Of a stretch of DNA of 64,000 bases, positions 1-64,000 are shown in pieces. A program made the position numbers and the translations under genes. Source of the DNA: Kibdelosporangium persicum (GTDB lineage: Bacteria; Actinomycetota; Actinomycetes; Mycobacteriales; Pseudonocardiaceae); NCBI RefSeq assembly GCF_013280595.1, contig NZ_JAAATY010000005.1, positions 1 through 64,000 of the forward strand, in the 5' to 3' direction. The notes beneath the pieces are model-generated. The model was not told the origin of the DNA. It searched no databases and worked only from the letters and a program-made list of their open reading frames with translations. How positions within the stretch are numbered: position 1 is the stretch's first letter; each line of letters opens with the position of its first letter.

Positions 1-1053
<1,053 letters not shown>

Positions 1054-2181
1054 TCAGGCGTTACGCAGGGCCGCTTTGAGGTCCTCACGCCGCAGCACGC
1101 CGGACGGACGGCCCTCCTCGTCGACGACGAGGAACTGCCACGCGGCGGTCTCGTGGACCCGTTCGATGATCTCCTCGCCCGGCTCGGAGTCGAGCAGCAC
1201 CGTCTCCGGCCGGATCGGTTCGGCGGCCTGTTCGGCCGGGGACAACGGGGAATGGCCGGCCAGCCGCTCCGCGGTGTCCCGGTCGAGCAGTCCGGCCGCG
1301 ACACCGTCGGCCCGGACCAGCACGACGCCCCGGCCAGCCGAGGCGCCGAGCGCGTCCGCCACCGGGCTCTCGGCGGGAAGTTGCAGCACGGGCTGGACGA
1401 GGTCGGCGAGCCGGAGCCCGTCCGGCCAGGTCCGGCGCTGTTCGGCGGAGAACTCCCCCGCCGCGCCCGCGATGACGAACCACGCGGTCAGCACGCAGAC
1501 ACCCAGCCTGAGCCACTTGTCCGGGCTGTCCTCGGCGATCCCGAACAGTGCCCACACCAGCAGCGCTCCGGCGACCAGCCCACCGCCCGCGGCCGCGGCG
1601 AACGTGCCCTTCGAGCGGCGTCCGGTCAGCGCCCAGATCCCCGCCCGCAGCATCCGGCCGCCGTCCAGCGGCAGCCCGGGCAGCAGGTTGAACACGCCGA
1701 CCACGAGGTTCGCAGCCATGCACTCCAGCAGCAGCACCCAGATCGCGCCCTCGCCAGGACCGACGAGCAACGCCATCCCGAACAACGCCGCCAGCACGAT
1801 GGACACCGCCGGGCCCGCGGCGGCCACCAGACCCTCGTGCGCGGGCTTTCTCGGGGTTCTCGCGACTTCCGAGATCCCGCCGAGCAGGAAGAGCCGCACC
1901 CGCCGCACCGGCAGGCCGAACCGCAGGGCGACCACACAGTGCCCGAGCTCGTGCGCGAGCACAGACGCGCCAAGCAGGACCGCGAACGCCGACGCGAGCA
2001 GCAAGGCCGTGCCGTCACTGACGCCCGGCATCAACCGATCGACAAGCGGCGTGTAGAGGAAGACGACCGCCAGCGACCCCAACCACCACGACGGCGCGAG
2101 CAGAACAGGGACGCCGGCGATCCGGAACAGCAGCAGCCCGCTGTCGCCCCTGGCGACACGGCCGCTCCGGATCGTCGTCAT
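1054..2181 (-). CDS. M50-family site-2 protease with CBS domains
   Basis: A 375-residue membrane zinc metalloprotease. Several hydrophobic segments occupy residues 30-250. The zinc motif HELGH is at 77-81, and the second conserved block NLLPGLPLDGGR is at about 165-176, with Asp173 as the likely third ligand. The C-terminal 110 residues look like a CBS pair, as in the FtsH-independent S2P/SpoIVFB group 3 proteases of actinobacteria. Such enzymes cut transmembrane segments, often of anti-sigma factors; the substrate here is unknown. The ATG at 2181 is chosen because the family begins at this point and the longer reading frame upstream is antisense to the next gene. Confidence 0.88.
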   Translation of the reverse strand: MTTIRSGRVARGDSGLLLFRIAGVPVLLAPSWWLGSLAVVFLYTPLVDRLMPGVSDGTALLLASAFAVLLGASVLAHELGHCVVALRFGLPVRRVRLFLLGGISEVARTPRKPAHEGLVAAAGPAVSIVLAALFGMALLVGPGEGAIWVLLLECMAANLVVGVFNLLPGLPLDGGRMLRAGIWALTGRRSKGTFAAAAGGGLVAGALLVWALFGIAEDSPDKWLRLGVCVLTAWFVIAGAAGEFSAEQRRTWPDGLRLADLVQPVLQLPAESPVADALGASAGRGVVLVRADGVAAGLLDRDTAERLAGHSPLSPAEQAAEPIRPETVLLDSEPGEEIIERVHETAAWQFLVVDEEGRPSGVLRREDLKAALRNA

Positions 2182-2234
2182 AGGTTGAGAGTAGGGGTCC
2201 GGATGTTGAACTGCCGTGTGCCGGGCCCCTGTTT

Positions 2235-2801
2235 TCAGGGGATACGGCCCAGGAACGCGACCAGTCGGTCCCCGGGCTGCGCGGACGGGCTCATCGGCAC
2301 CGGCGCCGCGAACCGCTCCGGCCGGTCGTGGCCGGTCACGAACAGGTCCGCGAGCTGCAGCAACTCCGCGGCAAGGTGGTCGGGGACCGGCCGGTCGACG
2401 CCACACGCCCTGGCCACGTCCCACCCGTGCACGGTGATCTCGACGGCGCCCGCGCAGCTGACGATCGCCCCGGTGAGCTGCTGGTCGGCGATGGAGACTG
2501 TGGACCGTTCGGTCGTCGTCCACGCCCCGACCAGACGGCAGGCACGGTCCTTGAGTTGCGCGACGAGATCGTTGGCCGGGTCACCCGTGATGGTGGCTTC
2601 GAGGGTGACGTGTCCACTGTCGACGGCCTCGTGCAGGGCGACGAGGGAATCGTTCATGTGCCGCAACAGGGCCTCGAGGTCCCAGCCCGCGCACGGCGTC
2701 GGGCGATCGAGCACTTCGGGCCTGACGAGTACCAGGCTGCCCAGGGTGTACCCGACGGCCCGCTCCAGCAGCTCAGCCCCGCCGATCAGTGGTGAAGTCA
2801 C
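2235..2801 (-). CDS. TIGR03086-type mycothiol-fold (DinB-like) protein
   Basis: A 188-residue protein of the DinB/mycothiol-dependent maleylpyruvate isomerase-like superfamily. The N-terminal PxxGWDLEALLRHM segment (about 35-50) and the EITVHGWDVARA helix (about 135-146) are typical of the metal-binding four-helix bundle. Members use or bind metal and low-molecular-weight thiols, but most have no assigned reaction. It starts with GTG at 2801 and has no strong ribosome-binding site. It lies on the same strand as, and 53 bp upstream of, the M50 protease gene, so the two may be co-transcribed. Specific function is not known. Confidence 0.75.
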   Translation of the reverse strand: MTSPLIGGAELLERAVGYTLGSLVLVRPEVLDRPTPCAGWDLEALLRHMNDSLVALHEAVDSGHVTLEATITGDPANDLVAQLKDRACRLVGAWTTTERSTVSIADQQLTGAIVSCAGAVEITVHGWDVARACGVDRPVPDHLAAELLQLADLFVTGHDRPERFAAPVPMSPSAQPGDRLVAFLGRIP

Positions 2802-2912
2802 ACATGGTGAGACTCACTTCGAGGCGCGAAATCATCGGTTCCCGGGGCGATCGGTCCGCGATTCCGCTCGAATGGACCAGCCCGACGCGCGGCAGGCTTC
2901 CGTTGGCCTGGC

Positions 2913-3800
2913 TCAGTCGGCCCGGTCCAGCACGGTCTCGGTGCCCGCGTCCGGCTCCGGCCAGCCGGGGTACTCCGGCGGGGTGCCGCCGAACTCCGGG
3001 CAGAAGGCCTTGTGGTCGCAGTAGTCGCACAGCCTGCTCTTGTTCGGGCGGAAGTCGCCGGTCCTGGCCGAGCGCATGACCGCCTGCCAGATCGCTTCGA
3101 GGGTGCGTTCGAAACGCTTCAGTTCCGCCTCGTCCGGGGCGTAGGCCAGGGACTGGCGGTCCGAGAGGTACATCAGCCGCAACTGCCGGGGCACCACGCC
3201 CCTCAGCCGCCAGAGCACCAGCGCGTAGAACTTCATCTGGAACAGGGCTTTGGCCTCGCCGACCTCCCTGGGTGCCGCGCCGGTCTTGTAGTCGACCACG
3301 CGGATCTCGCCGGTCGGCGCCACGTCCAGCCGGTCGATGTAGCCCCTGAGCAGCACGCCGGACGGCAGTTCGGATTCGACGAGCAGCTCGCACGCCTCCG
3401 GTTCGAGCCTGCGCGGGTCCTCCAGCGTGAAGTAGCCGTCGATCAGTGTGCCGGCCGAAGCGAGCCAGTCGTCCAGGCTCGAGCCGTCCCGGAAAAGCTG
3501 CTCCACGAGCTCGGGCGCCTCCTCGCTGAGCTTCGCCCAGGTCGGCCGCAGCAGCTTGTGCGCGGTTTCGGGGAGGCGTTCGGCCGCGGGCAGGCTGTAG
3601 AGCCGCTCGAGCACCGCGTGCACGACCGTGCCGCGGACCTGGGCCTTGCTGGGGGTTTCGGGCAGGCGGTCGACGGCCCGGAATCTGTAGAGCAACGGGC
3701 ACTGCTTGAAGTCGCTGGCACGAGAGGGAGACAGAGCGGGGCGCCGCCGTACTTCTTCAGTCACCGTCACGCCCAGAACAGTAAGCCAGGGGTCCGACAC
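2913..3800 (-). CDS. RecB-family PD-(D/E)XK exonuclease with Fe-S cysteines
   Basis: A 295-residue stand-alone nuclease domain of the RecB/Cas4/AddB type. The active-site pieces are visible: GTVVHAVLE (about 57-65), IDRLD with Asp156, and VVDYKTG at 168-174. Four cysteines (C34, C258, C261, C267) have the arrangement that holds a [4Fe-4S] cluster in AddB and Cas4-like nucleases. Its place between trmI and hisG matches the mycobacterial Rv2119 position. It probably acts in DNA repair or recombination, but the partner is not visible here. A start further in (about residue 14) is possible because the first residues are not conserved in type. Confidence 0.88.
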   Translation of the reverse strand: MSDPWLTVLGVTVTEEVRRRPALSPSRASDFKQCPLLYRFRAVDRLPETPSKAQVRGTVVHAVLERLYSLPAAERLPETAHKLLRPTWAKLSEEAPELVEQLFRDGSSLDDWLASAGTLIDGYFTLEDPRRLEPEACELLVESELPSGVLLRGYIDRLDVAPTGEIRVVDYKTGAAPREVGEAKALFQMKFYALVLWRLRGVVPRQLRLMYLSDRQSLAYAPDEAELKRFERTLEAIWQAVMRSARTGDFRPNKSRLCDYCDHKAFCPEFGGTPPEYPGWPEPDAGTETVLDRAD

Positions 3801-3961
3801 TTCCGCGAAGGCTGTGGCAACAACTCGTCACCGCGGGTCGAAGGGATCGAGTGCACGACGGGACCGTGCCGATCTGCCTGGGCTTGCGGTCGGGTCCAAG
3901 AATTCCGCAAGACCGGCCCGGCATAGTCCCGTAGGTCAGCAGGCCCCCACCTGTGTCCCGC

Positions 3962-3998
3962 CGGCAGTGGCGTGCGGTGCCCCCGCGCGCCACTGCCG
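3962..3998. terminator. Hairpin terminator downstream of hisG
   Basis: Arms CGGCAGTGGCG (3962-3972) and CGCCACTGCCG (3988-3998) are perfectly complementary over 11 bp with a 15-nt GC-rich loop. It lies 10 bp beyond the hisG stop on the minus strand. No T-run is seen, which is usual in actinobacteria. The rest of 3801-4007 shows no gene. Confidence 0.6.
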
Positions 3999-4007
3999 CG
4001 ACGGACA

Positions 4008-4853
4008 TCAGAGCCGGCAGGATCGGATGTCGGAGGCCAGGATGGCCTTGGCGCCGATCGCCGCCAGCTCGTCCATGATCGGATTGGCCCGCCTGCGCGG
4101 CACCATGGCCCGCACCGCCACCCAGTCCGGGTTGGCCAACGGCGCGACCGTCGGCGACTCCAGTCCGGGCGTCACTTCGAGTGCGTTGTCCAGCAACGAC
4201 TTCGGGCAGTCGTAGTCCAGCATCATGTACTGCTGGGCGAACACGACGCCTTGCAGCCGCGCGGTCAGCTGCTCGGCCTCCGCCGACGGCGTCGCGCCCG
4301 CACGCGTCACGAGCACGGCCTCCGACACGCAGATCGGCTCACCGAAGGCGATCAGGTTGTGCTGCCGCAGGGTCCGGCCGGAGCCGACGACATCCGCGAT
4401 CGCGTCCGCCAGGCCGAGCTGCACGGAGATCTCCACGGCACCGTCCAGCCGGATCACGTCCGCCTTGATGCCGTGCTTGCCCAGGTCGTCGCGCACCAGC
4501 CGCGGGTATGCCGTGGCCAGGCGCTTGCCGTCCAGGTCCGCCAGCGTCCACTCCCGGCCGGCCGGGGCGGCGTACCGGAACGTCGACGAGCCGAAGCCCA
4601 GGCTGAGCCGCTCCCGCACGGGCGCGCCGGACTCCTGGGCCAGATCCCGGCCGGTGATGCCCAGATCCAGGTCACCGGAGCCCACGTACGCGGCGATGTC
4701 CTTGGGCCGCAGGAAGAAGAATTCGACCTCGTTGGCCGAGTCGAGCACCGTGAGGTCCCGCTGCTCGCCCCGCTGCCGGTAGCCGGCCTCGGCCAGCATC
4801 TCGGACGCGGACGCGGCCAGCGATCCCTTGTTGGGCACGGCGACACGCAACAT
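4008..4853 (-). CDS. hisG: ATP phosphoribosyltransferase (long form)
   Basis: A 281-residue HisG, the first enzyme of histidine synthesis, which joins ATP and PRPP to give phosphoribosyl-ATP. The N-terminal 210 residues are the two-lobed catalytic region (VAVPNKGSL start, [19 protein letters not shown] at about 50-68, and a [13 protein letters not shown] phosphate-binding stretch). The last 70 residues are the ACT-like domain of long-form enzymes, where histidine binds for feedback inhibition. The ATG at 4853 follows the hisE stop by 12 bp, so hisE-hisG is one transcription unit. The product should be a cytosolic hexamer by family knowledge. Confidence 0.97.
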
Positions 4854-4865
4854 GGCAAGGACTCC

Positions 4866-5129
4866 TCAGAGGTAGCGGTAGACGTCTTCGAGGGTCAGGC
4901 CGCGCCCGATCATGAGCACCTGGACCCGGTAGAGCAGCTGGGAGACCTCCTCGGCCAGATGCTCGTCGTCCTCATGCTCGGCGGCCAGCCACACCTCGCC
5001 CGCCTCTTCCAACACCTTCTTGCCCTGCGCGTGCACACCCGCATCCAGCGCCGCCACGGTGCCCGACCCGGCGGGCCGGGTCCGCGCGCGCTCACTGAGC
5101 TCGGCGAACAGTTCGTCGAACGTCTTCAC
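4866..5129 (-). CDS. hisE: Phosphoribosyl-ATP pyrophosphatase
   Basis: An 87-residue all-alpha MazG-like protein that hydrolyses phosphoribosyl-ATP to phosphoribosyl-AMP, step two of histidine synthesis. The [29 protein letters not shown] region carries the acidic metal-binding residues (EExxE and ExxD type). It begins with GTG at 5129 after an AGGATCGGGG stretch and sits just upstream of hisG. The length is normal for stand-alone HisE. The separate hisE (no HisI fusion) is the usual actinobacterial arrangement. Confidence 0.95.
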
Positions 5130-5141
5130 GCCCCGATCCTT

Positions 5142-5819
5142 TCATCCCAGGTCGGCCGCCCTCAAAGCACCGAGCGTGAACGCGTCCACACCAACGAGCG
5201 AATTCCGCACGGTCCAGCCCGCCCCCGGCTCGATCGGCACCTCCGCGGGCACCACCAGAACCGTGCAGCCCGCGGCCACCGCGGAGCGCATGCCCAGCGG
5301 CGAGTCCTCGACCGCGACGCACCGACCTGGGGGAACGCCCAGCATGTCGGCGGCGATCAGGTACGGCGCCGGGTCCGGCTTGTTGCGGCCGCCGACCTCG
5401 TCGCCGCAGACCGTGGCGGCGAAAAAAGACCGCCCGATCGAGTCGAGCGCGATCTCGGTGAGGGCCCGTTCGGTCGATGTGACCAACGCCATCGGCACGT
5501 CGTGCTCGCGCAGCGACTCCAGCGCCTCCCTGGCGCCGGGCCGCCAGGGCAGGGAGATCCGGAACAGCGCCGCGGTGCGCTCGTTGAGCCACATCGCCGC
5601 CTTCTCCAGTGCGGCGGGCTCGAGTTCGAGGCCCAGCGACGTGAAGATCACCCGCATCGTGCTGTCCATGTTGGACCCGACGACCGCGTCCCTGGTCTGC
5701 TGGGTCAGCTCACCGCCGAGCTGTTCGGCCAGCTCGCGCAGGCCGATGTCCCAGATCTTCTCCGAGTCGATCAACGTCCCGTCCATGTCCCACAACACGG
5801 CCTCGGGCACCGGTGTCAA
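5142..5819 (-). CDS. HAD-superfamily hydrolase, beta-phosphoglucomutase-like
   Basis: A 225-residue haloacid dehalogenase-type phosphatase or mutase. Motif I DMDGT is at 11-15 (Asp11 nucleophile, Asp13 acid/base), motif II is VTS at about residue 110, the motif III lysine is in GGRNKPDP, and motif IV is VEDSPLG. A helical cap sits between motifs I and II (subclass I). A TTG at 5819 is chosen as start because it has GAGGGGG 5-6 nt upstream and puts DMDGT at the usual distance; the longer frame runs into the decayed metH fragment. Substrate is not deducible. In relatives this gene commonly follows metH. Confidence 0.88.
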   Translation of the reverse strand: MTPVPEAVLWDMDGTLIDSEKIWDIGLRELAEQLGGELTQQTRDAVVGSNMDSTMRVIFTSLGLELEPAALEKAAMWLNERTAALFRISLPWRPGAREALESLREHDVPMALVTSTERALTEIALDSIGRSFFAATVCGDEVGGRNKPDPAPYLIAADMLGVPPGRCVAVEDSPLGMRSAVAAGCTVLVVPAEVPIEPGAGWTVRNSLVGVDAFTLGALRAADLG

Positions 5820-5836
5820 CGAATCCCCCTCTTGGG

Positions 5837-6109
5837 TCAGGTGGTGAAGTACTCGGCCCGCGGGTGGTGCACACGATCGCGTCGGCCGGCTGCTCCGGAT
5901 GCGGCTGGAACTCCGCGGAGGGCGGGACGCCGATCCGCTCCGGTTCGGGCAGCCCGGCGATCGGCCAGCGCCTCGGTGAGCTGGACGCCGAGCCCATGGA
6001 CCTCCCCATAATCGCGGCCCGGGTCGGCCGTGACCAAATCCCCGGCCCCGCCCGCACCCGAAGAACCCGCCCTGACCTGCGAAAACGTCACGACGTCGAT
6101 CTCGCCACA
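5837..6109 (-). pseudogene. metH: Remnant of cobalamin-dependent methionine synthase (C-terminus only)
   Basis: About 90 codons spread over three frames recall the C-terminal activation domain of MetH. Reading the minus strand from 6109, one frame gives IDVVTFSQVRAG and then YGEVHGLGVQLTEALAD. A second frame gives EPERIGVPPSAEFQPHPEQP and ADAIV. The original frame resumes with HHPRAEYFTT and a TGA at 5837-5839. A deletion or shift around 5960 and a one-base loss near 5873 explain the frame changes. Everything upstream of the activation domain is missing, and the break coincides with palindromic repeat A at 6110. The position between hisE/HAD and PAC2 is where M. tuberculosis carries metH. Confidence 0.8.
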
Positions 6110-6159
6110 CCCTCGTGAGTGGTTATCAGGGTTAGAACACTGATAACCACTCACGAGGG
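6110..6159. repeat. Palindromic repeat family, copy A
   Basis: Perfect 19-bp arms (6110-6128 and 6141-6159) enclose a 12-nt loop GGGTTAGAACAC, the reverse complement of the family loop GTGTTCTAACCC. The stem reads GTGGTTATC opposite GATAACCAC, a paired change from the commonest stem GTGTTTATC/GATAAACAC. It abuts the broken end of the metH remnant and lies 154 bp before the PAC2 gene. Confidence 0.9.
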
Positions 6160-6301
6160 GGGTGGGCCGACACGCCAGGGCGGCCCGGAACAAGATCACG
6201 ATCTGGCGTCCGTGACGGCAGAAGCAGCGGAAACAGCGCCTGGACGGCCAGGTGGGCCTGAACCGTTCCAACGCTGTAGTCAAACAGGGCGCCCGGGGTC
6301 G

Positions 6302-6307
6302 TAGGCT
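6302..6307 (+). promoter_or_regulatory. Likely -10 element, leaderless PAC2 gene
   Basis: TAGGCT ends 6 nt before the GTG start at 6314, the spacing expected if transcription begins at the start codon. No Shine-Dalgarno sequence is present, which agrees with a leaderless transcript. Confidence 0.4.
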
Positions 6308-6313
6308 TGGCAA

Positions 6314-7216
6314 GTGACCGATCACGACCCGCAGAGCACCGCCGGCACGCCAGCGCTCGTCGAGCCAGTCATAGTCTGTGCCTTCGAAGGCTGGAATGAC
6401 GCCGGGGACGCGGCGAGTACGGCGATCGAGCATCTTCAACTGACCTGGGACGCCACCCCGCTGGCGGACGTGGACCCGGACGACTACTACGACTTCCAGG
6501 TGACCCGGCCGACCGTGAAACTGGTGGACGGCGTCACCCGGCGCGTGGAGTGGCCGACGACGCGGCTGTCGGCGTGCCGCCCGCCCGGCTCGTCCAGGGA
6601 CATCGTGCTCGTGCACGGCATCGAGCCGAACATGCGCTGGCGGAAGTTCTGCGCCGAGCTGCTCGAACACATCGAGCGGCTGGGGGTGACCACCGTGGTC
6701 ACCCTCGGCTCGATGCTGGCCGACACGCCGCACACCCGCCCTGTCCCGGTGACCGGAACGGCCTACGACGCGGCCTCCGCCGCGCGCTTCGGCCTGGAAC
6801 GCTCCCGCTACCAGGGGCCGACCGGGATCGTCGGCGTGCTGCAGGACGTGTGCGTGCAAGCCGGTATCCCGGCGATCTCGCTGTGGGCCGCGGTGCCGCA
6901 CTACGTGTCCCAGCCGCCGTCGCCCAAGGCCACGCTGGCGCTGCTGCACCGCGTCGAGGAGGTTCTCGACGTCGAGGTGCCGCTGGGCGCCCTGCCGGAG
7001 CAGGCCGACGAGTGGCAGCGGACCGTGAGCGAGATGGCCGAGGAGGACGAGGACGTCAGCAACTACGTCCGGGCCCTGGAGGAACGCGGCGACGCGGCGA
7101 TCACCCTCAACGAGACCAGCGGTGACGTGATCGCCGCGGAGTTCGAGCGGTACCTGCGGCGCCGGCGCCACGGCGGTCCCGGCCCCGGACCGGGCCGGGG
7201 ACCTCGTCAGTCCTGA
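6314..7216 (+). CDS. PAC2-family protein
   Basis: A 300-residue member of the PAC2 (proteasome assembly chaperone 2-like) family, related to the protein encoded near metH and mshC in mycobacteria. The features seen are EPVIVCAFEGWNDAGDAAS near the N-terminus, the central TTVVTLGSMLADTPHTRPVPVTGTA block, and an Asp/Glu-rich helix near 235-255. The fold is phosphorylase-like; the role in bacteria is not established, though relatives have been linked to proteasome or RNA metabolism. It ends with a Gly/Pro/Arg-rich tail that is probably disordered. It converges with the aldo/keto reductase gene. Confidence 0.85.
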   Translation: MTDHDPQSTAGTPALVEPVIVCAFEGWNDAGDAASTAIEHLQLTWDATPLADVDPDDYYDFQVTRPTVKLVDGVTRRVEWPTTRLSACRPPGSSRDIVLVHGIEPNMRWRKFCAELLEHIERLGVTTVVTLGSMLADTPHTRPVPVTGTAYDAASAARFGLERSRYQGPTGIVGVLQDVCVQAGIPAISLWAAVPHYVSQPPSPKATLALLHRVEEVLDVEVPLGALPEQADEWQRTVSEMAEEDEDVSNYVRALEERGDAAITLNETSGDVIAAEFERYLRRRRHGGPGPGPGRGPRQS

Positions 7217-7261
7217 CCCAAGGCTTGTCAACGAGGGCCGATGACGCCGAGAAGCCGCGTT

Positions 7262-8281
7262 TCAGGACAACCTTCGGAGGCGCTTGTCGGCAATGGCGGG
7301 CGGGGGGTAGTAGGTGTCGCGCTGCCGGACCGTCACGCCCGGCGGGACGATCTCGTCGATCTTGTCCAGCACGTCGTCGCCGAGCCGGACGTCCACCCCG
7401 GCCAGCAGGTCCGCCAGGTGCTGCGGCCTGCTCGCGCCGATGATCACCGAGGACACCGCGGGATGCGCGAGGACGAACGCGACCGCCAGGTGCGGCAGGG
7501 ACATTCCGGCATCGGCTGCCAGCTTGGTCAGCTTCTCCACCGCCGCCAGCTTCGTCTGGTTCGCCGGGTCGGCCAGGTCGAACACGTCACCGACGATCTC
7601 GGCGCGGCCTCCGGTGGCCTGCGCCGGAGCGGCACGGCCGGACAACCACCCCGCAGCCAACGGGCTCCACGTGAGCACGCCCATGCCGTAGCGCTGTGCG
7701 GTCGGCAGCACGTCCGCTTCGACCCCTCGCATCAGGATCGAGTACGGCGGCTGCTCGGTGCGGAACCTGTGCAGGCCACGCTTTTCGGCCACCCACTGGG
7801 CTTCGACGATCTGCTCGGCCGGGAACGTCGACGTGCCGATCACCCTGACCTTGCCGTCGCGCACCAGGTCGGACAAGGCCGCCAACGTCTCCTCGATGTC
7901 CGTGGCCGGGTCCGGCCGGTGCATCTGGTAGACGTCGATGTAGTCGGTGTCCAGGCGCCGCAGGCTTTCCTCGACCGCGCGCTTGATCCACCGCGGTGAA
8001 CCGCCGCGCCGGTTGACGTCGTCGCCCATCGGGTTCCAGAACTTCGTCGCGAGCACCACGTTGTCGCGACGGCCTTTCAGCGCCTTGCCGACGATCTGCT
8101 CGGACTCGCCCTGTGAGTAGGTGTCCGCCGTGTCGATCGTGTTGATGCCCGCGTCCAGCGCGGTGTGGATCATCCGGACCGACTCGTCGTGGTCGGCGTT
8201 GGCGAACGACCCGAACGTCATGGCACCGAGCGCGAACTCGCTGACCGAGATCCCGGTGCCGCCAAGGACTCTGTACTTCAT
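7262..8281 (-). CDS. Aldo/keto reductase
   Basis: A 339-residue NAD(P)H-dependent oxidoreductase of the AKR fold, close to the YajO/Tas-like group. The catalytic tetrad can be placed as Asp53, Tyr55 (DTADTYSQG), Lys80 and His121 (YQMHRPD). The C-terminal [10 protein letters not shown] loop binds the cofactor 2'-phosphate in relatives. Substrate is unknown. It is divergent from an MmyB-type regulator gene with an 87-bp gap that contains a 15-bp palindrome, so it is probably the target of that regulator. ATG start at 8281. Confidence 0.9.
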
Positions 8282-8313
8282 GCCGTCAAGGCAACCCCGG
8301 CCGGGCAGGCGCG

Positions 8314-8328
8314 TGACAGGGTCTGTCA
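8314..8328. promoter_or_regulatory. Palindromic operator between AKR and regulator genes
   Basis: TGACAGGGTCTGTCA consists of perfect 6-bp arms around a 3-bp centre. It lies in the divergent promoter region, 33 bp before the AKR start and 41 bp before the regulator start. It is a good candidate site for the MmyB-type protein encoded beside it. Confidence 0.5.
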
Positions 8329-8356
8329 GTACCCCGCACGGCCGCCGAGAGGGCCC

Positions 8357-8362
8357 TAGGCT
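8357..8362 (+). promoter_or_regulatory. Likely -10 element, leaderless regulator gene
   Basis: TAGGCT lies 6 nt before the ATG at 8369, the same sequence and spacing as in front of the PAC2 gene. This suggests a leaderless transcript. Confidence 0.4.
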
Positions 8363-8368
8363 GGCAGG

Positions 8369-9244
8369 ATGAACACCGAGCTCCGGGAGTTCCTGCGGTC
8401 ACGGCGGGCCAAGATCACGCCCGAGGAGGCGGGACTGCCGACCCTGCCGGGCACGCGCCGGGTGCCGGGCCTGCGGCGTGAGGAGGTCGCGCAGCTCGCC
8501 GGGGTGAGCGTGGACTACTACGTCCGTCTTGAGCGCGGCAAGAGCGTGAACGTCTCCGAGTCAGTGCTCGACGCGCTCGCACGAGCGTTGCGGCTCAACG
8601 ACGTGGAGCGCGCCCATCTGTTCACTGTGGCCAGACCGACGCGCAGGGCCCGGCCGTTGCCGCCGCAGCGGGTCCGGCCAGGACTGCGGCTGGTGTTGGA
8701 GTCGCTGCCGGACGTCCCGGTGATGCTGGTCGGCCGCCGGATGGACGTGCTCGGCGTCAACAAGCTCGCTGCGGCGCTGTACAAGGACTTCGACGCCGCG
8801 CCGCCGCACGAGCGCAACGTCGTCAGGTACATGTTCCTCGACCCGGCCGCCCGGGAGCTCTACGTCGACTGGGCGGACGGCGCGCGCAGCGCCGTCGCGA
8901 GCCTGCAGTTCTACGCCGGGCAGCACCCGCACGACCCCCAGCTCGCCGCATTGGTCGGCGAGCTGTCGGTCCGGGACAAGGATTTCCGGCGCTGGTGGGC
9001 CGACCATGACGTGTTCCGGCACGGGCACGGCTCGAAGAAACTGCACCACCCGGTCGTCGGCGAGCTCACGGTGTTCTACGAGTCGCTGATCCCGCGCGAA
9101 GACCCGGACGTGATGCTGTCGATGCACACGGTCGAGCCGGGCTCGCCATCAGCGCAGAAACTGCGTCTGCTGGCGAGCTGGGCGGCGTCAGATGTCGATG
9201 CCGAGCAGGGCGTCGACAGCGTCCCGGAACTGCGCGGGAGCTGA
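8369..9244 (+). CDS. XRE-family regulator with MmyB-like ligand-binding domain
   Basis: A 291-residue DNA-binding protein. An N-terminal helix-turn-helix (about 25-80, [20 protein letters not shown]) is followed by an MmyB-type domain (about 105-270) of the kind that binds fatty-acid-like ligands in the methylenomycin regulator MmyB. Such proteins commonly control a divergent oxidoreductase, as here. Its 3' end overlaps the 3' end of mshC by 57 bp tail to tail, so the last 18 codons are read from both strands. Confidence 0.9.
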
Positions 9245-10426
9245 CGGGTCGCTGCCGCGGCCGGCGAGCGCGTCGTCGGCCCACGCGTCCACGGCGCGCA
9301 GCGCGTTCGGCGTGTCCAGGTCGTTCGACAGGTGGTCACGCAGGCGGGCGATCGTGTCCGTGGCGTCCGGCCCGGACTCCAGCAGCGCGGCGTCGCGCCA
9401 GCGGCCCAGCCGGCGCTCACTTTCGGTCAGCAGCCCGGCCGTCCACGGCCGGTCCTCGCGGTAGTGCCCGGAGAGCAGGGCGAGCCGCACGGCCATCGGG
9501 TCCACCTTGTCGGCCCGAAGCCGCGACACGAACACGAGGTTGCCACGCGACTTGGACATCTTCTCGCCGTCCAGGCCGATCATCCCGGCGTGCACGTAGT
9601 GCCGGGCGAAGGGGAACTCGCCGGTCAGCGCCTCGGCGTGGGCGGCGCTGTTCTCGTGGTGCGGGAAGATCAGGTCCGAGCCGCCGCCCTGGACGTCGAA
9701 GCCGGACCCGAGCCGGTTCAGCGCGATGACGGAACACTCGACGTGCCAGCCAGGCCGGCCTGCGCCGATCTCGCTCTCCCACGACGGCTCGTCCGGGCGC
9801 GCCATCCGCCACAACAGGGCGTCCAACGGGTGCCGCTTGCCAGGCCGATCCGGGTCGCCGCCGCGCTCGGCGAACAACTCCAGCATGGTCTGCTCGGAGT
9901 AGCCGGACTCGTAGCCGAACTGGCCGGTCGCCGCGTGGTCGAAGTAGACGTCCGGGTACTCGGAGTCCTCCACCCGGTACGCGTGCCCGGCGGCGAGCAG
10001 CTTGCCGATCGCCTCGACGATCTCCGGAATGGCCTCGACCGCCCCGATGTACGACCTCGGCGGCAGGACACGCAACGACACCATGTCCTCACGGAAGAGA
10101 GCGGTTTCCCGCATACCGAGCACGACCCAGTCGTCCTGGTCGCGCTCGGCGCGCTCCAACAGCGGGTCGTCGATGTCGGTGACGTTCTGCACGTAGTTGA
10201 CGTCGTGCCCGTTGTCCAGCCAGACCCGGTGGATCAGGTCGAACGCGAGATACGTCGCCGCATGCCCCAGGTGGGTCGCGTCGTAAGGAGTGATGCCGCA
10301 GACATACAGGCCGGCCGTCTTTCCCGGCGCTGTCGGCCGCACCTCACCGGCAGCGGAGTCGTGGAGCCGCAGTGGCCGTGGCGTCCCTGCCACGCGTGGA
10401 ACCGGTGTCGATGCCCATGTCTGCAT
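9188..10426 (-). CDS. mshC: L-cysteine:1D-myo-inositol 2-amino-2-deoxy-D-glucopyranoside ligase
   Basis: A 412-residue MshC, which adds cysteine to GlcN-Ins in mycothiol synthesis using ATP. It is a cysteinyl-tRNA synthetase homologue without the tRNA-binding tail. It has the HLGH ATP-binding motif at 52-55, KMSKS at 289-293, and zinc/cysteine-binding residues Cys43, Cys231 and His256. Its length is typical of MshC rather than CysRS. The presence of mshC shows the organism makes mycothiol, which supports an actinobacterial origin. The gene overlaps the preceding regulator gene at their 3' ends. Confidence 0.96.
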
Positions 10427-10498
10427 GTCAGTCAGGTTAATCGGCGACCATTCGGATGAGACGACCGCTCATGGGTTGGAAGGATCACAGGCACCGCG

Positions 10499-11731
10499 TC
10501 ACGCCATCGACCGGACGAACTCCACGATCTTGCCGGCGCCGTCCTCGGCGCGGACCTGTTCGCCGATCACCTGGGCGCGATCGGCATGGCGGGGAGCCTT
10601 CGTCAGCAGCCCGGCCAACGGTTCCACCGCGAGCTCGCGCATCAGGACGGACCCGGGGCTGACACCGATCGCGGCGAGCCGGGCCGCCCAGAAGGGCTGG
10701 TCGGCCAGCACGGGGACGGGGACGACGGGCACGCCCGCGCGCAGCCCGGCTCCGGTGGTGCCCGCACCGCAGTGGTGGACGACGGCGCTGGTCTGGGGGA
10801 ACAGCCAGTCGTGCGGCACGCTGTCGATCGTCAGGACGTCGTCGCCGGTCGCCGCCAGGCCTGCCCAGCCTGCCTGCACCACCGCACGGATTCCGGTGCG
10901 GCGCACCACTTCCGTCACGATGGCGGACAGCCGGTCGGATTCGCCGGGTGCCATGCTGCCGAAGCCGATGAACACCGGCGGCGGGCCTGCGGCCAGGAAG
11001 TCCACCAGGTCCGCGGCCGGTTTCCAGTCCTGCGGCGGCAGCGGCCACCAGTAGCCGTCGGTCTCGATGCCGGGCCGCCAGTCGTGCGGCCGGGGCAGCA
11101 GGGCCGGGCTGTAGCCGTGGCGGATCGGGAAGTCCGAGTCGAACATCTCCCTGCGCAGGCCGCCCAGGCTGGTCCGGGGCAGGCCCAGGTCCGCGCAGAA
11201 GCTCTTGATGTGTCGTTCCATCGGTGTCGGCAGGTGCGTCAATGCCCGTGGCAGTGCGTGGTTCAGCCAGCCGCCCAACGATTTCCCGCCGAGCGACGGC
11301 AGCATGAACTCGCGGCTCGGTGCGCCGGGGAAAAGTTCGAGCGCGACGCTCCTGATCCCCATGGCCTTGGCCACGAGGTAGCCGTGGATGAGCGCACCTC
11401 GTTGCAGCATCAGCAGTTCCGCGCCGTCGGCCACCTGGCGCACGCCACGGCCGACCTCGTCCATCAGCCGGATGCCCATCTCGATGCTGGTCCTGATGCC
11501 CTTCAGGCCCGTGCCTTGGCGCTGCCACGCCAGGCCTGTCTCGCTTTGCAGGTCCGCGCGCATGTCGCCGGGCATCAGGCGGAACTCGGCGCCGCAGTCC
11601 TTGACCACGTCTCCGAACGCGGCCTGGGTCGCGATGGCGACGTCGTGCCCGTCGGCGAGCAGCCGCGCGGCGAGCCCCGTGTACGGCACGACGTCGCCGC
11701 GCGACCCGATGGTGATGATGACGATCTTCAT
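10499..11731 (-). CDS. GT1-family (UGT/MGT-like) glycosyltransferase
   Basis: A 410-residue two-domain GT-B glycosyltransferase. The N-terminal MKIVIITIGSRGDVVPYTGLA segment is the acceptor-domain start. The C-terminal domain has the nucleotide-sugar signature VHHCGAGTTGAGLRAG followed by PVLADQPFWAARL (about 325-365). Relatives glycosylate sterols, macrolides or other small molecules; acceptor and donor are not deducible. The ATG at 11731 overlaps the P450 stop codon as ATGA, so translation is probably coupled to the P450; a GTG three codons earlier is less likely. Together they form a two-gene tailoring operon without a visible biosynthetic core. Confidence 0.9.
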   Translation of the reverse strand: MKIVIITIGSRGDVVPYTGLAARLLADGHDVAIATQAAFGDVVKDCGAEFRLMPGDMRADLQSETGLAWQRQGTGLKGIRTSIEMGIRLMDEVGRGVRQVADGAELLMLQRGALIHGYLVAKAMGIRSVALELFPGAPSREFMLPSLGGKSLGGWLNHALPRALTHLPTPMERHIKSFCADLGLPRTSLGGLRREMFDSDFPIRHGYSPALLPRPHDWRPGIETDGYWWPLPPQDWKPAADLVDFLAAGPPPVFIGFGSMAPGESDRLSAIVTEVVRRTGIRAVVQAGWAGLAATGDDVLTIDSVPHDWLFPQTSAVVHHCGAGTTGAGLRAGVPVVPVPVLADQPFWAARLAAIGVSPGSVLMRELAVEPLAGLLTKAPRHADRAQVIGEQVRAEDGAGKIVEFVRSMA

Positions 11732-12918
11732 GCGTCCCACGTCACCGGCAGGTTGAACAGCCCGTAGATGCTCATCTTGTCGCGGAAGCGCACGTCACCG
11801 GCCAGTTTGAGGGTCGGCAGCCTGCTCAGCAACGCGGTGAACGCGATCCGCATCTCCACCCGCGCCAGCTGCTGGCCGAGGCACTGGTGGATGCCGTGGC
11901 CGAAGGCCAGGTGACCTTGGGCGTGCCTGGTCAGGTCGAGGTCGTCCGGGTTGGTGAACTTCGCCGGGTCACGGTTCGCGCCCGGCACCGACATGGCCAC
12001 CGCCTCACCGGCCTTGACCAGGTGCCCGTCGATCTCCACGTCCTCGAGCGCGGTCCGCACCGGTCCGAAGTGGATGATCGAGAGGTAGCGCAGCAGCTCC
12101 TCCACGGCCGTGGCGGGATCGGCCAGGAACGCTTCCCGCCGTCCCGGCTGCCGCAGGATCGTGTACGTGCCGAGCGCCAGCATGTTCGCGGTCGTCTCGT
12201 GCCCCGCGATCAGCAGCACCAGGCCGATCGTGCACAGTTCCTCGTCGGTCAGTTCGCCTTCCGCGATGAGCCCGCTCAGCAGGTCGTCGGCGGGCCGCTC
12301 CCGCTTCGCGGCGATGACGTCGCCGAGCAGCGAGTACATCGACGCCCATGCGGCCATCGCCTCGTCGGCGCCGGACTCCAGGTTGAGCAGCGTGGACGCG
12401 TCGCCCTGGAACTGGTCCCTGCGCTCGTACGGCACGCCGAGCAGTTCGCAGATCACGAGCGACGGGATCGGCAGCGTGTACGTCGGCACGAGGTCGACCG
12501 GCGGCCCGCTGGCCACGATCGCGCCGAGGTGCTCCCGCACGATTTGCTCGATCCGGGGTTCGAGCAGGTTCATCCGGCGGACGGTGAACTGGCCGGTCAG
12601 CGTCCGCCGGATCCGGCTGTGCTCGGGGTCGTCCATCCGGTTGAACATGCCCGGCGGGACCTTGAAGTCGGCAATTGACTGTGCCTGCAGCCGTTTCACC
12701 GGGATGACCGGATGGGTCAGCTCGATGCGGTTGCTGAACGCCGGACTGGCGAGCACCGCGCGCACGGCGTGGTGCGCGGTCGCCAGCCAGCCGAGATGGC
12801 CGTCGGGAAACGTCATCCGCACCATCGAGCCGGTCGCCCGCAGCTCGCCGATCTCGACCGGTGGATCAAGCGGATTCGGGCGCTGGGTCGGCAGGCCCGG
12901 AATGCTCTGAGTGGTCAT
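11728..12918 (-). CDS. Cytochrome P450
   Basis: A 396-residue soluble bacterial P450 (CYP105/107-like architecture). The oxygen-binding I-helix motif AGHET is at 238-242, the ExxR pair is within EELLR at about 273-277, and the haem-binding loop FGHGIHQCLG at 339-348 has Cys346 as the thiolate ligand. It would hydroxylate a small molecule using ferredoxin; no ferredoxin gene lies nearby. It is the first gene of an operon with the GT1 glycosyltransferase (4-bp ATGA overlap). A perfect 18-bp palindrome lies 20 bp upstream of the ATG. Confidence 0.95.
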   Translation of the reverse strand: MTTQSIPGLPTQRPNPLDPPVEIGELRATGSMVRMTFPDGHLGWLATAHHAVRAVLASPAFSNRIELTHPVIPVKRLQAQSIADFKVPPGMFNRMDDPEHSRIRRTLTGQFTVRRMNLLEPRIEQIVREHLGAIVASGPPVDLVPTYTLPIPSLVICELLGVPYERRDQFQGDASTLLNLESGADEAMAAWASMYSLLGDVIAAKRERPADDLLSGLIAEGELTDEELCTIGLVLLIAGHETTANMLALGTYTILRQPGRREAFLADPATAVEELLRYLSIIHFGPVRTALEDVEIDGHLVKAGEAVAMSVPGANRDPAKFTNPDDLDLTRHAQGHLAFGHGIHQCLGQQLARVEMRIAFTALLSRLPTLKLAGDVRFRDKMSIYGLFNLPVTWDA

Positions 12919-12937
12919 GGTTCAACAACTACACGTG

Positions 12938-12955
12938 CTTCACAAGGTTGTGAAG
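12938..12955. promoter_or_regulatory. Palindromic operator upstream of P450 operon
   Basis: CTTCACAAGGTTGTGAAG is a perfect 18-bp palindrome between the P450 start (12918) and the end of the TetR gene (12975). Its sequence differs from the GAGCA-N-TGCTC sites of the neighbouring TetR gene, so it may be read by a different regulator. Confidence 0.55.
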
Positions 12956-12974
12956 TTAAGGAAACGTCAAGAAG

Positions 12975-13664
12975 TCACCTGTCGCCGACTTCTCCGGCCA
13001 ATCCGACAAAGTCCGCCATCTGCCCGACGGCGTGCGCGAAGAACTCGTCCGCGGGGTCGACACTGCCCACGAACTGGCCGAACAGCTCGAAGCTGAGCAT
13101 CCCGAAGAGCTGGCTCCACACCATGAGCGCCCGGTTGAGCGTCTCCGGCGCCGGTTTCGGCTCGACATCGAGACGTTCCAACTGGTCCGCCAGCCCGTCG
13201 GTGAGCGGCGGCGCCTCGAACGCGGGTCGCGGCTCGGCCTCGGTCAAGGTTTTCAACAGCAACAAGGGCACTCGCGCCGCCGCGGCGACGGTGTCCTGCG
13301 GCGCCCGATAGCCAGGGATCGGCGAACCGTAGATCAGGGCGTACTCATGCGGATTCGCCCGCGCCCACGCCCGGATCGCATGACATGCCGACAGCCACCG
13401 CTCCCGCGGGCTCTCCCCGACCGCGGCTTCGTCCGCCGCGTCGCCCATCGCGTTGTAGGCGTCGATGATCAACGCGGTCAGCAGGTCGTCACGACTGGGG
13501 AAATACCGGTAGAGCGCCGACGACACCATGCCCAGCGCCCGGGCGACCGACCGCAGCGAGAGCTTCTGCGCGCCGTCGACGGCCAACTGGCGGCGAGCCT
13601 CGTCCTTGATCTCGCGCGTGAGCTCAGCCCTCGCCCGGTCCCGCGCCGTCCTGCCTGCGTTCAT
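12975..13664 (-). CDS. TetR-family regulator, WHG-domain type
   Basis: A protein of about 229 residues. The N-terminal helix-turn-helix (KLSLRSVARALGMVSSALYRYF) is followed by a C-terminal domain ending in a WSQLFGMLSFELFG segment, typical of the WHG-type TetR C-terminal domain. The ATG at 13664 is chosen because the TetR fold begins there; a start further upstream is open. It is divergent from a deazaflavin-dependent nitroreductase-like gene, and two identical-type palindromes sit in the shared promoter region, so it probably represses both itself and that gene. Confidence 0.88.
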   Translation of the reverse strand: MNAGRTARDRARAELTREIKDEARRQLAVDGAQKLSLRSVARALGMVSSALYRYFPSRDDLLTALIIDAYNAMGDAADEAAVGESPRERWLSACHAIRAWARANPHEYALIYGSPIPGYRAPQDTVAAAARVPLLLLKTLTEAEPRPAFEAPPLTDGLADQLERLDVEPKPAPETLNRALMVWSQLFGMLSFELFGQFVGSVDPADEFFAHAVGQMADFVGLAGEVGDR

Positions 13665-13694
13665 GACCTCAGTGTAGAGCACCGAACGCAAAAG

Positions 13695-13707
13695 AGAGCA
13701 GTGCTCT
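13695..13707. promoter_or_regulatory. TetR operator 1, GAGCA-N-TGCTC type
   Basis: AGAGCAGTGCTCT is a perfect palindrome around one central base. It lies 31 bp upstream of the TetR start. A GAGCA half-site is also present at 13677-13681. Confidence 0.55.
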
Positions 13708-13747
13708 TGACTCAACGCCTTCCAACGTGTTCACTGATCTCAACAGA

Positions 13748-13758
13748 GAGCACTGCTC
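13748..13758. promoter_or_regulatory. TetR operator 2, GAGCA-N-TGCTC type
   Basis: GAGCACTGCTC repeats the core of operator 1, 52 bp away, and sits 14 bp before the GTG of the divergent nitroreductase-like gene. That position would block its promoter or early transcription. Confidence 0.55.
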
Positions 13759-13772
13759 ACACAAGGAGTCCC

Positions 13773-14207
13773 GTGACCCACAACATCAAGGCGACCTCGA
13801 CGGACCGGATCTTCAACTCGATCGCCAAGTTCCTGACGCGAATCGGCATCAGCCTCGCGGGCAGCCGGATCCTGGCCGTCCGCGGCCGCAAGAGCGGCGA
13901 ATGGCGGACGACTCCGGTGAACCCGTTGACGCACAACGGTGAGCGTTACCTCGTCGCTCCACGCGGACACACGCAGTGGGTGCGCAACATGCGCGTTGCC
14001 GGCGGTGGCGAGTTGCGCCTCGGCCGCAAGGTCGAGCCGTTCACGGCCGTCGAGGTGGCCGACGAGGAGAAGCCCGAGATCCTGCGGCTCTACCTGAAGA
14101 AGTGGGGCTGGGAGGTCGGCCGCTTCTTCGAGGGCGTCACCGCCGAGTCGAGCGACGAGCGGCTACGGCAGATCGCCCCGGACTTCCCGGTGTTCCGGAT
14201 CCAGTAG
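13773..14207 (+). CDS. Deazaflavin (F420)-dependent nitroreductase-family protein
   Basis: A 144-residue split-barrel protein of the DDN/F420H2-dependent reductase family. The RGRKSGEWRTTPVNPLTHNGERYLVAPRG region (about 38-66) is the family's cofactor-binding signature. Members use F420 to reduce quinones or nitroaromatics, or act as quinone protectants; the substrate here is unknown. The GTG at 13773 has AAGGAG 4 nt upstream, giving a clear start. It is controlled from the promoter region shared with the WHG-type TetR gene. Its last 45 bp overlap the convergent TetR gene at 14163. Confidence 0.87.
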   Translation: MTHNIKATSTDRIFNSIAKFLTRIGISLAGSRILAVRGRKSGEWRTTPVNPLTHNGERYLVAPRGHTQWVRNMRVAGGGELRLGRKVEPFTAVEVADEEKPEILRLYLKKWGWEVGRFFEGVTAESSDERLRQIAPDFPVFRIQ

Positions 14208-14777
14208 GCCGGTCAGCACCAGATCCACTGTGCCGGCAAGGAATTCGTCGGTCACCGGCCGTCCGGTGACCAGCGCACGGAAGTAGGGCGGCCCCAGCAC
14301 CGCCTCGATCACACCACCCGGATCGACCGGCGGGATCTCCCCTCGCCGGATCGCCCGTTCCACCACCACCCCGTCGACGGCGAGCCGCTCTGTCCAGAAC
14401 GAACTGACCATTGTGGCCACCGCGTTCTCGTGTGGGGACAACGCGATCCCCACCCGCACCATCGCCTGCACCTCCGGCGTGAGCAGGTTGGCGATCGCCG
14501 CGCGGACCAGCGTCACCAAGTCTTCGCGCAGGCTGCCGGTGTCCGGAATGGGCACCTTCGCCGAGGCCCGTTCCCGGATCGCGTCGAGCATGAGCGCTTC
14601 CTTGGTCCCCCAACGCCGGTAGAGCGTCGTCTTGTTCACTCCGGCGCGCCTGGCGATCCCTTCGAGGCTCAGCGCGTGGAACCCGACGTCGACGAGTTCG
14701 GCGAGCCCGGCGTTCAGGACGGTCGCCCGCACCTGCGCGCTCCGGCCACCCGGCCGCCTGACAGGACTCTCAGCCAC
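14163..14777 (-). CDS. TetR-family regulator
   Basis: A 204-residue regulator. The helix-turn-helix is LSLEGIARRAGVNKTTLYRRWG (about 37-58), followed by a C-terminal domain of the TetR_C_11-like kind (PEVQAMVRVGIAL). It is divergent from the Tat-exported SDR gene, with a strong A/T-rich palindrome between them. The inferred role is repression of the SDR gene and of itself. Its 3' end overlaps the nitroreductase-like gene by 45 bp, tail to tail. Confidence 0.88.
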   Translation of the reverse strand: MAESPVRRPGGRSAQVRATVLNAGLAELVDVGFHALSLEGIARRAGVNKTTLYRRWGTKEALMLDAIRERASAKVPIPDTGSLREDLVTLVRAAIANLLTPEVQAMVRVGIALSPHENAVATMVSSFWTERLAVDGVVVERAIRRGEIPPVDPGGVIEAVLGPPYFRALVTGRPVTDEFLAGTVDLVLTGLLDPEHREVRGDLP

Positions 14778-14808
14778 GAGTTGACCTTAGCCGGGTCGAT
14801 CCGGAAGG

Positions 14809-14835
14809 CTAAAAGCAACAAAAAGTTGCTTTTAG
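14809..14835. promoter_or_regulatory. TetR operator between TetR and SDR genes
   Basis: Arms CTAAAAGCAAC (14809-14819) and GTTGCTTTTAG (14825-14835) are perfectly complementary over 11 bp around AAAAA. The right arm touches the SDR ribosome-binding site, so bound protein would block the SDR gene directly. Confidence 0.6.
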
Positions 14836-14845
14836 GGAGATGCTG

Positions 14846-15736
14846 ATGGGCACACCGACTCGTCGAGCCGTACTGGGTGGCGTCGCCGCGGCGGCGGGAC
14901 TCGGCGCACTGGCCACGCCCGCGGCCGCCGGGCCGCAGCGCGGCCGCTTCGCCGGCAAAGTCGTGCTGATCACCGGCGCGACCTCGGGTATCGGCGAAGC
15001 CACTGCCCGGGCCTTCGCCGCGGCCGGAGCCAGAGTGGCGTTCTGCGGGCGCCGCGCGAACCTGGGCCGGGCGGTCGAGCACGCCATCCGGAGCTCAGGC
15101 GGCGAGGCCACCTACATCCAGGCAGACGTCCGCGAACCGTCGTCCGTCCAGCACTTCGTGGACAGCGCGGTGCGCCGGTACGGACGCCTGGACATCGCGT
15201 TCAACAACGCGGGTGTGCAGATCAGCGCACCGCTGCACAAGGTCACGGTCGAGCAGTGGGACGACGTCACCGACACCAACGCACGCGGCGTCTTCCTGTC
15301 GATGAAGTACCAGATCCCGCACATGCTCGCCACCGGCGGGCACATCATCGTGAACTCGTCGGTGGGCGCGGTCGTCGGGCGCCCCGGCCTGTCCACGTAC
15401 CAGGCCACGAAGCAGGCCGTCCAGGCACTGGTCAAATCGGCCGCGCTGGAGTACGGCGGCCAAGGCATCCGTGTGAACGCCATCCTGCCCGGCATCACCG
15501 ACACCGCGATGATCCGGCCAGCCGGCCTCGACGACGCCACCTGGCAGAGCGCACTCGTCTTCCTCGGCCAGGAGAACGTCGACGGACTCAAACGGACAGC
15601 CACGCCCGCCATGATCGCGTCCGCCGTGCTCGGCCTCGCGGGCGACGAGTTCGCTTACCTGACAGGCGCTTCGGTGCCCGTCGACGGCGGGATCGCGGCC
15701 GGCCGCCGGATGATCGTCCCGCCCATGCCCGCGTGA
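14846..15736 (+). CDS. Short-chain dehydrogenase/reductase with Tat-like signal peptide
   Basis: A 296-residue classical SDR. The cofactor motif GATSGIG is at 44-50, NNAG at about 120-123, and the catalytic residues are Ser171/172, Tyr185 and Lys189 (YQATK). Unusually, the N-terminus is TRRAVLGG followed by an Ala-rich hydrophobic stretch and ATPAAA, a twin-arginine signal with a likely signal peptidase site near residue 28. The fold may therefore be exported with its nucleotide bound. The ATG at 14846 has AGGGAG 6 nt upstream; an in-frame ATG at 14840 lies too close to it. Substrate is unknown. Confidence 0.88.
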   Translation: MGTPTRRAVLGGVAAAAGLGALATPAAAGPQRGRFAGKVVLITGATSGIGEATARAFAAAGARVAFCGRRANLGRAVEHAIRSSGGEATYIQADVREPSSVQHFVDSAVRRYGRLDIAFNNAGVQISAPLHKVTVEQWDDVTDTNARGVFLSMKYQIPHMLATGGHIIVNSSVGAVVGRPGLSTYQATKQAVQALVKSAALEYGGQGIRVNAILPGITDTAMIRPAGLDDATWQSALVFLGQENVDGLKRTATPAMIASAVLGLAGDEFAYLTGASVPVDGGIAAGRRMIVPPMPA

Positions 15737-15737
15737 G

Positions 15738-15773
15738 CAGGTGGCTGTGCCGGGCGACCGGCACAGCCACCTG
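15738..15773. terminator. Bidirectional terminator between SDR and peptidase genes
   Basis: Perfect 16-bp arms (15738-15753 and 15758-15773) with a GCGA loop fill the gap between the two convergent stop codons. Confidence 0.8.
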
Positions 15774-15779
15774 TCGTGG

Positions 15780-17588
15780 TCAGCTGATCCTGCCGCCCAC
15801 CACGGGGATGTCGAGGCTGCTGCCGTCCAGCGAGACGGTCAGCGCACCGGCGGCCTGGTCGACCGAGATGTACGTCCTGTTGTTGGCCATGAGCACAAGG
15901 CCGATCCGGTGCCCGGCCGGGACGACGTAGTCCTTGCCGTGCAGTTCCCACGAGGCCGTGTAGGTCTCGCCGGGAACGAGCGGCGTTCCGGAAGTCAGCG
16001 ACGAACGGTTCTTCAGGTCGATCGCGCCACGCGTGATCACCTTCGCCGTGACGGCCTCCGCGCGGGAGACGAACGGCGCCGCGCAACCGGTCTTCCGCTC
16101 GATGTCGGCCAGCGAGCACTCCTGGTTGACCAGTTCCTCAGGCGACATGTCCTGCACGCTGAACGCCGTGCCCGGGCCGTAGTCCACCAGCAACGCCGTC
16201 AGCGGGGCACTCGCGGTGTTCGACCGCACGGTCACGTTCACCTTGGGAGTACCGGACATCCGTGCCGCCTGGGTCAACTCCGGGGTGACGTAGACCAGGC
16301 GGTTCGGCGCGGCGACGGCGTAGTCGGCCATCGCCGTGGTCTCGGACTGCGTGCGGTTGTCGGTGAAGGTCTGGCTCGACGCGGCGGGTCGCGCTGCCTG
16401 CAGGGTGCCCGCGACGCCGGGGGCCGCCGGGCCGAAGTTCAGGCGCACGGTGCGCGCCCCGGCGTCCGGCCAGCTGCGGTGTGCCTCCCAGGAACCGTCG
16501 GGCCGCTGGATGTCGGCCATCGGCTCGTCCATGATCCCGTTGTTCATCCCGAACAGCCAGTGGTCCATCCACCGGTGCATCACGCGCTTCCACTCGTCCG
16601 GCCGGGCGCTGACCGGGTCGATGTGCGCGCTGCGGTGCAGCCAGATCTTGCGCGGGACGTCGCGCTGCTGCAACAGGTTCCACCACGCGACGCCGTGGCG
16701 CAGTTTGACGTTCCAGTCCTCCATGCCGTGCACGAGCAGCACCGACGCCTTCACCTTGTCGACGCTCGGCTTGTAGTCGCGCTCGGCCCAGAACGGCGTG
16801 TAGTCCCAGGAGTCGTCGCCCGCGTTGTCGCCCAACGACTTGATGAAGTCGGCGCACCTGGTCTTCGCGGCCGCGCTCGCGACGTAGTTGGCCAGGTACT
16901 CCGGATATCTGCTGCCCCACCCGCCCTGGTAGGCGATGCCCGCGTCGCGGGTGTAGTCGTACCAGCTGGAGATCGCGGCGATGGGCACGATCGTCTTCAG
17001 CCCGTCGACACCGGTCGCGGCGACGGCGTTGGGCAGTGTCCCGTTGTACGAGACACCGACCATGCCGACGGCTCCGGTGCTCCACGACGCCACAGCCTCG
17101 GAACCGCCGGCGTAGAAGCCCTTCGCCCGCCCGTTGAGCCAGTCGACGACAGCCTTGATCGACGTGGTGTCCTCGGCGTCCCCGGTCGTCGGGCAGCCGG
17201 CCGAACGGCTGGTGCCCTGCATCTCGGCTTCGATGACGGTGTAGCCGCGCGGCACGAAGAACTCGTCGTACCAGCGCGCGAATCCGTAGGGCGCTTCGCC
17301 CTGGGTGCCCGGCGCGCGGTAGTACGGACTCGGTTCCATGACCACCGGCGTCTTCAGCCCGCTGTCGGTCTCCTTCGGCCGCATGATCTGGATCGCGATC
17401 CGGTCGGACTGGCCGTCCTTGTCGCTGTCCATCGGTGCCTCGACGAACACATCCTCACGGATGGCGTCCGCGTACGAGTAGATCGGCGTTGTCTCTTCGA
17501 TGTCCTGTGCCGCGGCGGGCGCAGGCGTCACTATCGTGGCCAGCACCGTACCCAAGGCAGCAGTGACCGCGATTCGTAGTCGTCGCAT
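15780..17588 (-). CDS. Secreted CocE/NonD-family hydrolase (Xaa-Pro dipeptidyl-peptidase-like)
   Basis: A 602-residue alpha/beta-hydrolase. A Sec signal peptide (about 1-27, ending PAAA) precedes the S15-type catalytic domain, with Ser180 in GVSYNG as nucleophile. The VHGMEDWNV segment likely carries the catalytic Asp and a histidine in SAHIDP lies after it. The C-terminal 230 residues form the jelly-roll domain of the X-Pro dipeptidyl-peptidase/CocE family. It likely cleaves peptides or acyl esters outside the cell. DSDKDGQSDR at about 54-63 looks like a calcium-binding loop. ATG start at 17588. Confidence 0.9.
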   Translation of the reverse strand: MRRLRIAVTAALGTVLATIVTPAPAAAQDIEETTPIYSYADAIREDVFVEAPMDSDKDGQSDRIAIQIMRPKETDSGLKTPVVMEPSPYYRAPGTQGEAPYGFARWYDEFFVPRGYTVIEAEMQGTSRSAGCPTTGDAEDTTSIKAVVDWLNGRAKGFYAGGSEAVASWSTGAVGMVGVSYNGTLPNAVAATGVDGLKTIVPIAAISSWYDYTRDAGIAYQGGWGSRYPEYLANYVASAAAKTRCADFIKSLGDNAGDDSWDYTPFWAERDYKPSVDKVKASVLLVHGMEDWNVKLRHGVAWWNLLQQRDVPRKIWLHRSAHIDPVSARPDEWKRVMHRWMDHWLFGMNNGIMDEPMADIQRPDGSWEAHRSWPDAGARTVRLNFGPAAPGVAGTLQAARPAASSQTFTDNRTQSETTAMADYAVAAPNRLVYVTPELTQAARMSGTPKVNVTVRSNTASAPLTALLVDYGPGTAFSVQDMSPEELVNQECSLADIERKTGCAAPFVSRAEAVTAKVITRGAIDLKNRSSLTSGTPLVPGETYTASWELHGKDYVVPAGHRIGLVLMANNRTYISVDQAAGALTVSLDGSSLDIPVVGGRIS

Positions 17589-17608
17589 GACTTTCAGCGA
17601 AGCGATCT

Positions 17609-17631
17609 CGGCCGTGCCCGCGGCACGGCCG
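17609..17631. terminator. Hairpin downstream of lipoprotein gene
   Basis: Arms CGGCCGTGCC and GGCACGGCCG with a 3-nt loop lie 80 bp past the lipoprotein stop and just upstream of the peptidase start, on the same strand. It could separate the two transcripts. The distance from the stop makes this less certain. Confidence 0.45.
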
Positions 17632-17711
17632 AAAGGACCATTTCGTTCACACTTCGTTCACGGTGTACCGGTCATCGCCACATGTCCCGAGCGCCCTGGA
17701 CGCCTGGCGAG

Positions 17712-18662
17712 TCACAGCGGCCATTCGCCGACGACCTTGTCCGAGTAGTCCTCGATCACCAGCTTCGTGCCGGGCTGGAGCTTGGCGTCGAACGCCACCT
17801 TGCCCGCGGCGGTCTTGCCCGGGCCGAGGTCGACCGTCGGAAGTTCCTCCTCGTCGACGGCGACGCCGTGCGAGCCGTTCCCGTCGTGCGGGTCGATGCT
17901 CTGACCGTCCGGTGTCTTCAGCTTCAAGCGCAGCATGTTGACCGAGTACTCGCCGGTCTTGCCCTCGAACTTCATGTCGGCGATGACGATGCCGCCGTTC
18001 TCGGGTGCGACGGTGTCCTTCAACGGGCCCTTGGACTCGGTGATCGAGACCAGGGTGACCAGCGCCGACGCGTCCCGCTGCTTGACCGTCACCGACTTGT
18101 TGACGTCCTTGCGCGGACTGCCGTCGCCCAGAATCGGTTCACCGCCGGAAACCGGGAACTGCCCGAGGACGTGGCCCATGACCGAGGTCACGAGGACCAC
18201 CGCGCCCGGGTCGTACGCCATGTCGAAGGCGACCAGCCCTTCGACGGACTTGCCGGGACGCAGGTCCATGTCGTCGCTGCGGATCTTCTGCTCCAGCCGC
18301 ACGGCGTCGTCGTTGTCCCCGTCGTCGGACCTGGCGACGGTGCCGTCGGCCTTCTTGAGCATCACGTAGAGCGGATTGGCGGAGTACTCGCCTTCCTGCC
18401 CTTCGAACCGCAGCTTCACGGCGACGAAGTTCCCGCTGGTGGCCTTGGCGTCCTCGTCCGGCTTGAAGGACTCGGTGACCGACACCAGGGTGACCTTCGC
18501 CGATCCGTCGTTCTGCTTGACCGTGAGCGTCTTGTTGACCTCCCGCTCGGGAGCACCGGCGGAACCGGCGGAGTTCTGGTCCGGGCTGCCCGGCTGGCCG
18601 GACGAGCAGCCCACGGTCAGCGCCGCGGTGGCGAGCAGCACGAAGCTGGCGGCAGTACGCAC
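17712..18662 (-). CDS. Lipoprotein with two tandem DUF4352-like domains
   Basis: A 316-residue exported protein. A lipobox LTVGC places lipidation at Cys19. The mature part is two copies of one beta-sandwich domain: about 40-170 begins VNKTLTVKQNDGSAKVTLVS, and about 185-316 begins VNKSVTVKQRDASALVTLVS. Both end in a VxFD and ExxPL-like pattern typical of DUF4352/telokin-like surface domains. The repeat shows an internal duplication with later divergence. Function is unknown; such proteins often bind the envelope or partner proteins. GTG start at 18662 with GGAAGA upstream. Confidence 0.82.
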   Translation of the reverse strand: MRTAASFVLLATAALTVGCSSGQPGSPDQNSAGSAGAPEREVNKTLTVKQNDGSAKVTLVSVTESFKPDEDAKATSGNFVAVKLRFEGQEGEYSANPLYVMLKKADGTVARSDDGDNDDAVRLEQKIRSDDMDLRPGKSVEGLVAFDMAYDPGAVVLVTSVMGHVLGQFPVSGGEPILGDGSPRKDVNKSVTVKQRDASALVTLVSITESKGPLKDTVAPENGGIVIADMKFEGKTGEYSVNMLRLKLKTPDGQSIDPHDGNGSHGVAVDEEELPTVDLGPGKTAAGKVAFDAKLQPGTKLVIEDYSDKVVGEWPL

Positions 18663-18784
18663 GATGTTCTTCCATTCACGTTGACTCTGCCCATACCTGG
18701 GCGTGATGTGCTTGGAAATTAACCATCGCCACTACACGCTCCGAACACAATCGCCGGAGCACGCACCACGTGCTACGCCCTGTC

Positions 18785-20314
18785 CTAAGCGAACTGTCCG
18801 CCGTGCCAGGCGAGACTGCGCCTTTGCACGACAAGCAGCAAGCGGTTCAACACATACCCGAGAGCACCGATCAGCACGATCCACGCCCACATCCCGGCGA
18901 GGTCGGAGTATCCCTGGGAATTGTTCAACTGGTAGCCGATCCCGTTGCTCGTCCCGACGAGTTCGGACAGCACCATCAGGATCAGCGCGATCGACAGGCT
19001 CAGCCGCAGGCCCGCGAAGATCTTCGGAGCGGCGGCGGGCAGCACGACACCGAGGATCCACGCCGCCTTCGACAGCCGGAACGCCCGCGCGGTCTCGGTT
19101 TTCGTCGCGTCGACGGACCGGGCGCCGTCCACGGCGTTGAGCAGGACCGGCCAGATCGCGCCGGTCACGATGGTGACCAGCTCGGTCTGCGGTCCGAGCG
19201 AGAACATCACCATGAACACCGGGACCAGCAGCGGCGGCGGGACCGAGCGGGCGAACGCCAGCAGCGCGCCGACGTAGTCCATCGCCGTGCCCGCCCGGCC
19301 GAGCGCGACGCCCAGGACGATGCCGAGCACCGAGGCGATCAGCCAGCCGCCCAGCAACATTCCCAGGCTGGGCAGGATGTCCCCGGTCAGCATCGCCGAC
19401 GAGAACCACAGATCACCGGCACGACCGGCGATCTGCGACGGCGGCGGGAAGTACGGATCCGCGACGGCACTGGCGATCGCCTGCCACGCCAGGAGAATCG
19501 CGGCGACGGCGACGCAACTGACCGCCAGTTGCCAGCGCCGCTTCGAGCCGCTGTCGTCGCCCGAAGCGCTCGACGCGGGCCAGCCCAGCCACCGGTTCTG
19601 CACACCGGCGAGCGAAGCGTTGATCAGCAGACCGAACAGCCCGGCGAGCACGGTGACCGCGAGCACGGTGTCCATCCGGCCCGCGCTCAGGCCGTGCACG
19701 TAGACGAACTGGCCGACGCCGATGCTGCCACCGAACAGGAACTCCGTCGCGACAATGGCGATCAGCGCGATCGACGCGGACAGCCGGACACCGGTCAGGA
19801 TGAACGGCGCCGCGCTCGGCAGGACCACCGCGGAGATCATCCGGCGCCGCGAGGTGCGGAACGCCCGTGCGGTCTCGACCATGTGACGGTCCACTTCGGC
19901 CACGGCGTAACTGGTGTTGAACAGGATCGGCCACACCGCGGCGAACGTCGCCAACGTGATCTTGGTCTGCGCGCCGACGCCGAGCAGCACGGTGATCAAC
20001 GGGATCAGCGCGACACCGGGCAACGGCCGCAGGAACTCGATCAGCGGCATGGTCGCGGCGCGGACGAACGGGATCCGGCCGATGGTCAGTCCGATCGGGA
20101 CGGCGATGACGATCGCCAGGCTCACCGCGATCAACCACGACAGCACGGTCGAGGCCACGTCGCCGGCGAACCTGTCTTCGCCGAACACAGTCAGACACCT
20201 GACCAGCACCTGTGACGGTGGCGGGATCAGGCCGGCGTCGAGGACGAACCGGCTGGCGGCTTCCCACAGCAGCAGGAAGCCCGCCAGGCCGATCAGCGAA
20301 CGCAGCAGCCGCAC
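18785..20314 (-). CDS. ABC transporter permease, two permease domains fused in one chain
   Basis: A 509-residue membrane protein made of two BPD-type inner-membrane domains (about 1-245 and 260-509), each with about six membrane spans. Each carries its own cytoplasmic coupling loop: ETARAFRTSRRRMISAVVLP in the first half and ETARAFRLSKAAWILGVVLP in the second. The SsuC/TauC-like permeases are usually homodimers of one such domain. It starts directly after the stop of the binding-protein gene (TGAGTG). No ABC ATPase gene is adjacent, so the ATPase must be supplied from elsewhere. Likely substrates by family are sulfonates, nitrate-like anions or thiamine precursors. Confidence 0.9.
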   Translation of the reverse strand: MRLLRSLIGLAGFLLLWEAASRFVLDAGLIPPPSQVLVRCLTVFGEDRFAGDVASTVLSWLIAVSLAIVIAVPIGLTIGRIPFVRAATMPLIEFLRPLPGVALIPLITVLLGVGAQTKITLATFAAVWPILFNTSYAVAEVDRHMVETARAFRTSRRRMISAVVLPSAAPFILTGVRLSASIALIAIVATEFLFGGSIGVGQFVYVHGLSAGRMDTVLAVTVLAGLFGLLINASLAGVQNRWLGWPASSASGDDSGSKRRWQLAVSCVAVAAILLAWQAIASAVADPYFPPPSQIAGRAGDLWFSSAMLTGDILPSLGMLLGGWLIASVLGIVLGVALGRAGTAMDYVGALLAFARSVPPPLLVPVFMVMFSLGPQTELVTIVTGAIWPVLLNAVDGARSVDATKTETARAFRLSKAAWILGVVLPAAAPKIFAGLRLSLSIALILMVLSELVGTSNGIGYQLNNSQGYSDLAGMWAWIVLIGALGYVLNRLLLVVQRRSLAWHGGQFA

Positions 20315-21331
20315 TCAGCTTCCCGGTGGGTTGTAGATGAAGGAGGAAGCCTGGATCCTCTCGGTCAGCTTGGACAGGTCGGGGTAGCTCTCCATCAGCG
20401 AGATGACCCGCTGCAACCGGGTGGCGTCCAGGGACGTCGGGAAGACACCGAGGTTGAGCAGCGGCACCGTGGCCTCGTCGACACCGGTCAGCTCGGGCAT
20501 CACCTGCGCGAGCTTGGCGCGGTCACCGGCGGCCTGCTGCGCCTTGGTCATCGCCCGCTGGAAGGCCGCGACGGTCTTGGGGTTCTCCTGGGCGAACTTC
20601 GACGGCGAGACGTACCCGCTCAGCGGCATGTCCTGGGTCGGCCCGGAGATCACCTTCAGCACGCGCTGCGCGCCGCTGTTCTTCTGCGCGGTCGTCATGA
20701 ACGGCTCGATCGCGATGCCCGCGTCGATCTGGCCGGTCTCGAGTGCCTTCGGGATGTTCGGGAACGCGACCGGGACATAGTTCACCTTGCTCGGGTCGGC
20801 GCCGTTGTCGCGCAACGTGGCGCGGAACAACAGGTCCGCGATGTTGCCCGCCGGCTGGTGAACACTGACCTTCTTGCCTTCGAAGTCCTTGGCTGACGCG
20901 ATCGTCAGGCCGGGACGGGCCAGCATCACCAGTGCTTCGGGGCTGCCCTGGTAGGCGTCCGCGACGATCTTGGCGTCCAGCGTTTTCGCGGAGGCGGCCT
21001 GGAAGTACGTCACGTAGTTCATCAGGCTGAAGTCGAGGTCGCCGTTGCTGAGCGCGGGCATGGTCTGCGAGGCCGACTGGAAGAGCTTGACCTCCGCGTT
21101 GAGCCCCTCCTCCTTGAAGAAGCCCAGTTTCTCGGCGACCTTGACCGGCGCGTCGTCGACCGACGCGATGATCCCGATGCGCACGTTGGGTTTCTCGACC
21201 TGCCCGTTTCCGCCGGACTCGTCACCTGACGAGCCGTCAAGGATGCCGCATCCGGCGGCGAGCAGGGTGGTGGCCACAGCGACTGCGGCGACTCTGAGCA
21301 CTCCGCCGGCAGGCTTACGAGCCGTAAACAT
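20315..21331 (-). CDS. ABC transporter substrate-binding lipoprotein, NMT1/SsuA type
   Basis: A 338-residue periplasmic-binding-protein-fold lipoprotein. The lipobox LAAGC is within the first 30 residues. The mature part shows the NMT1/THI5-like pattern: VRIGIIASVDDAPVKVAEKLGFFKEEGLN, then NGDLDFSLMNYV, then KKVSVHQPAGN. It binds the substrate outside the membrane and hands it to the fused permease encoded next. The ATG at 21331 has GGAGG 5 nt upstream. The ligand class (aliphatic sulfonate, pyrimidine or similar) cannot be told apart from sequence. Confidence 0.9.
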   Translation of the reverse strand: MFTARKPAGGVLRVAAVAVATTLLAAGCGILDGSSGDESGGNGQVEKPNVRIGIIASVDDAPVKVAEKLGFFKEEGLNAEVKLFQSASQTMPALSNGDLDFSLMNYVTYFQAASAKTLDAKIVADAYQGSPEALVMLARPGLTIASAKDFEGKKVSVHQPAGNIADLLFRATLRDNGADPSKVNYVPVAFPNIPKALETGQIDAGIAIEPFMTTAQKNSGAQRVLKVISGPTQDMPLSGYVSPSKFAQENPKTVAAFQRAMTKAQQAAGDRAKLAQVMPELTGVDEATVPLLNLGVFPTSLDATRLQRVISLMESYPDLSKLTERIQASSFIYNPPGS

Positions 21332-21721
21332 TCGATCCTCCGAAGATCCGACCTGTGAAGGCGGCTCAATATAGGCCGAACGAGGTGGATCTTGGCCACT
21401 CGCGAACCCCAACCTCAAGAAAAAAACATGCAAATAGACTGAACGGACCAGCAGGTCAGCGAGCACTGTTGATCCATTCAGGTGTCTCATGCCACGAATG
21501 TCACAATTAGGCATCACCCAGCGTGAGCCCCATTGTGGTGATCGTCACCCACGGAAGGTGACGAACCGGAGAATCACCCACCAACAGCGCATGATGCGGT
21601 ATAGAACGGCACCCGCGTTGATCACTCACCGGCACCGCATGTATGCCCCGAATTCGGCCCGGCCAAACCGCACGAACGGTCCGTTCGCGAATCCGGTTGT
21701 CCACAACCGCCCAGTAACCCT

Positions 21722-21748
21722 TTGACCAGGGCTTATCCCGGCTAGAAT
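21722..21748 (+). promoter_or_regulatory. Candidate housekeeping-type promoter
   Basis: A -35-like TTGACC (21722-21727) and a -10-like TAGAAT (21743-21748) are separated by 15 bp (16 bp if TTTGAC is used). It points rightward into about 190 bp that have no convincing coding frame. The preceding 21332-21720 holds the binding-protein promoter region and otherwise no gene I can support. Confidence 0.45.
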
Positions 21749-21754
21749 GGAAGC

Positions 21755-21980
21755 GGGGCCGGCCCCCGGGACGGGTGGGGGGTGTCTCCCTACCGGTGAG
21801 GTGGCTCCCGGGCGGGGGATTCGCTGGGGCGGTTCCCCGGGCCGGGGGCCGTATTTCGGGATCACCTGCGGGTTCGTTCGCATGCCAGGCGCGCTATGTT
21901 GCCACGGCGTTTGCCGAATTCGGCTGCCGGTGAAAACCACGGCGATGCGGCGCCAGAGGCCTCTGGCGCCGCATCGCCGT
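21755..21980 (+). ncRNA. Candidate structured non-coding RNA
   Basis: Between a housekeeping-like promoter and a strong hairpin lies about 225 nt with extensive self-complementarity. CGGCCCCCGG (21760-21769) pairs with CCGGGGGCCG (21842-21851), and an inner GGGG/CCCC hairpin lies at about 21826-21838. No rightward reading frame of plausible composition begins with a ribosome-binding site. The layout (strong promoter, long paired region, terminator) resembles genes for 6S-like regulatory RNAs, but I cannot assign it to a known family. Antisense leader or attenuator roles are also possible. Confidence 0.35.
21939..21980. terminator. 42-bp perfect palindrome, bidirectional terminator
   Basis: The sequence 21939-21980 is identical to its reverse complement, with GCGGCGCCAGAGG at its heart and no spacer. 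It lies 3 bp beyond the stop of the VWA gene on the minus strand and at the end of the candidate RNA on the plus strand. Confidence 0.75.
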
Positions 21981-21983
21981 ACG

Positions 21984-23930
21984 TCAGCGCTGCCGGTTGC
22001 GCAGGTAGTCGCTGACCACGGCGGCACCGAGGCCGTCGAGGTCCGGCGCCACCACCCGGCCGCCGCTGCGGCGGGCCATGATGTCGACGAAGGCCTTCAG
22101 GCGCTCGTCCTCGCCCAGCATGAACACCGAGACCGACGCACCAAGCCGGGCCAGTCTGTCCACTTCGGCCAGGGTGAGGCGCAGCGTCCGGGGCAGCGGC
22201 GGGTAGTTGAACTCCGCTTCCCCGTCCGTTTCCAGGTGGGCCGTCGGTTCTCCGTCGGTCACCACGATCACCACGGGCTGCGCGTCCGGGTGCCTGCGGA
22301 TGTGCCTGCCCGCCAGCAGCAGCGCGTGGTGCAGGTTGGTTCCCTGCTCCCACACGCCTTCCAGTGCCGTCAGCTCCGCGATGTCCACTTTGGACGCATG
22401 TCGGCCGAACGTGATCAGCTCGAGGGCGTCGCCGCGGAACCTGGTCTTCACCAGGTGGTGCAGGGCCAGAGCCGTTCGCTTCATCGGCAGCCAGCGGCCG
22501 TCCTGGACCATCGACCACGAGGTGTCCACGCACAACGCGACCGCGGCACGGGCGCGTTGCTCGGTCTCGATCACCTCGACGTCCTTGACGTCCAAAGTGA
22601 CCGTTCCGCCGGAGGAAGAAGCCGTGCGCAACACGGCATTGCGCACAGTCCGGGAGACCTCCCACGGCTCGGTGTCGCCGAACTGCCACGGGCGTGACGA
22701 GCCCGTGGGTTCTCCCGCGGCACCGGCACGGGCGGTGTCACGTTCGCCACGCCGCGACGACAGCGACTTCACGACGTCCTTCAAGGCTGTCTCGCCCAAA
22801 CGCCGCATCGCCTTGGGGGACAACCGCAAACTGCCGTCCGCGGCACGCTCCAGCAGGCCTTGGTCCCGCAACGCCCGCTCCAGCTCGGACAGGCGGCGGG
22901 CATCCACCGCCGCCTCCGGGCCCAGCTGGCGTTCCAGGGCCTCCAGGTCGATGTCCTCCAGGCGCGCACCGGGATACGCCTGGCCCAGCTGCTCGGCCAA
23001 CGCGTCCATCTCGGCCAGGTCCTGCATGGCCTGCACGCCTTCGCCCATGCCGTACGGGTTCTGGCCACGGAAACGGCCGCTGGAGGTCCAGTCCTCCCCC
23101 GGCCGCAACGCCTGCAGGTGCGCGTCCAGCTTGCTGACCTCGTTGGCCAGCCGGGGATCGCCGAACGCCTGCTGGATCAGCGAACTGAGCTCGGCCCGCT
23201 GTTCGGCCGACATCGAGTTCATCATCCGCTGGGCCGCCGCGGCACGCGCCGCCAGCGCGTCGATGAGTTCCTCGACGTTGCGCGGGTTCTCCGGGAAGAA
23301 CTCGCCGTGCTTGCGCATGAACTCCTCGAACCGCTGGTGAGTGTCCGCGTCACCGCGCGCGTGCGACGCCAGCAGGTCGTTGAGGTCCGACATCATCTCC
23401 CGGACCCGCTCGACGTCCTGCGGCGTGGCGTTCTGCAACGCCTGCTTCATGCCGCGGAACCGGGACTCCATCAGCTCCTGGCCGAGCAGGTCCTGGATCT
23501 TCTGGTACGCCTCCCTCGCCTGTGTGGACTGCCAGTCGTAGTTCGCCAGTTCCCGTACGGCCGCCGCGGTTCCCGACGGCAACGCGTCCAGTTGCGCCTC
23601 CCGGAACCGCGCGTCGTCCGACGGATCCGGGAACAGGTGCCTGCGCTCGGCCTCCAGCGCCTCGTCCAGCAGGCGCCGGACTTCCTGCAACGTCCCGTCA
23701 AGGCGGTGACGGCGTTGCATCCGGGCGCGTTGCTGCCACAGCCGGCGCGTCATGTCGTCGAGGCCACGGGTGCCTCGGACTCCTTGGCGCAGCAGCTCTT
23801 CCAGTGCGGCCCGGGGCGACGAGCCGTCCATCACGTCCCGGCCGATCTGGTCAAGCGCGGCCCGCAGGTCCACTGGTGGCGCCAGCGGATCAGGCCCGTC
23901 ATGCCAAGGGCGGTACGCGAAGTTGCTCAT
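21984..23930 (-). CDS. VWA-domain protein partner of MoxR ATPase
   Basis: A 648-residue cytosolic protein. A long helical N-terminal region (1-430) rich in Arg, Glu and Ala leads to a C-terminal von Willebrand A domain whose metal site begins CVDTSWSMV (DxSxS-type MIDAS, about 475-483), with a later VTDGEPT loop. It pairs with the AAA ATPase gene just upstream on the same strand, as in the mycobacterial Rv0959/Rv0958 pair and in magnesium-chelatase-like complexes. By analogy it may recruit substrates to the ATPase. The ATG at 23930 is chosen since the SNFAYRPW start is family-like. Substrate unknown. Confidence 0.85.
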   Translation of the reverse strand: MSNFAYRPWHDGPDPLAPPVDLRAALDQIGRDVMDGSSPRAALEELLRQGVRGTRGLDDMTRRLWQQRARMQRRHRLDGTLQEVRRLLDEALEAERRHLFPDPSDDARFREAQLDALPSGTAAAVRELANYDWQSTQAREAYQKIQDLLGQELMESRFRGMKQALQNATPQDVERVREMMSDLNDLLASHARGDADTHQRFEEFMRKHGEFFPENPRNVEELIDALAARAAAAQRMMNSMSAEQRAELSSLIQQAFGDPRLANEVSKLDAHLQALRPGEDWTSSGRFRGQNPYGMGEGVQAMQDLAEMDALAEQLGQAYPGARLEDIDLEALERQLGPEAAVDARRLSELERALRDQGLLERAADGSLRLSPKAMRRLGETALKDVVKSLSSRRGERDTARAGAAGEPTGSSRPWQFGDTEPWEVSRTVRNAVLRTASSSGGTVTLDVKDVEVIETEQRARAAVALCVDTSWSMVQDGRWLPMKRTALALHHLVKTRFRGDALELITFGRHASKVDIAELTALEGVWEQGTNLHHALLLAGRHIRRHPDAQPVVIVVTDGEPTAHLETDGEAEFNYPPLPRTLRLTLAEVDRLARLGASVSVFMLGEDERLKAFVDIMARRSGGRVVAPDLDGLGAAVVSDYLRNRQR

Positions 23931-24003
23931 GTCTGCTTCCCGCCGTGCCCATTTCGCGTGACATGAGCAGAGCACTGTGCCGATGATTCGCTCGCGAGCT
24001 CGC

Positions 24004-25395
24004 TCATGCGCCGTACACCGCCGTGCCGTCCTCAGCGTCCTTGGCCAGTCTGCGCGACAGGTACAACTGCTCCAACGCCAGCTCCACGGCCGACGCGATG
24101 CGGCCCGCGGAGTCCGTGGGCTTCACGCCGGCACGTTCGGCGACCTCGTGCAGAACAGGCAGTTCCGGCAACGCGTTCAGCACCTCGGACGCCGGTACGC
24201 GCTCGCCTGTGGTGACGATCCGGCCTTCGCCGATCGCGTCCTCCAACGGAGTCAGGTCCAGCCCGGCGAAGAGGGACCGGGTCGTCTCGGCGATCGACAT
24301 CCGCAGCAGGTGCGTCAGGTGCTCGCTCTCGCGCCCTTCCTCGCCCGCCTCGAACTCCAGCTTGCCCCGCAGCACGTCCGGGATCGCGTCGAGGTCGACG
24401 GGCCGGGCGACGGCCGGGTCCTCGTTGGTCAGCGCGGCCCGCCTGAGCGCGGCCGCGGCCAGCGTTTCCGCCGCCGCGACGGCGAACCGCGCGGACACGC
24501 CGGAACGCTGGTCGATCGCCGCCGACTCACGCAGGTTGCGCACGAACCGGGCGACGACCTCGATCAACGCGTCGGGCACCTCGGCCACCAGGCCGGACTC
24601 CTGGCGGACCAGGTTGATCTCGTCCTCGACGTCCAGCGGGTAGTGCGTGCGCACCTCGGCGCCGAACCGGTCCTTCAGCGGCGTGATGATGCGGCCACGG
24701 TTGGTGTAGTCCTCGGGGTTCGCGGTCGCGACGAGCAGCACGTCCAGCGGCAGCCGCATGGTGTAGCCGCGGATCTGGATGTCCCGCTCCTCCATCACGT
24801 TGAGCAGGCCGACCTGGATGCGTTCGGCCAGGTCCGGCAGCTCGTTGACCGCGATGATGCCGCGGTGGGCGCGCGGCACGAGTCCGAAGTGGATGGTCTC
24901 GGGATCGCCCAGGCTGCGGCCCTGCGCGACCTTCACCGGGTCGACGTCGCCGATCAGGTCACCGACGGACGTGTCCGGCGTGGCCAGCTTCTCGGCGTAC
25001 CGCTCGGACCGGTGCCGCCAGGCGACCGGCAGGTCGTCGCCGAGCTCGGCGGCCCGGCGCCGGGACTCGGAGGTGATCGGCTCGTACGGGTGCTCACCCA
25101 GTTCGGAGCCTTCGATCACCGGGGTCCACTCGTCGAGCAGGCCCACGATCGTGCGCAGCAGGCGGGTCTTGCCCTGGCCGCGCTCCCCCAGCAGAACGAT
25201 GTCGTGCCCGGCCAGCAGCGCCCGCTCCAGCTGCGGCAGGACAGTACGGTCAAAACCGACAATTCCCGGCCAGGGATCGCCACCCGCTCGCAGAATCGCC
25301 AGCAAGTTGTCCCTGATCTCGGCTTTCACGCCACGCTGCTGATGGCCGGCGGCCTTCAGCTCGCCGACCGTGCGTGGCTGGTTTCCACGATTCAC
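24004..25395 (-). CDS. MoxR/magnesium-chelatase-like AAA+ ATPase
   Basis: A 463-residue ATPase. The Walker A loop is GERGQGKT (about 72-79). The Walker B region reads IIAVNELPDL, with Asn-Glu in place of the usual Asp-Glu. Sensor 1 is in LLVATANPEDYTNRGRI and an arginine-finger region follows. A helical lid and a C-terminal tail complete it. It should work with the VWA protein encoded 73 bp downstream. The GTG at 25395 is preferred because a TTG at 25431 would overlap the upstream TetR gene. Family relatives remodel or insert cofactors into protein targets; the target here is unknown. Confidence 0.85.
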   Translation of the reverse strand: MNRGNQPRTVGELKAAGHQQRGVKAEIRDNLLAILRAGGDPWPGIVGFDRTVLPQLERALLAGHDIVLLGERGQGKTRLLRTIVGLLDEWTPVIEGSELGEHPYEPITSESRRRAAELGDDLPVAWRHRSERYAEKLATPDTSVGDLIGDVDPVKVAQGRSLGDPETIHFGLVPRAHRGIIAVNELPDLAERIQVGLLNVMEERDIQIRGYTMRLPLDVLLVATANPEDYTNRGRIITPLKDRFGAEVRTHYPLDVEDEINLVRQESGLVAEVPDALIEVVARFVRNLRESAAIDQRSGVSARFAVAAAETLAAAALRRAALTNEDPAVARPVDLDAIPDVLRGKLEFEAGEEGRESEHLTHLLRMSIAETTRSLFAGLDLTPLEDAIGEGRIVTTGERVPASEVLNALPELPVLHEVAERAGVKPTDSAGRIASAVELALEQLYLSRRLAKDAEDGTAVYGA

Positions 25396-25405
25396 CTCAT
25401 TGACG

Positions 25406-26041
25406 CTACGTCGGATCTCCGGATGCGCCAACGTGGAGTAGCTCCGGGGTGCGGCGGCCGGAGGACTTCAGCAGGTCCAGTGTCGTGTCCAGGGCCGCTT
25501 CCAGGTGGTCGGCCCGGCCCGTGGACAGCAGCACCGCCACGCCGCCCTGGACGGCGGCGATCAGCGAGGCCGCGGTCCGGTCGGCGTCGAGCCCGGGATC
25601 GATCTCGCCGATCCGCTGCATCGCGGCCACACCCGCCCGCAGGCGTTCCTGCCACCGCTCAAGCAGCTGCGCGGTCAACGCCTGTGCCGCCGGGGTCTTG
25701 CGGCCCAGTTCGGTGATCAGCACGCCGAGCGGGCAGTGCACGCCCAGTGTGCGGTACCGCTCGACCACCCGATCACGCCAGTTGTGCCACGCCTCCCACG
25801 AGGTCAGCGCGCTCAGGAACGGCTCCTGGTCGCTCAGCACCCGCTCCGCCTCGTAGGCCGCGACGGCGAGCAGCAGTTCCTCTTTCCCGCCGGGGAAGTA
25901 GTGGAAGATCTGGCTCTTGCTGGTCGAGGTCCGCGCGCGGACGTCGTCGAGGGTGGTCGCGGCGGCGCCGCGCTCGCGTACCTCCGCCGAGGTGCCCTCG
26001 ATGATCCGCTGCCGGGTCGCCGCTCCCTTGGCCGTCAGCAT
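25406..26041 (-). CDS. TetR-family regulator
   Basis: A 211-residue regulator. The helix-turn-helix TTLDDVRARTSTSKSQIFHYFPG is at about residues 29-51, followed by a C-terminal domain resembling the LmrA/YxaF-type TetR group (CPLGVLITELGRKTPAAQ). The ATG at 26041 lies next to a GGACC/GGTCC palindrome (26058-26073). It is upstream of the MoxR gene by 10 bp and could be co-transcribed with it, although the divergent gene at 26123 is an equally likely target. Confidence 0.86.
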   Translation of the reverse strand: MLTAKGAATRQRIIEGTSAEVRERGAAATTLDDVRARTSTSKSQIFHYFPGGKEELLLAVAAYEAERVLSDQEPFLSALTSWEAWHNWRDRVVERYRTLGVHCPLGVLITELGRKTPAAQALTAQLLERWQERLRAGVAAMQRIGEIDPGLDADRTAASLIAAVQGGVAVLLSTGRADHLEAALDTTLDLLKSSGRRTPELLHVGASGDPT

Positions 26042-26057
26042 GGCACCCACTTCCTTC

Positions 26058-26073
26058 TGGACCTTGCGGTCCA
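26058..26073. promoter_or_regulatory. Candidate TetR operator
   Basis: TGGACCTTGCGGTCCA has perfect 6-bp arms with a TTGC centre, between the TetR start (26041) and the divergent gene (26123). Confidence 0.45.
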
Positions 26074-26122
26074 CTTTACCTCCGTGGGATCGCCGATACT
26101 TGCCGGCAGTACGCTTCCAAGC

Positions 26123-26917
26123 GTGCCATTCCCAAGTGCCACGTTCGCTGTGTGGGGCTCCGCCTGGTTGCACGGGGTCGCAGCGCCCGACGACGCGCTC
26201 GACGCACTCGCTGTCTGGGCCGAGATGCACGAGGTCGTCGCGGACGACGAAGGAACCGCCACAGCGCTGGAGTTGCCCGCCCGGGACGAGCGCGCCGGGC
26301 AACTGGCCGCATTGCTCGCCGCCCTGCGCAAAGCGGGCGCCACGACGGCACGGCTGGTGATCCCTGTGCCGGGTGACGTCCGTGGCCTTGGCGGGTCGAC
26401 CACGCTGGCCACGGCGGCGCTGAGAACCAGCCAAGCGGTGGTGCTGCCGGAGGCCGGCGTCGGCATCGTGCCCGAGACGGTCGCCGACCAGGTGATCCGG
26501 TGGACGGTGTTCGACCTGCCGACCGTCACGCCGGCCGAGCACACGCCGTTGGGCGAGGCCGACCACAACCTGTCGACCGCGATGCGGGAGGCGGCCGGGA
26601 CGTTGGCGTCGCTGGATCTCACGAGCAACAGGCCGGGAGTGCGGCACGAGATCAAGGAACGCGTCGCGGTCAGCGCACGCGCACGGTGGCCGATCGGCAT
26701 GCCGCAGAAGGCACTGCGCGTGTTGCAGCGCGCCGCCGAGGTCGCCGCGATCCTGGAAGTGGCCGCTGAGGACGATCCCGGCGGCGCGCTGTCGTCCTCC
26801 GCCGCGCTACGACGCTCCGAAGCTCTCCGCCCGCTTGCCGACGCCGTCCGCTTCGCTCGGTGCGCCGCCGTTGACGAGGCCGTCCGGGTTCTCTCCGACC
26901 ACGCCGGCCGGCACTGA
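26123..26917 (+). CDS. Conserved actinobacterial protein of unknown function
   Basis: A 264-residue soluble protein that I do not assign to a named family. It begins VPFPSATFAVWGSAWLHG, is mostly Ala/Leu/Val-rich with alternating helices and strands, has no signal peptide or membrane span, and contains an ADHNLSTAMREAAGTLASLDL helix near the middle. The GTG at 26123 is the first start after the TetR operator region. Its last 111 bp overlap the 3' end of the convergent sugar kinase gene, an unusually long tail-to-tail overlap. Codon composition in this frame is normal for the window, which supports a real gene. Confidence 0.7.
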   Translation: MPFPSATFAVWGSAWLHGVAAPDDALDALAVWAEMHEVVADDEGTATALELPARDERAGQLAALLAALRKAGATTARLVIPVPGDVRGLGGSTTLATAALRTSQAVVLPEAGVGIVPETVADQVIRWTVFDLPTVTPAEHTPLGEADHNLSTAMREAAGTLASLDLTSNRPGVRHEIKERVAVSARARWPIGMPQKALRVLQRAAEVAAILEVAAEDDPGGALSSSAALRRSEALRPLADAVRFARCAAVDEAVRVLSDHAGRH

Positions 26918-27910
26918 GCCCATCACCGAGCTCATCCGCAGGCGCGCCTTGGCATGAGCCGAGGCGCCGATGGCGTCGAGCCCGAGCAGTGCCGCACCGA
27001 CCACCGGAGCGATGTCGACGACCCTGACCTGCGCGCGAGGTGCCACGGCGACGCACCGCTGCTCGATGACATCGATGACATCACGGCCGACGCCCGTCAT
27101 CACGCCTCCACCGAGCACGATCGTCGGCGCCTCACCGGTCATGTCGAGCTTGCGCACGGTGGTCGCGACCAGAGTGCCGATCTCGTCGACAAGTTGCTTG
27201 ACCACGCCCGCGGCGACCGCGTCCCCGGCCGCCGCGACCTGGAACAGCAACGGGCACAGCTCGTGGATCGCTTCCCTCGGCAGGCTGTTGAAGTGCAGCC
27301 GCTCCACCACTTCGAAGATGTCCTTGGCGCCGAAGTGGTTCACCACCGCGGGCAGCAGCTCGGTGTGCGGGCCACGGCCGTCCGCCGCGCGCACCGCCCA
27401 CCACAGCGCCTCCGAGCCGAGCTGGAATCCGCCGCCCCAGTCCCCGGAGATCTTTCCCAGCGCGGGAAACCGGTGTACCCGCCCATCCGCGGCGACGCCG
27501 ACGCAGTTGATGCCGGCACCACACACCACCGCGACGCCGACCCCGTCCGTCGTTCCCGCGCGCAGCAAGGCGAACGTGTCGTTGCCGACCACAATGGACG
27601 GTGACCAGCCGCGTCCGGTCAGCGCACTGGCCAGCTCCTGCTCCTCGGCCGGCAAGTCGGCCCCGGCCAGGTAGGCCGCGGTGAACGTGCCGAACGGCTT
27701 CGTGGCAGGCAGGCCCGCGGCGGAGCAGGCCTCGGTGATCAGCTGCTCGAACACGTCGAGGCCCTGCTTGATGCCGACCACCTGCGGCGACGCCCCCGGC
27801 CCGCGGCTGCTGCCGAGGACCGAGCCGGACGCGTCGACCAGGAGGACATCGGTTTTGCTGCCGCCGCCGTCGATCGCGATGACCACGGCGTCCGGTGCGG
27901 GTTGGGTCAT
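26807..27910 (-). CDS. BadF/BadG-type ATPase, likely N-acetylglucosamine-type sugar kinase
   Basis: A 367-residue ASKHA-fold kinase. The phosphate-1 loop IDGGGSKTDVLLVD is near the N-terminus, GVAVVCGAGINCVGV is the central motif, and ISGDWGGGFQLG follows; these match the GlcNAc-kinase branch of BadF proteins. It is the last gene of the sugar operon; its ATG at 27910 overlaps the GH4 stop as ATGA. It would phosphorylate the imported or released sugar. The C-terminal 40 residues past GLDAIGAS look non-conserved and are encoded in the region that overlaps the convergent gene, so the true conserved end may be earlier. Confidence 0.85.
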   Translation of the reverse strand: MTQPAPDAVVIAIDGGGSKTDVLLVDASGSVLGSSRGPGASPQVVGIKQGLDVFEQLITEACSAAGLPATKPFGTFTAAYLAGADLPAEEQELASALTGRGWSPSIVVGNDTFALLRAGTTDGVGVAVVCGAGINCVGVAADGRVHRFPALGKISGDWGGGFQLGSEALWWAVRAADGRGPHTELLPAVVNHFGAKDIFEVVERLHFNSLPREAIHELCPLLFQVAAAGDAVAAGVVKQLVDEIGTLVATTVRKLDMTGEAPTIVLGGGVMTGVGRDVIDVIEQRCVAVAPRAQVRVVDIAPVVGAALLGLDAIGASAHAKARLRMSSVMGSVPAGVVGENPDGLVNGGAPSEADGVGKRAESFGAS

Positions 27911-29184
27911 GCGTTGGCCCACGGCAGATCGGCGCGGTTGGCCGCGATCAGGTCGTCGGCCAGCCGGTCGGCGGCCGTGTACTGACCGATCAGCGGGTGC
28001 GCCAGCAACGCGTCGGCTACCCGGTCACGGCCGCCGTACAGCGCCGCGTCGAGCGCCAGGTACTCGTACGCGGTGACGTGCGAGATCAGGCCGGAGAACC
28101 TCGGTTCGACCGGCTCGATCGGCAACGGCACGGGACCTTCATCGTCCACAATGGCCGGAACCTCGATCACGGCGTCGTCCGGCAGGAACGGCATCGCGCC
28201 GTCGTTGCGGACGTTCACCACGTGCTCCTCGGCCAGTCCGCCACCGGTCAGCGCGTGCACCAGCTGCACCGCCGCCTCCGAGTAGTAGGCGCCGCCGCGT
28301 TTGGCCAGGTTCTCCGGCTTGGTCACCACGGCCGGATCGGCGTACTGGCTCAGCAACTCGTTCTCCACCTCCATGACCACGTCGGCCCGCGGCGGGCTCT
28401 GCAGCTGGCCGGCCAGCACCTCGTCGTGCGCGTAGTAGTACTTCAGGTAGTAGGACGGGATGGCGTTCATCCGGCGCATCCAGCCGACCGGAGCGCCGAT
28501 CTCGGCGGCGATCCGCTCGCCGAACTCGCCGAGCAGATCGGGCAGCCGGTCCACCATGCCGTCCGGAGTGGACACCTGGACGCCGCGTTCCCAGGTGAGG
28601 TGGTTCAGTCCGATGTGGTCGAGCCGGACCGCGTTCGTGTCCACATCCAACAGCCGGGCGAACTTGCGCTGCAGGCCGATCGCCACGTTGCACAGCCCGA
28701 CAGCGCGATGACCGGCCTGCAGTAGCGCCCGGGTGACGATGCCGACCGGGTTGGTGAAGTTGACGATCCAGGTGTCCGCACCGGCCACCCGCCGGACACG
28801 CTCGGCGATGTCCAGCACGACCGGGACGGTGCGCAGCGCCTTGGCCAGGCCACCGGCCCCGGTCGTCTCCTGACCGATACACCCGCAGGCATGCGGAAAG
28901 GTCTCGTCGGACCGCCTGGCCTTCTGCCCGCCGACGCGCAGTTGCAGCAGCACCGCCGAGGCGCCTTCGGCGCCCTCTTCGAGGCTGGCGGTGGTCAGCA
29001 CCCTCGCCGGGTGCCCGGCGTGCCGCAGCAGTCGCCGGCAGAAGTCGCCGACGATCCGCGACCGGTGGGTGTCCGGGTCGACGAGCACGATCTCGTCGAC
29101 GTCCAGACTCGCCCGCCGCCCGGCTATGCCGTCGACCAGCTCCGGCGTGTAGGTGGACCCACCACCCACCACGGTCAGTCTCAT
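27907..29184 (-). CDS. Glycoside hydrolase family 4 (6-phospho-glycosidase-like)
   Basis: A 425-residue NAD- and divalent-metal-dependent glycosidase. The Rossmann loop VVGGGSTYTPELV starts at residue 4. The metal-binding cysteine and histidine appear in GLCNVAIG and IGLNHLTW. Family members cut phosphorylated or free alpha/beta-glycosides by an oxidation-elimination route. In this operon it likely processes the imported disaccharide or oligosaccharide, together with the kinase encoded next. It starts 6 bp after the permease stop. Confidence 0.92.
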   Translation of the reverse strand: MRLTVVGGGSTYTPELVDGIAGRRASLDVDEIVLVDPDTHRSRIVGDFCRRLLRHAGHPARVLTTASLEEGAEGASAVLLQLRVGGQKARRSDETFPHACGCIGQETTGAGGLAKALRTVPVVLDIAERVRRVAGADTWIVNFTNPVGIVTRALLQAGHRAVGLCNVAIGLQRKFARLLDVDTNAVRLDHIGLNHLTWERGVQVSTPDGMVDRLPDLLGEFGERIAAEIGAPVGWMRRMNAIPSYYLKYYYAHDEVLAGQLQSPPRADVVMEVENELLSQYADPAVVTKPENLAKRGGAYYSEAAVQLVHALTGGGLAEEHVVNVRNDGAMPFLPDDAVIEVPAIVDDEGPVPLPIEPVEPRFSGLISHVTAYEYLALDAALYGGRDRVADALLAHPLIGQYTAADRLADDLIAANRADLPWANA

Positions 29185-29190
29185 CGCCCG

Positions 29191-30084
29191 CTAACCCTTC
29201 ACTCCCGTGAACGTGATCCCCTTGACGAACGACTTCTGCGCGAACACGAACAGCACGATGGCCGGCAGCATCGTCAGGACGGTCGCGGCCATCGTGAGGT
29301 TCCACTCCACGTGGTGCATCCCCCGGAAGGACGCGATGGCCAGCGACAGCGTCCAGTGATCACGCGCCTCGCCGGTGTACAGCAACGGTCCGAAGTAGTC
29401 GTTCCAGGTGAACAGGAAACAGAACATCGCCGCGGCGGCGATGCCTGGTCTGGCCATCGGCACCAGCACCCTGGTGAGCACCTGCCATTCCGAGCAGCCG
29501 TCGATCCGGGCCGCGTCCAGGTAGTCCTTCGGGATGGTCAGGAAGAACTGGCGCAGCAGGAAGATGCTGAACGCGTCGAACAGGAAGTACGGCGCGATCA
29601 ACGGCACCAGCGTACCCGTCAGGCCCATCCGGACCCACATGTCGAACAACGGGACGATGACCACCTGCGGCGGCAGCATCATCGCGGCCACGACCGCCAT
29701 GAACGCCCAGGTCTGCCCGCGCCACTTCAGTTTCGCCAAGGCGTACGCCGCCGGGATGGCCGACACCAGGATGCCGAGGGTGGCCAGCAGCGAGTACGTC
29801 AGGCTGTTGATCAGGTAGGTGACCATCGGCGCGCGGTCGAACACCTCGACGAAGTTCTCGAAGTGCCATTCCCTGGGCCACCAGCTCGCCGTCATCGCCT
29901 GGTCGCTGCGCATGAACGCGGTCAGCAACACGAAGATCACCGGCAGGGTGAACATCAGCCCCAGCGCGACGCCGAGGCTGTGCGTGGCGACCCAGTACAG
30001 GATCCGGTTCCAGTTGGTCTTGCGGCGCACGACGACCGGTGAACCGCCCGAGGTCCGTCGTGGCGTGGCAGTCGCGGTCGTCAA
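29191..30084 (-). CDS. Carbohydrate ABC transporter permease (MalG type)
   Basis: A 297-residue inner-membrane protein with six membrane spans and the coupling loop DAARIDGCSEWQVLTRVLVPMARPG (about 210-234). It is the MalG-like half of a sugar importer. The TTG start at 30084 overlaps the stop of the MalF-like gene as TTGA, so the two are coupled. No dedicated ATPase is present; actinobacterial importers of this class commonly share the MsiK ATPase. Confidence 0.92.
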   Translation of the reverse strand: MTTATATPRRTSGGSPVVVRRKTNWNRILYWVATHSLGVALGLMFTLPVIFVLLTAFMRSDQAMTASWWPREWHFENFVEVFDRAPMVTYLINSLTYSLLATLGILVSAIPAAYALAKLKWRGQTWAFMAVVAAMMLPPQVVIVPLFDMWVRMGLTGTLVPLIAPYFLFDAFSIFLLRQFFLTIPKDYLDAARIDGCSEWQVLTRVLVPMARPGIAAAAMFCFLFTWNDYFGPLLYTGEARDHWTLSLAIASFRGMHHVEWNLTMAATVLTMLPAIVLFVFAQKSFVKGITFTGVKG

Positions 30085-31070
30085 GCCGCCTCCTCCACAT
30101 GCGACGCCCGGCGCAACTGCCGGACCAGGATCGCGGTGAACGCGAACGACACGATGAACAGCAGCACCGCCATCGCCGCCGCGTACCCCATGTTGGAGTA
30201 GCGGAAGCCCTGCACGTACAGCCAGACCGGGTAGGTCAGCGTGGAGTTCTGCGGATTGCCGATGTACTTGGTGTTCCCGGCCACGTCCGCGGTCCCGGCC
30301 GCGGCCGCGCCCGCCACCACCGCCTGGGTGAAGAACTGCAGCGCGAAGATCATCGAGTTGACGACACCGAACAGCAGCACCGGGGAGATGGACGGCAGCG
30401 TGATGTGCCAGAACCGGCGCGCCGGGCCGGCACCGTCCAAAGAGGCCGATTCGTACTGTTCCTGTGGCACGTCGAGCAACGCGGCCAGGATGATGATCAT
30501 CAGCTCGCCCGATCCCCACAGCACCAGCAGGGTCAGCGACGGCTTGGACATCGCCGGGTCGTTGAACCACAGCCCGCCGTCGATCCCGATCGCCCGCAGG
30601 AACCGGTTCACCGGACCGAACTCCGGGTTGAACACGAAGACGAACACCAGCGTCGCCGCGGCGGGCGGCGCCAGTGCGGGCAGGTAGCACAGTGTGCGGA
30701 TCAGGCCGAGGCCACGGCGCAGCCGGGAGATCACCGACGCGACACCGAGCGCGAAGACCACCCGGCACACCGTCAGCACGATCACCAGCCACAGCGTGTT
30801 GTACGCCGCCGTGCCCACCAGTGGTTCGGTGGTGAACATCCGGACGTAGTTGCCGAACCCGATCCAGACGGGCGCGTTGATCAGGTCGTACTTCGTGAAC
30901 GAGAAGTAGACCGTGGCGACCAGCGGATAGCCGAAGAAGACCAGGAAACCGACGATCGCGGGGGCCATGAAGCCCAGGACGACCCACCGCCGGCGGGACC
31001 GGACCCGCGCCAGCCCCGTGGCGGGGGCGGGCGACGGGTCCGTCCCGGTTGGACGCAGCGTGGCGGTCAT
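30081..31070 (-). CDS. Carbohydrate ABC transporter permease (MalF type)
   Basis: A 329-residue membrane protein with six spans and the coupling loop ESASLDGAGPARRFWHITLP (about 223-242). It forms the permease pair with the next gene and accepts substrate from the binding protein encoded 4 bp upstream. The N-terminal 25 residues are a Pro/Thr-rich cytosolic tail, as in other actinobacterial MalF-like subunits. An Ala/Gly-rich periplasmic stretch (VAGAAAAGTADVAGN) lies before the last spans. Confidence 0.93.
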   Translation of the reverse strand: MTATLRPTGTDPSPAPATGLARVRSRRRWVVLGFMAPAIVGFLVFFGYPLVATVYFSFTKYDLINAPVWIGFGNYVRMFTTEPLVGTAAYNTLWLVIVLTVCRVVFALGVASVISRLRRGLGLIRTLCYLPALAPPAAATLVFVFVFNPEFGPVNRFLRAIGIDGGLWFNDPAMSKPSLTLLVLWGSGELMIIILAALLDVPQEQYESASLDGAGPARRFWHITLPSISPVLLFGVVNSMIFALQFFTQAVVAGAAAAGTADVAGNTKYIGNPQNSTLTYPVWLYVQGFRYSNMGYAAAMAVLLFIVSFAFTAILVRQLRRASHVEEAA

Positions 31071-31074
31071 GAAG

Positions 31075-32406
31075 CTACTTCTGCGCCAGCGCGTCGTTGA
31101 TCTGGTCGTCGACCTTCTTCAGCCCGGCCCGCAGATCGGTCTCGGTGCCCGCGATCCACTTCTCGGCGAAGTCGTTGACCGCCTTGAGGTGCGCGTCACC
31201 GATGGCCGTCGACGGCTTGGCCACCAGCTTGCCGCTGGAGTAGATGTCCAGGAACGTCCTGAACTGCTCGTTCACCTGGAGGTTCGGCGATGTGATCGAA
31301 TCGGCCGTGGTCGGCATGTTCTTGATGCCGTTGGACAGCTGCACGATCGCGTCGGTGTCCAGCGTCATGTGCTTGATCAGCTCCCATGAGGCACCGGGAT
31401 TCTTGACGCCCTTGGGGATGGCAATGATCGTGCCGGTGACCAGGCCGCCGCCGTACATCGAGGCGTTGGACGGCGACATCGGCGCGGGCGCCGTGCCGTA
31501 GTTGACGCTGGGGGCCTGGTCGGCGAGGAAAGCGGTGCGGAACTCACCGTCGAACATCATCGCGATCTTGCCCTTGTGGAAGGCGTTGTCCGGCGAGTAC
31601 TCGTCACCGAGGCCCGCCTTGAACCGCTCCAGCTTCTCCTTGCCGTAGAAGTCGACCAGTTTCTTCTGGAACTCGAACAGCTCCTGCCACTGCTTGCTGC
31701 CCGCCAGGCCCGACTTGCCTTCCGCGTTCAGGTACTTCGCCCCGAACGACGGCGCCCAGACCTCGGCGAGGTTGCCGTAGAACGGCATCGACGGGAGGAA
31801 ACCCGCGACCTCGATCGAGCCGTCGGGCGCGAACCTGGTCAGTTTCCTGCTGTACTCGATGATGTCGTCGGTGGTCTTCGGCGGACCGGGCAGGCCCGCC
31901 GCTGCGAACATGTCCTTGTTGTAGTAGAAGCCGAAGATGTCGGCCAGCAGCGGCATCGCGCACCGCTTGCCCTGGTACGAGGTGTAGTCCCGGACCGCCT
32001 GCGGGATGACGTTAACGTCGGTTCTGTCCCGGTCGATGTAGGGCTGCAGGTCCTGGAAAGCCCCGTTGTGGCACCAGTTTCCGAGGTTGTCGGTGTAGAA
32101 CGAGATCGCCACGTCCGGCGGGTTGCCCGCCTGGATGGACTGGGTCAGCTTGTCGTCGTCCTGGTTGCCCTGGTGGTTGATCTTGATGTTCGGGAACTTC
32201 TTCCTGATCGTCTCCAGCGTCGCGGTGACCTCGCGGTACTCACGGTCGGCGAACTTGCTGTAGACGGTCAGCGTCAGGTCCGCGTCCTTCGCCGGCGCGG
32301 CGCCGATGTCACCGCTCGTACCGCCACCGCCGCCTGCCGCACCGGAACACGACGCGACGAGTAACGCCACCGAAACCAGCAGCACTCGCATGGAGGCCTT
32401 GCGCAT
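31075..32406 (-). CDS. Sugar ABC transporter substrate-binding lipoprotein
   Basis: A 443-residue family-1-type solute-binding protein. The signal peptide ends in a lipobox VASC with lipidated Cys20, followed by a Gly-rich linker and the two-lobed fold (LTLTVYSKFADREYREVTATL, PDVAISFYTDN, YGGGLVTGTIIAIPKGVKNP). It would deliver an oligosaccharide to the two permeases. The ATG at 32406 has AGGGAGG upstream. The gap of 18 bp to the ROK gene places it second in the operon. Confidence 0.93.
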   Translation of the reverse strand: MRKASMRVLLVSVALLVASCSGAAGGGGGTSGDIGAAPAKDADLTLTVYSKFADREYREVTATLETIRKKFPNIKINHQGNQDDDKLTQSIQAGNPPDVAISFYTDNLGNWCHNGAFQDLQPYIDRDRTDVNVIPQAVRDYTSYQGKRCAMPLLADIFGFYYNKDMFAAAGLPGPPKTTDDIIEYSRKLTRFAPDGSIEVAGFLPSMPFYGNLAEVWAPSFGAKYLNAEGKSGLAGSKQWQELFEFQKKLVDFYGKEKLERFKAGLGDEYSPDNAFHKGKIAMMFDGEFRTAFLADQAPSVNYGTAPAPMSPSNASMYGGGLVTGTIIAIPKGVKNPGASWELIKHMTLDTDAIVQLSNGIKNMPTTADSITSPNLQVNEQFRTFLDIYSSGKLVAKPSTAIGDAHLKAVNDFAEKWIAGTETDLRAGLKKVDDQINDALAQK

Positions 32407-32424
32407 GTGCCCTCCCTGGGGGAC

Positions 32425-33696
32425 CTAGGAACTTGTTCGGACGCCGTCGCCGTCGCCACTGGCGTCCAGCCGGCGAGAGGGTTCGGTCATGTCGCCCGTC
32501 AGGCCGAAGACCTGCTCCCGGACGACCGCGAGGGCGGAGTGCAGAGCGCCTGCCCGTACGGCATTGCCGGCAACCGCGCTGAACGCCACCGGAGTGCGGG
32601 GCACGACCATCTCCCGCAACTCCGCACTGATCGACCGGCACAGCGTCTCCCCGCCGGCCAGGCCGGTCTTTCCGCACAGCAGCACCAGTTCCGGGTCCAC
32701 CACACTGACGACGCCGGCGACTCCGGTGGCGACCCGGCGCGCCAGGTCGGTCAGGAACTGCTCAGCTTGCCGCTGCTCGGAACTCTCCTCGGCCGTCGCT
32801 TCCGCTGTCATGGCGACGGCCTTGCTCACGGCTGTCCAGCCGTTGCGTGCGGCGATGCCGTACGCCTTGGCCAGCTTCACCACGTTCGGCGAACTGACCA
32901 GGTCGCCGAACCTGGTTCCCGTCGCGGGAATCCCGGTGTCGGCGGCGGCCCGGTCGGGCACCCGCATCCAGTCGATCTCACCCGCACCACCGGTGGCGCC
33001 CCGCAACAGCTTGCGGTCGACCACGATCGCGCCACCGATGCCGTGGTCCAGCCACACCATCACAAAACTGCGCGCGGCGGTCGCCTGCCCGGCGATCATC
33101 TCCTCCAGCGCCACCAGGTTGACGTCGTTCTCGATGGTGACGGGGACGCCCAGTTCCTCGCCGATCCGGCCGGGCATGTCGAAACCCTCCCAGCCGGGCA
33201 GGTGCGGGGCGAACCACAGGTGCCCGGTCTTGGGGTTGATCGCGCCGGGCGTGCCGACCACGACGTGCCGCAGGTCCTTGAGCGTCAGGTCCGCGGCCTC
33301 GCACGCGGCGGCTGTGGCGTCGCGGAAGTTGCGCACCACTTCGTCGGCCGTGCCTCTGGGCGGGACGGCCTGCCGGTGTTCGGTCAGCACGGCGCCGGAG
33401 ATGTCGGCGATCGCGATGTCCACGCCGCGGGGCGTCAGGTCGATCGCGGCGACGTGCGCGACCGCGCCCTTGACGGCCCACAGCTGGGCGCGTGGCCCCC
33501 TTCCGCCGCCACGCAGGCCTTCCCGCACCACGACGCCCTCTTCCTCAAGGCGCGCCAGCAGTTGCGCGGTGGCCGGTTTCGACAGGCCGATCGCGTACTC
33601 CAGCTCGGATCGCGTCAGCGGGCCATCGCGCAGCAAGGCGTCGATGGCCGCGCGATCGTTGATCTCGCGCAGCAGCCGCGGACTCCCGGCTCTCAA
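32425..33696 (-). CDS. ROK-family transcriptional repressor
   Basis: A 423-residue NagC/XylR-type regulator. A winged helix-turn-helix at about 25-85 (LTRSELEYAIGLSKPATAQLLARL) precedes a sugar-kinase-like ROK domain (VVVGTPGAINPKTG, LDHGIGGAIVVDRKLLRGATGGAGEID). The CxCGxxGC zinc motif of many ROK proteins is missing. It is the first gene of the sugar operon, and a palindrome 29 bp upstream suggests autoregulation with sugar or sugar-phosphate as inducer. TTG at 33696 has GGGAG 6 nt upstream. The arrangement resembles the Streptomyces csnR-led chitosan-oligosaccharide operon, from memory. Confidence 0.9.
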   Translation of the reverse strand: MRAGSPRLLREINDRAAIDALLRDGPLTRSELEYAIGLSKPATAQLLARLEEEGVVVREGLRGGGRGPRAQLWAVKGAVAHVAAIDLTPRGVDIAIADISGAVLTEHRQAVPPRGTADEVVRNFRDATAAACEAADLTLKDLRHVVVGTPGAINPKTGHLWFAPHLPGWEGFDMPGRIGEELGVPVTIENDVNLVALEEMIAGQATAARSFVMVWLDHGIGGAIVVDRKLLRGATGGAGEIDWMRVPDRAAADTGIPATGTRFGDLVSSPNVVKLAKAYGIAARNGWTAVSKAVAMTAEATAEESSEQRQAEQFLTDLARRVATGVAGVVSVVDPELVLLCGKTGLAGGETLCRSISAELREMVVPRTPVAFSAVAGNAVRAGALHSALAVVREQVFGLTGDMTEPSRRLDASGDGDGVRTSS

Positions 33697-33724
33697 CTCG
33701 GCTCCCGGTCTAGGCTCTCATTAA

Positions 33725-33741
33725 TCTGGTAACTTTCCAGA
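33725..33741. promoter_or_regulatory. ROK operator upstream of the sugar operon
   Basis: TCTGG-N7-CCAGA, reading TCTGGAAAGTTACCAGA on the operon strand. The GGAAAGTT core resembles the operator I recall for the chitosan regulator CsnR (GGAAAGTTTCC type). It lies 29 bp upstream of the ROK start. Confidence 0.5.
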
Positions 33742-33804
33742 CGATTTAGAGCTGACGGTAACCACCAGCCAGGTGATGGTCAAGACCGGCCCGTCCCCCA
33801 GCCC

Positions 33805-33854
33805 CCCTCGTGAGTGTTTATCCGTGTTCTAACCCTGATAACCACTCACGAGGG
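33805..33854. repeat. Palindromic repeat family, copy B
   Basis: Arms 33805-33822 and 33837-33854 pair over 18 bp with one mismatch; the loop contains GTGTTCTAACCC. Its right arm supplies the last two sense codons (CCC TCG) and the TGA stop of hemH on the minus strand, so it may also end the hemH transcript. Confidence 0.9.
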
Positions 33855-34889
33855 TTTACCAGGGCGTTTGGTGGGTTCGCAGCAGAGCGGGGCGCAGGGG
33901 GCGCCGTTGACGGTGCAGCCCGCGGCCGTGAACTCCGACAGCTTGCGGGGCGCGATGCCTTCGACGTGCTCACGCACCAGCTCGACGACGAGCTGGGCGA
34001 AGCGGGGGTCGCCGTTGGGCGTGGTGACGCGCGCGAAGGCCATGCCCAGCTCCGCCGCCTTCTCGGCGGCCTCGTTGTCCAGGTCCCAGATCACCTCGAG
34101 GTGGTCGCTGACGAACCCGATCGGGCACACCGCGACCGCCGTCACGCCCTGCTCGTGCAATGCCTCGATGTGGTCGACGATGTCGGGGTCGAGCCACGGG
34201 ATCTGCGGCGGGCCGGAGCGCGACTGCCACACCACGTCGTACTCGGCCACCCCGACCGCCTCAGCGACCAGCCTGGACGCCTCCGCGACCTGCTTGGAGT
34301 AACGGCCGCCGCCCTCGGACGGCGGGCCCGCGGCCTGGTCTGCCGAAATGGGGACGGAGTGCGCCGTGAACACGAGCCGAGCACCCTCAGGCAGAGAGGC
34401 CAGCGCCTGACGGCTGGCGTCGGCGAAGGACTCGACGAACAGCGGGTGGTCGAAGAACTGCCGCAGTTTCACCAGCTCCGGCGTCTGCGGGCCGACGGCC
34501 GCACGGGCGCGCAGAATGTCCTCATCGTACTGACGGCACGCCGAGTAACCGCCGTACGCGCTGGTCGGGAACACGAGGGCGCGTCGCACGCCGTCCGCGG
34601 CCATCTTGCCGACGGTGTCCTCCACCATCGGGTGCCAGTTGCGGTTGCCGAAGTACACCGGCAGCTGTACGCCCTGCGCGGCCAGCTCGGCCTCGACCGC
34701 GGCGATCGCCTCGCGGTTGAGCCTGTTGATCGGCGAGACCCCGCCGAAGTGCTGGTAGTGCTGCTCGACCTCGTCGAGCCGCTCGGGCGGCACGCCTCGG
34801 CCCCGCGTCACGTTCTCCAGGAATGGCCGGACGTCGGCCGGGCCCTCTGGCCCGCCGAACGACAGCCACAGCAGCGCGTCGAAACTCAC
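33846..34889 (-). CDS. hemH: Ferrochelatase (coproporphyrin ferrochelatase type)
   Basis: A 347-residue enzyme that inserts iron into a porphyrin. In actinobacteria the substrate is coproporphyrin III and the product is converted to haem by a later decarboxylase, so CpfC is the modern name. Residues include [11 protein letters not shown] with the metal-handling His, the [16 protein letters not shown] loop, and a C-terminal cysteine cluster [13 protein letters not shown] that binds a [2Fe-2S] cluster in actinobacterial enzymes. GTG at 34889 is the first family-like start. The stop codon lies within palindromic repeat B. The gene order inhA...hemH matches mycobacteria, with an antiporter gene inserted between. 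Confidence 0.95.
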
Positions 34890-34908
34890 TCCCCCATCCT
34901 GCCCAACG

Positions 34909-36480
34909 TCAGTCCGCCGCCGCACGCCGGGACAGCCTGATCTCCTCCAGATCGAGCTGGGTCTGGATGTCGCGCAGCACGGAGTCGTCGATCCGCCGCT
35001 CGTCACGCAGCCGCACGATGGTCGACCGCTTGTGCGCGATCATCGCCAGCCGCAGCGCCTGGTAGTCGTTCTCCAGCCGCCGGTACGGGTGGTCCTCGTC
35101 GTCCTGCGTGTCGCCTTGGCGCAGCAGCGTCAGCCGCTTCTCGTACTCCCGCCGGGTCCGTTCGATGATCAACGGGTCGGTGCCGAGCTCGGCGGCGAGC
35201 TTGGGCATGGCCTCGAAGGCGGCTTCGGCGGACGTCAGGATCGCCATCGCACGCTCCTCGTCGAACTGGGTGTCCGGCGGCAGGTGCGCCCAGCGCACCA
35301 CCGGCGGCAGCAGCAGGCTCTGCACGACGAGCGTGACCGTGATGACGCCTGCCGTGACGAAGACGATCAGGTCACGCCCCGGCATCGTCTCCGGCACCGC
35401 CAGCGCGGCCGCCATCGACACCGCGCCCCGGAACCCGCACAGCGAGTTGACCAGCCGGCTCCGCGCGCCGGCTCTCAGCTCCCGTTGCTGTGGCCGCCGG
35501 TCGAGAGCCCGGATCACGTACGGCGTCGTGAACATCCAGAGCAACCGCACACCGATCACGGCGACGGAGATCAGACCGACCAGCGCCAGGCCGCGCAACG
35601 CGTTGGTCGAGCTGAGGTCACGCACCGCCATGTTGGCCTGCAGACCGACGAGCACGAACAGCGAACCGTTCAGCAGGAACGTCGAAAGGCTCCAGAAAGC
35701 CGAACTCTGCGTCCGGGTGTCCGCGTGGATCAGTCGCGGCCCGACCTGGCTGAGGATCAGTCCACACACGACCACGGCGAGCACGCCGGACGCGTGCACC
35801 ACTTCGGCGAGCAGGAACGCCGCGAACGGCGTCAGCACGCTCAAAGTGTTCTCGTGCAACGGGTTGTCCAACAGCTTGCGGCCCTGGACGGCCAGCCACG
35901 CGGTGATCACCCCGGCCAGCGCGCCGCCGCCGAACGAGAGCACGAAAAGCCAGGACACGTTGCCGAGACTGAAGGTTTCGCCGCCGGCCGTGACGCTCAC
36001 CGCCACGCCGAAGATCACCAGCGCCGTGCCGTCGTTGATCAGGCTCTCCGCGCGCAGCAAAGTCATGCTGCGGTTGGGCAGGCCGCGCGCGAACACACCG
36101 ACCACAGTGGCGTCCGTCGGCGCGAGCGCCGCGCCCAGGACCCAAGCCGGGCCCCAGTCTATGCCCATGGCGTGCGCGACGGCGGCGACACCGGCGGCCG
36201 TCGCGACCACGAGCAGCGTGCTCGTCAGCGTCACCACGCGGATGTAGCGCCGGATCTCCCGCAGCGACGTCGTCAGGCTCTCCCAGTACAGCAAGGCAGG
36301 CAGGAACAGCAGCAACATCACTTCGGACGGCAGCTCCGCCTCGCGCAGCAGCGGGATGAAGCCCAGCGCGGCGCCCAGGCCCAGAAGCAGCACCGGCGCG
36401 GCGACCCGAAGCCGCCGCGCCGCGACACTGCACGTCAGAACCGTGATGCCCAGGATGACGACGAGTTCCAGACCTAACAT
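34909..36480 (-). CDS. Na+/H+ antiporter, CPA1 family
   Basis: A 523-residue membrane protein with about 12 spans in the first 400 residues. The ion-binding Asn-Asp pair is in [14 protein letters not shown] (about 143-156), and LAPTDATVV (about 118-126) is the unwound-helix motif. The C-terminal 120 residues are a cytosolic helical tail rich in Arg and Glu. It exchanges Na+ for H+ and helps pH and salt balance. It lies between inhA and hemH on the same strand, 19 bp upstream of hemH, so it may be part of that transcript. Confidence 0.92.
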
Positions 36481-36501
36481 CGCGTCCTCCCAGGCGCGCG
36501 A

Positions 36502-37269
36502 TCACATACCGACTGCGTGGAATCCTCCGTCAACCCAGACCATCGAGCCAGTCGTGGCGGGCAGCCAGTCCGACAGCAGCGCGCAGACCGACTTGCCGAC
36601 CGGCTCCGGGTCGTCGACCTTCCAGCCCAGCGGCGCGCGGGGACCCCACTGCTCCTCGATGTCCTTGAAGCCGGGGATCGACTTGGCCGCCATCGTGCGG
36701 ACCGGGCCGGCGGCGACCAGGTTCACCCGGATCTGCCGAGGGCCCAGTTCCTTGGCCAGGTACCGGGTCACGGACTCCAGGCCGGCCTTGGCCACGCCCA
36801 TCCAGTTGTACGCGGGCCACGCCTGACGGGCGTCGAAGTCCATGCCGACGACCGAGGAACCCTCGCTGAGCAACGGCAGCAGCGCCTTGGTCAGCGACAT
36901 GAACGAGTACGCCGAGACCTGGACGGTGGTGGCCACGTCCTCCCACGGCGCATCGAGGAACGGGTTGCCCAGGCAGGACGGGGGCGCGAAGCCGATCGAG
37001 TGCACGACGCCGTCGAGACCGTCCACGTGCTCGGAAACCTTGCCCGCCAACGCGTCCAGGTGCTCCTGGTTGGTCACGTCCAGCTCGATCACCGGCGCGG
37101 GCTTGGGCAGCCGCTGGGCGATCCGCTCGACCAGGCTCATCCGGCCGAACCCGGTGAGCACCACCTCGGCGCCCTGCTCCTGCGCGATACGGGCCACGTG
37201 GAACGCGATGGAGGCGTCCGTGATCACGCCCGTGATCAGCAGCCGCTTGCCTTCGAGCAGTCCAGACAC
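36502..37269 (-). CDS. inhA: Enoyl-ACP reductase InhA (FabI type)
   Basis: A 255-residue NADH-dependent enoyl-ACP reductase of fatty acid synthase II. It has the FabI-type cofactor loop LLITGVITDASIAFHVA near the N-terminus, VVHSIGFAPPS around the NADH nicotinamide site, and the catalytic Tyr and Lys in YNWMGVAKAG (Tyr-x6-Lys spacing). In mycobacteria it is the isoniazid target; no resistance statement is intended here. GTG at 37269 has GGGAG upstream. It lies 35 bp after fabG, the conserved fabG1-inhA pair. Confidence 0.95.
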   Translation of the reverse strand: MSGLLEGKRLLITGVITDASIAFHVARIAQEQGAEVVLTGFGRMSLVERIAQRLPKPAPVIELDVTNQEHLDALAGKVSEHVDGLDGVVHSIGFAPPSCLGNPFLDAPWEDVATTVQVSAYSFMSLTKALLPLLSEGSSVVGMDFDARQAWPAYNWMGVAKAGLESVTRYLAKELGPRQIRVNLVAAGPVRTMAAKSIPGFKDIEEQWGPRAPLGWKVDDPEPVGKSVCALLSDWLPATTGSMVWVDGGFHAVGM

Positions 37270-37304
37270 TTCGTTGTTCTCCCTTACGTTTTCGGCGCCG
37301 ATTC

Positions 37305-38060
<756 letters not shown>

Positions 38061-38095
38061 CTACCACCTGGTCCGAAGCATCCGGTCGGGACTTG

Positions 38096-38115
38096 TGGTG
38101 GGGCTAACCCCACCA
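38096..38115. promoter_or_regulatory. 20-bp perfect palindrome in the fabG/FtsX divergent region
   Basis: TGGTGGGGCTAACCCCACCA has 8-bp arms around CTAA, 95 bp upstream of the permease ATG at 38211. It is a candidate regulator site for the permease gene and perhaps fabG. The protein that binds it is unknown. Confidence 0.5.
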
Positions 38116-38210
38116 TGAATCAGCGGTTCTGCACCATGGGTCGGGCACCGTCCGCAGCAATAGCGTCATGCCACAAACAATCGGCCGAGGGATTGGAACG
38201 GACCGCGATC

Positions 38211-40670
38211 ATGCTGCGCCTGACGCTACGAACACTGCGCTACCGCAAGGGGGGTTTCGTCGCCACGTTCATCGCGCTGTTCTTCGGTGCGGCGATCGTG
38301 ATGGCCTGCGGTGGCCTGATGGAGACCGGGATCCGCACCGCGATCCCGCCGCAGCGGCTGGCCGGCGCGGACGCCGTGATCACCGCCGACCGGTCGGTCA
38401 GGATGGCCACCGACGCGGAGCCGGACGAGGACGGTTACATCGAGTACCAGTACTCCACGCTCACGGAGGACGTGCCGCTCGACGCAGGCGTCGCCGCCAA
38501 GGCCGCGGCTGTGCCCGGGGTGGCGCGAGTGGTCCAGGACATCGCCTTCCCCGTGGCCCTCGCGGGCACGACGACAACCGGCCACAACTGGGCTTCGGCC
38601 ACCCTGGCCGGTCTGAACCAAGCCGCGCCGCAGCCGGGCCAGGTGGTCGTGCCGCGGAGTTCCGGCAAGCAGGCCGGCGAGCGGGTGGACATCTCGGTAC
38701 GCGGCCAGGTCGCGCAGTACACCGTGGCCGGGACGTCCACGCAGTCGGTCGTGTACTTCGCGGACTCGGACGCGCAGCGCCTCGGCCGGCTGCTGGCGCT
38801 CGGCGTCGTCGCGCAGCCTGGCACGGATTCGTCGGCCTTGGCCAAGCGCCTGGCGGATTCGCTCGGGACGTCGGCGACGGTGTTGTCCGGTGACGACCGT
38901 GGCGTCGCCGAGCACCCGGAGGCCGGACAGCAGAGCGAAATCCTGATCACGTTGGCCGGGGTGTTCGGCGGCTTCGCCGTGATGGTCTCGATGATGGTCG
39001 TGGCCAGCACGTTCGGGGTGTCCCTGCAGCAGCGCAAGCGGGAGATCGCCCTGCTGCGGGCGATCGGCACGACGCCTGGCCAGATCCGCCGGATGATCTT
39101 CACCGAGTCGCTGGTGATCGCGGTGCTGGCCACGGCGGCGGCGTGGGTGCCGGGCTCACTGCTCGGCGGGTTCCTGTTCGAGCGGCTCGCCGAGTACGGC
39201 GTGGCGAGCCCGGTCGTGCAGTTCCACCAGGGCTGGATCCCGTCGATCGTCGGCGTGGGCACGGCACTGCTCGCCGGGGTGATCGCCGCCCTCGCCGGCG
39301 CCCGCCGTGCCTCCCGGACCCGCCCGACCGAGGCGCTCGCCGAGGCCGCCGTGCAGCGCAAGTGGCTCACCCCCACGCGGATGATCTTCGGGATCATCTC
39401 CTGCGCGGGCGGTCTGGCGCTGGGGATCATCTCGGTGACCGTGATGTCCGGCCCGATCGCCGCGTCCACCGCGGGACCCGCCGTGCTGTGCTGGGCAATG
39501 GCGTTCACGCTCTTCGCGCCCGGCGCCACCAAGGCCGTGATGGCGTTGCTGCGCGTGCCGATCCGGGCGTTCACCAAGGTCCCGGGTTCGTTGGCGGCCA
39601 ACAACACCAAGGTGCGTGCGGTGAAGCTCGCGTCCGTCGTGGCGCCGGTGATGCTGGCCTCCGGGTTCGCGTTCGCCCAGATCTACACGCAGACGACATC
39701 CGCCGAGTCGGCCCAGCGGGCGTACACCGAGAGCCTGCGGGCGGACGCGGTGCTGATCTCCGGCACCGGCGGCTTCTCCCCCGACGTGGTCGACACCGTC
39801 CGGTCGGTGCCCGGCATCACGGCCGCCTCGGAATGGGTCACCAGCGCGGGTTTCGTCGAGAGCCCGTACGACAGCGAGATCGGTGACGAGGGCCTGACGC
39901 TGCAGGGGATCACCGCGTCCGGTGCCTCGCTGACCGCGGTCCCGGTCGCGTCCGGTTCCCTGACGGACCTGTCCGGCGACACCGTGGCCCTGCCTGTCAA
40001 CCACGCGTCGGCGATGGGCGTGACGATCGGCGACAAGATCACGATGCGCTTCGGCGACGGCCAGACCAGCCCGGTTCGCATCGTCGCCCTGCTCGAACCC
40101 AACGACGTGTACGACAGCGCCTTGCTGCCCGCGCGGCTGCTGGCCAAGCACACCTCGGAGGGCGTCGCGAGCCAGATCATGGTCTCCGGCGACACGTCCC
40201 AGCTGGCGGCCCGCTTCCCCACCGCCCAGCTCGCCGACCGCTCGGCGCTGACCGAGGCCTACGCGGACGGCCTGGAGACCCAGGCGATGATCAACTATCT
40301 GATCGCCGGGATGATCATCCTCTACACGGCGATCTCGGTGATCAACACGCTGGTGGTGGAGACCGCCGACCGCCGCAGGGAGTTCGGCCTGCTGCAGCTG
40401 TCCGGCGCGCACCGCGGCCAGGTGCTGCGGATGATGGGCGTGGAAGGCGCGGCCATCACCCTGGCCGGGCTGATCCTCGGCACCATCGTGTCGCTGGGCA
40501 CCCTGGTCCCGTTCAGCCTGGCGGCACTGGACACCGTGGTGCCGTACGGTCCAATTTGGATCTACCTGGGTGTGTCGGCCGCCGCGGCCCTGCTGACCAT
40601 GGCGGCGACGATGATCCCGACCGTGATCGCCCTGCGCACCCGCCCGGCCGACACGGTCTCCGCACCCTAG
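38211..40670 (+). CDS. FtsX/MacB-type ABC transporter permease
   Basis: An 819-residue membrane protein with the doubled FtsX layout: membrane span 1 (about 18-38), a large external domain, three spans with the QQRKREIALLRAIGTTPGQIRRM coupling loop (about 270-370), a central span pair, a second external domain (about 520-690), and three last spans with ADRRREFGLLQLSGAHRGQVLRM. Such proteins export lipids, peptides or lipoproteins by mechanotransmission with an ATPase partner. No ATPase gene lies beside it, which is unusual. ATG at 38211 is the likely start, but the ribosome-binding site is weak. Confidence 0.88.
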   Translation: MLRLTLRTLRYRKGGFVATFIALFFGAAIVMACGGLMETGIRTAIPPQRLAGADAVITADRSVRMATDAEPDEDGYIEYQYSTLTEDVPLDAGVAAKAAAVPGVARVVQDIAFPVALAGTTTTGHNWASATLAGLNQAAPQPGQVVVPRSSGKQAGERVDISVRGQVAQYTVAGTSTQSVVYFADSDAQRLGRLLALGVVAQPGTDSSALAKRLADSLGTSATVLSGDDRGVAEHPEAGQQSEILITLAGVFGGFAVMVSMMVVASTFGVSLQQRKREIALLRAIGTTPGQIRRMIFTESLVIAVLATAAAWVPGSLLGGFLFERLAEYGVASPVVQFHQGWIPSIVGVGTALLAGVIAALAGARRASRTRPTEALAEAAVQRKWLTPTRMIFGIISCAGGLALGIISVTVMSGPIAASTAGPAVLCWAMAFTLFAPGATKAVMALLRVPIRAFTKVPGSLAANNTKVRAVKLASVVAPVMLASGFAFAQIYTQTTSAESAQRAYTESLRADAVLISGTGGFSPDVVDTVRSVPGITAASEWVTSAGFVESPYDSEIGDEGLTLQGITASGASLTAVPVASGSLTDLSGDTVALPVNHASAMGVTIGDKITMRFGDGQTSPVRIVALLEPNDVYDSALLPARLLAKHTSEGVASQIMVSGDTSQLAARFPTAQLADRSALTEAYADGLETQAMINYLIAGMIILYTAISVINTLVVETADRRREFGLLQLSGAHRGQVLRMMGVEGAAITLAGLILGTIVSLGTLVPFSLAALDTVVPYGPIWIYLGVSAAAALLTMAATMIPTVIALRTRPADTVSAP

Positions 40671-40680
40671 CCCCCGCCCA

Positions 40681-40732
40681 CCCCTCGTGAGTGTTTATCG
40701 GTGTTCTAACCCTGATAAACACTCACGAGGGG
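40681..40732. repeat. Palindromic repeat family, copy C
   Basis: Perfect 19-bp arms (40681-40699 and 40714-40732) around a 14-nt loop containing GTGTTCTAACCC. It lies 10 bp after the FtsX permease stop and 72 bp before the response-regulator gene on the same strand, the place expected for a terminator. Confidence 0.92.
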
Positions 40733-40804
40733 GTTGTGTGCTGGACAATGCGGGTGACCTCCAAGTCACCCGGGTTGGAGAAGACCACGTGAAGGAAGAC
40801 TGCC

Positions 40805-41464
40805 GTGCGGGTGTTGCTCGTCGAGGACGACGACGGTGTCGGTGACGCACTGACCGAGGCGCTGGCCGCCCGTGGCCATGTGCCGACGCGGGTTCGCCGC
40901 GGGGCCGACGCGCTCACCCGCCACCACGAGGCCGATCTGGTCCTGCTCGACCTTGGCCTGCCGGACACCGATGGCCTCGAGGTGCTGCGCATGCTCCGCA
41001 AGGTCGCGGACGTGCCGGTCCTCGTGCTCACCGCACGCGGCGACGAACGTTCTGTCGTCCGGGGCCTGCGGCTCGGTGCGGACGACTACGTGGTCAAACC
41101 GGTCCGGCTGGCCGAGCTGCTCGCCCGGATGGACACCATCACCCACCGGGCGGCCCGGTCGGCCGCGGCACTCACCAACGTCGTGCGGGTGTCCGATGTG
41201 GAGATCGACATGTCCGCCCGTCGCGTGCGGGTCGGCGGCGAGGAGACCTCCCTGACGACCAAGGAGTTCGAACTGCTGGCGGTGCTGGCGAGGCGGCTGG
41301 GCACCGCGGTCAGCCGCCAGCAGCTGATGGACGAGGTCTGGGGGGACGCCTACCTGGCCATCTCCCGGTCGCTCGACGTGCACATGACCCAGTTGCGGGG
41401 CAAGCTCAAGCGCCCTGGCCTGCTCACCACGATCAGGGGTTTCGGTTATCGGCTGGGTGAATGA
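40805..41464 (+). CDS. OmpR-family response regulator
   Basis: A 219-residue regulator. The receiver domain has VEDDDG near residue 6-11, the phosphorylation Asp in LLLDLGLPD (about residue 50), and Lys in YVVKP (about 97-101). The C-terminal winged helix includes TTKEFELLAVLARR and the SLDVHMTQLRGKL recognition region. It starts with GTG at 40805. The kinase gene follows with overlap, and a TAXI binding-protein gene follows that, so the three genes form one cassette. Confidence 0.94.
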   Translation: MRVLLVEDDDGVGDALTEALAARGHVPTRVRRGADALTRHHEADLVLLDLGLPDTDGLEVLRMLRKVADVPVLVLTARGDERSVVRGLRLGADDYVVKPVRLAELLARMDTITHRAARSAAALTNVVRVSDVEIDMSARRVRVGGEETSLTTKEFELLAVLARRLGTAVSRQQLMDEVWGDAYLAISRSLDVHMTQLRGKLKRPGLLTTIRGFGYRLGE

Positions 41465-41465
41465 C

Positions 41466-42830
41466 ATGCGGACGCGGCTGCTGGTGGTGCTGCTCCTGAT
41501 TTCCGCCACGGCGGTCGCCGGGTTCGCGTGGCCGCTGCTCGGCAGCACGGCCGCGGCCCGCACGCAGCAGTTGCTGATCTCGCGGACCGCGGAACTGGAC
41601 CGGTTCGCCGCGTTGGCACAGCAAGCCGACGACACCGGGGACATCAGCCAGTTGGCCATCGAAGTCCGCGCGTACACGGATCTCTACGGTGAAGCCGTCC
41701 TGGTGGTGGACACGCGCAAGCGTCAAGTCCTTGCCACGGGCGGACTTCGGGCCGACGATGTCGGGTCCCTCATCGACGGGGCGTTGCGCAACCAACCCGG
41801 GCCGCGGCCGGCGGAGTTACGGCCCTGGTCTTCGGGCGACCTGCTGCTGGCTCGTCCTGTCGGCGCGGGCACACGGGTCGCGGGCGCGGTCGTGCTCAAG
41901 GCGTCCGTGACGGCCGCGGCGTCGGACGTCGCGCACGACTGGCTGCTGATCGCTGTGGGAGCCTTGGCCGCCGCGTTGTTGTTCGTACTGCTGGCAGTGG
42001 TTGTCTCGCGTTGGGTGTTGCGTCCGCTGGCCCAGCTCGAACGAGGCGTGCTCGCTTTGGCCGCCGGTGAGCAGCGTACGCACGTGCCCGCCAGCGCCGG
42101 ACCGCGCGAACTGCGGGCGCTCGGAGCGTCGTTCAACAAGATGTCCGACGCGGTCGCCGAAGCCGCGGACCAGCAACGCAGGCTCGTCGCGGACGCGTCA
42201 CACCAGATGCGCAATCCGATGGCCGCGCTCCGGCTGCGCGTGGATTCCCTTGCCGGACAGGTGAAACCCGACGGCCTGCGGACGTACAACGGGTGTGTCG
42301 CGGAGGTCGAGCGGATGGAGTCACTGCTCGACGGCCTGCTCGCGCTGGCGACCGCGGAGAACGTCGACCACCGGCAGACCGAAGAGGACACTTGCGACGC
42401 CGCGACCGTCCTGGTGGAACGGTACGACGCCTGGCACGCCTCAGCGGACCAGGCCGGCGTGGAGCTTGAGCTCGGTACGGTGGAGCACTTCATCGTCGCG
42501 ATGCCCGACTCCGAGCTCGGCCAGGTGCTGGATGTGTTGCTGGACAACGCCGTCAAGTACGCGGGCACAGGCGCGCGGGTCGACCTCAGCTGCACCGGCG
42601 GAACGATCACGGTGTCGGACAACGGTCCCGGCCTGCCCGCCGAGGACCTCGCCCGCGCGACTCAGCGGTTCTGGCGGTCCAGTCAGGCCGGACCCGGCGG
42701 CACCGGGCTGGGCCTGGCCATCGCCGAACGCCTGGTCACCGCGCGCCACGGCACAATGTCCGTCGAGGCCGCCGAGCCGCACGGGCTCGCAGTCCGCGTC
42801 ACCCTGCCGATGGAGTCCCCATGCCCCTGA
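41466..42830 (+). CDS. Sensor histidine kinase
   Basis: A 454-residue membrane kinase. An N-terminal span (about 1-20), an extracytoplasmic sensor of about 120 residues, a second span (about 158-180), a HAMP-like linker, a dimerisation helix with the phospho-His in DASHQMRNP, and a C-terminal ATPase domain with the N box LDNAVKYA, G1 box DNGPGLP and G2 box GTGLGLAIA. The ATG at 41466 directly follows the regulator stop; a GTG at 41457 would overlap it. Signal unknown; the adjacent TAXI protein may be its ligand-binding partner. Confidence 0.92.
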   Translation: MRTRLLVVLLLISATAVAGFAWPLLGSTAAARTQQLLISRTAELDRFAALAQQADDTGDISQLAIEVRAYTDLYGEAVLVVDTRKRQVLATGGLRADDVGSLIDGALRNQPGPRPAELRPWSSGDLLLARPVGAGTRVAGAVVLKASVTAAASDVAHDWLLIAVGALAAALLFVLLAVVVSRWVLRPLAQLERGVLALAAGEQRTHVPASAGPRELRALGASFNKMSDAVAEAADQQRRLVADASHQMRNPMAALRLRVDSLAGQVKPDGLRTYNGCVAEVERMESLLDGLLALATAENVDHRQTEEDTCDAATVLVERYDAWHASADQAGVELELGTVEHFIVAMPDSELGQVLDVLLDNAVKYAGTGARVDLSCTGGTITVSDNGPGLPAEDLARATQRFWRSSQAGPGGTGLGLAIAERLVTARHGTMSVEAAEPHGLAVRVTLPMESPCP

Positions 42831-43768
42831 CCCGGCGATCAGTGTTGCTCGCCAGCCTCACCGGCCTCGCCGCCCTCGCGGGCTGCGGTGGCGGCTACTC
42901 CGGTCCACCCAGGACACTGTCCATCGCCGCGGGCGAGGAAGGCGGTTTCTACCTGGCGTTCGCCCGGCTGCTGGCCGGCCGGATCACCGCCGCCGAGCCG
43001 CGGCTGACCTGCACGGCACTGACCACAAAGGCCAGTCAGGCCAACCTGGAGATGGTGGTGACCGGCAAAGCAGACCTTGCTCTTGTCCTGGCTGACACCG
43101 CACAGACCGCGATGGCGGGCCGGAGTCCGTTCACGACACCGCTACCGGTGCGGGCGCTGGGCCGCGTGTACGAGAACTACATGCAGCTCGTGGTTCGCGC
43201 GAACGGGCCGATCCGCGGGATCGCCGACCTGACGGGACGAGCGGTGTCGCTGGGCGCGTCCGGATCGGGCGCCGCGTTGTTCGGCGACCGGCTGATCAGG
43301 ACGGCGGGCGTACACCCGCGCGTGGAACGCCTGCCGCTGGCCGAAGCCGTCGCTCAACTGACCGACGGCCGGATCGAGGCGCTGCTGTGGTCCGGCGGCG
43401 TGCCCACACCCGCGCTGGCCGAACTGGACAGCAAGGTCGGCATCCTGCTGCTGTCGCTCGACGTCGTCGCGCCGAGGCTCCGAGCGGAGTACGGCCCGGT
43501 TTACGAGACTGTGACCGTTCCGTCCGGCGCGTACCAGCACGTTCGGGATGTCCGGACGATCGGCGTGGCGAACCTGCTCGTCTGCTCGCCCACACTGCCC
43601 GACGACGTGGCCGGCGCGGTGGTGTCCGTGCTGGTCAGGCAGGCCGCGGAGCTCGTGCCCCAGCAGGCGTTGGGCACCCAGTTCCTCGACTCCCGGACGC
43701 TGATCGCGACCGCGGGCGTCCCGCTGCACCCCGGTGCCGCGGAAACGTACCGCGACCTGCACGGATAA
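42821..43768 (+). CDS. TAXI-family solute-binding lipoprotein
   Basis: A 315-residue protein of the TAXI subfamily of TRAP-transporter binding proteins. The N-terminus TRRSVLLASLTGLAALAGC combines a twin-arginine motif with a lipobox, so it may be a Tat-exported lipoprotein. LSIAAGEEGGFYLAFARLLA and GASGSGAALFGDRL are ligand-binding signatures of the family. The TRAP membrane subunits are not in the window. The ATG overlaps the kinase stop by 10 bp, a tight link that points to a sensory rather than transport role. The ligand is unknown (TAXI proteins often bind small carboxylates or amino acids). Confidence 0.88.
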   Translation: MPLTRRSVLLASLTGLAALAGCGGGYSGPPRTLSIAAGEEGGFYLAFARLLAGRITAAEPRLTCTALTTKASQANLEMVVTGKADLALVLADTAQTAMAGRSPFTTPLPVRALGRVYENYMQLVVRANGPIRGIADLTGRAVSLGASGSGAALFGDRLIRTAGVHPRVERLPLAEAVAQLTDGRIEALLWSGGVPTPALAELDSKVGILLLSLDVVAPRLRAEYGPVYETVTVPSGAYQHVRDVRTIGVANLLVCSPTLPDDVAGAVVSVLVRQAAELVPQQALGTQFLDSRTLIATAGVPLHPGAAETYRDLHG

Positions 43769-43856
43769 CGGTTCCGCGTTTCAAGATGCCGATCTGGGGG
43801 ACCCCTGAGACCGTAGGAGCAAGTGGTTCACCCTCTGCACTCAAAAGGAGTGTGCG

Positions 43857-44132
43857 ATGACCATCGAATCGATCCTCGGTGCGATCGTGATCGGTCTGAT
43901 CATCGGAGCGCTGGCCCGGTTGATCATGCCCGGCAAGCAGAACATCCCCATCTGGCTGACCATTGTGGTCGGTATCATCGCCGCCTTCCTCGGCAGTCTG
44001 GTGGCGAGGTGGGTCGGTGTGCAGGACACCCCAGGGATCGACTGGATCGAACTACTGTTCCAGCTCGGCGCCGCGATCCTGCTGGTGGGCATCGTCTCCG
44101 GAGCGATGGGTTCACGAAACGTCCATCGATAA
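43857..44132 (+). CDS. GlsB/YeaQ/YmgE-family small membrane protein
   Basis: A 91-residue protein with three hydrophobic spans (about 5-22, 32-52 and 66-84) and the family pattern GLIIGALARLIMPGKQ near the N-terminus. These proteins (also called transglycosylase-associated) are tied to envelope stress; biochemical role is unclear. The ATG at 43857 has AAGGAG at a good distance. It ends before palindromic repeat D. Confidence 0.9.
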   Translation: MTIESILGAIVIGLIIGALARLIMPGKQNIPIWLTIVVGIIAAFLGSLVARWVGVQDTPGIDWIELLFQLGAAILLVGIVSGAMGSRNVHR

Positions 44133-44148
44133 CACTTGACCAGGTCCC

Positions 44149-44196
44149 CCTCGTGAGTGTTTGTCAGGGTTAGAACACTGACAAACACTCACGAGG
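44149..44196. repeat. Palindromic repeat family, copy D
   Basis: Perfect 18-bp arms (44149-44166 and 44179-44196) and a 12-nt loop in the opposite orientation (GGGTTAGAACAC). The stem reads GTGTTTGTC/GACAAACAC, a paired change from the usual TATC/GATA. It lies between two convergent genes, 17 bp after the GlsB-like stop and 6 bp from the next stop. Confidence 0.92.
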
Positions 44197-44201
44197 TCTG
44201 T

Positions 44202-44798
44202 TCAGGTGTTTTGCTCGTACGCCACCGCCAGCCAGTAGCAGACCTCGTCGTCCACGTCCTCGACGTTCACCAACGGGATCCGGTGCGTCATGGCGTCGTC
44301 GCGCAGTACCTTCGCGGACTGCAGACGCGCGGCGAACCGTTCGTGGCCGCCCGACAGGTCCACGATCCGCAGACCCAGGTCCACCCGGGTCTTCGTGGTC
44401 GGTTTGACCATCGCGAACTTGCGGCGCCTGGTCCGCAGGGTCACGTACGTCTTGCGTGCCTGCACTTCGACAAGGCCCTGGTGGGCGATGCCCACCCCGG
44501 CCTCGATCACCTCGTTGAACACCGGGCGCAGGTGTTCCCGGTCGGCGAACTGGTCGTCGACCAGTTCCTCGGCCGTCTTGAGCAGGAACTCCGGGTAGCC
44601 GAACCGCTCCATGATCAGCAGCTGCTGGGCGTAGCCGTTGATGTTGCGGGTCTTGAGCCACTGTTGCAGCTCGTCGCGCGACGTGATGCCGGTTTCCCTG
44701 ATCCTGACGTTCCAGTCGTCAACGCCATGACCGGTCTGACGCTTGAGCAACTGGGCAGACCACTCGTGCATCTGCCGCCAGTCCTTGGCGTCGACCAT
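44202..44798 (-). CDS. DUF4287/DUF5655-type protein
   Basis: A 198-residue cytosolic protein. The first 75 residues (WRQMHEWSAQLLKRQTGHGVDDWNVRI) match the DUF4287 helical pattern, and the rest (GLVEVQARKTYVTLRTRRRKFAMVKPTTKTRVDLGLRI) matches the DUF5655-like sheet domain. Function is not known. The ATG at 44798 has GGAGG 4 nt upstream. It sits 26 bp downstream of the VWA gene on the same strand and converges with the GlsB-like gene across repeat D. Confidence 0.78.
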   Translation of the reverse strand: MVDAKDWRQMHEWSAQLLKRQTGHGVDDWNVRIRETGITSRDELQQWLKTRNINGYAQQLLIMERFGYPEFLLKTAEELVDDQFADREHLRPVFNEVIEAGVGIAHQGLVEVQARKTYVTLRTRRRKFAMVKPTTKTRVDLGLRIVDLSGGHERFAARLQSAKVLRDDAMTHRIPLVNVEDVDDEVCYWLAVAYEQNT

Positions 44799-44824
44799 GC
44801 CGCCTCCCCGGACACCGGGCCCTG

Positions 44825-45820
44825 CTACGGCAGCCGCTGCCCGATGAACAGCGCACTGGCCGCGGCGCTTATCGCCGCGATGGTGCCCAGTATCAACCAT
44901 GGCCGGCTGGCGTCGGCGTCTTTGATCTCATATCCGATTTGTTCGCCGAGCGTGTCGTAGACCTTGCGCAGCTCATCGGCGGTCGCGGCCTTGTAGAACT
45001 CGCCGCCGGACAGCTTGGCGACCTGCTCGAGCGAATCGTCGTCGACCGGCACGGCGGTGCGCCTGCCGTCGATGTCCACAGTGCCCTCGGTCGTGCCGAA
45101 CGAGATCGTGGAGACCGGGATCTTCACGTCGGCCGCGGCGCGGGCGGCGGTGAACATGCCGCGCGGATCGTCCTGGTTGTCGGTCGGAATGGTCTGCTTG
45201 CCGTCGCTCATCAGCACGATCCGGGCCGGCGGCGGGCCTTCCTGGCCGCCGACGACCTGCGAGAAGCTTTCGATCGACTGCAACGCGGAGAAGATCGCCT
45301 CGCCGGTCGCGGTGGACTGGGCCAGCCGGAGCGTCTCGATCGCCTTGACCACGCCCTGCCGGGACGTCGTCGGCGAGACCAGCACGGTCGCGGTCCCGGC
45401 GAACGAGATCAGGCCGAGGTTGATGCCCGGTGTGAGGCCGTCGGCGAACGACTTGGCCGCCGCCTGGGCCGCCTCCAGCCGGTTCGGTTTGACGTCCGTC
45501 GCCTCCATCGACAGCGACACGTCGATCACCAGCATCACGGTCGCACGGTTGCGCGGCACCTTCGCCTCGGCGGTCGGCCCGGCCAGCGCGATCGTGAACA
45601 ACGTGAGCGCCACCAGCAGCAGTGCGATCGGGACGTGCCGCGTTCTGCGTGCCCGCTTGGGCGCGACCTTCTCCAGCAAAGCGAGATTCGTGAACCGCAT
45701 CGTGTTACGGCGTCGCCTGCGCTGCAGCAGGACGTACCCGGCCACCAGCGCGGCGACCGCGATCAGGAGCAGGAACCACCACGCGTCGGCGAACCTGCCG
45801 AAACTCAGTCCCAGGAACAT
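44825..45820 (-). CDS. BatA-like VWA-domain membrane protein
   Basis: A 331-residue protein. Two N-terminal membrane spans (about 10-33 and 62-82) precede a von Willebrand A domain whose metal site is in [10 protein letters not shown] (DxSxS). A C-terminal span (about 308-325) follows. It is the third gene of a MoxR-DUF58-VWA set (Rv1479-Rv1481 in M. tuberculosis). Its ATG overlaps the DUF58 stop as TGATG. By analogy the set supports envelope growth or stress; the exact role is not settled. Confidence 0.9.
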
Positions 45821-46763
45821 CAGGCCGCACCTCCTCCGGACCAGCCACGTTTGCGGGCCACGACGAACCGCACCGTGTCAGCCACCCAGTCGGAATCCGT
45901 ACGCAGAACCAGGTGCCCCGCGCCGGCCCGGCGGATCGCCGCCGCGACCTCGGCACGGTGCTGCGCGGCCGCGGCCGCGAACTCCCGGCGCAGCAGCGGC
46001 GTGGCGTGCACTTCACGCTGTCGGCCGGTCTCCGGGTCGGACAACACGACTGTGCCGACGTCCGGCAGGTCGACGTCCCGGGGGTCGAGGACCTCGATGG
46101 CGATCAGGTCGTGCCGGGCCGACAGGCCACGCAGCGCCCGCTGCCAGTTCACGTCCCCGAGGAAGTCCGAGATCACCACGACCAGCCCGCGCCGGCGTGG
46201 CGGCCGACGCAACTGCTCGATCAGCGTGGCCAGATCCCCGGCCGTGCCTTCGGGTGCGCTCGGCGTCTCCGCGACCTTGCGGATCAGACCGCGCGCGTAC
46301 GCCAGGCCGCCACGCGCCGGCACACGTGTCGTCTCTTTGCCCGTCGAGATGACCGCGCCGATCCGGTTACCGCCGCCTCTGGTGAGATGCGCGACGGCAG
46401 CCGTCGCCGCGACGACCAGATCGCGCTTCTCGCACGCGGCCGTGCCGAAGTCCAGGCTCGGCGACAGGTCGATCGCGAGCCAGGTCTCCAGCTCACGGTC
46501 GGCGACCGTCTCGCGGATGTGCGGCGTCGTGGTACGCGCGGTGACCGCCCAGTCCATCCGGCGCACGTCGTCGCCGGGCTGGTACGGCCGGGCCTCCCCC
46601 GGTTCGGTGCCCGGGCCGGGCACCAGGCCGAGGTGGTTGCCCTGCAACAGACCGTCGAGCCTGCGCCGGACGTCCAGTTCGAGCAGGCGCAGCCCGGCTT
46701 CCATCCGGTCGCCGCGCAGGATCGGCGGCGTCCACGAGGGACGCTCGGTGGTCTTCTTCTCGC

Positions 46764-46767
<4 letters not shown>
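45820..46767 (-). CDS. DUF58-family protein
   Basis: A 315-residue VWA-like cytosolic protein. DUF58 signature residues include [27 protein letters not shown] (about 60-86) and [11 protein letters not shown], a partial metal-site motif. It is encoded between MoxR and the membrane VWA protein. GTG start at 46767 overlaps the MoxR stop (GTGA), so translation is coupled. Together they probably form a complex with the AAA ATPase. Confidence 0.9.
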
Positions 46768-47819
<1,052 letters not shown>

Positions 47820-47904
47820 GGGCCAACCTCCAACAAGACACGGTTATCCACCGGGTCCCATCGAAACCGATCAGCGGTGTGACCTCTGTGAAGACGCCCC
47901 AAAA

Positions 47905-47954
47905 CCCTCGTGAGTGTTTATCGGTGTTCTAACCCTGATAAACGCTCACGAGGG
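47905..47954. repeat. Palindromic repeat family, copy E
   Basis: Arms 47905-47922 and 47937-47954 pair over 18 bp, with one position that would be a G-U pair in RNA. The loop contains GTGTTCTAACCC. It lies 57 bp past the RipA-like stop and 86 bp upstream of the MoxR start, on the same transcript direction. Confidence 0.92.
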
Positions 47955-48010
47955 GTGACGCACGTCGAACGGTACGAGGAGGCCGACAGCACCGCTGCTG
48001 TATCCCGAAG

Positions 48011-49333
48011 TCAGAGCAGGCGCGTCACGTATGGGACCAGACCGCCGTAACGCACGGGCGTGATCCGCACCCGCGAACCCGAGTACGGCGCCTCGACCAT
48101 CTGTCCGTTGCCGATGTACAACGCGACATGGTGGATCCGGCCGCTGGTGGACCAGAACAACATGTCGCCCGGCGCCATCTGCGACAGCGGCAGTTGCCTG
48201 CCCGCCTTGGCCTGGTAGCCGCTGTAGTGCGGCAGCTCGATGCCCACACCGGCGAAGGCGTAGATCATCAGGCCGGAGCAGTCGAAGCCGATTTTCGCGT
48301 AGTCGCCGAACGAATCCGCGACACCGCCGTCACGGATGCCGCGTGTCGGGCCGTTCGCGTTGCCGCCGCCCCACGCGTAGGGCACGCCTAGTTGGGAAAT
48401 GGCTCGCGCGATCACGGTCGCGACCGCGCCGCCGGTGACCGGCGGACGGCCGGGCGCCGGGCGGCTGGGTTTTGCTCCAGGACGGTGTTTCTGCGCCGCT
48501 GCCGCCGCGGCGGCGGCCTTGGCGCGTTCCTCGTCCTCGCGCTGCTTCGCCGCTTGCCACTCGCGATAGCGCTGCAACTGCGATTCGAGGCCGCCGACTT
48601 TCGCCTGTGCCTCAGCCAGTTCCTGCTCGGTCCGGGCGCGGAACGATTCGAGCTGGACGGCTTCGGCCGCCTGGGAACGGCGTGCCTGCTCCGCTACGGC
48701 GGTGGCCTGGTCGGCGACGCGTTTGGCGCCTTCCGCCTCGGCCTGCTTCTCGTTGGCCAGGTCCAGCGCGGCGCGGGCGCGTGAGTCCTTATTGGCCTGA
48801 TCGACCCGGGCGCGCTGCATGCGGTCGAGTGCGTCGAGTTGTCTACTGCTCACCGCGTTCAGCAAGGCGGCACGGTCCAGCAGATCCCGAGGGCTCTTGG
48901 CGCCGAAGAACGCCGTCATGGAACCGACTGTGCTGCCCTGGCGGAAGCTCGCCGCGGCGAACTCGTCGACGTCCTCGTGCACCTGCTCGATCGCGGTGCT
49001 CGCGGCGTCGGCCTCCTGCTTGGCGGCGGTCGCGTCGGCGCGGGCTTTCGCCGCGATGTCACGGGCGTTCTCCAGGTCGACGAGCGCCTTGTTGGCGTCC
49101 TCCATCTTCAGTTCGACCGCCGCCTGAAGATCGACCAGTTTGGACTCCGCCTCGGCGAGCCTGTTGGTCAGCTCGCCGACCTTGCCCGCCTTGGCGTCCC
49201 GGTCCGCCTTGCTGTCCTGGATCTCCTGGTCGCTGGGCTTGGGCGGTGGCGGGGGAACGGCCATGGCCGAGGGGGCGGCGGTGAACGCCAGCAGTGCGGC
49301 CAGGATCTGCACGACGGTTCGACGGACCCGCAC
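48011..49333 (-). CDS. NlpC/P60 peptidoglycan endopeptidase, RipA-like
   Basis: A 440-residue secreted hydrolase that cuts peptide bonds in peptidoglycan. A Sec signal (1-25) precedes a long coiled coil rich in Ala, Glu and Lys (about 35-285), then a Pro-rich linker and the NlpC/P60 domain with catalytic Cys in FDCSGLMIYA and His in HHVALYIG. The coiled coil is the inhibitory or partner-binding arm seen in RipA. GTG at 49333 follows AGGAGG closely. A direct repeat of the MtrA-box type lies upstream, so cell-wall-linked control by MtrA is likely. Confidence 0.93.
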   Translation of the reverse strand: MRVRRTVVQILAALLAFTAAPSAMAVPPPPPKPSDQEIQDSKADRDAKAGKVGELTNRLAEAESKLVDLQAAVELKMEDANKALVDLENARDIAAKARADATAAKQEADAASTAIEQVHEDVDEFAAASFRQGSTVGSMTAFFGAKSPRDLLDRAALLNAVSSRQLDALDRMQRARVDQANKDSRARAALDLANEKQAEAEGAKRVADQATAVAEQARRSQAAEAVQLESFRARTEQELAEAQAKVGGLESQLQRYREWQAAKQREDEERAKAAAAAAAAQKHRPGAKPSRPAPGRPPVTGGAVATVIARAISQLGVPYAWGGGNANGPTRGIRDGGVADSFGDYAKIGFDCSGLMIYAFAGVGIELPHYSGYQAKAGRQLPLSQMAPGDMLFWSTSGRIHHVALYIGNGQMVEAPYSGSRVRITPVRYGGLVPYVTRLL

Positions 49334-49360
49334 GGCACCTCCTCCTCGACCACCACTTAC

Positions 49361-49388
49361 GTCACAGCGAACACCGTTCGTAACAGTG
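49361..49388. promoter_or_regulatory. Putative MtrA-binding direct repeat
   Basis: GTCACAGCG (49361-49369) and GTAACAGTG (49380-49388) form a direct repeat with starts 19 bp apart, 28-55 bp upstream of the RipA-like start. MtrA of M. tuberculosis is reported to bind GTCACAGCG-like direct repeats, including before cell-wall hydrolase genes (from memory). No ydaO-type riboswitch consensus was seen in this gap. Confidence 0.5.
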
Positions 49389-49489
49389 ACAACTTAGCCA
49401 CCGTGCATCACAGAATCCTCTGTGGACAGCCCGGACGTGCCAATTCGACCCGAACGGGGGACGCCGGGCCGGCCTGGGACGATCATCGG

Positions 49490-49963
49490 GTGCGGACTTC
49501 ACTGCCACGGATCGCGGCCTTCGGGGCGGCCGCGGGCCTCGCCATCGTCGTGCTGGGCACGTTCCTGTCCTGGGTCCGGTCGGGCACCGTGTACTACTCG
49601 AGCTACGAGTCACTGGGAATCCTGCGGCACCTCGGCTTCACGGACGTCTTCCCGGCGCTGCGGGTGTTCCTCGACGTCTGGCTGGGCGTAATACCGGCGG
49701 TGGCTGTCGCGATTGCCATGTACGCTCTGCGCCTACGCCGGACGGCCGCGGCACTCGCGGTCATTTTGGCGTTGATGATGGGAACGATCGCGGGGGCAGC
49801 CGCCGTCCAAGGGGACGACGGGGACGGCGTCATCGGCATCGCAAGCACCGGACCAGTGGTCACACTGACGGGGTCCGTGCTCGCGCTGATCGGGGCAGTG
49901 CTCGTCCTCGTCACGGAGCGCAACCGGGTGAAGCAGCAGTATCAAACTGGAGGGAACCTGTGA
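49490..49963 (+). CDS. Small four-span membrane protein
   Basis: A 157-residue hydrophobic protein with about four spans (residues 8-28, 58-78, 82-102 and 120-140) and short loops, one of them acidic (QGDDGDG). It is divergent from the RipA-like gene and overlaps the next gene as GTGA, so the two form an operon. I do not recognise a named family; the position recalls Rv1476 next to ripA in mycobacteria. GTG start at 49490. Confidence 0.78.
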
Positions 49964-51411
49964 CCTACCCGCCTTCCGGCGGCCAGTGGCAGCCGAACGA
50001 TCCGAACCAGCCACCGCAGCAGCCGGGCGTGCCGAGCGGCGGGTTCCCCGCACAGCCGGGCGACTACCCGCAGCAGCCGGGCTACTCCCAGCAGCCCGGG
50101 TATCCGCAGCAGGACTTAGGCCAGCAGCAGGGTTACCCCCAGCAGGGCGGCTACCCGCAGCAGGACTACGGCCAGCCGCAGTACGGCCAGTACCCGCAGC
50201 AGCCGCAGCCGAAGAAGAAGACCGGCCTGATCGTCGGTGTGCTGGTCGCGGTCGTCGCGCTGGTCGCCGGTGGCCTGGTGTACTTCCTGGCGATCCGGCA
50301 GAGCGACAGCGTCGCCGAGGGCGCGCCGTCGCCGACCGCGGCCGCGCAGAACCTGGTCGACAAGATCAACGCCGGTGACGTCGTCGGCCTGTTCACCGTG
50401 TTGCCGCCCGCCGAGTCCGCTCTGCTGCGCGACGCCAACACGCAGATGACCAACGAGCTGAAGCGGCTGGGCATCTACAAGCCGGACGCCGACCCGAACA
50501 AGATGACCGGGCTGAAGGCGACCGGGCTGAAGTTCGACGAGAGCAAAAAACAGAAGGTCAACGACCACCTCGAGATCAACATGCTGGTCGAGGGGCAGTT
50601 GGAGGTCAACTCCGACATGCGGGACCTGCCGTTCAACGAGAAGTTCCTCGACGAGGCCTTCCCCAACGGCATCGACCAGGGCGCGCAGACGCAGAAGATC
50701 GACATCACCAAAGAGGTGCAGCGCTCGAAGGAGCCGATCCGGATCGCCACGGTCAAGGTCGGGGACGAGTGGTACCCGAGCCTCTTCTACACGATCGCCG
50801 ACTACGCCCTGCTGGCCGGCAAGCAGCAGTGGCCGTCCAGCCCGGTGCCGGCCAACGGCGCGGGCAACGCGGGTGACGCGGTCAAGCAGTTCGTCGGCGC
50901 GGCGGTCGACGCCGACATCAAGCGCCTGATCGAGCTCACGCCGCCGGACGAGATGGGTGCGCTGCACGACGCGGGCCCCGCGCTGCTGGAGGCGATCGGC
51001 AGCCCCGAGCCGTCCGGCGTGAAGATCGACAAGCTGGAGGTCGACACCAAGGACACCACCGGCGGCACCAAGGTCACGCTCAAGGAGCTCGAGGTCTCCG
51101 CGGAGGGCGAGACGTTCCGGATCGTGCGCCAGGGCGACTGCTACGAGGCCACCGCCGAGGGCGAGACCCGCAAGATGTGCGCGGCCGACATCGCCAAGGA
51201 GATGGGCGACAGCAAGATGCCCGCCGCGGCCAAGAACGCGCTGACCCACGTCATGGAGGGCGTGTTCAAGGACGGTGTCGGCGTGGTGGCGACCGAGGTC
51301 GACGGCAAGTGGTACGTCAGCCCGGGCCGCAGCTTCTTCGAGGTCTTCCTGCAGATCATGCGCGGTTTGCAGCCGGGTGACATCGAGGCGCTGCTCAAGA
51401 GCATGAAGTAA
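49960..51411 (+). CDS. Membrane-anchored protein with Gln/Pro/Tyr-rich repeat tail
   Basis: A 483-residue protein. The first 83 residues are a low-complexity tail built from repeats of the YPQQ and PQQPGY kind, followed by PKKKTG and one membrane span (about 88-110). The rest (about 115-483) is extracytoplasmic and seems to hold two related segments: [23 protein letters not shown], and later [23 protein letters not shown]. This topology (tail inside, globular repeats outside) is common in actinobacterial envelope proteins. Function unknown. The GTG overlaps the stop of the small membrane protein gene. Confidence 0.85.
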
Positions 51412-51435
51412 GGCCCGCTGGCACAGGTTCCTCCG

Positions 51436-51478
51436 CGTGTCCACCTTTCCGGCACCCCGTGCCGGAAAGGTGGACACG
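51436..51478. terminator. Bidirectional terminator
   Basis: Arms 51436-51455 and 51459-51478 are perfectly complementary over 20 bp with a CCC loop. It fills the gap between convergent genes ending at 51411 and 51480. Confidence 0.88.
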
Positions 51479-51479
51479 G

Positions 51480-52133
51480 CTATGTCGAGTCCGGGTGCAG
51501 GGCGTCGAGGATCAGGGCCAGGCCGAATTCGAACTCGTCGGCGTAGTCGTAGCCCGGTTGGCTGGCGTGCTCGGTCATCAGCTCGGTGAGGTGGGGGTAC
51601 GCGTCGGCCGGCAGGTCACGCAGGATGCCGTCGGCCACCTCGTCGAGTTCGGCACGGCTGGCGAACGGCAGGCTCAGCTCCTGGATGACGAACCCGTACA
51701 CGTAGCTGTCGATCAGCGAGAAGGCGTGCGCGGCCATCGCGACGGAGAAGCCGCCCGCTCGCAGAACGCCTAGGACGGCGTCGTGGTGGCGCAAGGTCGC
51801 GGGGCCAGGCCGGCTGCGGGAGTCCATCAGACCGACGGCCCAGCGGTGACGCCGTAGCACCGAGCGCGACGACGCGGCACGGTCGCGCATCGCCTGCTTC
51901 CAGCCCGAATCCGCCGTCGGCAGGTCGATCTCCCCGAACACCGCGTCGATCATCCCGTCGAGCAGGTCCTCCCGGCCGGCCACGTGGTTGTACAGCGACA
52001 TCGCCTCGACGCCCAGCTGGGCGGCGACCGCGCGCATCGTGACCCCTGCTTCGCCCTTCTCGTCGGCGAGCGCCATCGCGGCGCCGACCACCCGCTCCCG
52101 GCTGAGCGGCACCCGCTTCGCTTTCGCGCTCAT
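51480..52133 (-). CDS. TetR-family regulator
   Basis: A 217-residue regulator. The N-terminal LSRERVVGAAMALADEKGEAGVTMRAVAAQLGVEAMSLYNHV is typical of the TetR class with a TetR_C_1-like C-terminal domain. ATG at 52133 or GTG at 52136 can start it. It is divergent from an NAD(P)-binding protein gene with two matching palindromes between, so it probably represses that gene and itself. It is not AcnR, since acn lies beyond another gene. Confidence 0.88.
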   Translation of the reverse strand: MSAKAKRVPLSRERVVGAAMALADEKGEAGVTMRAVAAQLGVEAMSLYNHVAGREDLLDGMIDAVFGEIDLPTADSGWKQAMRDRAASSRSVLRRHRWAVGLMDSRSRPGPATLRHHDAVLGVLRAGGFSVAMAAHAFSLIDSYVYGFVIQELSLPFASRAELDEVADGILRDLPADAYPHLTELMTEHASQPGYDYADEFEFGLALILDALHPDST

Positions 52134-52156
52134 CACCCCGTCCTCCCGATTGACGG

Positions 52157-52194
52157 ACTTACGTTGTAAGTCTACCGTGACTTACAACGTAAGT
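52157..52194. promoter_or_regulatory. Paired TetR operators
   Basis: ACTTACGTTGTAAGT (52157-52171) and ACTTACAACGTAAGT (52180-52194) are each ACTTAC-N3-GTAAGT palindromes, and each is the exact reverse complement of the other. They sit in the 84-bp gap between the two divergent genes. Confidence 0.65.
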
Positions 52195-52217
52195 TAGCCA
52201 CGGACGGGAGATGACCC

Positions 52218-52898
52218 ATGCGAAAGGTCTGCATCGTCGGCGCCTCGGGAAAACTCGGGCAGTACATGGTTCAGCACGCGCTGGACCGCGGTTACGAAGT
52301 CGTCGGCGTGTGCCGGGAACGCAGCGTCCCCAAGCTCGCCGCGTTCGCCGACCGCATCACGATCGTTCCCGGGCACACGAACGACCGAGAGGTGATCCGC
52401 GAGGCGGTCGCCGGATGCGACGGCGTACTGACGGTGTTAGCGCCGTGGGGAGTGCAGCAGTACTCGTCGGGCACGGCACAGGCCGTACTCGACTACGCCG
52501 ACCCCGACGCGCGCCTGGTCTTCTCGTGCGGCTGGCACATCAGCCGCGACGGCCAGGACCAGTACTCCTGGTGGTTCAAGGCGGGCGTCCGAGTCACCAC
52601 CTGGCTGGCCCGGCTCGTCCGCGCCGTCGAAGTCGACGATCAGGTCGAGGCGTGCCGCCGGATCTTCGCCAGCGATCGGCGGTGGACGGTCGTCCGCGGC
52701 AGCGACCTGGAGGAGGGCGAAAGCCAGGGCCTGCCGGTGTGGAGCCGGCACGTCGGTGACCCGATCCTGGCGAGCAACCGGACGCGGCGCGTGGACTTCG
52801 CCCTGTTCATGGTCGAGGCACTGACCGACGACACGCTCATCCACGAGGCGCCGGCGATCGTCGGGCGCCTCTCCCCCAGCCCCCTGGCCCACGCCTAG
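52218..52898 (+). CDS. NAD(P)-binding NmrA-like/atypical SDR protein
   Basis: A 226-residue Rossmann protein. CIVGASGKLGQYMV at residues 5-18 is the cofactor loop of atypical SDRs (GxxGxxG). GCDGVLTVLAPWGVQQ follows near residue 70, and the C-terminal half has no classical YxxxK. It could be a flavin or quinone reductase, or a redox-state sensor like NmrA. It is controlled from the divergent TetR region. Its TAG stop (52896-52898) is part of the CTAG that flanks the MITE-like element. Confidence 0.85.
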   Translation: MRKVCIVGASGKLGQYMVQHALDRGYEVVGVCRERSVPKLAAFADRITIVPGHTNDREVIREAVAGCDGVLTVLAPWGVQQYSSGTAQAVLDYADPDARLVFSCGWHISRDGQDQYSWWFKAGVRVTTWLARLVRAVEVDDQVEACRRIFASDRRWTVVRGSDLEEGESQGLPVWSRHVGDPILASNRTRRVDFALFMVEALTDDTLIHEAPAIVGRLSPSPLAHA

Positions 52899-53085
52899 GT
52901 CGTGTATCAAAGCCCCGTTCGCGATAGCCGGGCCGGATGCGGCCCCTGGCGCCACTGCGGAAACGCCCAAAGACAACCAGTATTCGCGGCGTTCCCGCAG
53001 CGACGCCAGGAACCACCCCACCGAGCCGACTCCGGCCTCCGGCCGGGGCAGACTCTCATCGAACGGGGACATCGATACACGGCCT
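52895..53085. mobile_element. MITE-like element, copy 2 with CTAG duplication
   Basis: The element body is 52899-53081, flanked on both sides by CTAG (52895-52898 and 53082-53085). Its ends are imperfect inverted repeats, GTCGTGTATCAAAGCCCC and GCCGTGTATCGATGTCCCC read inward. The interior matches copy 1 (1-159) in reverse complement, including CCCAAAGACAACCAGTATTC at 52965-52984; an extra G/C-rich piece near 53030-53050 makes it longer. No transposase is encoded. The remaining gap to acn (53086-53322) shows no gene and should hold the acn promoter. Confidence 0.82.
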
Positions 53086-53322
53086 AGTTCCACCTCGTGA
53101 TAGAACGCCGGAGTCGATCTTCACTCCCCGCCGGGCACGCCACCCGACCGTGATGAACCATGTCACTCCACCCCGCCTTGTCGCCGAATACAGGACAAGC
53201 GTACTGTTAACGGCGAGGGTGGGGCCCGGGGTCTGCGAGTCCAGCGGGGATGCGCGAGACTCGGCCTGACCCGAACTGACTTTTGCTGCCACCGCACACC
53301 GGCGCGCGAGATGGAGTTGGAC

Positions 53323-56178
<2,856 letters not shown>

Positions 56179-56191
56179 CAGCTGTGCTGTG

Positions 56192-56227
56192 AACACCGCC
56201 GGGGCCTTTCGCGGCCCCGGCGGTGTT
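56192..56227. terminator. Terminator downstream of acn
   Basis: Perfect 15-bp arms (56192-56206 and 56213-56227) with a TTTCGC loop, followed on the plus strand by CTTTGTG. It lies between convergent genes and can serve both. Confidence 0.9.
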
Positions 56228-56235
56228 CTTTGTGT

Positions 56236-56868
56236 TCAGGCGCCGGTGTAGCAGCTGACTTCCATCCCGTCCTCCACCGGGAACTCCACGCTCACGTAAC
56301 CGTTCGCGGGGTCACGGACGTAGCCGAGGTAGTCGCTCATCGTGGCGAACGAGACGTCGTCCGCGACGACCAGCGCACCGGGTTCGAGCTTGGGCTCCAA
56401 CGACTGCAGCACGGGCAGGCACAGGTCCTTCCAGCCGTCCAGCAGGACCAGCCCGATCGGCCCCCGGATGTCCGCGAAAGACTCACGGGCGTCGCCTGGC
56501 AGGACGGTGACCTGGCCCGCCAGCCCTGCTTCGTTGAGATTCGCTTGCGCCGCTTCACGTTTCGCGGCGTTCATCTCGCTGCCGTAGACGTGTCCCTTGC
56601 CGTTGTCGGCGACCGCGGCAGCGAGGTGGATCGTGGATATCCCGAACGACGTCCCGAATTCCACCACGGTCTCCGGCCGGGCCGACCGGACCAGCGAGTA
56701 GAGCAGCTTGCCGCCGTCGGCCGAGATCGGCATGTAGACCTCCGCCAGCGCGTCGGCATGCGCCTGGGGATCGGTGGGGTACGACTGCGGCCAGGCATCC
56801 TCCGCTGCGGCGGAGAACAACCGGTCGAGCACAGCACGCACCTGGGCCTTGGCCAGAGAGTTCGTCAT
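56236..56868 (-). CDS. O-methyltransferase-like class I SAM methyltransferase
   Basis: A 210-residue protein of the CmcI/catechol O-methyltransferase-like group. VVEFGTSFGISTIHLAAA (about 67-84) is the SAM-binding loop, IGLVLLDGWKDLCLPVL carries the metal-binding Asp, and GALVVADDVSFATMSDYL the second acidic pair. The acceptor is unknown. It is divergent from a TetR gene with a 20-bp palindrome 10-30 bp upstream of its start, so it is most likely the target of that repressor. Confidence 0.88.
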   Translation of the reverse strand: MTNSLAKAQVRAVLDRLFSAAAEDAWPQSYPTDPQAHADALAEVYMPISADGGKLLYSLVRSARPETVVEFGTSFGISTIHLAAAVADNGKGHVYGSEMNAAKREAAQANLNEAGLAGQVTVLPGDARESFADIRGPIGLVLLDGWKDLCLPVLQSLEPKLEPGALVVADDVSFATMSDYLGYVRDPANGYVSVEFPVEDGMEVSCYTGA

Positions 56869-56878
56869 GAAATCAGCT

Positions 56879-56898
56879 TAGACGCAACGTTGCGTCTA
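56879..56898. promoter_or_regulatory. TetR operator
   Basis: TAGACGCAACGTTGCGTCTA is a perfect 20-bp palindrome between the divergent methyltransferase (56868) and TetR (56951) genes. Confidence 0.65.
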
Positions 56899-56950
56899 GT
56901 CTAGGTTGACTGGAACCGGACTTGTCCTTGAGCGGCACTAGTCTGACGGC

Positions 56951-57532
56951 GTGACGAAGACGCGGCATCACGGCAACCGGCACGGCCGGAGCGAAGAGGC
57001 CCGCCAAGCCGTCCTGGACGCCGCGGACGACCTGTTGGTGGAGCGCGGCTTCGCGGGCGTGACGATCGAGGGCGTCGCCGCGCGGGCGGGCGTGGCCAAG
57101 CAGACGATCTACCGCTGGTGGCCGTCCAAAGTCGACATCCTGCTGGACGCCTTCGTCGGCGACATGAACGAGGAACTGACGCCGCCCGACCTCGGCTCGC
57201 TGGCCGACGACCTCACCACGTACCTGCCCATGCTCGCCGCTTTCCTGACCGAAACCGACCAGGGCGCGGTCTTCCGTGCCCTCGCGGGCCAGGCGCAGCA
57301 CGACCCGGCGGTGGCCGTGCGCTTTCGCGACGAATGCGTGGTCCCGTTGCGGGCCCGGGACAGGCTGCTGCTCGAACGCGCCGTCGAGCGTGGTGAACTT
57401 GACGGCGACCTGGACGTCGAGGTGGCGATCGACCGGCTCCTGGGGCCGTTGTACTACCGGGTGCTGGTCACCGGCGAGCCGATCACGAGAACGTTCACGG
57501 ACGAACTCGTGCGGGACTTCCTCGGCACGTAG
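56951..57532 (+). CDS. TetR-family regulator
   Basis: A 193-residue regulator. The helix-turn-helix VTIEGVAARAGVAKQTIYRWWPSK is followed by a TetR_C_11-like ligand domain (LRARDRLLLERAVERGELDGDLD). It is very similar in layout to the regulator at 14163-14777. GTG at 56951. The palindrome before it also covers the methyltransferase promoter. Ligand unknown. Confidence 0.9.
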   Translation: MTKTRHHGNRHGRSEEARQAVLDAADDLLVERGFAGVTIEGVAARAGVAKQTIYRWWPSKVDILLDAFVGDMNEELTPPDLGSLADDLTTYLPMLAAFLTETDQGAVFRALAGQAQHDPAVAVRFRDECVVPLRARDRLLLERAVERGELDGDLDVEVAIDRLLGPLYYRVLVTGEPITRTFTDELVRDFLGT

Positions 57533-57595
57533 GCGGAAGATCACCCGTTCGTGCCCCCTGGGCGTGCGGCTACCTGACACCGCCTCCACTTCCCC

Positions 57596-57641
57596 CTCGT
57601 GAGTGTTTATCCGTGTTCTAACCCTGATAAACACTCACGAG
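57596..57641. repeat. Palindromic repeat family, copy F
   Basis: Perfect 16-bp arms (57596-57611 and 57626-57641) and a 14-nt loop with GTGTTCTAACCC. It lies 63 bp after the TetR stop and 141 bp before the next start. Reading the repeat itself as coding gives MFIRVLTLINTHE, a false N-terminus for the next gene. Confidence 0.92.
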
Positions 57642-57782
57642 AAGGTGCCTTGGGCGCCGTCGGCGCCATTCGCGGCCCCGGCGGTCTTGTGTCACCCGGC
57701 CAACGAGGTATGTGGCCTGCCCTTGCGGGACCGGTGGTCGCGCGGCAGGGTGGTTGCGTCGCGGCCTGGTTGGAGGTGCCTC

Positions 57783-58223
57783 GTGGTGGCGAACATCCCC
57801 GAGCCCGTGCCGGTGACCGAGTTGATCGCGAAGCGGCGACGTGGACGCCACTACGCCGGTGACGGTTGCCTGAACTACGCCGAAGTCGCGGATGCCTGGC
57901 CGGTCGTCTGGAACATCGAGGAAGTCGTCCGGGCCAACGGCGTCCGGACCAGGCAGGAGCATGCGACCGGCACGTATGGCACCAACAGCTGGACCGTGTA
58001 CGACGCCGACGACGTGCAGCGGGTCGCCGACGCGATCGCCGATGGCTCGGCCGTGCTGCAGCCACATTGGTGCAGGAACACGGAAGAAGGCCGCGAGGCA
58101 CAACGCGAGCGGTCCGAGCACTGGCGTCGGCAGGTCGTGCGCGTGCGGTGGGTCCAGAGCGTGATCGTGCTGGGTCTGCTGCTGTGTGTCGGGGTGGTGT
58201 GGTTCCTGGTGGCTCGCGCCTAA
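57783..58223 (+). CDS. Small tail-anchored-like protein of unknown function
   Basis: A 146-residue protein that I do not recognise. The first 115 residues are soluble (GCLNYAEVADAWPVVWNIEEVVRANGVRTRQEHATG) and the last 25 are one hydrophobic span (VIVLGLLLCVGVVWFLV) ending in ARA, so it may be tail-anchored. GTG at 57783 follows GGAGG by 6 nt, which decides the start over an in-frame start within repeat F. It stands alone, converging with the EEP-family hydrolase gene. Confidence 0.68.
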   Translation: MVANIPEPVPVTELIAKRRRGRHYAGDGCLNYAEVADAWPVVWNIEEVVRANGVRTRQEHATGTYGTNSWTVYDADDVQRVADAIADGSAVLQPHWCRNTEEGREAQRERSEHWRRQVVRVRWVQSVIVLGLLLCVGVVWFLVARA

Positions 58224-58266
58224 GAGAGTTCCTGTGCCGCAAGTGAGCTCGTACGGCTGTTGCCTG

Positions 58267-59085
58267 CTACGCGGTACCGCCGAGTCTGATCCTCGGCGCG
58301 AGGTGATCGGACAAGAAGCTGGTGCCGCTGTCCAGGTGCACCGGTTCGGTGAGGATCAGGTCGGCGCTCGTCACCGGCTGGCCGGACACCAGCAGGTAGT
58401 CGATGCGGCGGGCCGTTCGTCCGGCGGGCAGGTATTCGGCTCGGTAGGTGGGGTGATCGGCGGGCGCGAAGGCGTCGTGCCAGGCGCCGTGGTCGACGAT
58501 GAGCGGGTAGAGCGGGCTGGTGCTGGCGATGTTGAAGTCGCCACCGAGGACCGACAACGGCGCGGCGTGGGCGCCTGCGGTGCGCATCGCGTGATGGACG
58601 ATGCGCACCTGCTGACGGTGTATGCGGTGGTGACGGTTGGCCTGCGACCAGTCACCGTCGCGGTTGGCGGTCAGTTGGGTGTTGCCCAGCAGGAGTTCGC
58701 CGTCAGCCGTCCGCACTGTGAGGACGCCCTGCAGTCGGCAGCTCACGGCGGACTTCCCACGAAAGACCGGGTTTCCGCCGCCGGGACGTACCGTGGTGAA
58801 GGCGGTGTACGTCGGCGCGCACAGCGGTCGACGGGAGAACACCGCGAGCCCGCCCGCGGGTTGACCGGCCAGGCCCGGCCGCCAAGCGACGTAGCGCAGT
58901 GACGGCAAACGGGCGCCGATGAACCGTAGTAGCGAACGTGTCCACACCTCTTGCAGCAACAGGACGTCCACGTCCAGGTCCGTCAGGCGGCGGCAGAACT
59001 CGGCCGCCCGGGTACGGGCCGGTGCGCCTCGGGACCGCAAACCGACAAAGACGTTGAGCGACACCACATCCAGCTTCGTCGCCAT
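58267..59085 (-). CDS. Endonuclease/exonuclease/phosphatase-family hydrolase
   Basis: A 272-residue metal-dependent hydrolase of the DNase I-like fold. Conserved residues are SLNV near the start, LLLQEVW (metal-binding Glu), GGDFNIA (catalytic Asp/Asn) and LSDHLAP (catalytic His near the C-terminus). No signal peptide is seen. Family members act on nucleic acids, sphingomyelin or phosphoinositides; the substrate is not clear. The ATG at 59085 has GGAGG just upstream. Confidence 0.88.
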   Translation of the reverse strand: MATKLDVVSLNVFVGLRSRGAPARTRAAEFCRRLTDLDVDVLLLQEVWTRSLLRFIGARLPSLRYVAWRPGLAGQPAGGLAVFSRRPLCAPTYTAFTTVRPGGGNPVFRGKSAVSCRLQGVLTVRTADGELLLGNTQLTANRDGDWSQANRHHRIHRQQVRIVHHAMRTAGAHAAPLSVLGGDFNIASTSPLYPLIVDHGAWHDAFAPADHPTYRAEYLPAGRTARRIDYLLVSGQPVTSADLILTEPVHLDSGTSFLSDHLAPRIRLGGTA

Positions 59086-59146
59086 CGATCCTCCGGACGG
59101 GATGCGGGTGGCGCCACTCGGCGAAGAACCCGGGCACTATAGCGCT

Positions 59147-60721
59147 TCAGCCCATCGCCTTGACGTCGTCCGATCGGACAGACCCAGCGTCGTCCCCGGA
59201 GGGCGTGGCGTCGTTCTCGGGGCCGCGGACCAGGACGTAGACCAGGAGGACTGCCATGATGGTCACTCCGGCCCACATGGCGGTCTGCCAGCCGTCGACG
59301 AACGATTCCCGTGCGGCTCGCACAAGCACTTGCCCCTGGTCGCCGTCGGCGGCGTCGAGGGCGTTGGCGATGCCTTCCCGTGCGGCTGCTGCGGCGGTGT
59401 CGTCGGGCAGGCCGTCGAGCCTGGCGTCGATCGCGCTGCGGTAGCCGGCCGACAGCAGCGATCCGAGCAGCGCGATACCGAGTGCGGTCCCGAACTCACG
59501 GGTGACGTCGTTGAGCGCGGACGCGACGCCTTGGCGTTCTCGCGGCAGGGCACTGGTGATGGCCTCGGTGGACGGCGTCATCGACAAGCCCATGCCGAGT
59601 CCGATGGCGAGCATGCCGGGCAGCACCGCGAGGTAGCCGCCTTCGACGGAAACGAAAGTCGCCATGAGACCCAAGCCCGCGCCCGCGAGCAGGATGCCCG
59701 TCGCCATGGTCGTGCGAGCCCCGATTCGCTCGGCCAGCCGTGGTGCCAGTCCGGACGTGATCATCATCAGCACCGCCATGGGCATGAGCGCCGCGGTGGA
59801 CAGCAGGCCGGACCAGCCGAGGACAGCCTGGAAGAACGGGTAGAGCACCACGAAGATCCCTGCCTGGACACCGAAGACCGCCAGGAGCACCACGGAACCG
59901 CTTGCCAGTCCTCGCTTCCGGAAGAGACGCACCTGCAGCAACGGGGAGCGGTGGCGAAGCTCCCATGCCACGAACCCGACGGCGGCACCTGCACCGACCA
60001 GCAGGCTGACCAGGGTCACGGGCGTGGCCCAGCCTCGCTCAGGGCCTTCCTGGAGGAAGAAGATGAGCCCGACCACGGCGACGATGGACGCCAGCGAGCC
60101 GACGGTGTCGAAGGAGTGCCGCGCTTCCTCGCGCGAGTTGGGCACGGAGCGCTGCGTCATGACGAACGCGACGATGACCAGCACCACGGGAAGAACGAAC
60201 AGGTACCGCCAGTTCGCCACGTCGACCAGTGCCGCCGAGAGGAACATGCCCAGAATGCCGCCGCCTCCGGCGACGCCCGTCCACACACCGATCGCCCGGC
60301 CGCGCTCCTGCTCCGGGAAGGTGGACGTGATGACGGCGAGCGTGACAGGCATGATCATCGCCGCGCCCACGCCGCTCAGCACGCGTGCCGCGAGCATCAC
60401 CTCGGCCGACGGGGCGAAACCCGCGGCCGCACTCGCCACGCCGAAAACGGTCAGACCCGCGATGAGCACGGGTTTACGGCCCCATCGGTCACCGATCGCG
60501 CCGAGCGGCAGCAGGAGCGCGGCCATGGTGAGGGTGTAGCTGTTGATGATCCACAGGATCATGCTCTGCGAGGCGCCGAAGGCGACCGCGAGGTCCGGCT
60601 GGGCGACGTTCAGCCCGGTCACCGACGCGATGACGGCCATCAAGGCGATGCAGACCGCGACCAGGATCGAGCGGCGCTCGCGCGCGTCCGAGACCGTCGC
60701 GTTGGTTGAATCAGTGTGCAT
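59147..60721 (-). CDS. MFS transporter, DHA2 (EmrB/QacA-like) drug exporter
   Basis: A 524-residue protein with 14 predicted spans, which marks the DHA2 class. Motif A GAIGDRWGRKPVL is between spans 2 and 3 (about 75-87), and the antiporter motif C region is GVAGGGGILGMFLSAAL in span 5. It likely exports drugs or a secondary metabolite by H+ exchange. It is divergent from an XRE-cupin regulator gene with only 49 bp between starts, so that regulator probably controls it. Confidence 0.92.
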   Translation of the reverse strand: MHTDSTNATVSDARERRSILVAVCIALMAVIASVTGLNVAQPDLAVAFGASQSMILWIINSYTLTMAALLLPLGAIGDRWGRKPVLIAGLTVFGVASAAAGFAPSAEVMLAARVLSGVGAAMIMPVTLAVITSTFPEQERGRAIGVWTGVAGGGGILGMFLSAALVDVANWRYLFVLPVVLVIVAFVMTQRSVPNSREEARHSFDTVGSLASIVAVVGLIFFLQEGPERGWATPVTLVSLLVGAGAAVGFVAWELRHRSPLLQVRLFRKRGLASGSVVLLAVFGVQAGIFVVLYPFFQAVLGWSGLLSTAALMPMAVLMMITSGLAPRLAERIGARTTMATGILLAGAGLGLMATFVSVEGGYLAVLPGMLAIGLGMGLSMTPSTEAITSALPRERQGVASALNDVTREFGTALGIALLGSLLSAGYRSAIDARLDGLPDDTAAAAAREGIANALDAADGDQGQVLVRAARESFVDGWQTAMWAGVTIMAVLLVYVLVRGPENDATPSGDDAGSVRSDDVKAMG

Positions 60722-60744
60722 GTTCGGCGAGGTTAGGGACGGCT

Positions 60745-60757
60745 TGCCCTAAAGGCA
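60745..60757. promoter_or_regulatory. Possible regulator site in MFS/XRE gap
   Basis: TGCC-N5-GGCA (TGCCCTAAAGGCA) lies in the gap between the divergent starts. TTGCCC also recurs at 60744 and 60764, one turn pair apart. Confidence 0.3.
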
Positions 60758-60763
60758 TAGGAT
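60758..60763 (+). promoter_or_regulatory. Likely -10 element, leaderless XRE-cupin gene
   Basis: TAGGAT ends 7 nt before the ATG at 60771, so transcription probably starts at the ATG. No ribosome-binding site is evident. Confidence 0.4.
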
Positions 60764-60770
60764 CTTGCCC

Positions 60771-61352
60771 ATGACGCAAGACGATGGCGATCTGGACAGC
60801 CTGGTACGCAAACGAATCCGTGCTCTGCGGCTGGCGCAGGGCTGGTCGTTGGAGGAACTGGCCACGCGGGCGCGGCTCAGCCCGTCTTCGCTCAGCCGGA
60901 TCGAGAACGGTCAGCGCCGCCTGGCCCTTGATCAGCTCGTCACGCTCGCCCGTGCCCTGGACACCTCGCTCGACCAGCTGGTCGAGACGGCCACTGACGA
61001 CGTGATCGCCGGTCCGGTGATCGACGGAATCCACGGACGGCTGCGGTGGCGGATCAAGGCCGATCCCGGAATGACCGTGATGCGACAGCGCCTGACGAAC
61101 CCCGCACCGGACAATCCGGCGAGCATGCGCGCCCACTCAGGCCACGAATGGATCGTCGTCCTGTCCGGTACCGCCGTGCTGATGCTGGGCAACCGCCGGT
61201 TCCGCGTGGAGACCAACCAGTCCGCCGAGTTCCCCACCATGCTTCCGCATGCGATCGGCGCCGAAGGAGGGCCGTGCGAGATCCTGGGCATCTTCGACCG
61301 CGACGCGCGCCGCGGCCACCTGTCCGACAAGGGACCCGCCGCCCCACGATGA
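60771..61352 (+). CDS. XRE-family regulator with cupin domain
   Basis: A 193-residue regulator. The helix-turn-helix (about 12-65, WSLEELATRARLSPSSLSRIENGQRR) is followed by a small cupin sensor (HSGHEWIVVLSGTAVLMLGNRRFRVETNQSAEFPTMLPHAIG, about 120-165) with the usual metal or ligand His and Glu. Such proteins often control exporters and modifying enzymes next to them, here the MFS gene and the methyltransferase gene downstream. ATG at 60771 is chosen over an upstream TTG at 60765. Confidence 0.9.
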   Translation: MTQDDGDLDSLVRKRIRALRLAQGWSLEELATRARLSPSSLSRIENGQRRLALDQLVTLARALDTSLDQLVETATDDVIAGPVIDGIHGRLRWRIKADPGMTVMRQRLTNPAPDNPASMRAHSGHEWIVVLSGTAVLMLGNRRFRVETNQSAEFPTMLPHAIGAEGGPCEILGIFDRDARRGHLSDKGPAAPR

Positions 61353-61435
61353 CGAGCTCTTGCGTGTTCGGCAGCCCGGGATTCCATCTTTTTGCTCGGC
61401 AGGCAAGACAATGTGCGCCTGACGCATGGCCGACT

Positions 61436-61441
61436 TAACCT
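61436..61441 (+). promoter_or_regulatory. Likely -10 element, leaderless methyltransferase gene
   Basis: TAACCT ends 6 nt before the ATG at 61448, the same spacing as at the PAC2 and MmyB-type genes. The 61353-61435 gap holds no gene. Confidence 0.35.
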
Positions 61442-61447
61442 GACGCC

Positions 61448-62290
61448 ATGACCCACACAGGCCACGACCACCATCCCCACGTCGACACCCATGCGGAAAT
61501 CCTCGACCTCGACGCGGAAGTGCTCGCCGACCACACCGCGGCCATCACCGCCTGGCTGCCGGTCGAGACGAGCCCGCACGAGATTGTGGATCTGGGCTGC
61601 GGCACCGGCGCCGGCACCTTCGCCCTGCTCACCCGCTTCCCCGAGGCGCACGTGACCGCCGTCGACTCCTCCGCCGGCCACCTGCACCGCCTGCGGGAGA
61701 AGGCCCGCGAGAAGGGAGTGGCCGACCGAGTGCGCACCGTCCAGGCCGATCTCGACGCGGCGACGTGGCCGGACCTCGGCACGCCCGACCTGGTGTGGGC
61801 ATCCGCCGCCATGCATCACATGGCCGATCCCATGCGGACATTGCGCCGGGTCCACGACATGCTCGCACCCGGCGGCCTGTTCGCCGTCGTCGAACTCGCC
61901 GGGTTCCCCCGGTTCCTGCCCGCCGACGCCCCGGAGAACCGCCCCGGCCTGGAAGAACGCTGCCACGAGGCGAGCGACCGCCACCACGCCGAGCACGTGC
62001 CCCACCGCGGTGCCGACTGGGGTCCGAAGCTGACCGCCGCCGGGTTCAGGCTCGAAGGCGAACGCACGATCACTGTCAACCTCGAACGTTCCGACACCAT
62101 CGGCCGCTACGCCCTCACCAGCCTGCGGCGCCTGCGTAGCGGCATCGCCGACGCGCTCGCCGCCGACGACCTCGCCGCGCTGGACCAACTGCTCGATGTC
62201 GACAGCCCGCACAGCATCCTGCGTCGCGACGACCTCACCGTACGCACCGAACGCACTGTGTGGGCCGCCCGACGCACTGCCCCCCGCTGA
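61448..62290 (+). CDS. Class I SAM-dependent methyltransferase
   Basis: A 280-residue methyltransferase. A His-rich N-terminus (MTHTGHDHHPHVDTHAE) precedes the SAM-binding IVDLGCGTGAGTFALL (about 46-61), the acidic loop AVDSS and SAAMHHMADPMRTLRRVHDMLAPGG. The substrate is not known; the His tail could bind metal. It follows the XRE-cupin regulator gene by 95 bp and may form a unit with it and the MFS exporter. The stop overlaps the first codon of the DUF1684 remnant. Confidence 0.9.
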   Translation: MTHTGHDHHPHVDTHAEILDLDAEVLADHTAAITAWLPVETSPHEIVDLGCGTGAGTFALLTRFPEAHVTAVDSSAGHLHRLREKAREKGVADRVRTVQADLDAATWPDLGTPDLVWASAAMHHMADPMRTLRRVHDMLAPGGLFAVVELAGFPRFLPADAPENRPGLEERCHEASDRHHAEHVPHRGADWGPKLTAAGFRLEGERTITVNLERSDTIGRYALTSLRRLRSGIADALAADDLAALDQLLDVDSPHSILRRDDLTVRTERTVWAARRTAPR

Positions 62291-62590
62291 CTACGAGGCG
62301 TGGCGCAAGAGCAGGTGGGAGGAGATCGCCGGTCCGAACGGCAAGGCGAAGGTCGTCGCGAACGGCAAGGTGAGCGGCCCGGACGCGCACGTCATCCCGG
62401 GTGTTCCCGGGCGGTGGAGCACCACCGAGGCAGGTGCCCTGACCGTGACCGCCGCCGCCGGAGATGGCGTGAAAGTCAACGGCGAGACAGCGGACGGGAC
62501 GGTCGAGGTGCCGTCCGGCAGCACTCTTGAGTTCCCGGGAGGCCAAGTGGGCTTCGCGGGAGGAACGGGCGGGGCCTACGGCGTCCCCAG
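62291..62590 (+). pseudogene. DUF1684-family remnant, truncated at both ends
   Basis: The frame through 62291-62590 encodes DYEAWRKSRWEEIAGPNG, then a stretch with IPGVPGRWSTTEAGALTVTA and EVPSGSTLEFPGGQVGF, the start of the DUF1684 beta-domain. No start codon of its own with a ribosome-binding site precedes it, and the second half of the family (about 150 residues) is missing after GGAYGV. The frame continues without a stop into the NTF2-like gene, so a fused product is conceivable but not likely. Confidence 0.6.
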
Positions 62591-62633
62591 CTGTCTTCAC
62601 CTGCCCCCCGCGCCTCCTGGCAACCACCTGCCC

Positions 62634-63026
62634 ATGCGGATCGAGGCGGGCGAGCGTGCGCTCGTCCACACCGCCCTTCAGGACAAGGCGATCACGTACC
62701 TGCGCTACCTGGAGAACAGGGACTGGGCGAGCGCGCGGACGATGTGCTCGGACACGGCGACCGTCTGGCACAACGACGGCAAGGGCGACGAGACGATCGA
62801 CCAGAACATCTCCGGGATGCGCGGCCAGATCGACGCCATCGAGTCGATGCGCTACGAGATCGTCCGGCAGTTCACGAAGGCCGACGAAGTCCTCCAGCAG
62901 CACGTCGTGCACGTGGCCACAAAGGACGGAACGCGCGGCCAGGTCCACGCGGCCGTGTACTTCCGCTTCGAAGACGGCCTGATCAGCCGCATCGAGGAGT
63001 ACGCCAACTTCGTGCCCAGCGCCTGA
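62634..63026 (+). CDS. NTF2-like (SnoaL-type) protein
   Basis: A 130-residue cone-shaped alpha+beta barrel. The pattern KAITYLRYLENRDWASARTMCSDTATVWHNDGKGDETI, then VHAAVYFRFEDGLISRIEEYANF, is typical of SnoaL-like or ketosteroid-isomerase-like proteins. It may bind a small hydrophobic ligand or act as an isomerase; no function can be set. The ATG at 62634 lies in the same frame as the DUF1684 remnant and has no clear ribosome-binding site, so the start is uncertain. The stop is 1 bp from that of the convergent glycosylase gene. Confidence 0.72.
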   Translation: MRIEAGERALVHTALQDKAITYLRYLENRDWASARTMCSDTATVWHNDGKGDETIDQNISGMRGQIDAIESMRYEIVRQFTKADEVLQQHVVHVATKDGTRGQVHAAVYFRFEDGLISRIEEYANFVPSA

Positions 63027-63027
63027 G

Positions 63028-63939
63028 TCACAACCGTGCGAGTTCGGCCTGGGCGCGGAACAACACCGACACCCAGGTCCGATACGGCCGCCATCTGTCG
63101 GCCACCCGCTCAAGATCCCTGACGTCCGGTTCTCGCAGGCCGTAAGCAGCCGTGATCGCCTTGTGCAGCCTCGGCTCGGCCGTGGCGAACACGTCCGGGT
63201 GTCCCGCTCCCCGCAACAGGACGAGCTGCGCGGAGAACGTGCCGATGCCCGGCAGCTTCGCCAGGAACCGCAAGGCGTCTTCGGCGGGCATGGCACGTAA
63301 CCGCGTCGCGTCCAGGTCACCGGCCAGTGCCGCCTCGGCGGTCGCCCGCAGGCGGCTGCTCTTGACCTCAGGTAAGAGCGGAACCCGGGCAAGTTCAAGG
63401 AGTCGCCGTGGGGCCGGGAACGTGTCGAGCTGTATCCCCGACAGCTCGGTCGCCCCGGCCGGCACGGCAACCGCACTACCGACCCTACGCGCGATCTGGT
63501 CCTTGAGCGCGGCCGCCTGGCCCATCCGCACCCGTTGGCTGATGATCGACCAGCAGGCCGCCTCGTACGGCGAGTGGAACAGCACTGGTCGCAGGCCCGG
63601 CAGTGCCTTTTGTAACCGTCGGACAACAGGATCACGCTCGGCCAGGGCCGGGAAGCCGACGCCGTCGACGTCCAGCGACAGGATCCGCCGGACGTGCCCG
63701 ACCGCGGCGGGCACATCCTCCTCGGCGGCGTTGAGCCGGACCTGCACCGGCCCATCCGCCCCCTGTTGCCGAACCAACGCGCCGACCGGCTCCCAGGACG
63801 GAGCCGCCGGGAACGCCAACCGCAACCGGCCATGCTCGTCGACAAAGGACCGACTCGGCGTGAACCCCTCGATGAACCGCGCCGAGGCGGCCAGGTCGAA
63901 CGGACCGGTGAACGGCAGGTCGAACCATTCGGTGATCAT
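63028..63939 (-). CDS. AlkA-like DNA-3-methyladenine glycosylase family protein
   Basis: A 303-residue HhH-GPD-fold protein. An N-terminal beta-domain (1-110) is followed by helical domains with the hairpin LPGIGTFSAQLVLLRG (about 230-245). The position of the catalytic Asp reads DVFATAEPRL, with Glu where Asp is expected, which may change or lessen activity. Members remove alkylated bases from DNA. The ATG at 63939 is clear. The 61 bp to the window end show no gene. Confidence 0.85.
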   Translation of the reverse strand: MITEWFDLPFTGPFDLAASARFIEGFTPSRSFVDEHGRLRLAFPAAPSWEPVGALVRQQGADGPVQVRLNAAEEDVPAAVGHVRRILSLDVDGVGFPALAERDPVVRRLQKALPGLRPVLFHSPYEAACWSIISQRVRMGQAAALKDQIARRVGSAVAVPAGATELSGIQLDTFPAPRRLLELARVPLLPEVKSSRLRATAEAALAGDLDATRLRAMPAEDALRFLAKLPGIGTFSAQLVLLRGAGHPDVFATAEPRLHKAITAAYGLREPDVRDLERVADRWRPYRTWVSVLFRAQAELARL

Positions 63940-64000
63940 GTGCTATCCCTCCCACCGACACCATCGCAGAGGGGTACGACAATTCCGGGTCGGCACGGGG

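Follow-up and report, generated by a model that had tools for sequence, protein, structure and literature searches.

Short palindromes of the GTAG and CGTC REP types (Di Nocera 2013; PMC3733652) occur in many copies mostly behind genes, and in the two genomes described in the part of that report considered here, most of the convergent ones lie at most 20 bp from both 3' ends; actinobacteria go unmentioned in the corresponding main text. REPs can in turn be entered by insertion sequences (ISs). In the excerpts of Tobes and Pareja (2006; PMC1525189) considered here, ISRm22 lies on the axis of palindromy and has a 6-bp repeat, ISPsy8 occupies the axis of a REP predicted to form a hairpin, and the IS families recorded at REPs are IS3, IS110, IS4, IS256, and IS5, with no mention of IS1380. 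Stem-loops of unrelated sequence are chosen by IS1272, which, in the portion of Wan (2017; PMC5678879) used here, moves by inverted-repeat-replacing transposition, removing the target stem-loop and leaving no target duplication. In addition, the part of a Streptomyces clavuligerus Term-seq study used here (PMC8269248) lists structured transcript 3' ends, 353 without and 182 with a U-rich tract.

The window, a 64,000-nucleotide stretch of the genome of the soil bacterium Kibdelosporangium persicum (contig NZ_JAAATY010000005.1, positions 1 to 64,000), holds six copies of a 46-bp near-palindrome, of which the 10.35-Mb genome contains 362 exact-ended copies. The copies in the window are as follows, the strand being the one that reads GTTCTAAC.

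6112..6157, minus strand: palindrome copy, 46 bp, with a GTGGTTATC/GATAACCAC stem and an RNA fold of -31.7 kcal/mol; neighbors are the divergent called genes 5142-5810(-) and 6314-7216(+)
33807..33852, plus strand: palindrome copy, 46 bp, giving called gene 33846-34889(-) its TGA stop, with a single uncompensated mismatch (pair 11:36); orthologous sites carry differently stemmed copies in G007 and G003 and no copy in G001, G002, G004, G005, and G006
40684..40729, plus strand: palindrome copy, 46 bp, 13 nt past the stop of gene 37308-40670(+); in G001, the orthologous gap lacks it
44150..44195, minus strand: palindrome copy, 46 bp, with convergent genes 43857-44132(+) and 44202-44798(-) on either side; the orthologous slot holds a re-paired stem in G007, other hairpins in G001, G002, G004, and G006, and none at stem score 9 in G003
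47907..47952, plus strand: palindrome copy, 46 bp, 58 nt past the stop of gene 48011-49333(-), with one G-U type pair
57596..57641, plus strand: palindrome copy, 46 bp, 63 nt past the stop of gene 56951-57532(+)

An earlier note on this DNA had described six palindromes with shared ends around a fixed 12-nt loop, placing their starts 0 to 3 bases off. The copies themselves are real: GTGTTCTAACCC is found six times on the two strands of the window, against a shuffle mean of 0.07 (at most one mismatch allowed), and is flanked each time by CTCGTGAG and CTCACGAG. The opposite orientation and the paired stem changes that the note gave for the copies at 6110 and 44149 are correct, as is the G-U type change in a third copy (47907), but its account of paired changes missed the uncompensated T opposite C at pair 11:36 of the copy at 33807. 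Five of the six copies lie at gene 3' ends, as had been claimed, the exception being the one at 6112 between divergent called genes. The supposed 12-nt invariant loop turned out to be mostly stem; its arms pair, its outer positions (19 and 28) vary genome-wide, and what is invariant is the GTTCTAAC centre, present in all 62 copies collected from a 964-kb sample with up to four mismatches tolerated in the outer 20 positions and up to three in the centre. RNA folding of eight strands, which together span all six elements, gave -20.5 to -31.7 kcal/mol (z of -6.2 to -8.8), and no Rfam match in the window attained the gathering score of its family.

Beyond the six, the genome-wide search revealed a family with a covarying stem; the note's own refuting condition, a genome with just six copies, did not hold. 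Among the 62 sampled copies, 56 have a Watson-Crick pair at 11:36, compared with 41.5 expected, and 9 of the 56 are changed on both sides; pairs 17:30 and 19:28 lack pairing in most K. persicum copies (Watson-Crick in 20 and 28 of 62, respectively). The family is patchily distributed, being present in 24 of the 297 genomes of the bacterial family, and its copies are alike within a species while inner stems differ between species. Most of the 83 copies from other genomes came from an exact-pattern scan in which the centre and outer arms were fixed, so that conservation of these parts among the 83 proves nothing; the GTTCTAAC centre is not constant elsewhere, varying in G165 and G002, and the loop also varies in an unrelated palindrome family of G324.

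At 46 bp and 362 intergenic copies, the palindrome falls in the range of REPs (21 to 65 bp, more than 100 copies), and, like the GTAG and CGTC REPs in the part of PMC3733652 considered here, it is short, numerous, and mostly found behind genes. Unlike them, it bears neither end tag: no GTAG end appears in a position-by-position table of the 62 own and 83 other copies, whose flanks are CCC/GGG, and there is no CGTC end, the palindrome ends being CTCGTGAG/CTCACGAG. A REP-associated tyrosine transposase, which the earlier note had suggested looking for, is not supported as the mobilizer; PF01797 has no match in the genome of the window (G000) or in that of K. philippinense (G007), both rich in copies, and the four of eight genus genomes in which it was found contain 0, 0, 1, and 6 palindrome copies. 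Membership in the REP/RAYT class was rejected for want of the tag and the transposase. The idea that the element has been amplified and resembles REPs and terminators in its placement behind genes finds support in how many copies there are, where they lie, how their stems covary, and how other hairpins take their place (see below). Pairs of palindromes acting as transposon ends were likewise rejected, just 5 of 52 neighbor distances in C1:1-800000 being below 3 kb.

The position of the palindrome relative to genes is biased. According to a home-made gene caller, none of the 62 copies lies inside a called gene; among gaps of at least 30 bp in the 964-kb sample, 27 copies lie in 85 convergent gaps, 24 in 242 tandem gaps, and 11 in 148 divergent gaps (convergent versus divergent, p 4e-6; versus tandem, p 7e-6). 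Of 78 stop-codon distances, 68 are at most 33 nt, which places a stable hairpin just behind the stop as in a terminator, and 16 are at -7, where the palindrome itself provides the stop codon. With respect to gene direction, GTTCTAAC is antisense in 14 cases and sense in 10 (p 0.54); a loop read in a single direction of transcription was rejected for this lack of orientation bias.

A double-stranded DNA site, in which a protein reads the CTCGTGAG arms and the GTTCTAAC centre, for example in nucleoid or chromosome organization, would accord with this independence from gene direction and with the invariance of positions 2 to 6, 8, 18, and 20 to 27 in the 62 copies, unpaired centre included. However, binding would not need inner stem bases to change in pairs between species, the centre does vary in two genomes, and the position at stop codons is left without a reason; we consider such a site very improbable.

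Instead, we think it likely that this dispersed family consists of bidirectional hairpins for mRNA 3' ends and doubles as a landing site for IS1380-family elements. They probably mark message ends, and their placement and predicted folding suggest a role in termination or 3' stabilization. Transcription from either side would produce a long stem with a small loop right behind the stop codon; function would keep most of the stem paired, with the inner bases drifting species by species. The flank composition of the 62 copies reveals no U-tract behind the hairpin, GGG coming next, and the element would therefore most likely be a U-less ("I-shaped") terminator or a hairpin that sets and protects 3' ends after Rho termination. 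By the title of Czyz 2014, the mycobacterial polymerase needs a U-tract, which counts against a U-less terminator, and the 11 of 62 copies between divergent genes, as called by the home-made gene caller, count against the 3'-end reading. The likeness to the U-lacking actinomycete hairpins in the part of PMC8269248 used here is that both are stable GC hairpins without a U-tract, those located at transcript 3' ends and these known from sequence; the difference is that here hundreds of places are filled by one sequence family that is homogeneous within a species.

Comparison of orthologous gaps shows that the palindrome persists with re-paired stems and is interchanged with other hairpins. A strong hairpin, in one case evidently a longer family member, is present in 12 of the 24 distinct orthologous gaps that lack the palindrome, and the remaining 12 have none at score 9. 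By locus, 5 of 10 have another hairpin in the slot in some relative and 5 of 10 have none in any relative compared; because of these empty gaps and loci, a hairpin is not required everywhere. Before merging, a hairpin was present in 17 of 31 rows, which include some gaps twice (the 24 gaps are the merged set), against 0.1 expected from shuffled gaps. Within K. persicum, where convergent gaps lack the palindrome, 24 of 57 hold other hairpins, versus 2 of 26 where they have it (p 0.0018), and tandem gaps show 21 of 242 versus 0 of 23, respectively, an excess that is weakened because masking the palindrome shortens the searchable remainder.

These gaps also bear on whether the palindrome is a MITE- or REPIN-like element that has no function in the cell, is spread by a transposase, and survives only where it is harmless, just behind genes. 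Such an element would be expected to be numerous, alike within a species with inner stems differing between species, patchy among genomes, and missing from orthologous sites, half of the loci having no substitute hairpin, all of which is seen. However, the two copy-rich genomes lack the REP-type tyrosine transposase, and no target duplication was seen, since orthologous gaps without the element contain diverged or other sequence and offer no clean empty site for judging one. Moreover, the other half of the loci do have a hairpin in the slot in a relative, orthologous copies are retained with re-paired stems, and divergent gaps are longer than convergent ones (mean, 218 versus 130 bp) but hold fewer copies. 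We regard this explanation as unlikely.

The 3'-end hairpin reading is joined to a second role of the palindromic DNA by insertions elsewhere in the genome, outside the window. An IS1380-family element (nine copies) lies in a half-palindrome, always at the same point, at all 16 readable ends. Its transposase is of the IS1380-type DDE kind, matching NF033539 (E value, 2.5e-83; 280 bits against a cutoff of 180) and PF13701 (E value, 3e-27), and its terminal inverted repeats are CCCTGATCCACCG (left) and CGGTGGATCTGGG (right). The IS1380 family duplicates 4 to 5 bp of its target. Here, the flanks at left ends are TTCTAA in five cases and TTAGAA in three, and again five and three at right ends, as a duplication would give, with no contig spanning both flanks. 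The earlier note had also considered a binding site for a loop-reading protein, but another answer emerged: the centre is the insertion point of the IS. Derivation of the palindrome from the IS ends seems unlikely; the IS left end and the palindrome have seven bases in common (CCCTGAT), but the IS ends of relatives differ and their palindromes are unlike them.

The element could simply recognize TTCTAA, the hairpin being irrelevant. Palindromes account for 62 occurrences of TTCTAA in the 964-kb sample, against just 10 elsewhere, and all three occurrences of GTTCTAAC outside whole palindromes are halves occupied by the IS; because of the former ratio, a six-base rule would also place nearly all insertions in palindromes here. 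Nevertheless, related elements occupy loops of quite different sequence, including different loops on one stem in G324, and enter unrelated stems at the same point in G328, G327, G151, and G367, which makes recognition of the six bases alone rather doubtful.

In other Pseudonocardiaceae, 13 of 18 insertions by elements with a transposase of this group are in the loops of hairpins whose stems are unrelated (1% level of random positions), 9 of them at the 0.1% level, and 5 of 18 show no hairpin; in a second IS1380 clade, none of 15 sites is in a hairpin. By a stricter measure (stem score of at least 9 at the target), the two clades together have 9 qualifying sites among 32 resolved, compared with 7 of 2,340 random positions. 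At most four candidates were scored per genome, so more IS1380 copies may exist, and 18 of 27 transposase matches were examined in K. philippinense. Three loci whose ends were not found (L261, L267, and L120) were excluded from the site counts; a fourth, L257, was resolved later and lies in an imperfect hairpin. Target duplications in these relatives are usually 5 bp, and in G324 four insertions lie in copies of one stem with differing loops, three of which are duplicated, as TTTGG, TTATG, and AAAAA. Next to some of the IS1380 copies in K. philippinense is a second palindrome, GCCGTGAAGG..CCTTCACGGC; searching with a loose pattern gave two matches in 180 kb of that genome and none in 964 kb of K. 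persicum, and for six IS copies beside it, automatic end-finding resolved four, unreliably, none of them in a hairpin.

These sites may reflect recognition of hairpin structure by the transposase. Tentatively, an IS1380 clade in Pseudonocardiaceae may target hairpins extruded as cruciforms at the 3' ends of genes, irrespective of sequence, with several species each having their own dispersed 3'-end hairpin, in tens or hundreds of copies, as safe landing sites. The transposase would join the IS ends across the loop, at its borders; the loop would therefore become the target duplication, and the IS would settle between genes with none broken.

Somewhat less probable is that each transposase reads the palindrome stem of its own species as double-stranded DNA. 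Where counted, the entered stem is indeed dispersed (230 copies in G324 and 39 in G327), and none of the 16 ends in K. persicum lies in another hairpin, although these are frequent in its palindrome-free convergent gaps. Yet the transposases of relatives are about 50% identical to that of K. persicum and the loop position is constant, while stems across species have no evident sequence in common; the imperfect hairpin of L257 also speaks against stem reading.

Insertion at REP axes is thus already known for five other IS families, and the IS1380 case appears to be new; among the titles listed in searches of open-license PMC papers, none reports these palindromes or palindromes holding IS1380. 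As with the REP targets in the excerpts of PMC1525189 considered here, the ISs go into palindromes scattered between genes, always at one point, but here one IS group enters unrelated stems across species and the loop is the duplicated target. In contrast to IS1272, both half-stems remain and the loop is duplicated, an outcome that the portion of PMC5678879 used here has only as a possible "pathway c."

Two questions are raised by the palindromes themselves: how hundreds of dispersed 46-bp hairpins are alike within a species while their stems are re-paired between species, and whether the gene 3' ends of high-GC actinomycetes often stem from repeat families rather than being built singly. If insertion is hairpin guided, the IS1380 clade would be an example from nature of transposition that is guided by structure and duplicates the loop, for which G324, with its one stem bearing different loops, and neighbors with unrelated stems offer ready-made substrates, and this would account for the multiplication of an IS in gene-dense actinomycete genomes without gene breakage.

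The six window copies described in the earlier note are confirmed: counting both strands, GTGTTCTAACCC is found six times, where dinucleotide-preserving shuffles average 0.07, and all six occurrences are bounded by CTCGTGAG and CTCACGAG, delimiting the following elements.

46-bp palindromes of the window, by start position
6112, 46-bp palindrome
33807, 46-bp palindrome
40684, 46-bp palindrome
44150, 46-bp palindrome
47907, 46-bp palindrome
57596, 46-bp palindrome

Their orientation, the paired stem changes, and the G-U type change (copy 47907) had been described correctly; one mismatch in the copy at 33807 was absent from that account. The “fixed 12-nt loop” reported for the family is mostly stem, whereas its invariant part is GTTCTAAC. 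RNA folding of eight strands, covering all six elements, gave −20.5 to −31.7 kcal/mol (z of −6.2 to −8.8), and no Rfam family matched anywhere in the window.

Two other elements were observed in the window. An interspersed repeat of about 194 bp (52893-53088), with inverted ends GGTCGTGTATC..GATACACGGCC and CTAG-like flanking bases, looks like a MITE; more than 30 copies are among the matches listed in Kibdelosporangium persicum, mostly at 89 to 91% identity, and further Kibdelosporangium genomes also have matches. The second element, a putative operator, is a pair of 15-bp repeats in inverted orientation, ACTTACGTTGTAAGT and ACTTACAACGTAAGT (52157-52196), in the gap separating the divergent genes 51480-52133(-) and 52218-52898(+).

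The palindromes are not limited to these six, as a genome-wide search found 362 copies with both exact ends in K. persicum (10.35 Mb, 89 contigs). The pattern GTGAGTGNTTA-N18-TAANCACTCAC, which fixes the outer arms and leaves the inner stem free, was matched in 24 of 297 Pseudonocardiaceae genomes and in 8 of 46 genera. Within the genus, there are 243 pattern places in K. persicum, 352 in K. philippinense ATCC 49844, 19 in G001, 13 in G002, 6 in G003, 1 in G004, and none in G005 and G006. The inner stem differs species by species (AGTCCGG/CCGGACT in G001, AGGACGG/CCGTCCT in G084, and AGGCGGG/CCCGCCT in G167). GTTCTAAC is frequent at the centre but not universal, with other centres in G165 and most of the G002 copies listed. 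Among the matches listed, named genomes include Amycolatopsis species as well as a single contig of Rhodococcus rhodnii. The palindrome of the latter (L164) has exact outer arms and centre; Rhodococcus is a genus outside Pseudonocardiaceae, and transfer between genera is possible.

Among 62 K. persicum copies, the outer arms and centre are nearly constant. Counted with related copies treated as independent and kinship ignored, the pair between stem positions 11 and 36 is Watson-Crick in 56 of the 62 (41.5 expected with independent sides), with both sides changed in nine, and in 83 other copies, mainly from K. philippinense, pairs 15:32, 16:31, and 18:29 are Watson-Crick in 63, 62, and 78 (expected, 34.3, 30.9, and 53.2). 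Pairs 17:30 and 19:28 speak against a perfect hairpin in K. persicum, where they are mainly unpaired (paired in 20/62 and 28/62).

These 62 copies come from a 964-kb sample (104 kb of the window's contig, 800 kb of contig C1, and three 20-kb pieces), in which genes were called with a home-made codon-usage caller. None of them lies inside a called gene. Among gaps of at least 30 bp, palindromes are in excess in convergent ones (27 in 85 gaps) relative to divergent (11 in 148; p = 4e-6) and tandem ones (24 in 242; p = 7e-6). Most stop-codon distances (68 of 78) are at most 33 nt, and 16 are −7, where the palindrome's own CTCGTGA furnishes the TGA stop. Loop orientation is independent of gene direction (14 antisense, 10 sense). 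In the flanks of the 62 copies, no U-tract follows the hairpin 3'; GGG is found there instead. The mycobacterial polymerase reportedly needs a U-tract, going by the title of a 2014 paper by Czyz. Numerous structured 3' ends without a U-tract are described for Streptomyces clavuligerus in a Term-seq report (PMC8269248).

A 3'-end role is suggested mainly by the interchange of the palindrome and other hairpins at orthologous gaps. The three K. persicum places matchable in K. philippinense (gap below 700 bp), 33807, 44150, and C1:565976, all keep the palindrome there, each time with a stem paired differently from the K. persicum copy; either independent re-insertion or concerted change may account for this. 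At 10 of 10 places compared, K. philippinense palindromes have no counterpart in G004. Over all genome pairs, 17 of 31 rows without palindrome (gap of at most 300 bp) contain a hairpin scoring at least 9 for its stem, where mononucleotide shuffles of the gaps lead one to expect 0.1; when same-gap rows are merged, 12 of 24 gaps do. One of the 12 hairpins (in G002) is evidently a longer family member and another (in G006) has CCCCTCGTG in common with the palindrome's foot, while the remaining 10 are apparently unrelated to the palindrome. Counted by locus, one or more relatives have such a hairpin at 5 of 10, and slot 44150, between the same convergent genes, has hairpins in G001, G002, G004, and G006. 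No target duplication was seen at palindromes, and gaps without palindrome hold diverged or other sequence. Judged from sequence, the interchange would fit termination and 3' protection alike.

From two half-palindromes in C1, we traced a repeated element, an insertion sequence (IS) about 1.65 kb long whose 460-aa transposase belongs to the IS1380 family (NF033539, E = 2.5e-83; PF13701 match). The transposase gene is present in nine copies in K. persicum, none showing both flanks because every copy contains or borders an assembly break; since the flanks beyond the palindrome differ, these are separate insertions. Of the IS ends with enough flank, all eight left and all eight right ones adjoin a half-palindrome, at one same point (a ninth left end, with two bases of flank, is outside this count). 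The insertion point adjoins TTCTAA (5 left, 5 right) or TTAGAA (3 left, 3 right), the distribution to be expected of a target duplication. With 62 × 46 bp in 964 kb, palindromes account for about 0.3% of the DNA sampled. A simple preference of the IS for TTCTAA would also explain these sites, as it predicts the same ones: of 72 TTCTAA sampled, 62 lie within palindromes, and the three GTTCTAAC outside whole palindromes all belong to halves that the IS has separated. On the far side of a scaffold gap from one right end, a second multi-copy sequence (L025, about 11641-11810; C1:91641-91810) recurs at the ends of contigs C59, C22, and C79; by eye, we take it to be the putative 3' end of an IS481/IS3-like transposase.

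The transposase is present in 13 of 390 family genomes, K. persicum included (E of 1e-120 or better; up to four candidates scored per genome). In G328 (24-bp stem), G327, G151, G324 (four sites), and G367, long palindromes whose stems are unrelated carry the IS in their loop; weaker loop insertions occur in G332, G307, and G026. The target duplication is the loop, usually 5 bp, except at L264, where the two flanks differ. When the Watson-Crick pairs in the 18 positions flanking the duplication on each side are counted and compared with 3,900 random positions, 9 of 18 hairpin-group sites are at or below the 0.1% level and 13 at or below 1%; no hairpin is seen at L258, L259, L269, L272, and L266. 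A second clade, whose duplications are CTTAG/CTAAG (K. philippinense group 2, G006, and G183), has a hairpin at 0 of 15 sites and stands apart in a tree of 14 transposases (support, 100/99), in which L258 is placed among the hairpin group. Another IS1380 group in K. philippinense (L113, L119, L122, and L126) sits at the edge of another palindrome, GCCGTGAAGG..CCTTCACGGC, and not in its loop.

The IS1380 transposase may read hairpin structure. Alternatively, it may read species-specific stem sequence, in favor of which the stem hit is common in both relatives counted (G324 and G327): the G324 stem recurs in a dispersed family of 230 members whose loops vary, and the G327 stem in one of 39. Of ten G324 rows examined (two being one place), one falls inside a called gene and nine outside, including four between convergent genes. 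The IS itself lies between convergent genes in G328, in G327, and at three G324 sites, with edges 31 to 74 nt from both stops. G324 also has palindrome pairs (C1:60122-60301 and 2806285-2806451) with starts 131 and 118 bp apart; the closest pair in K. persicum C1:1-800000 is 1060 bp apart.

The REP-associated transposase that the earlier note proposed looking for is absent from both copy-rich genomes, K. persicum and K. philippinense. Five other IS families are known to insert at the axis of REP palindromes (PMC1525189); the family here is IS1380. IS1272 chooses stem-loops of unrelated sequence and then deletes them; loop duplication is described as a possible route in that paper (PMC5678879), whereas here it is seen in the sequences themselves. 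The palindromes look like a repeat family furnishing gene 3'-end hairpins, and for this IS1380 group such hairpins are landing sites.
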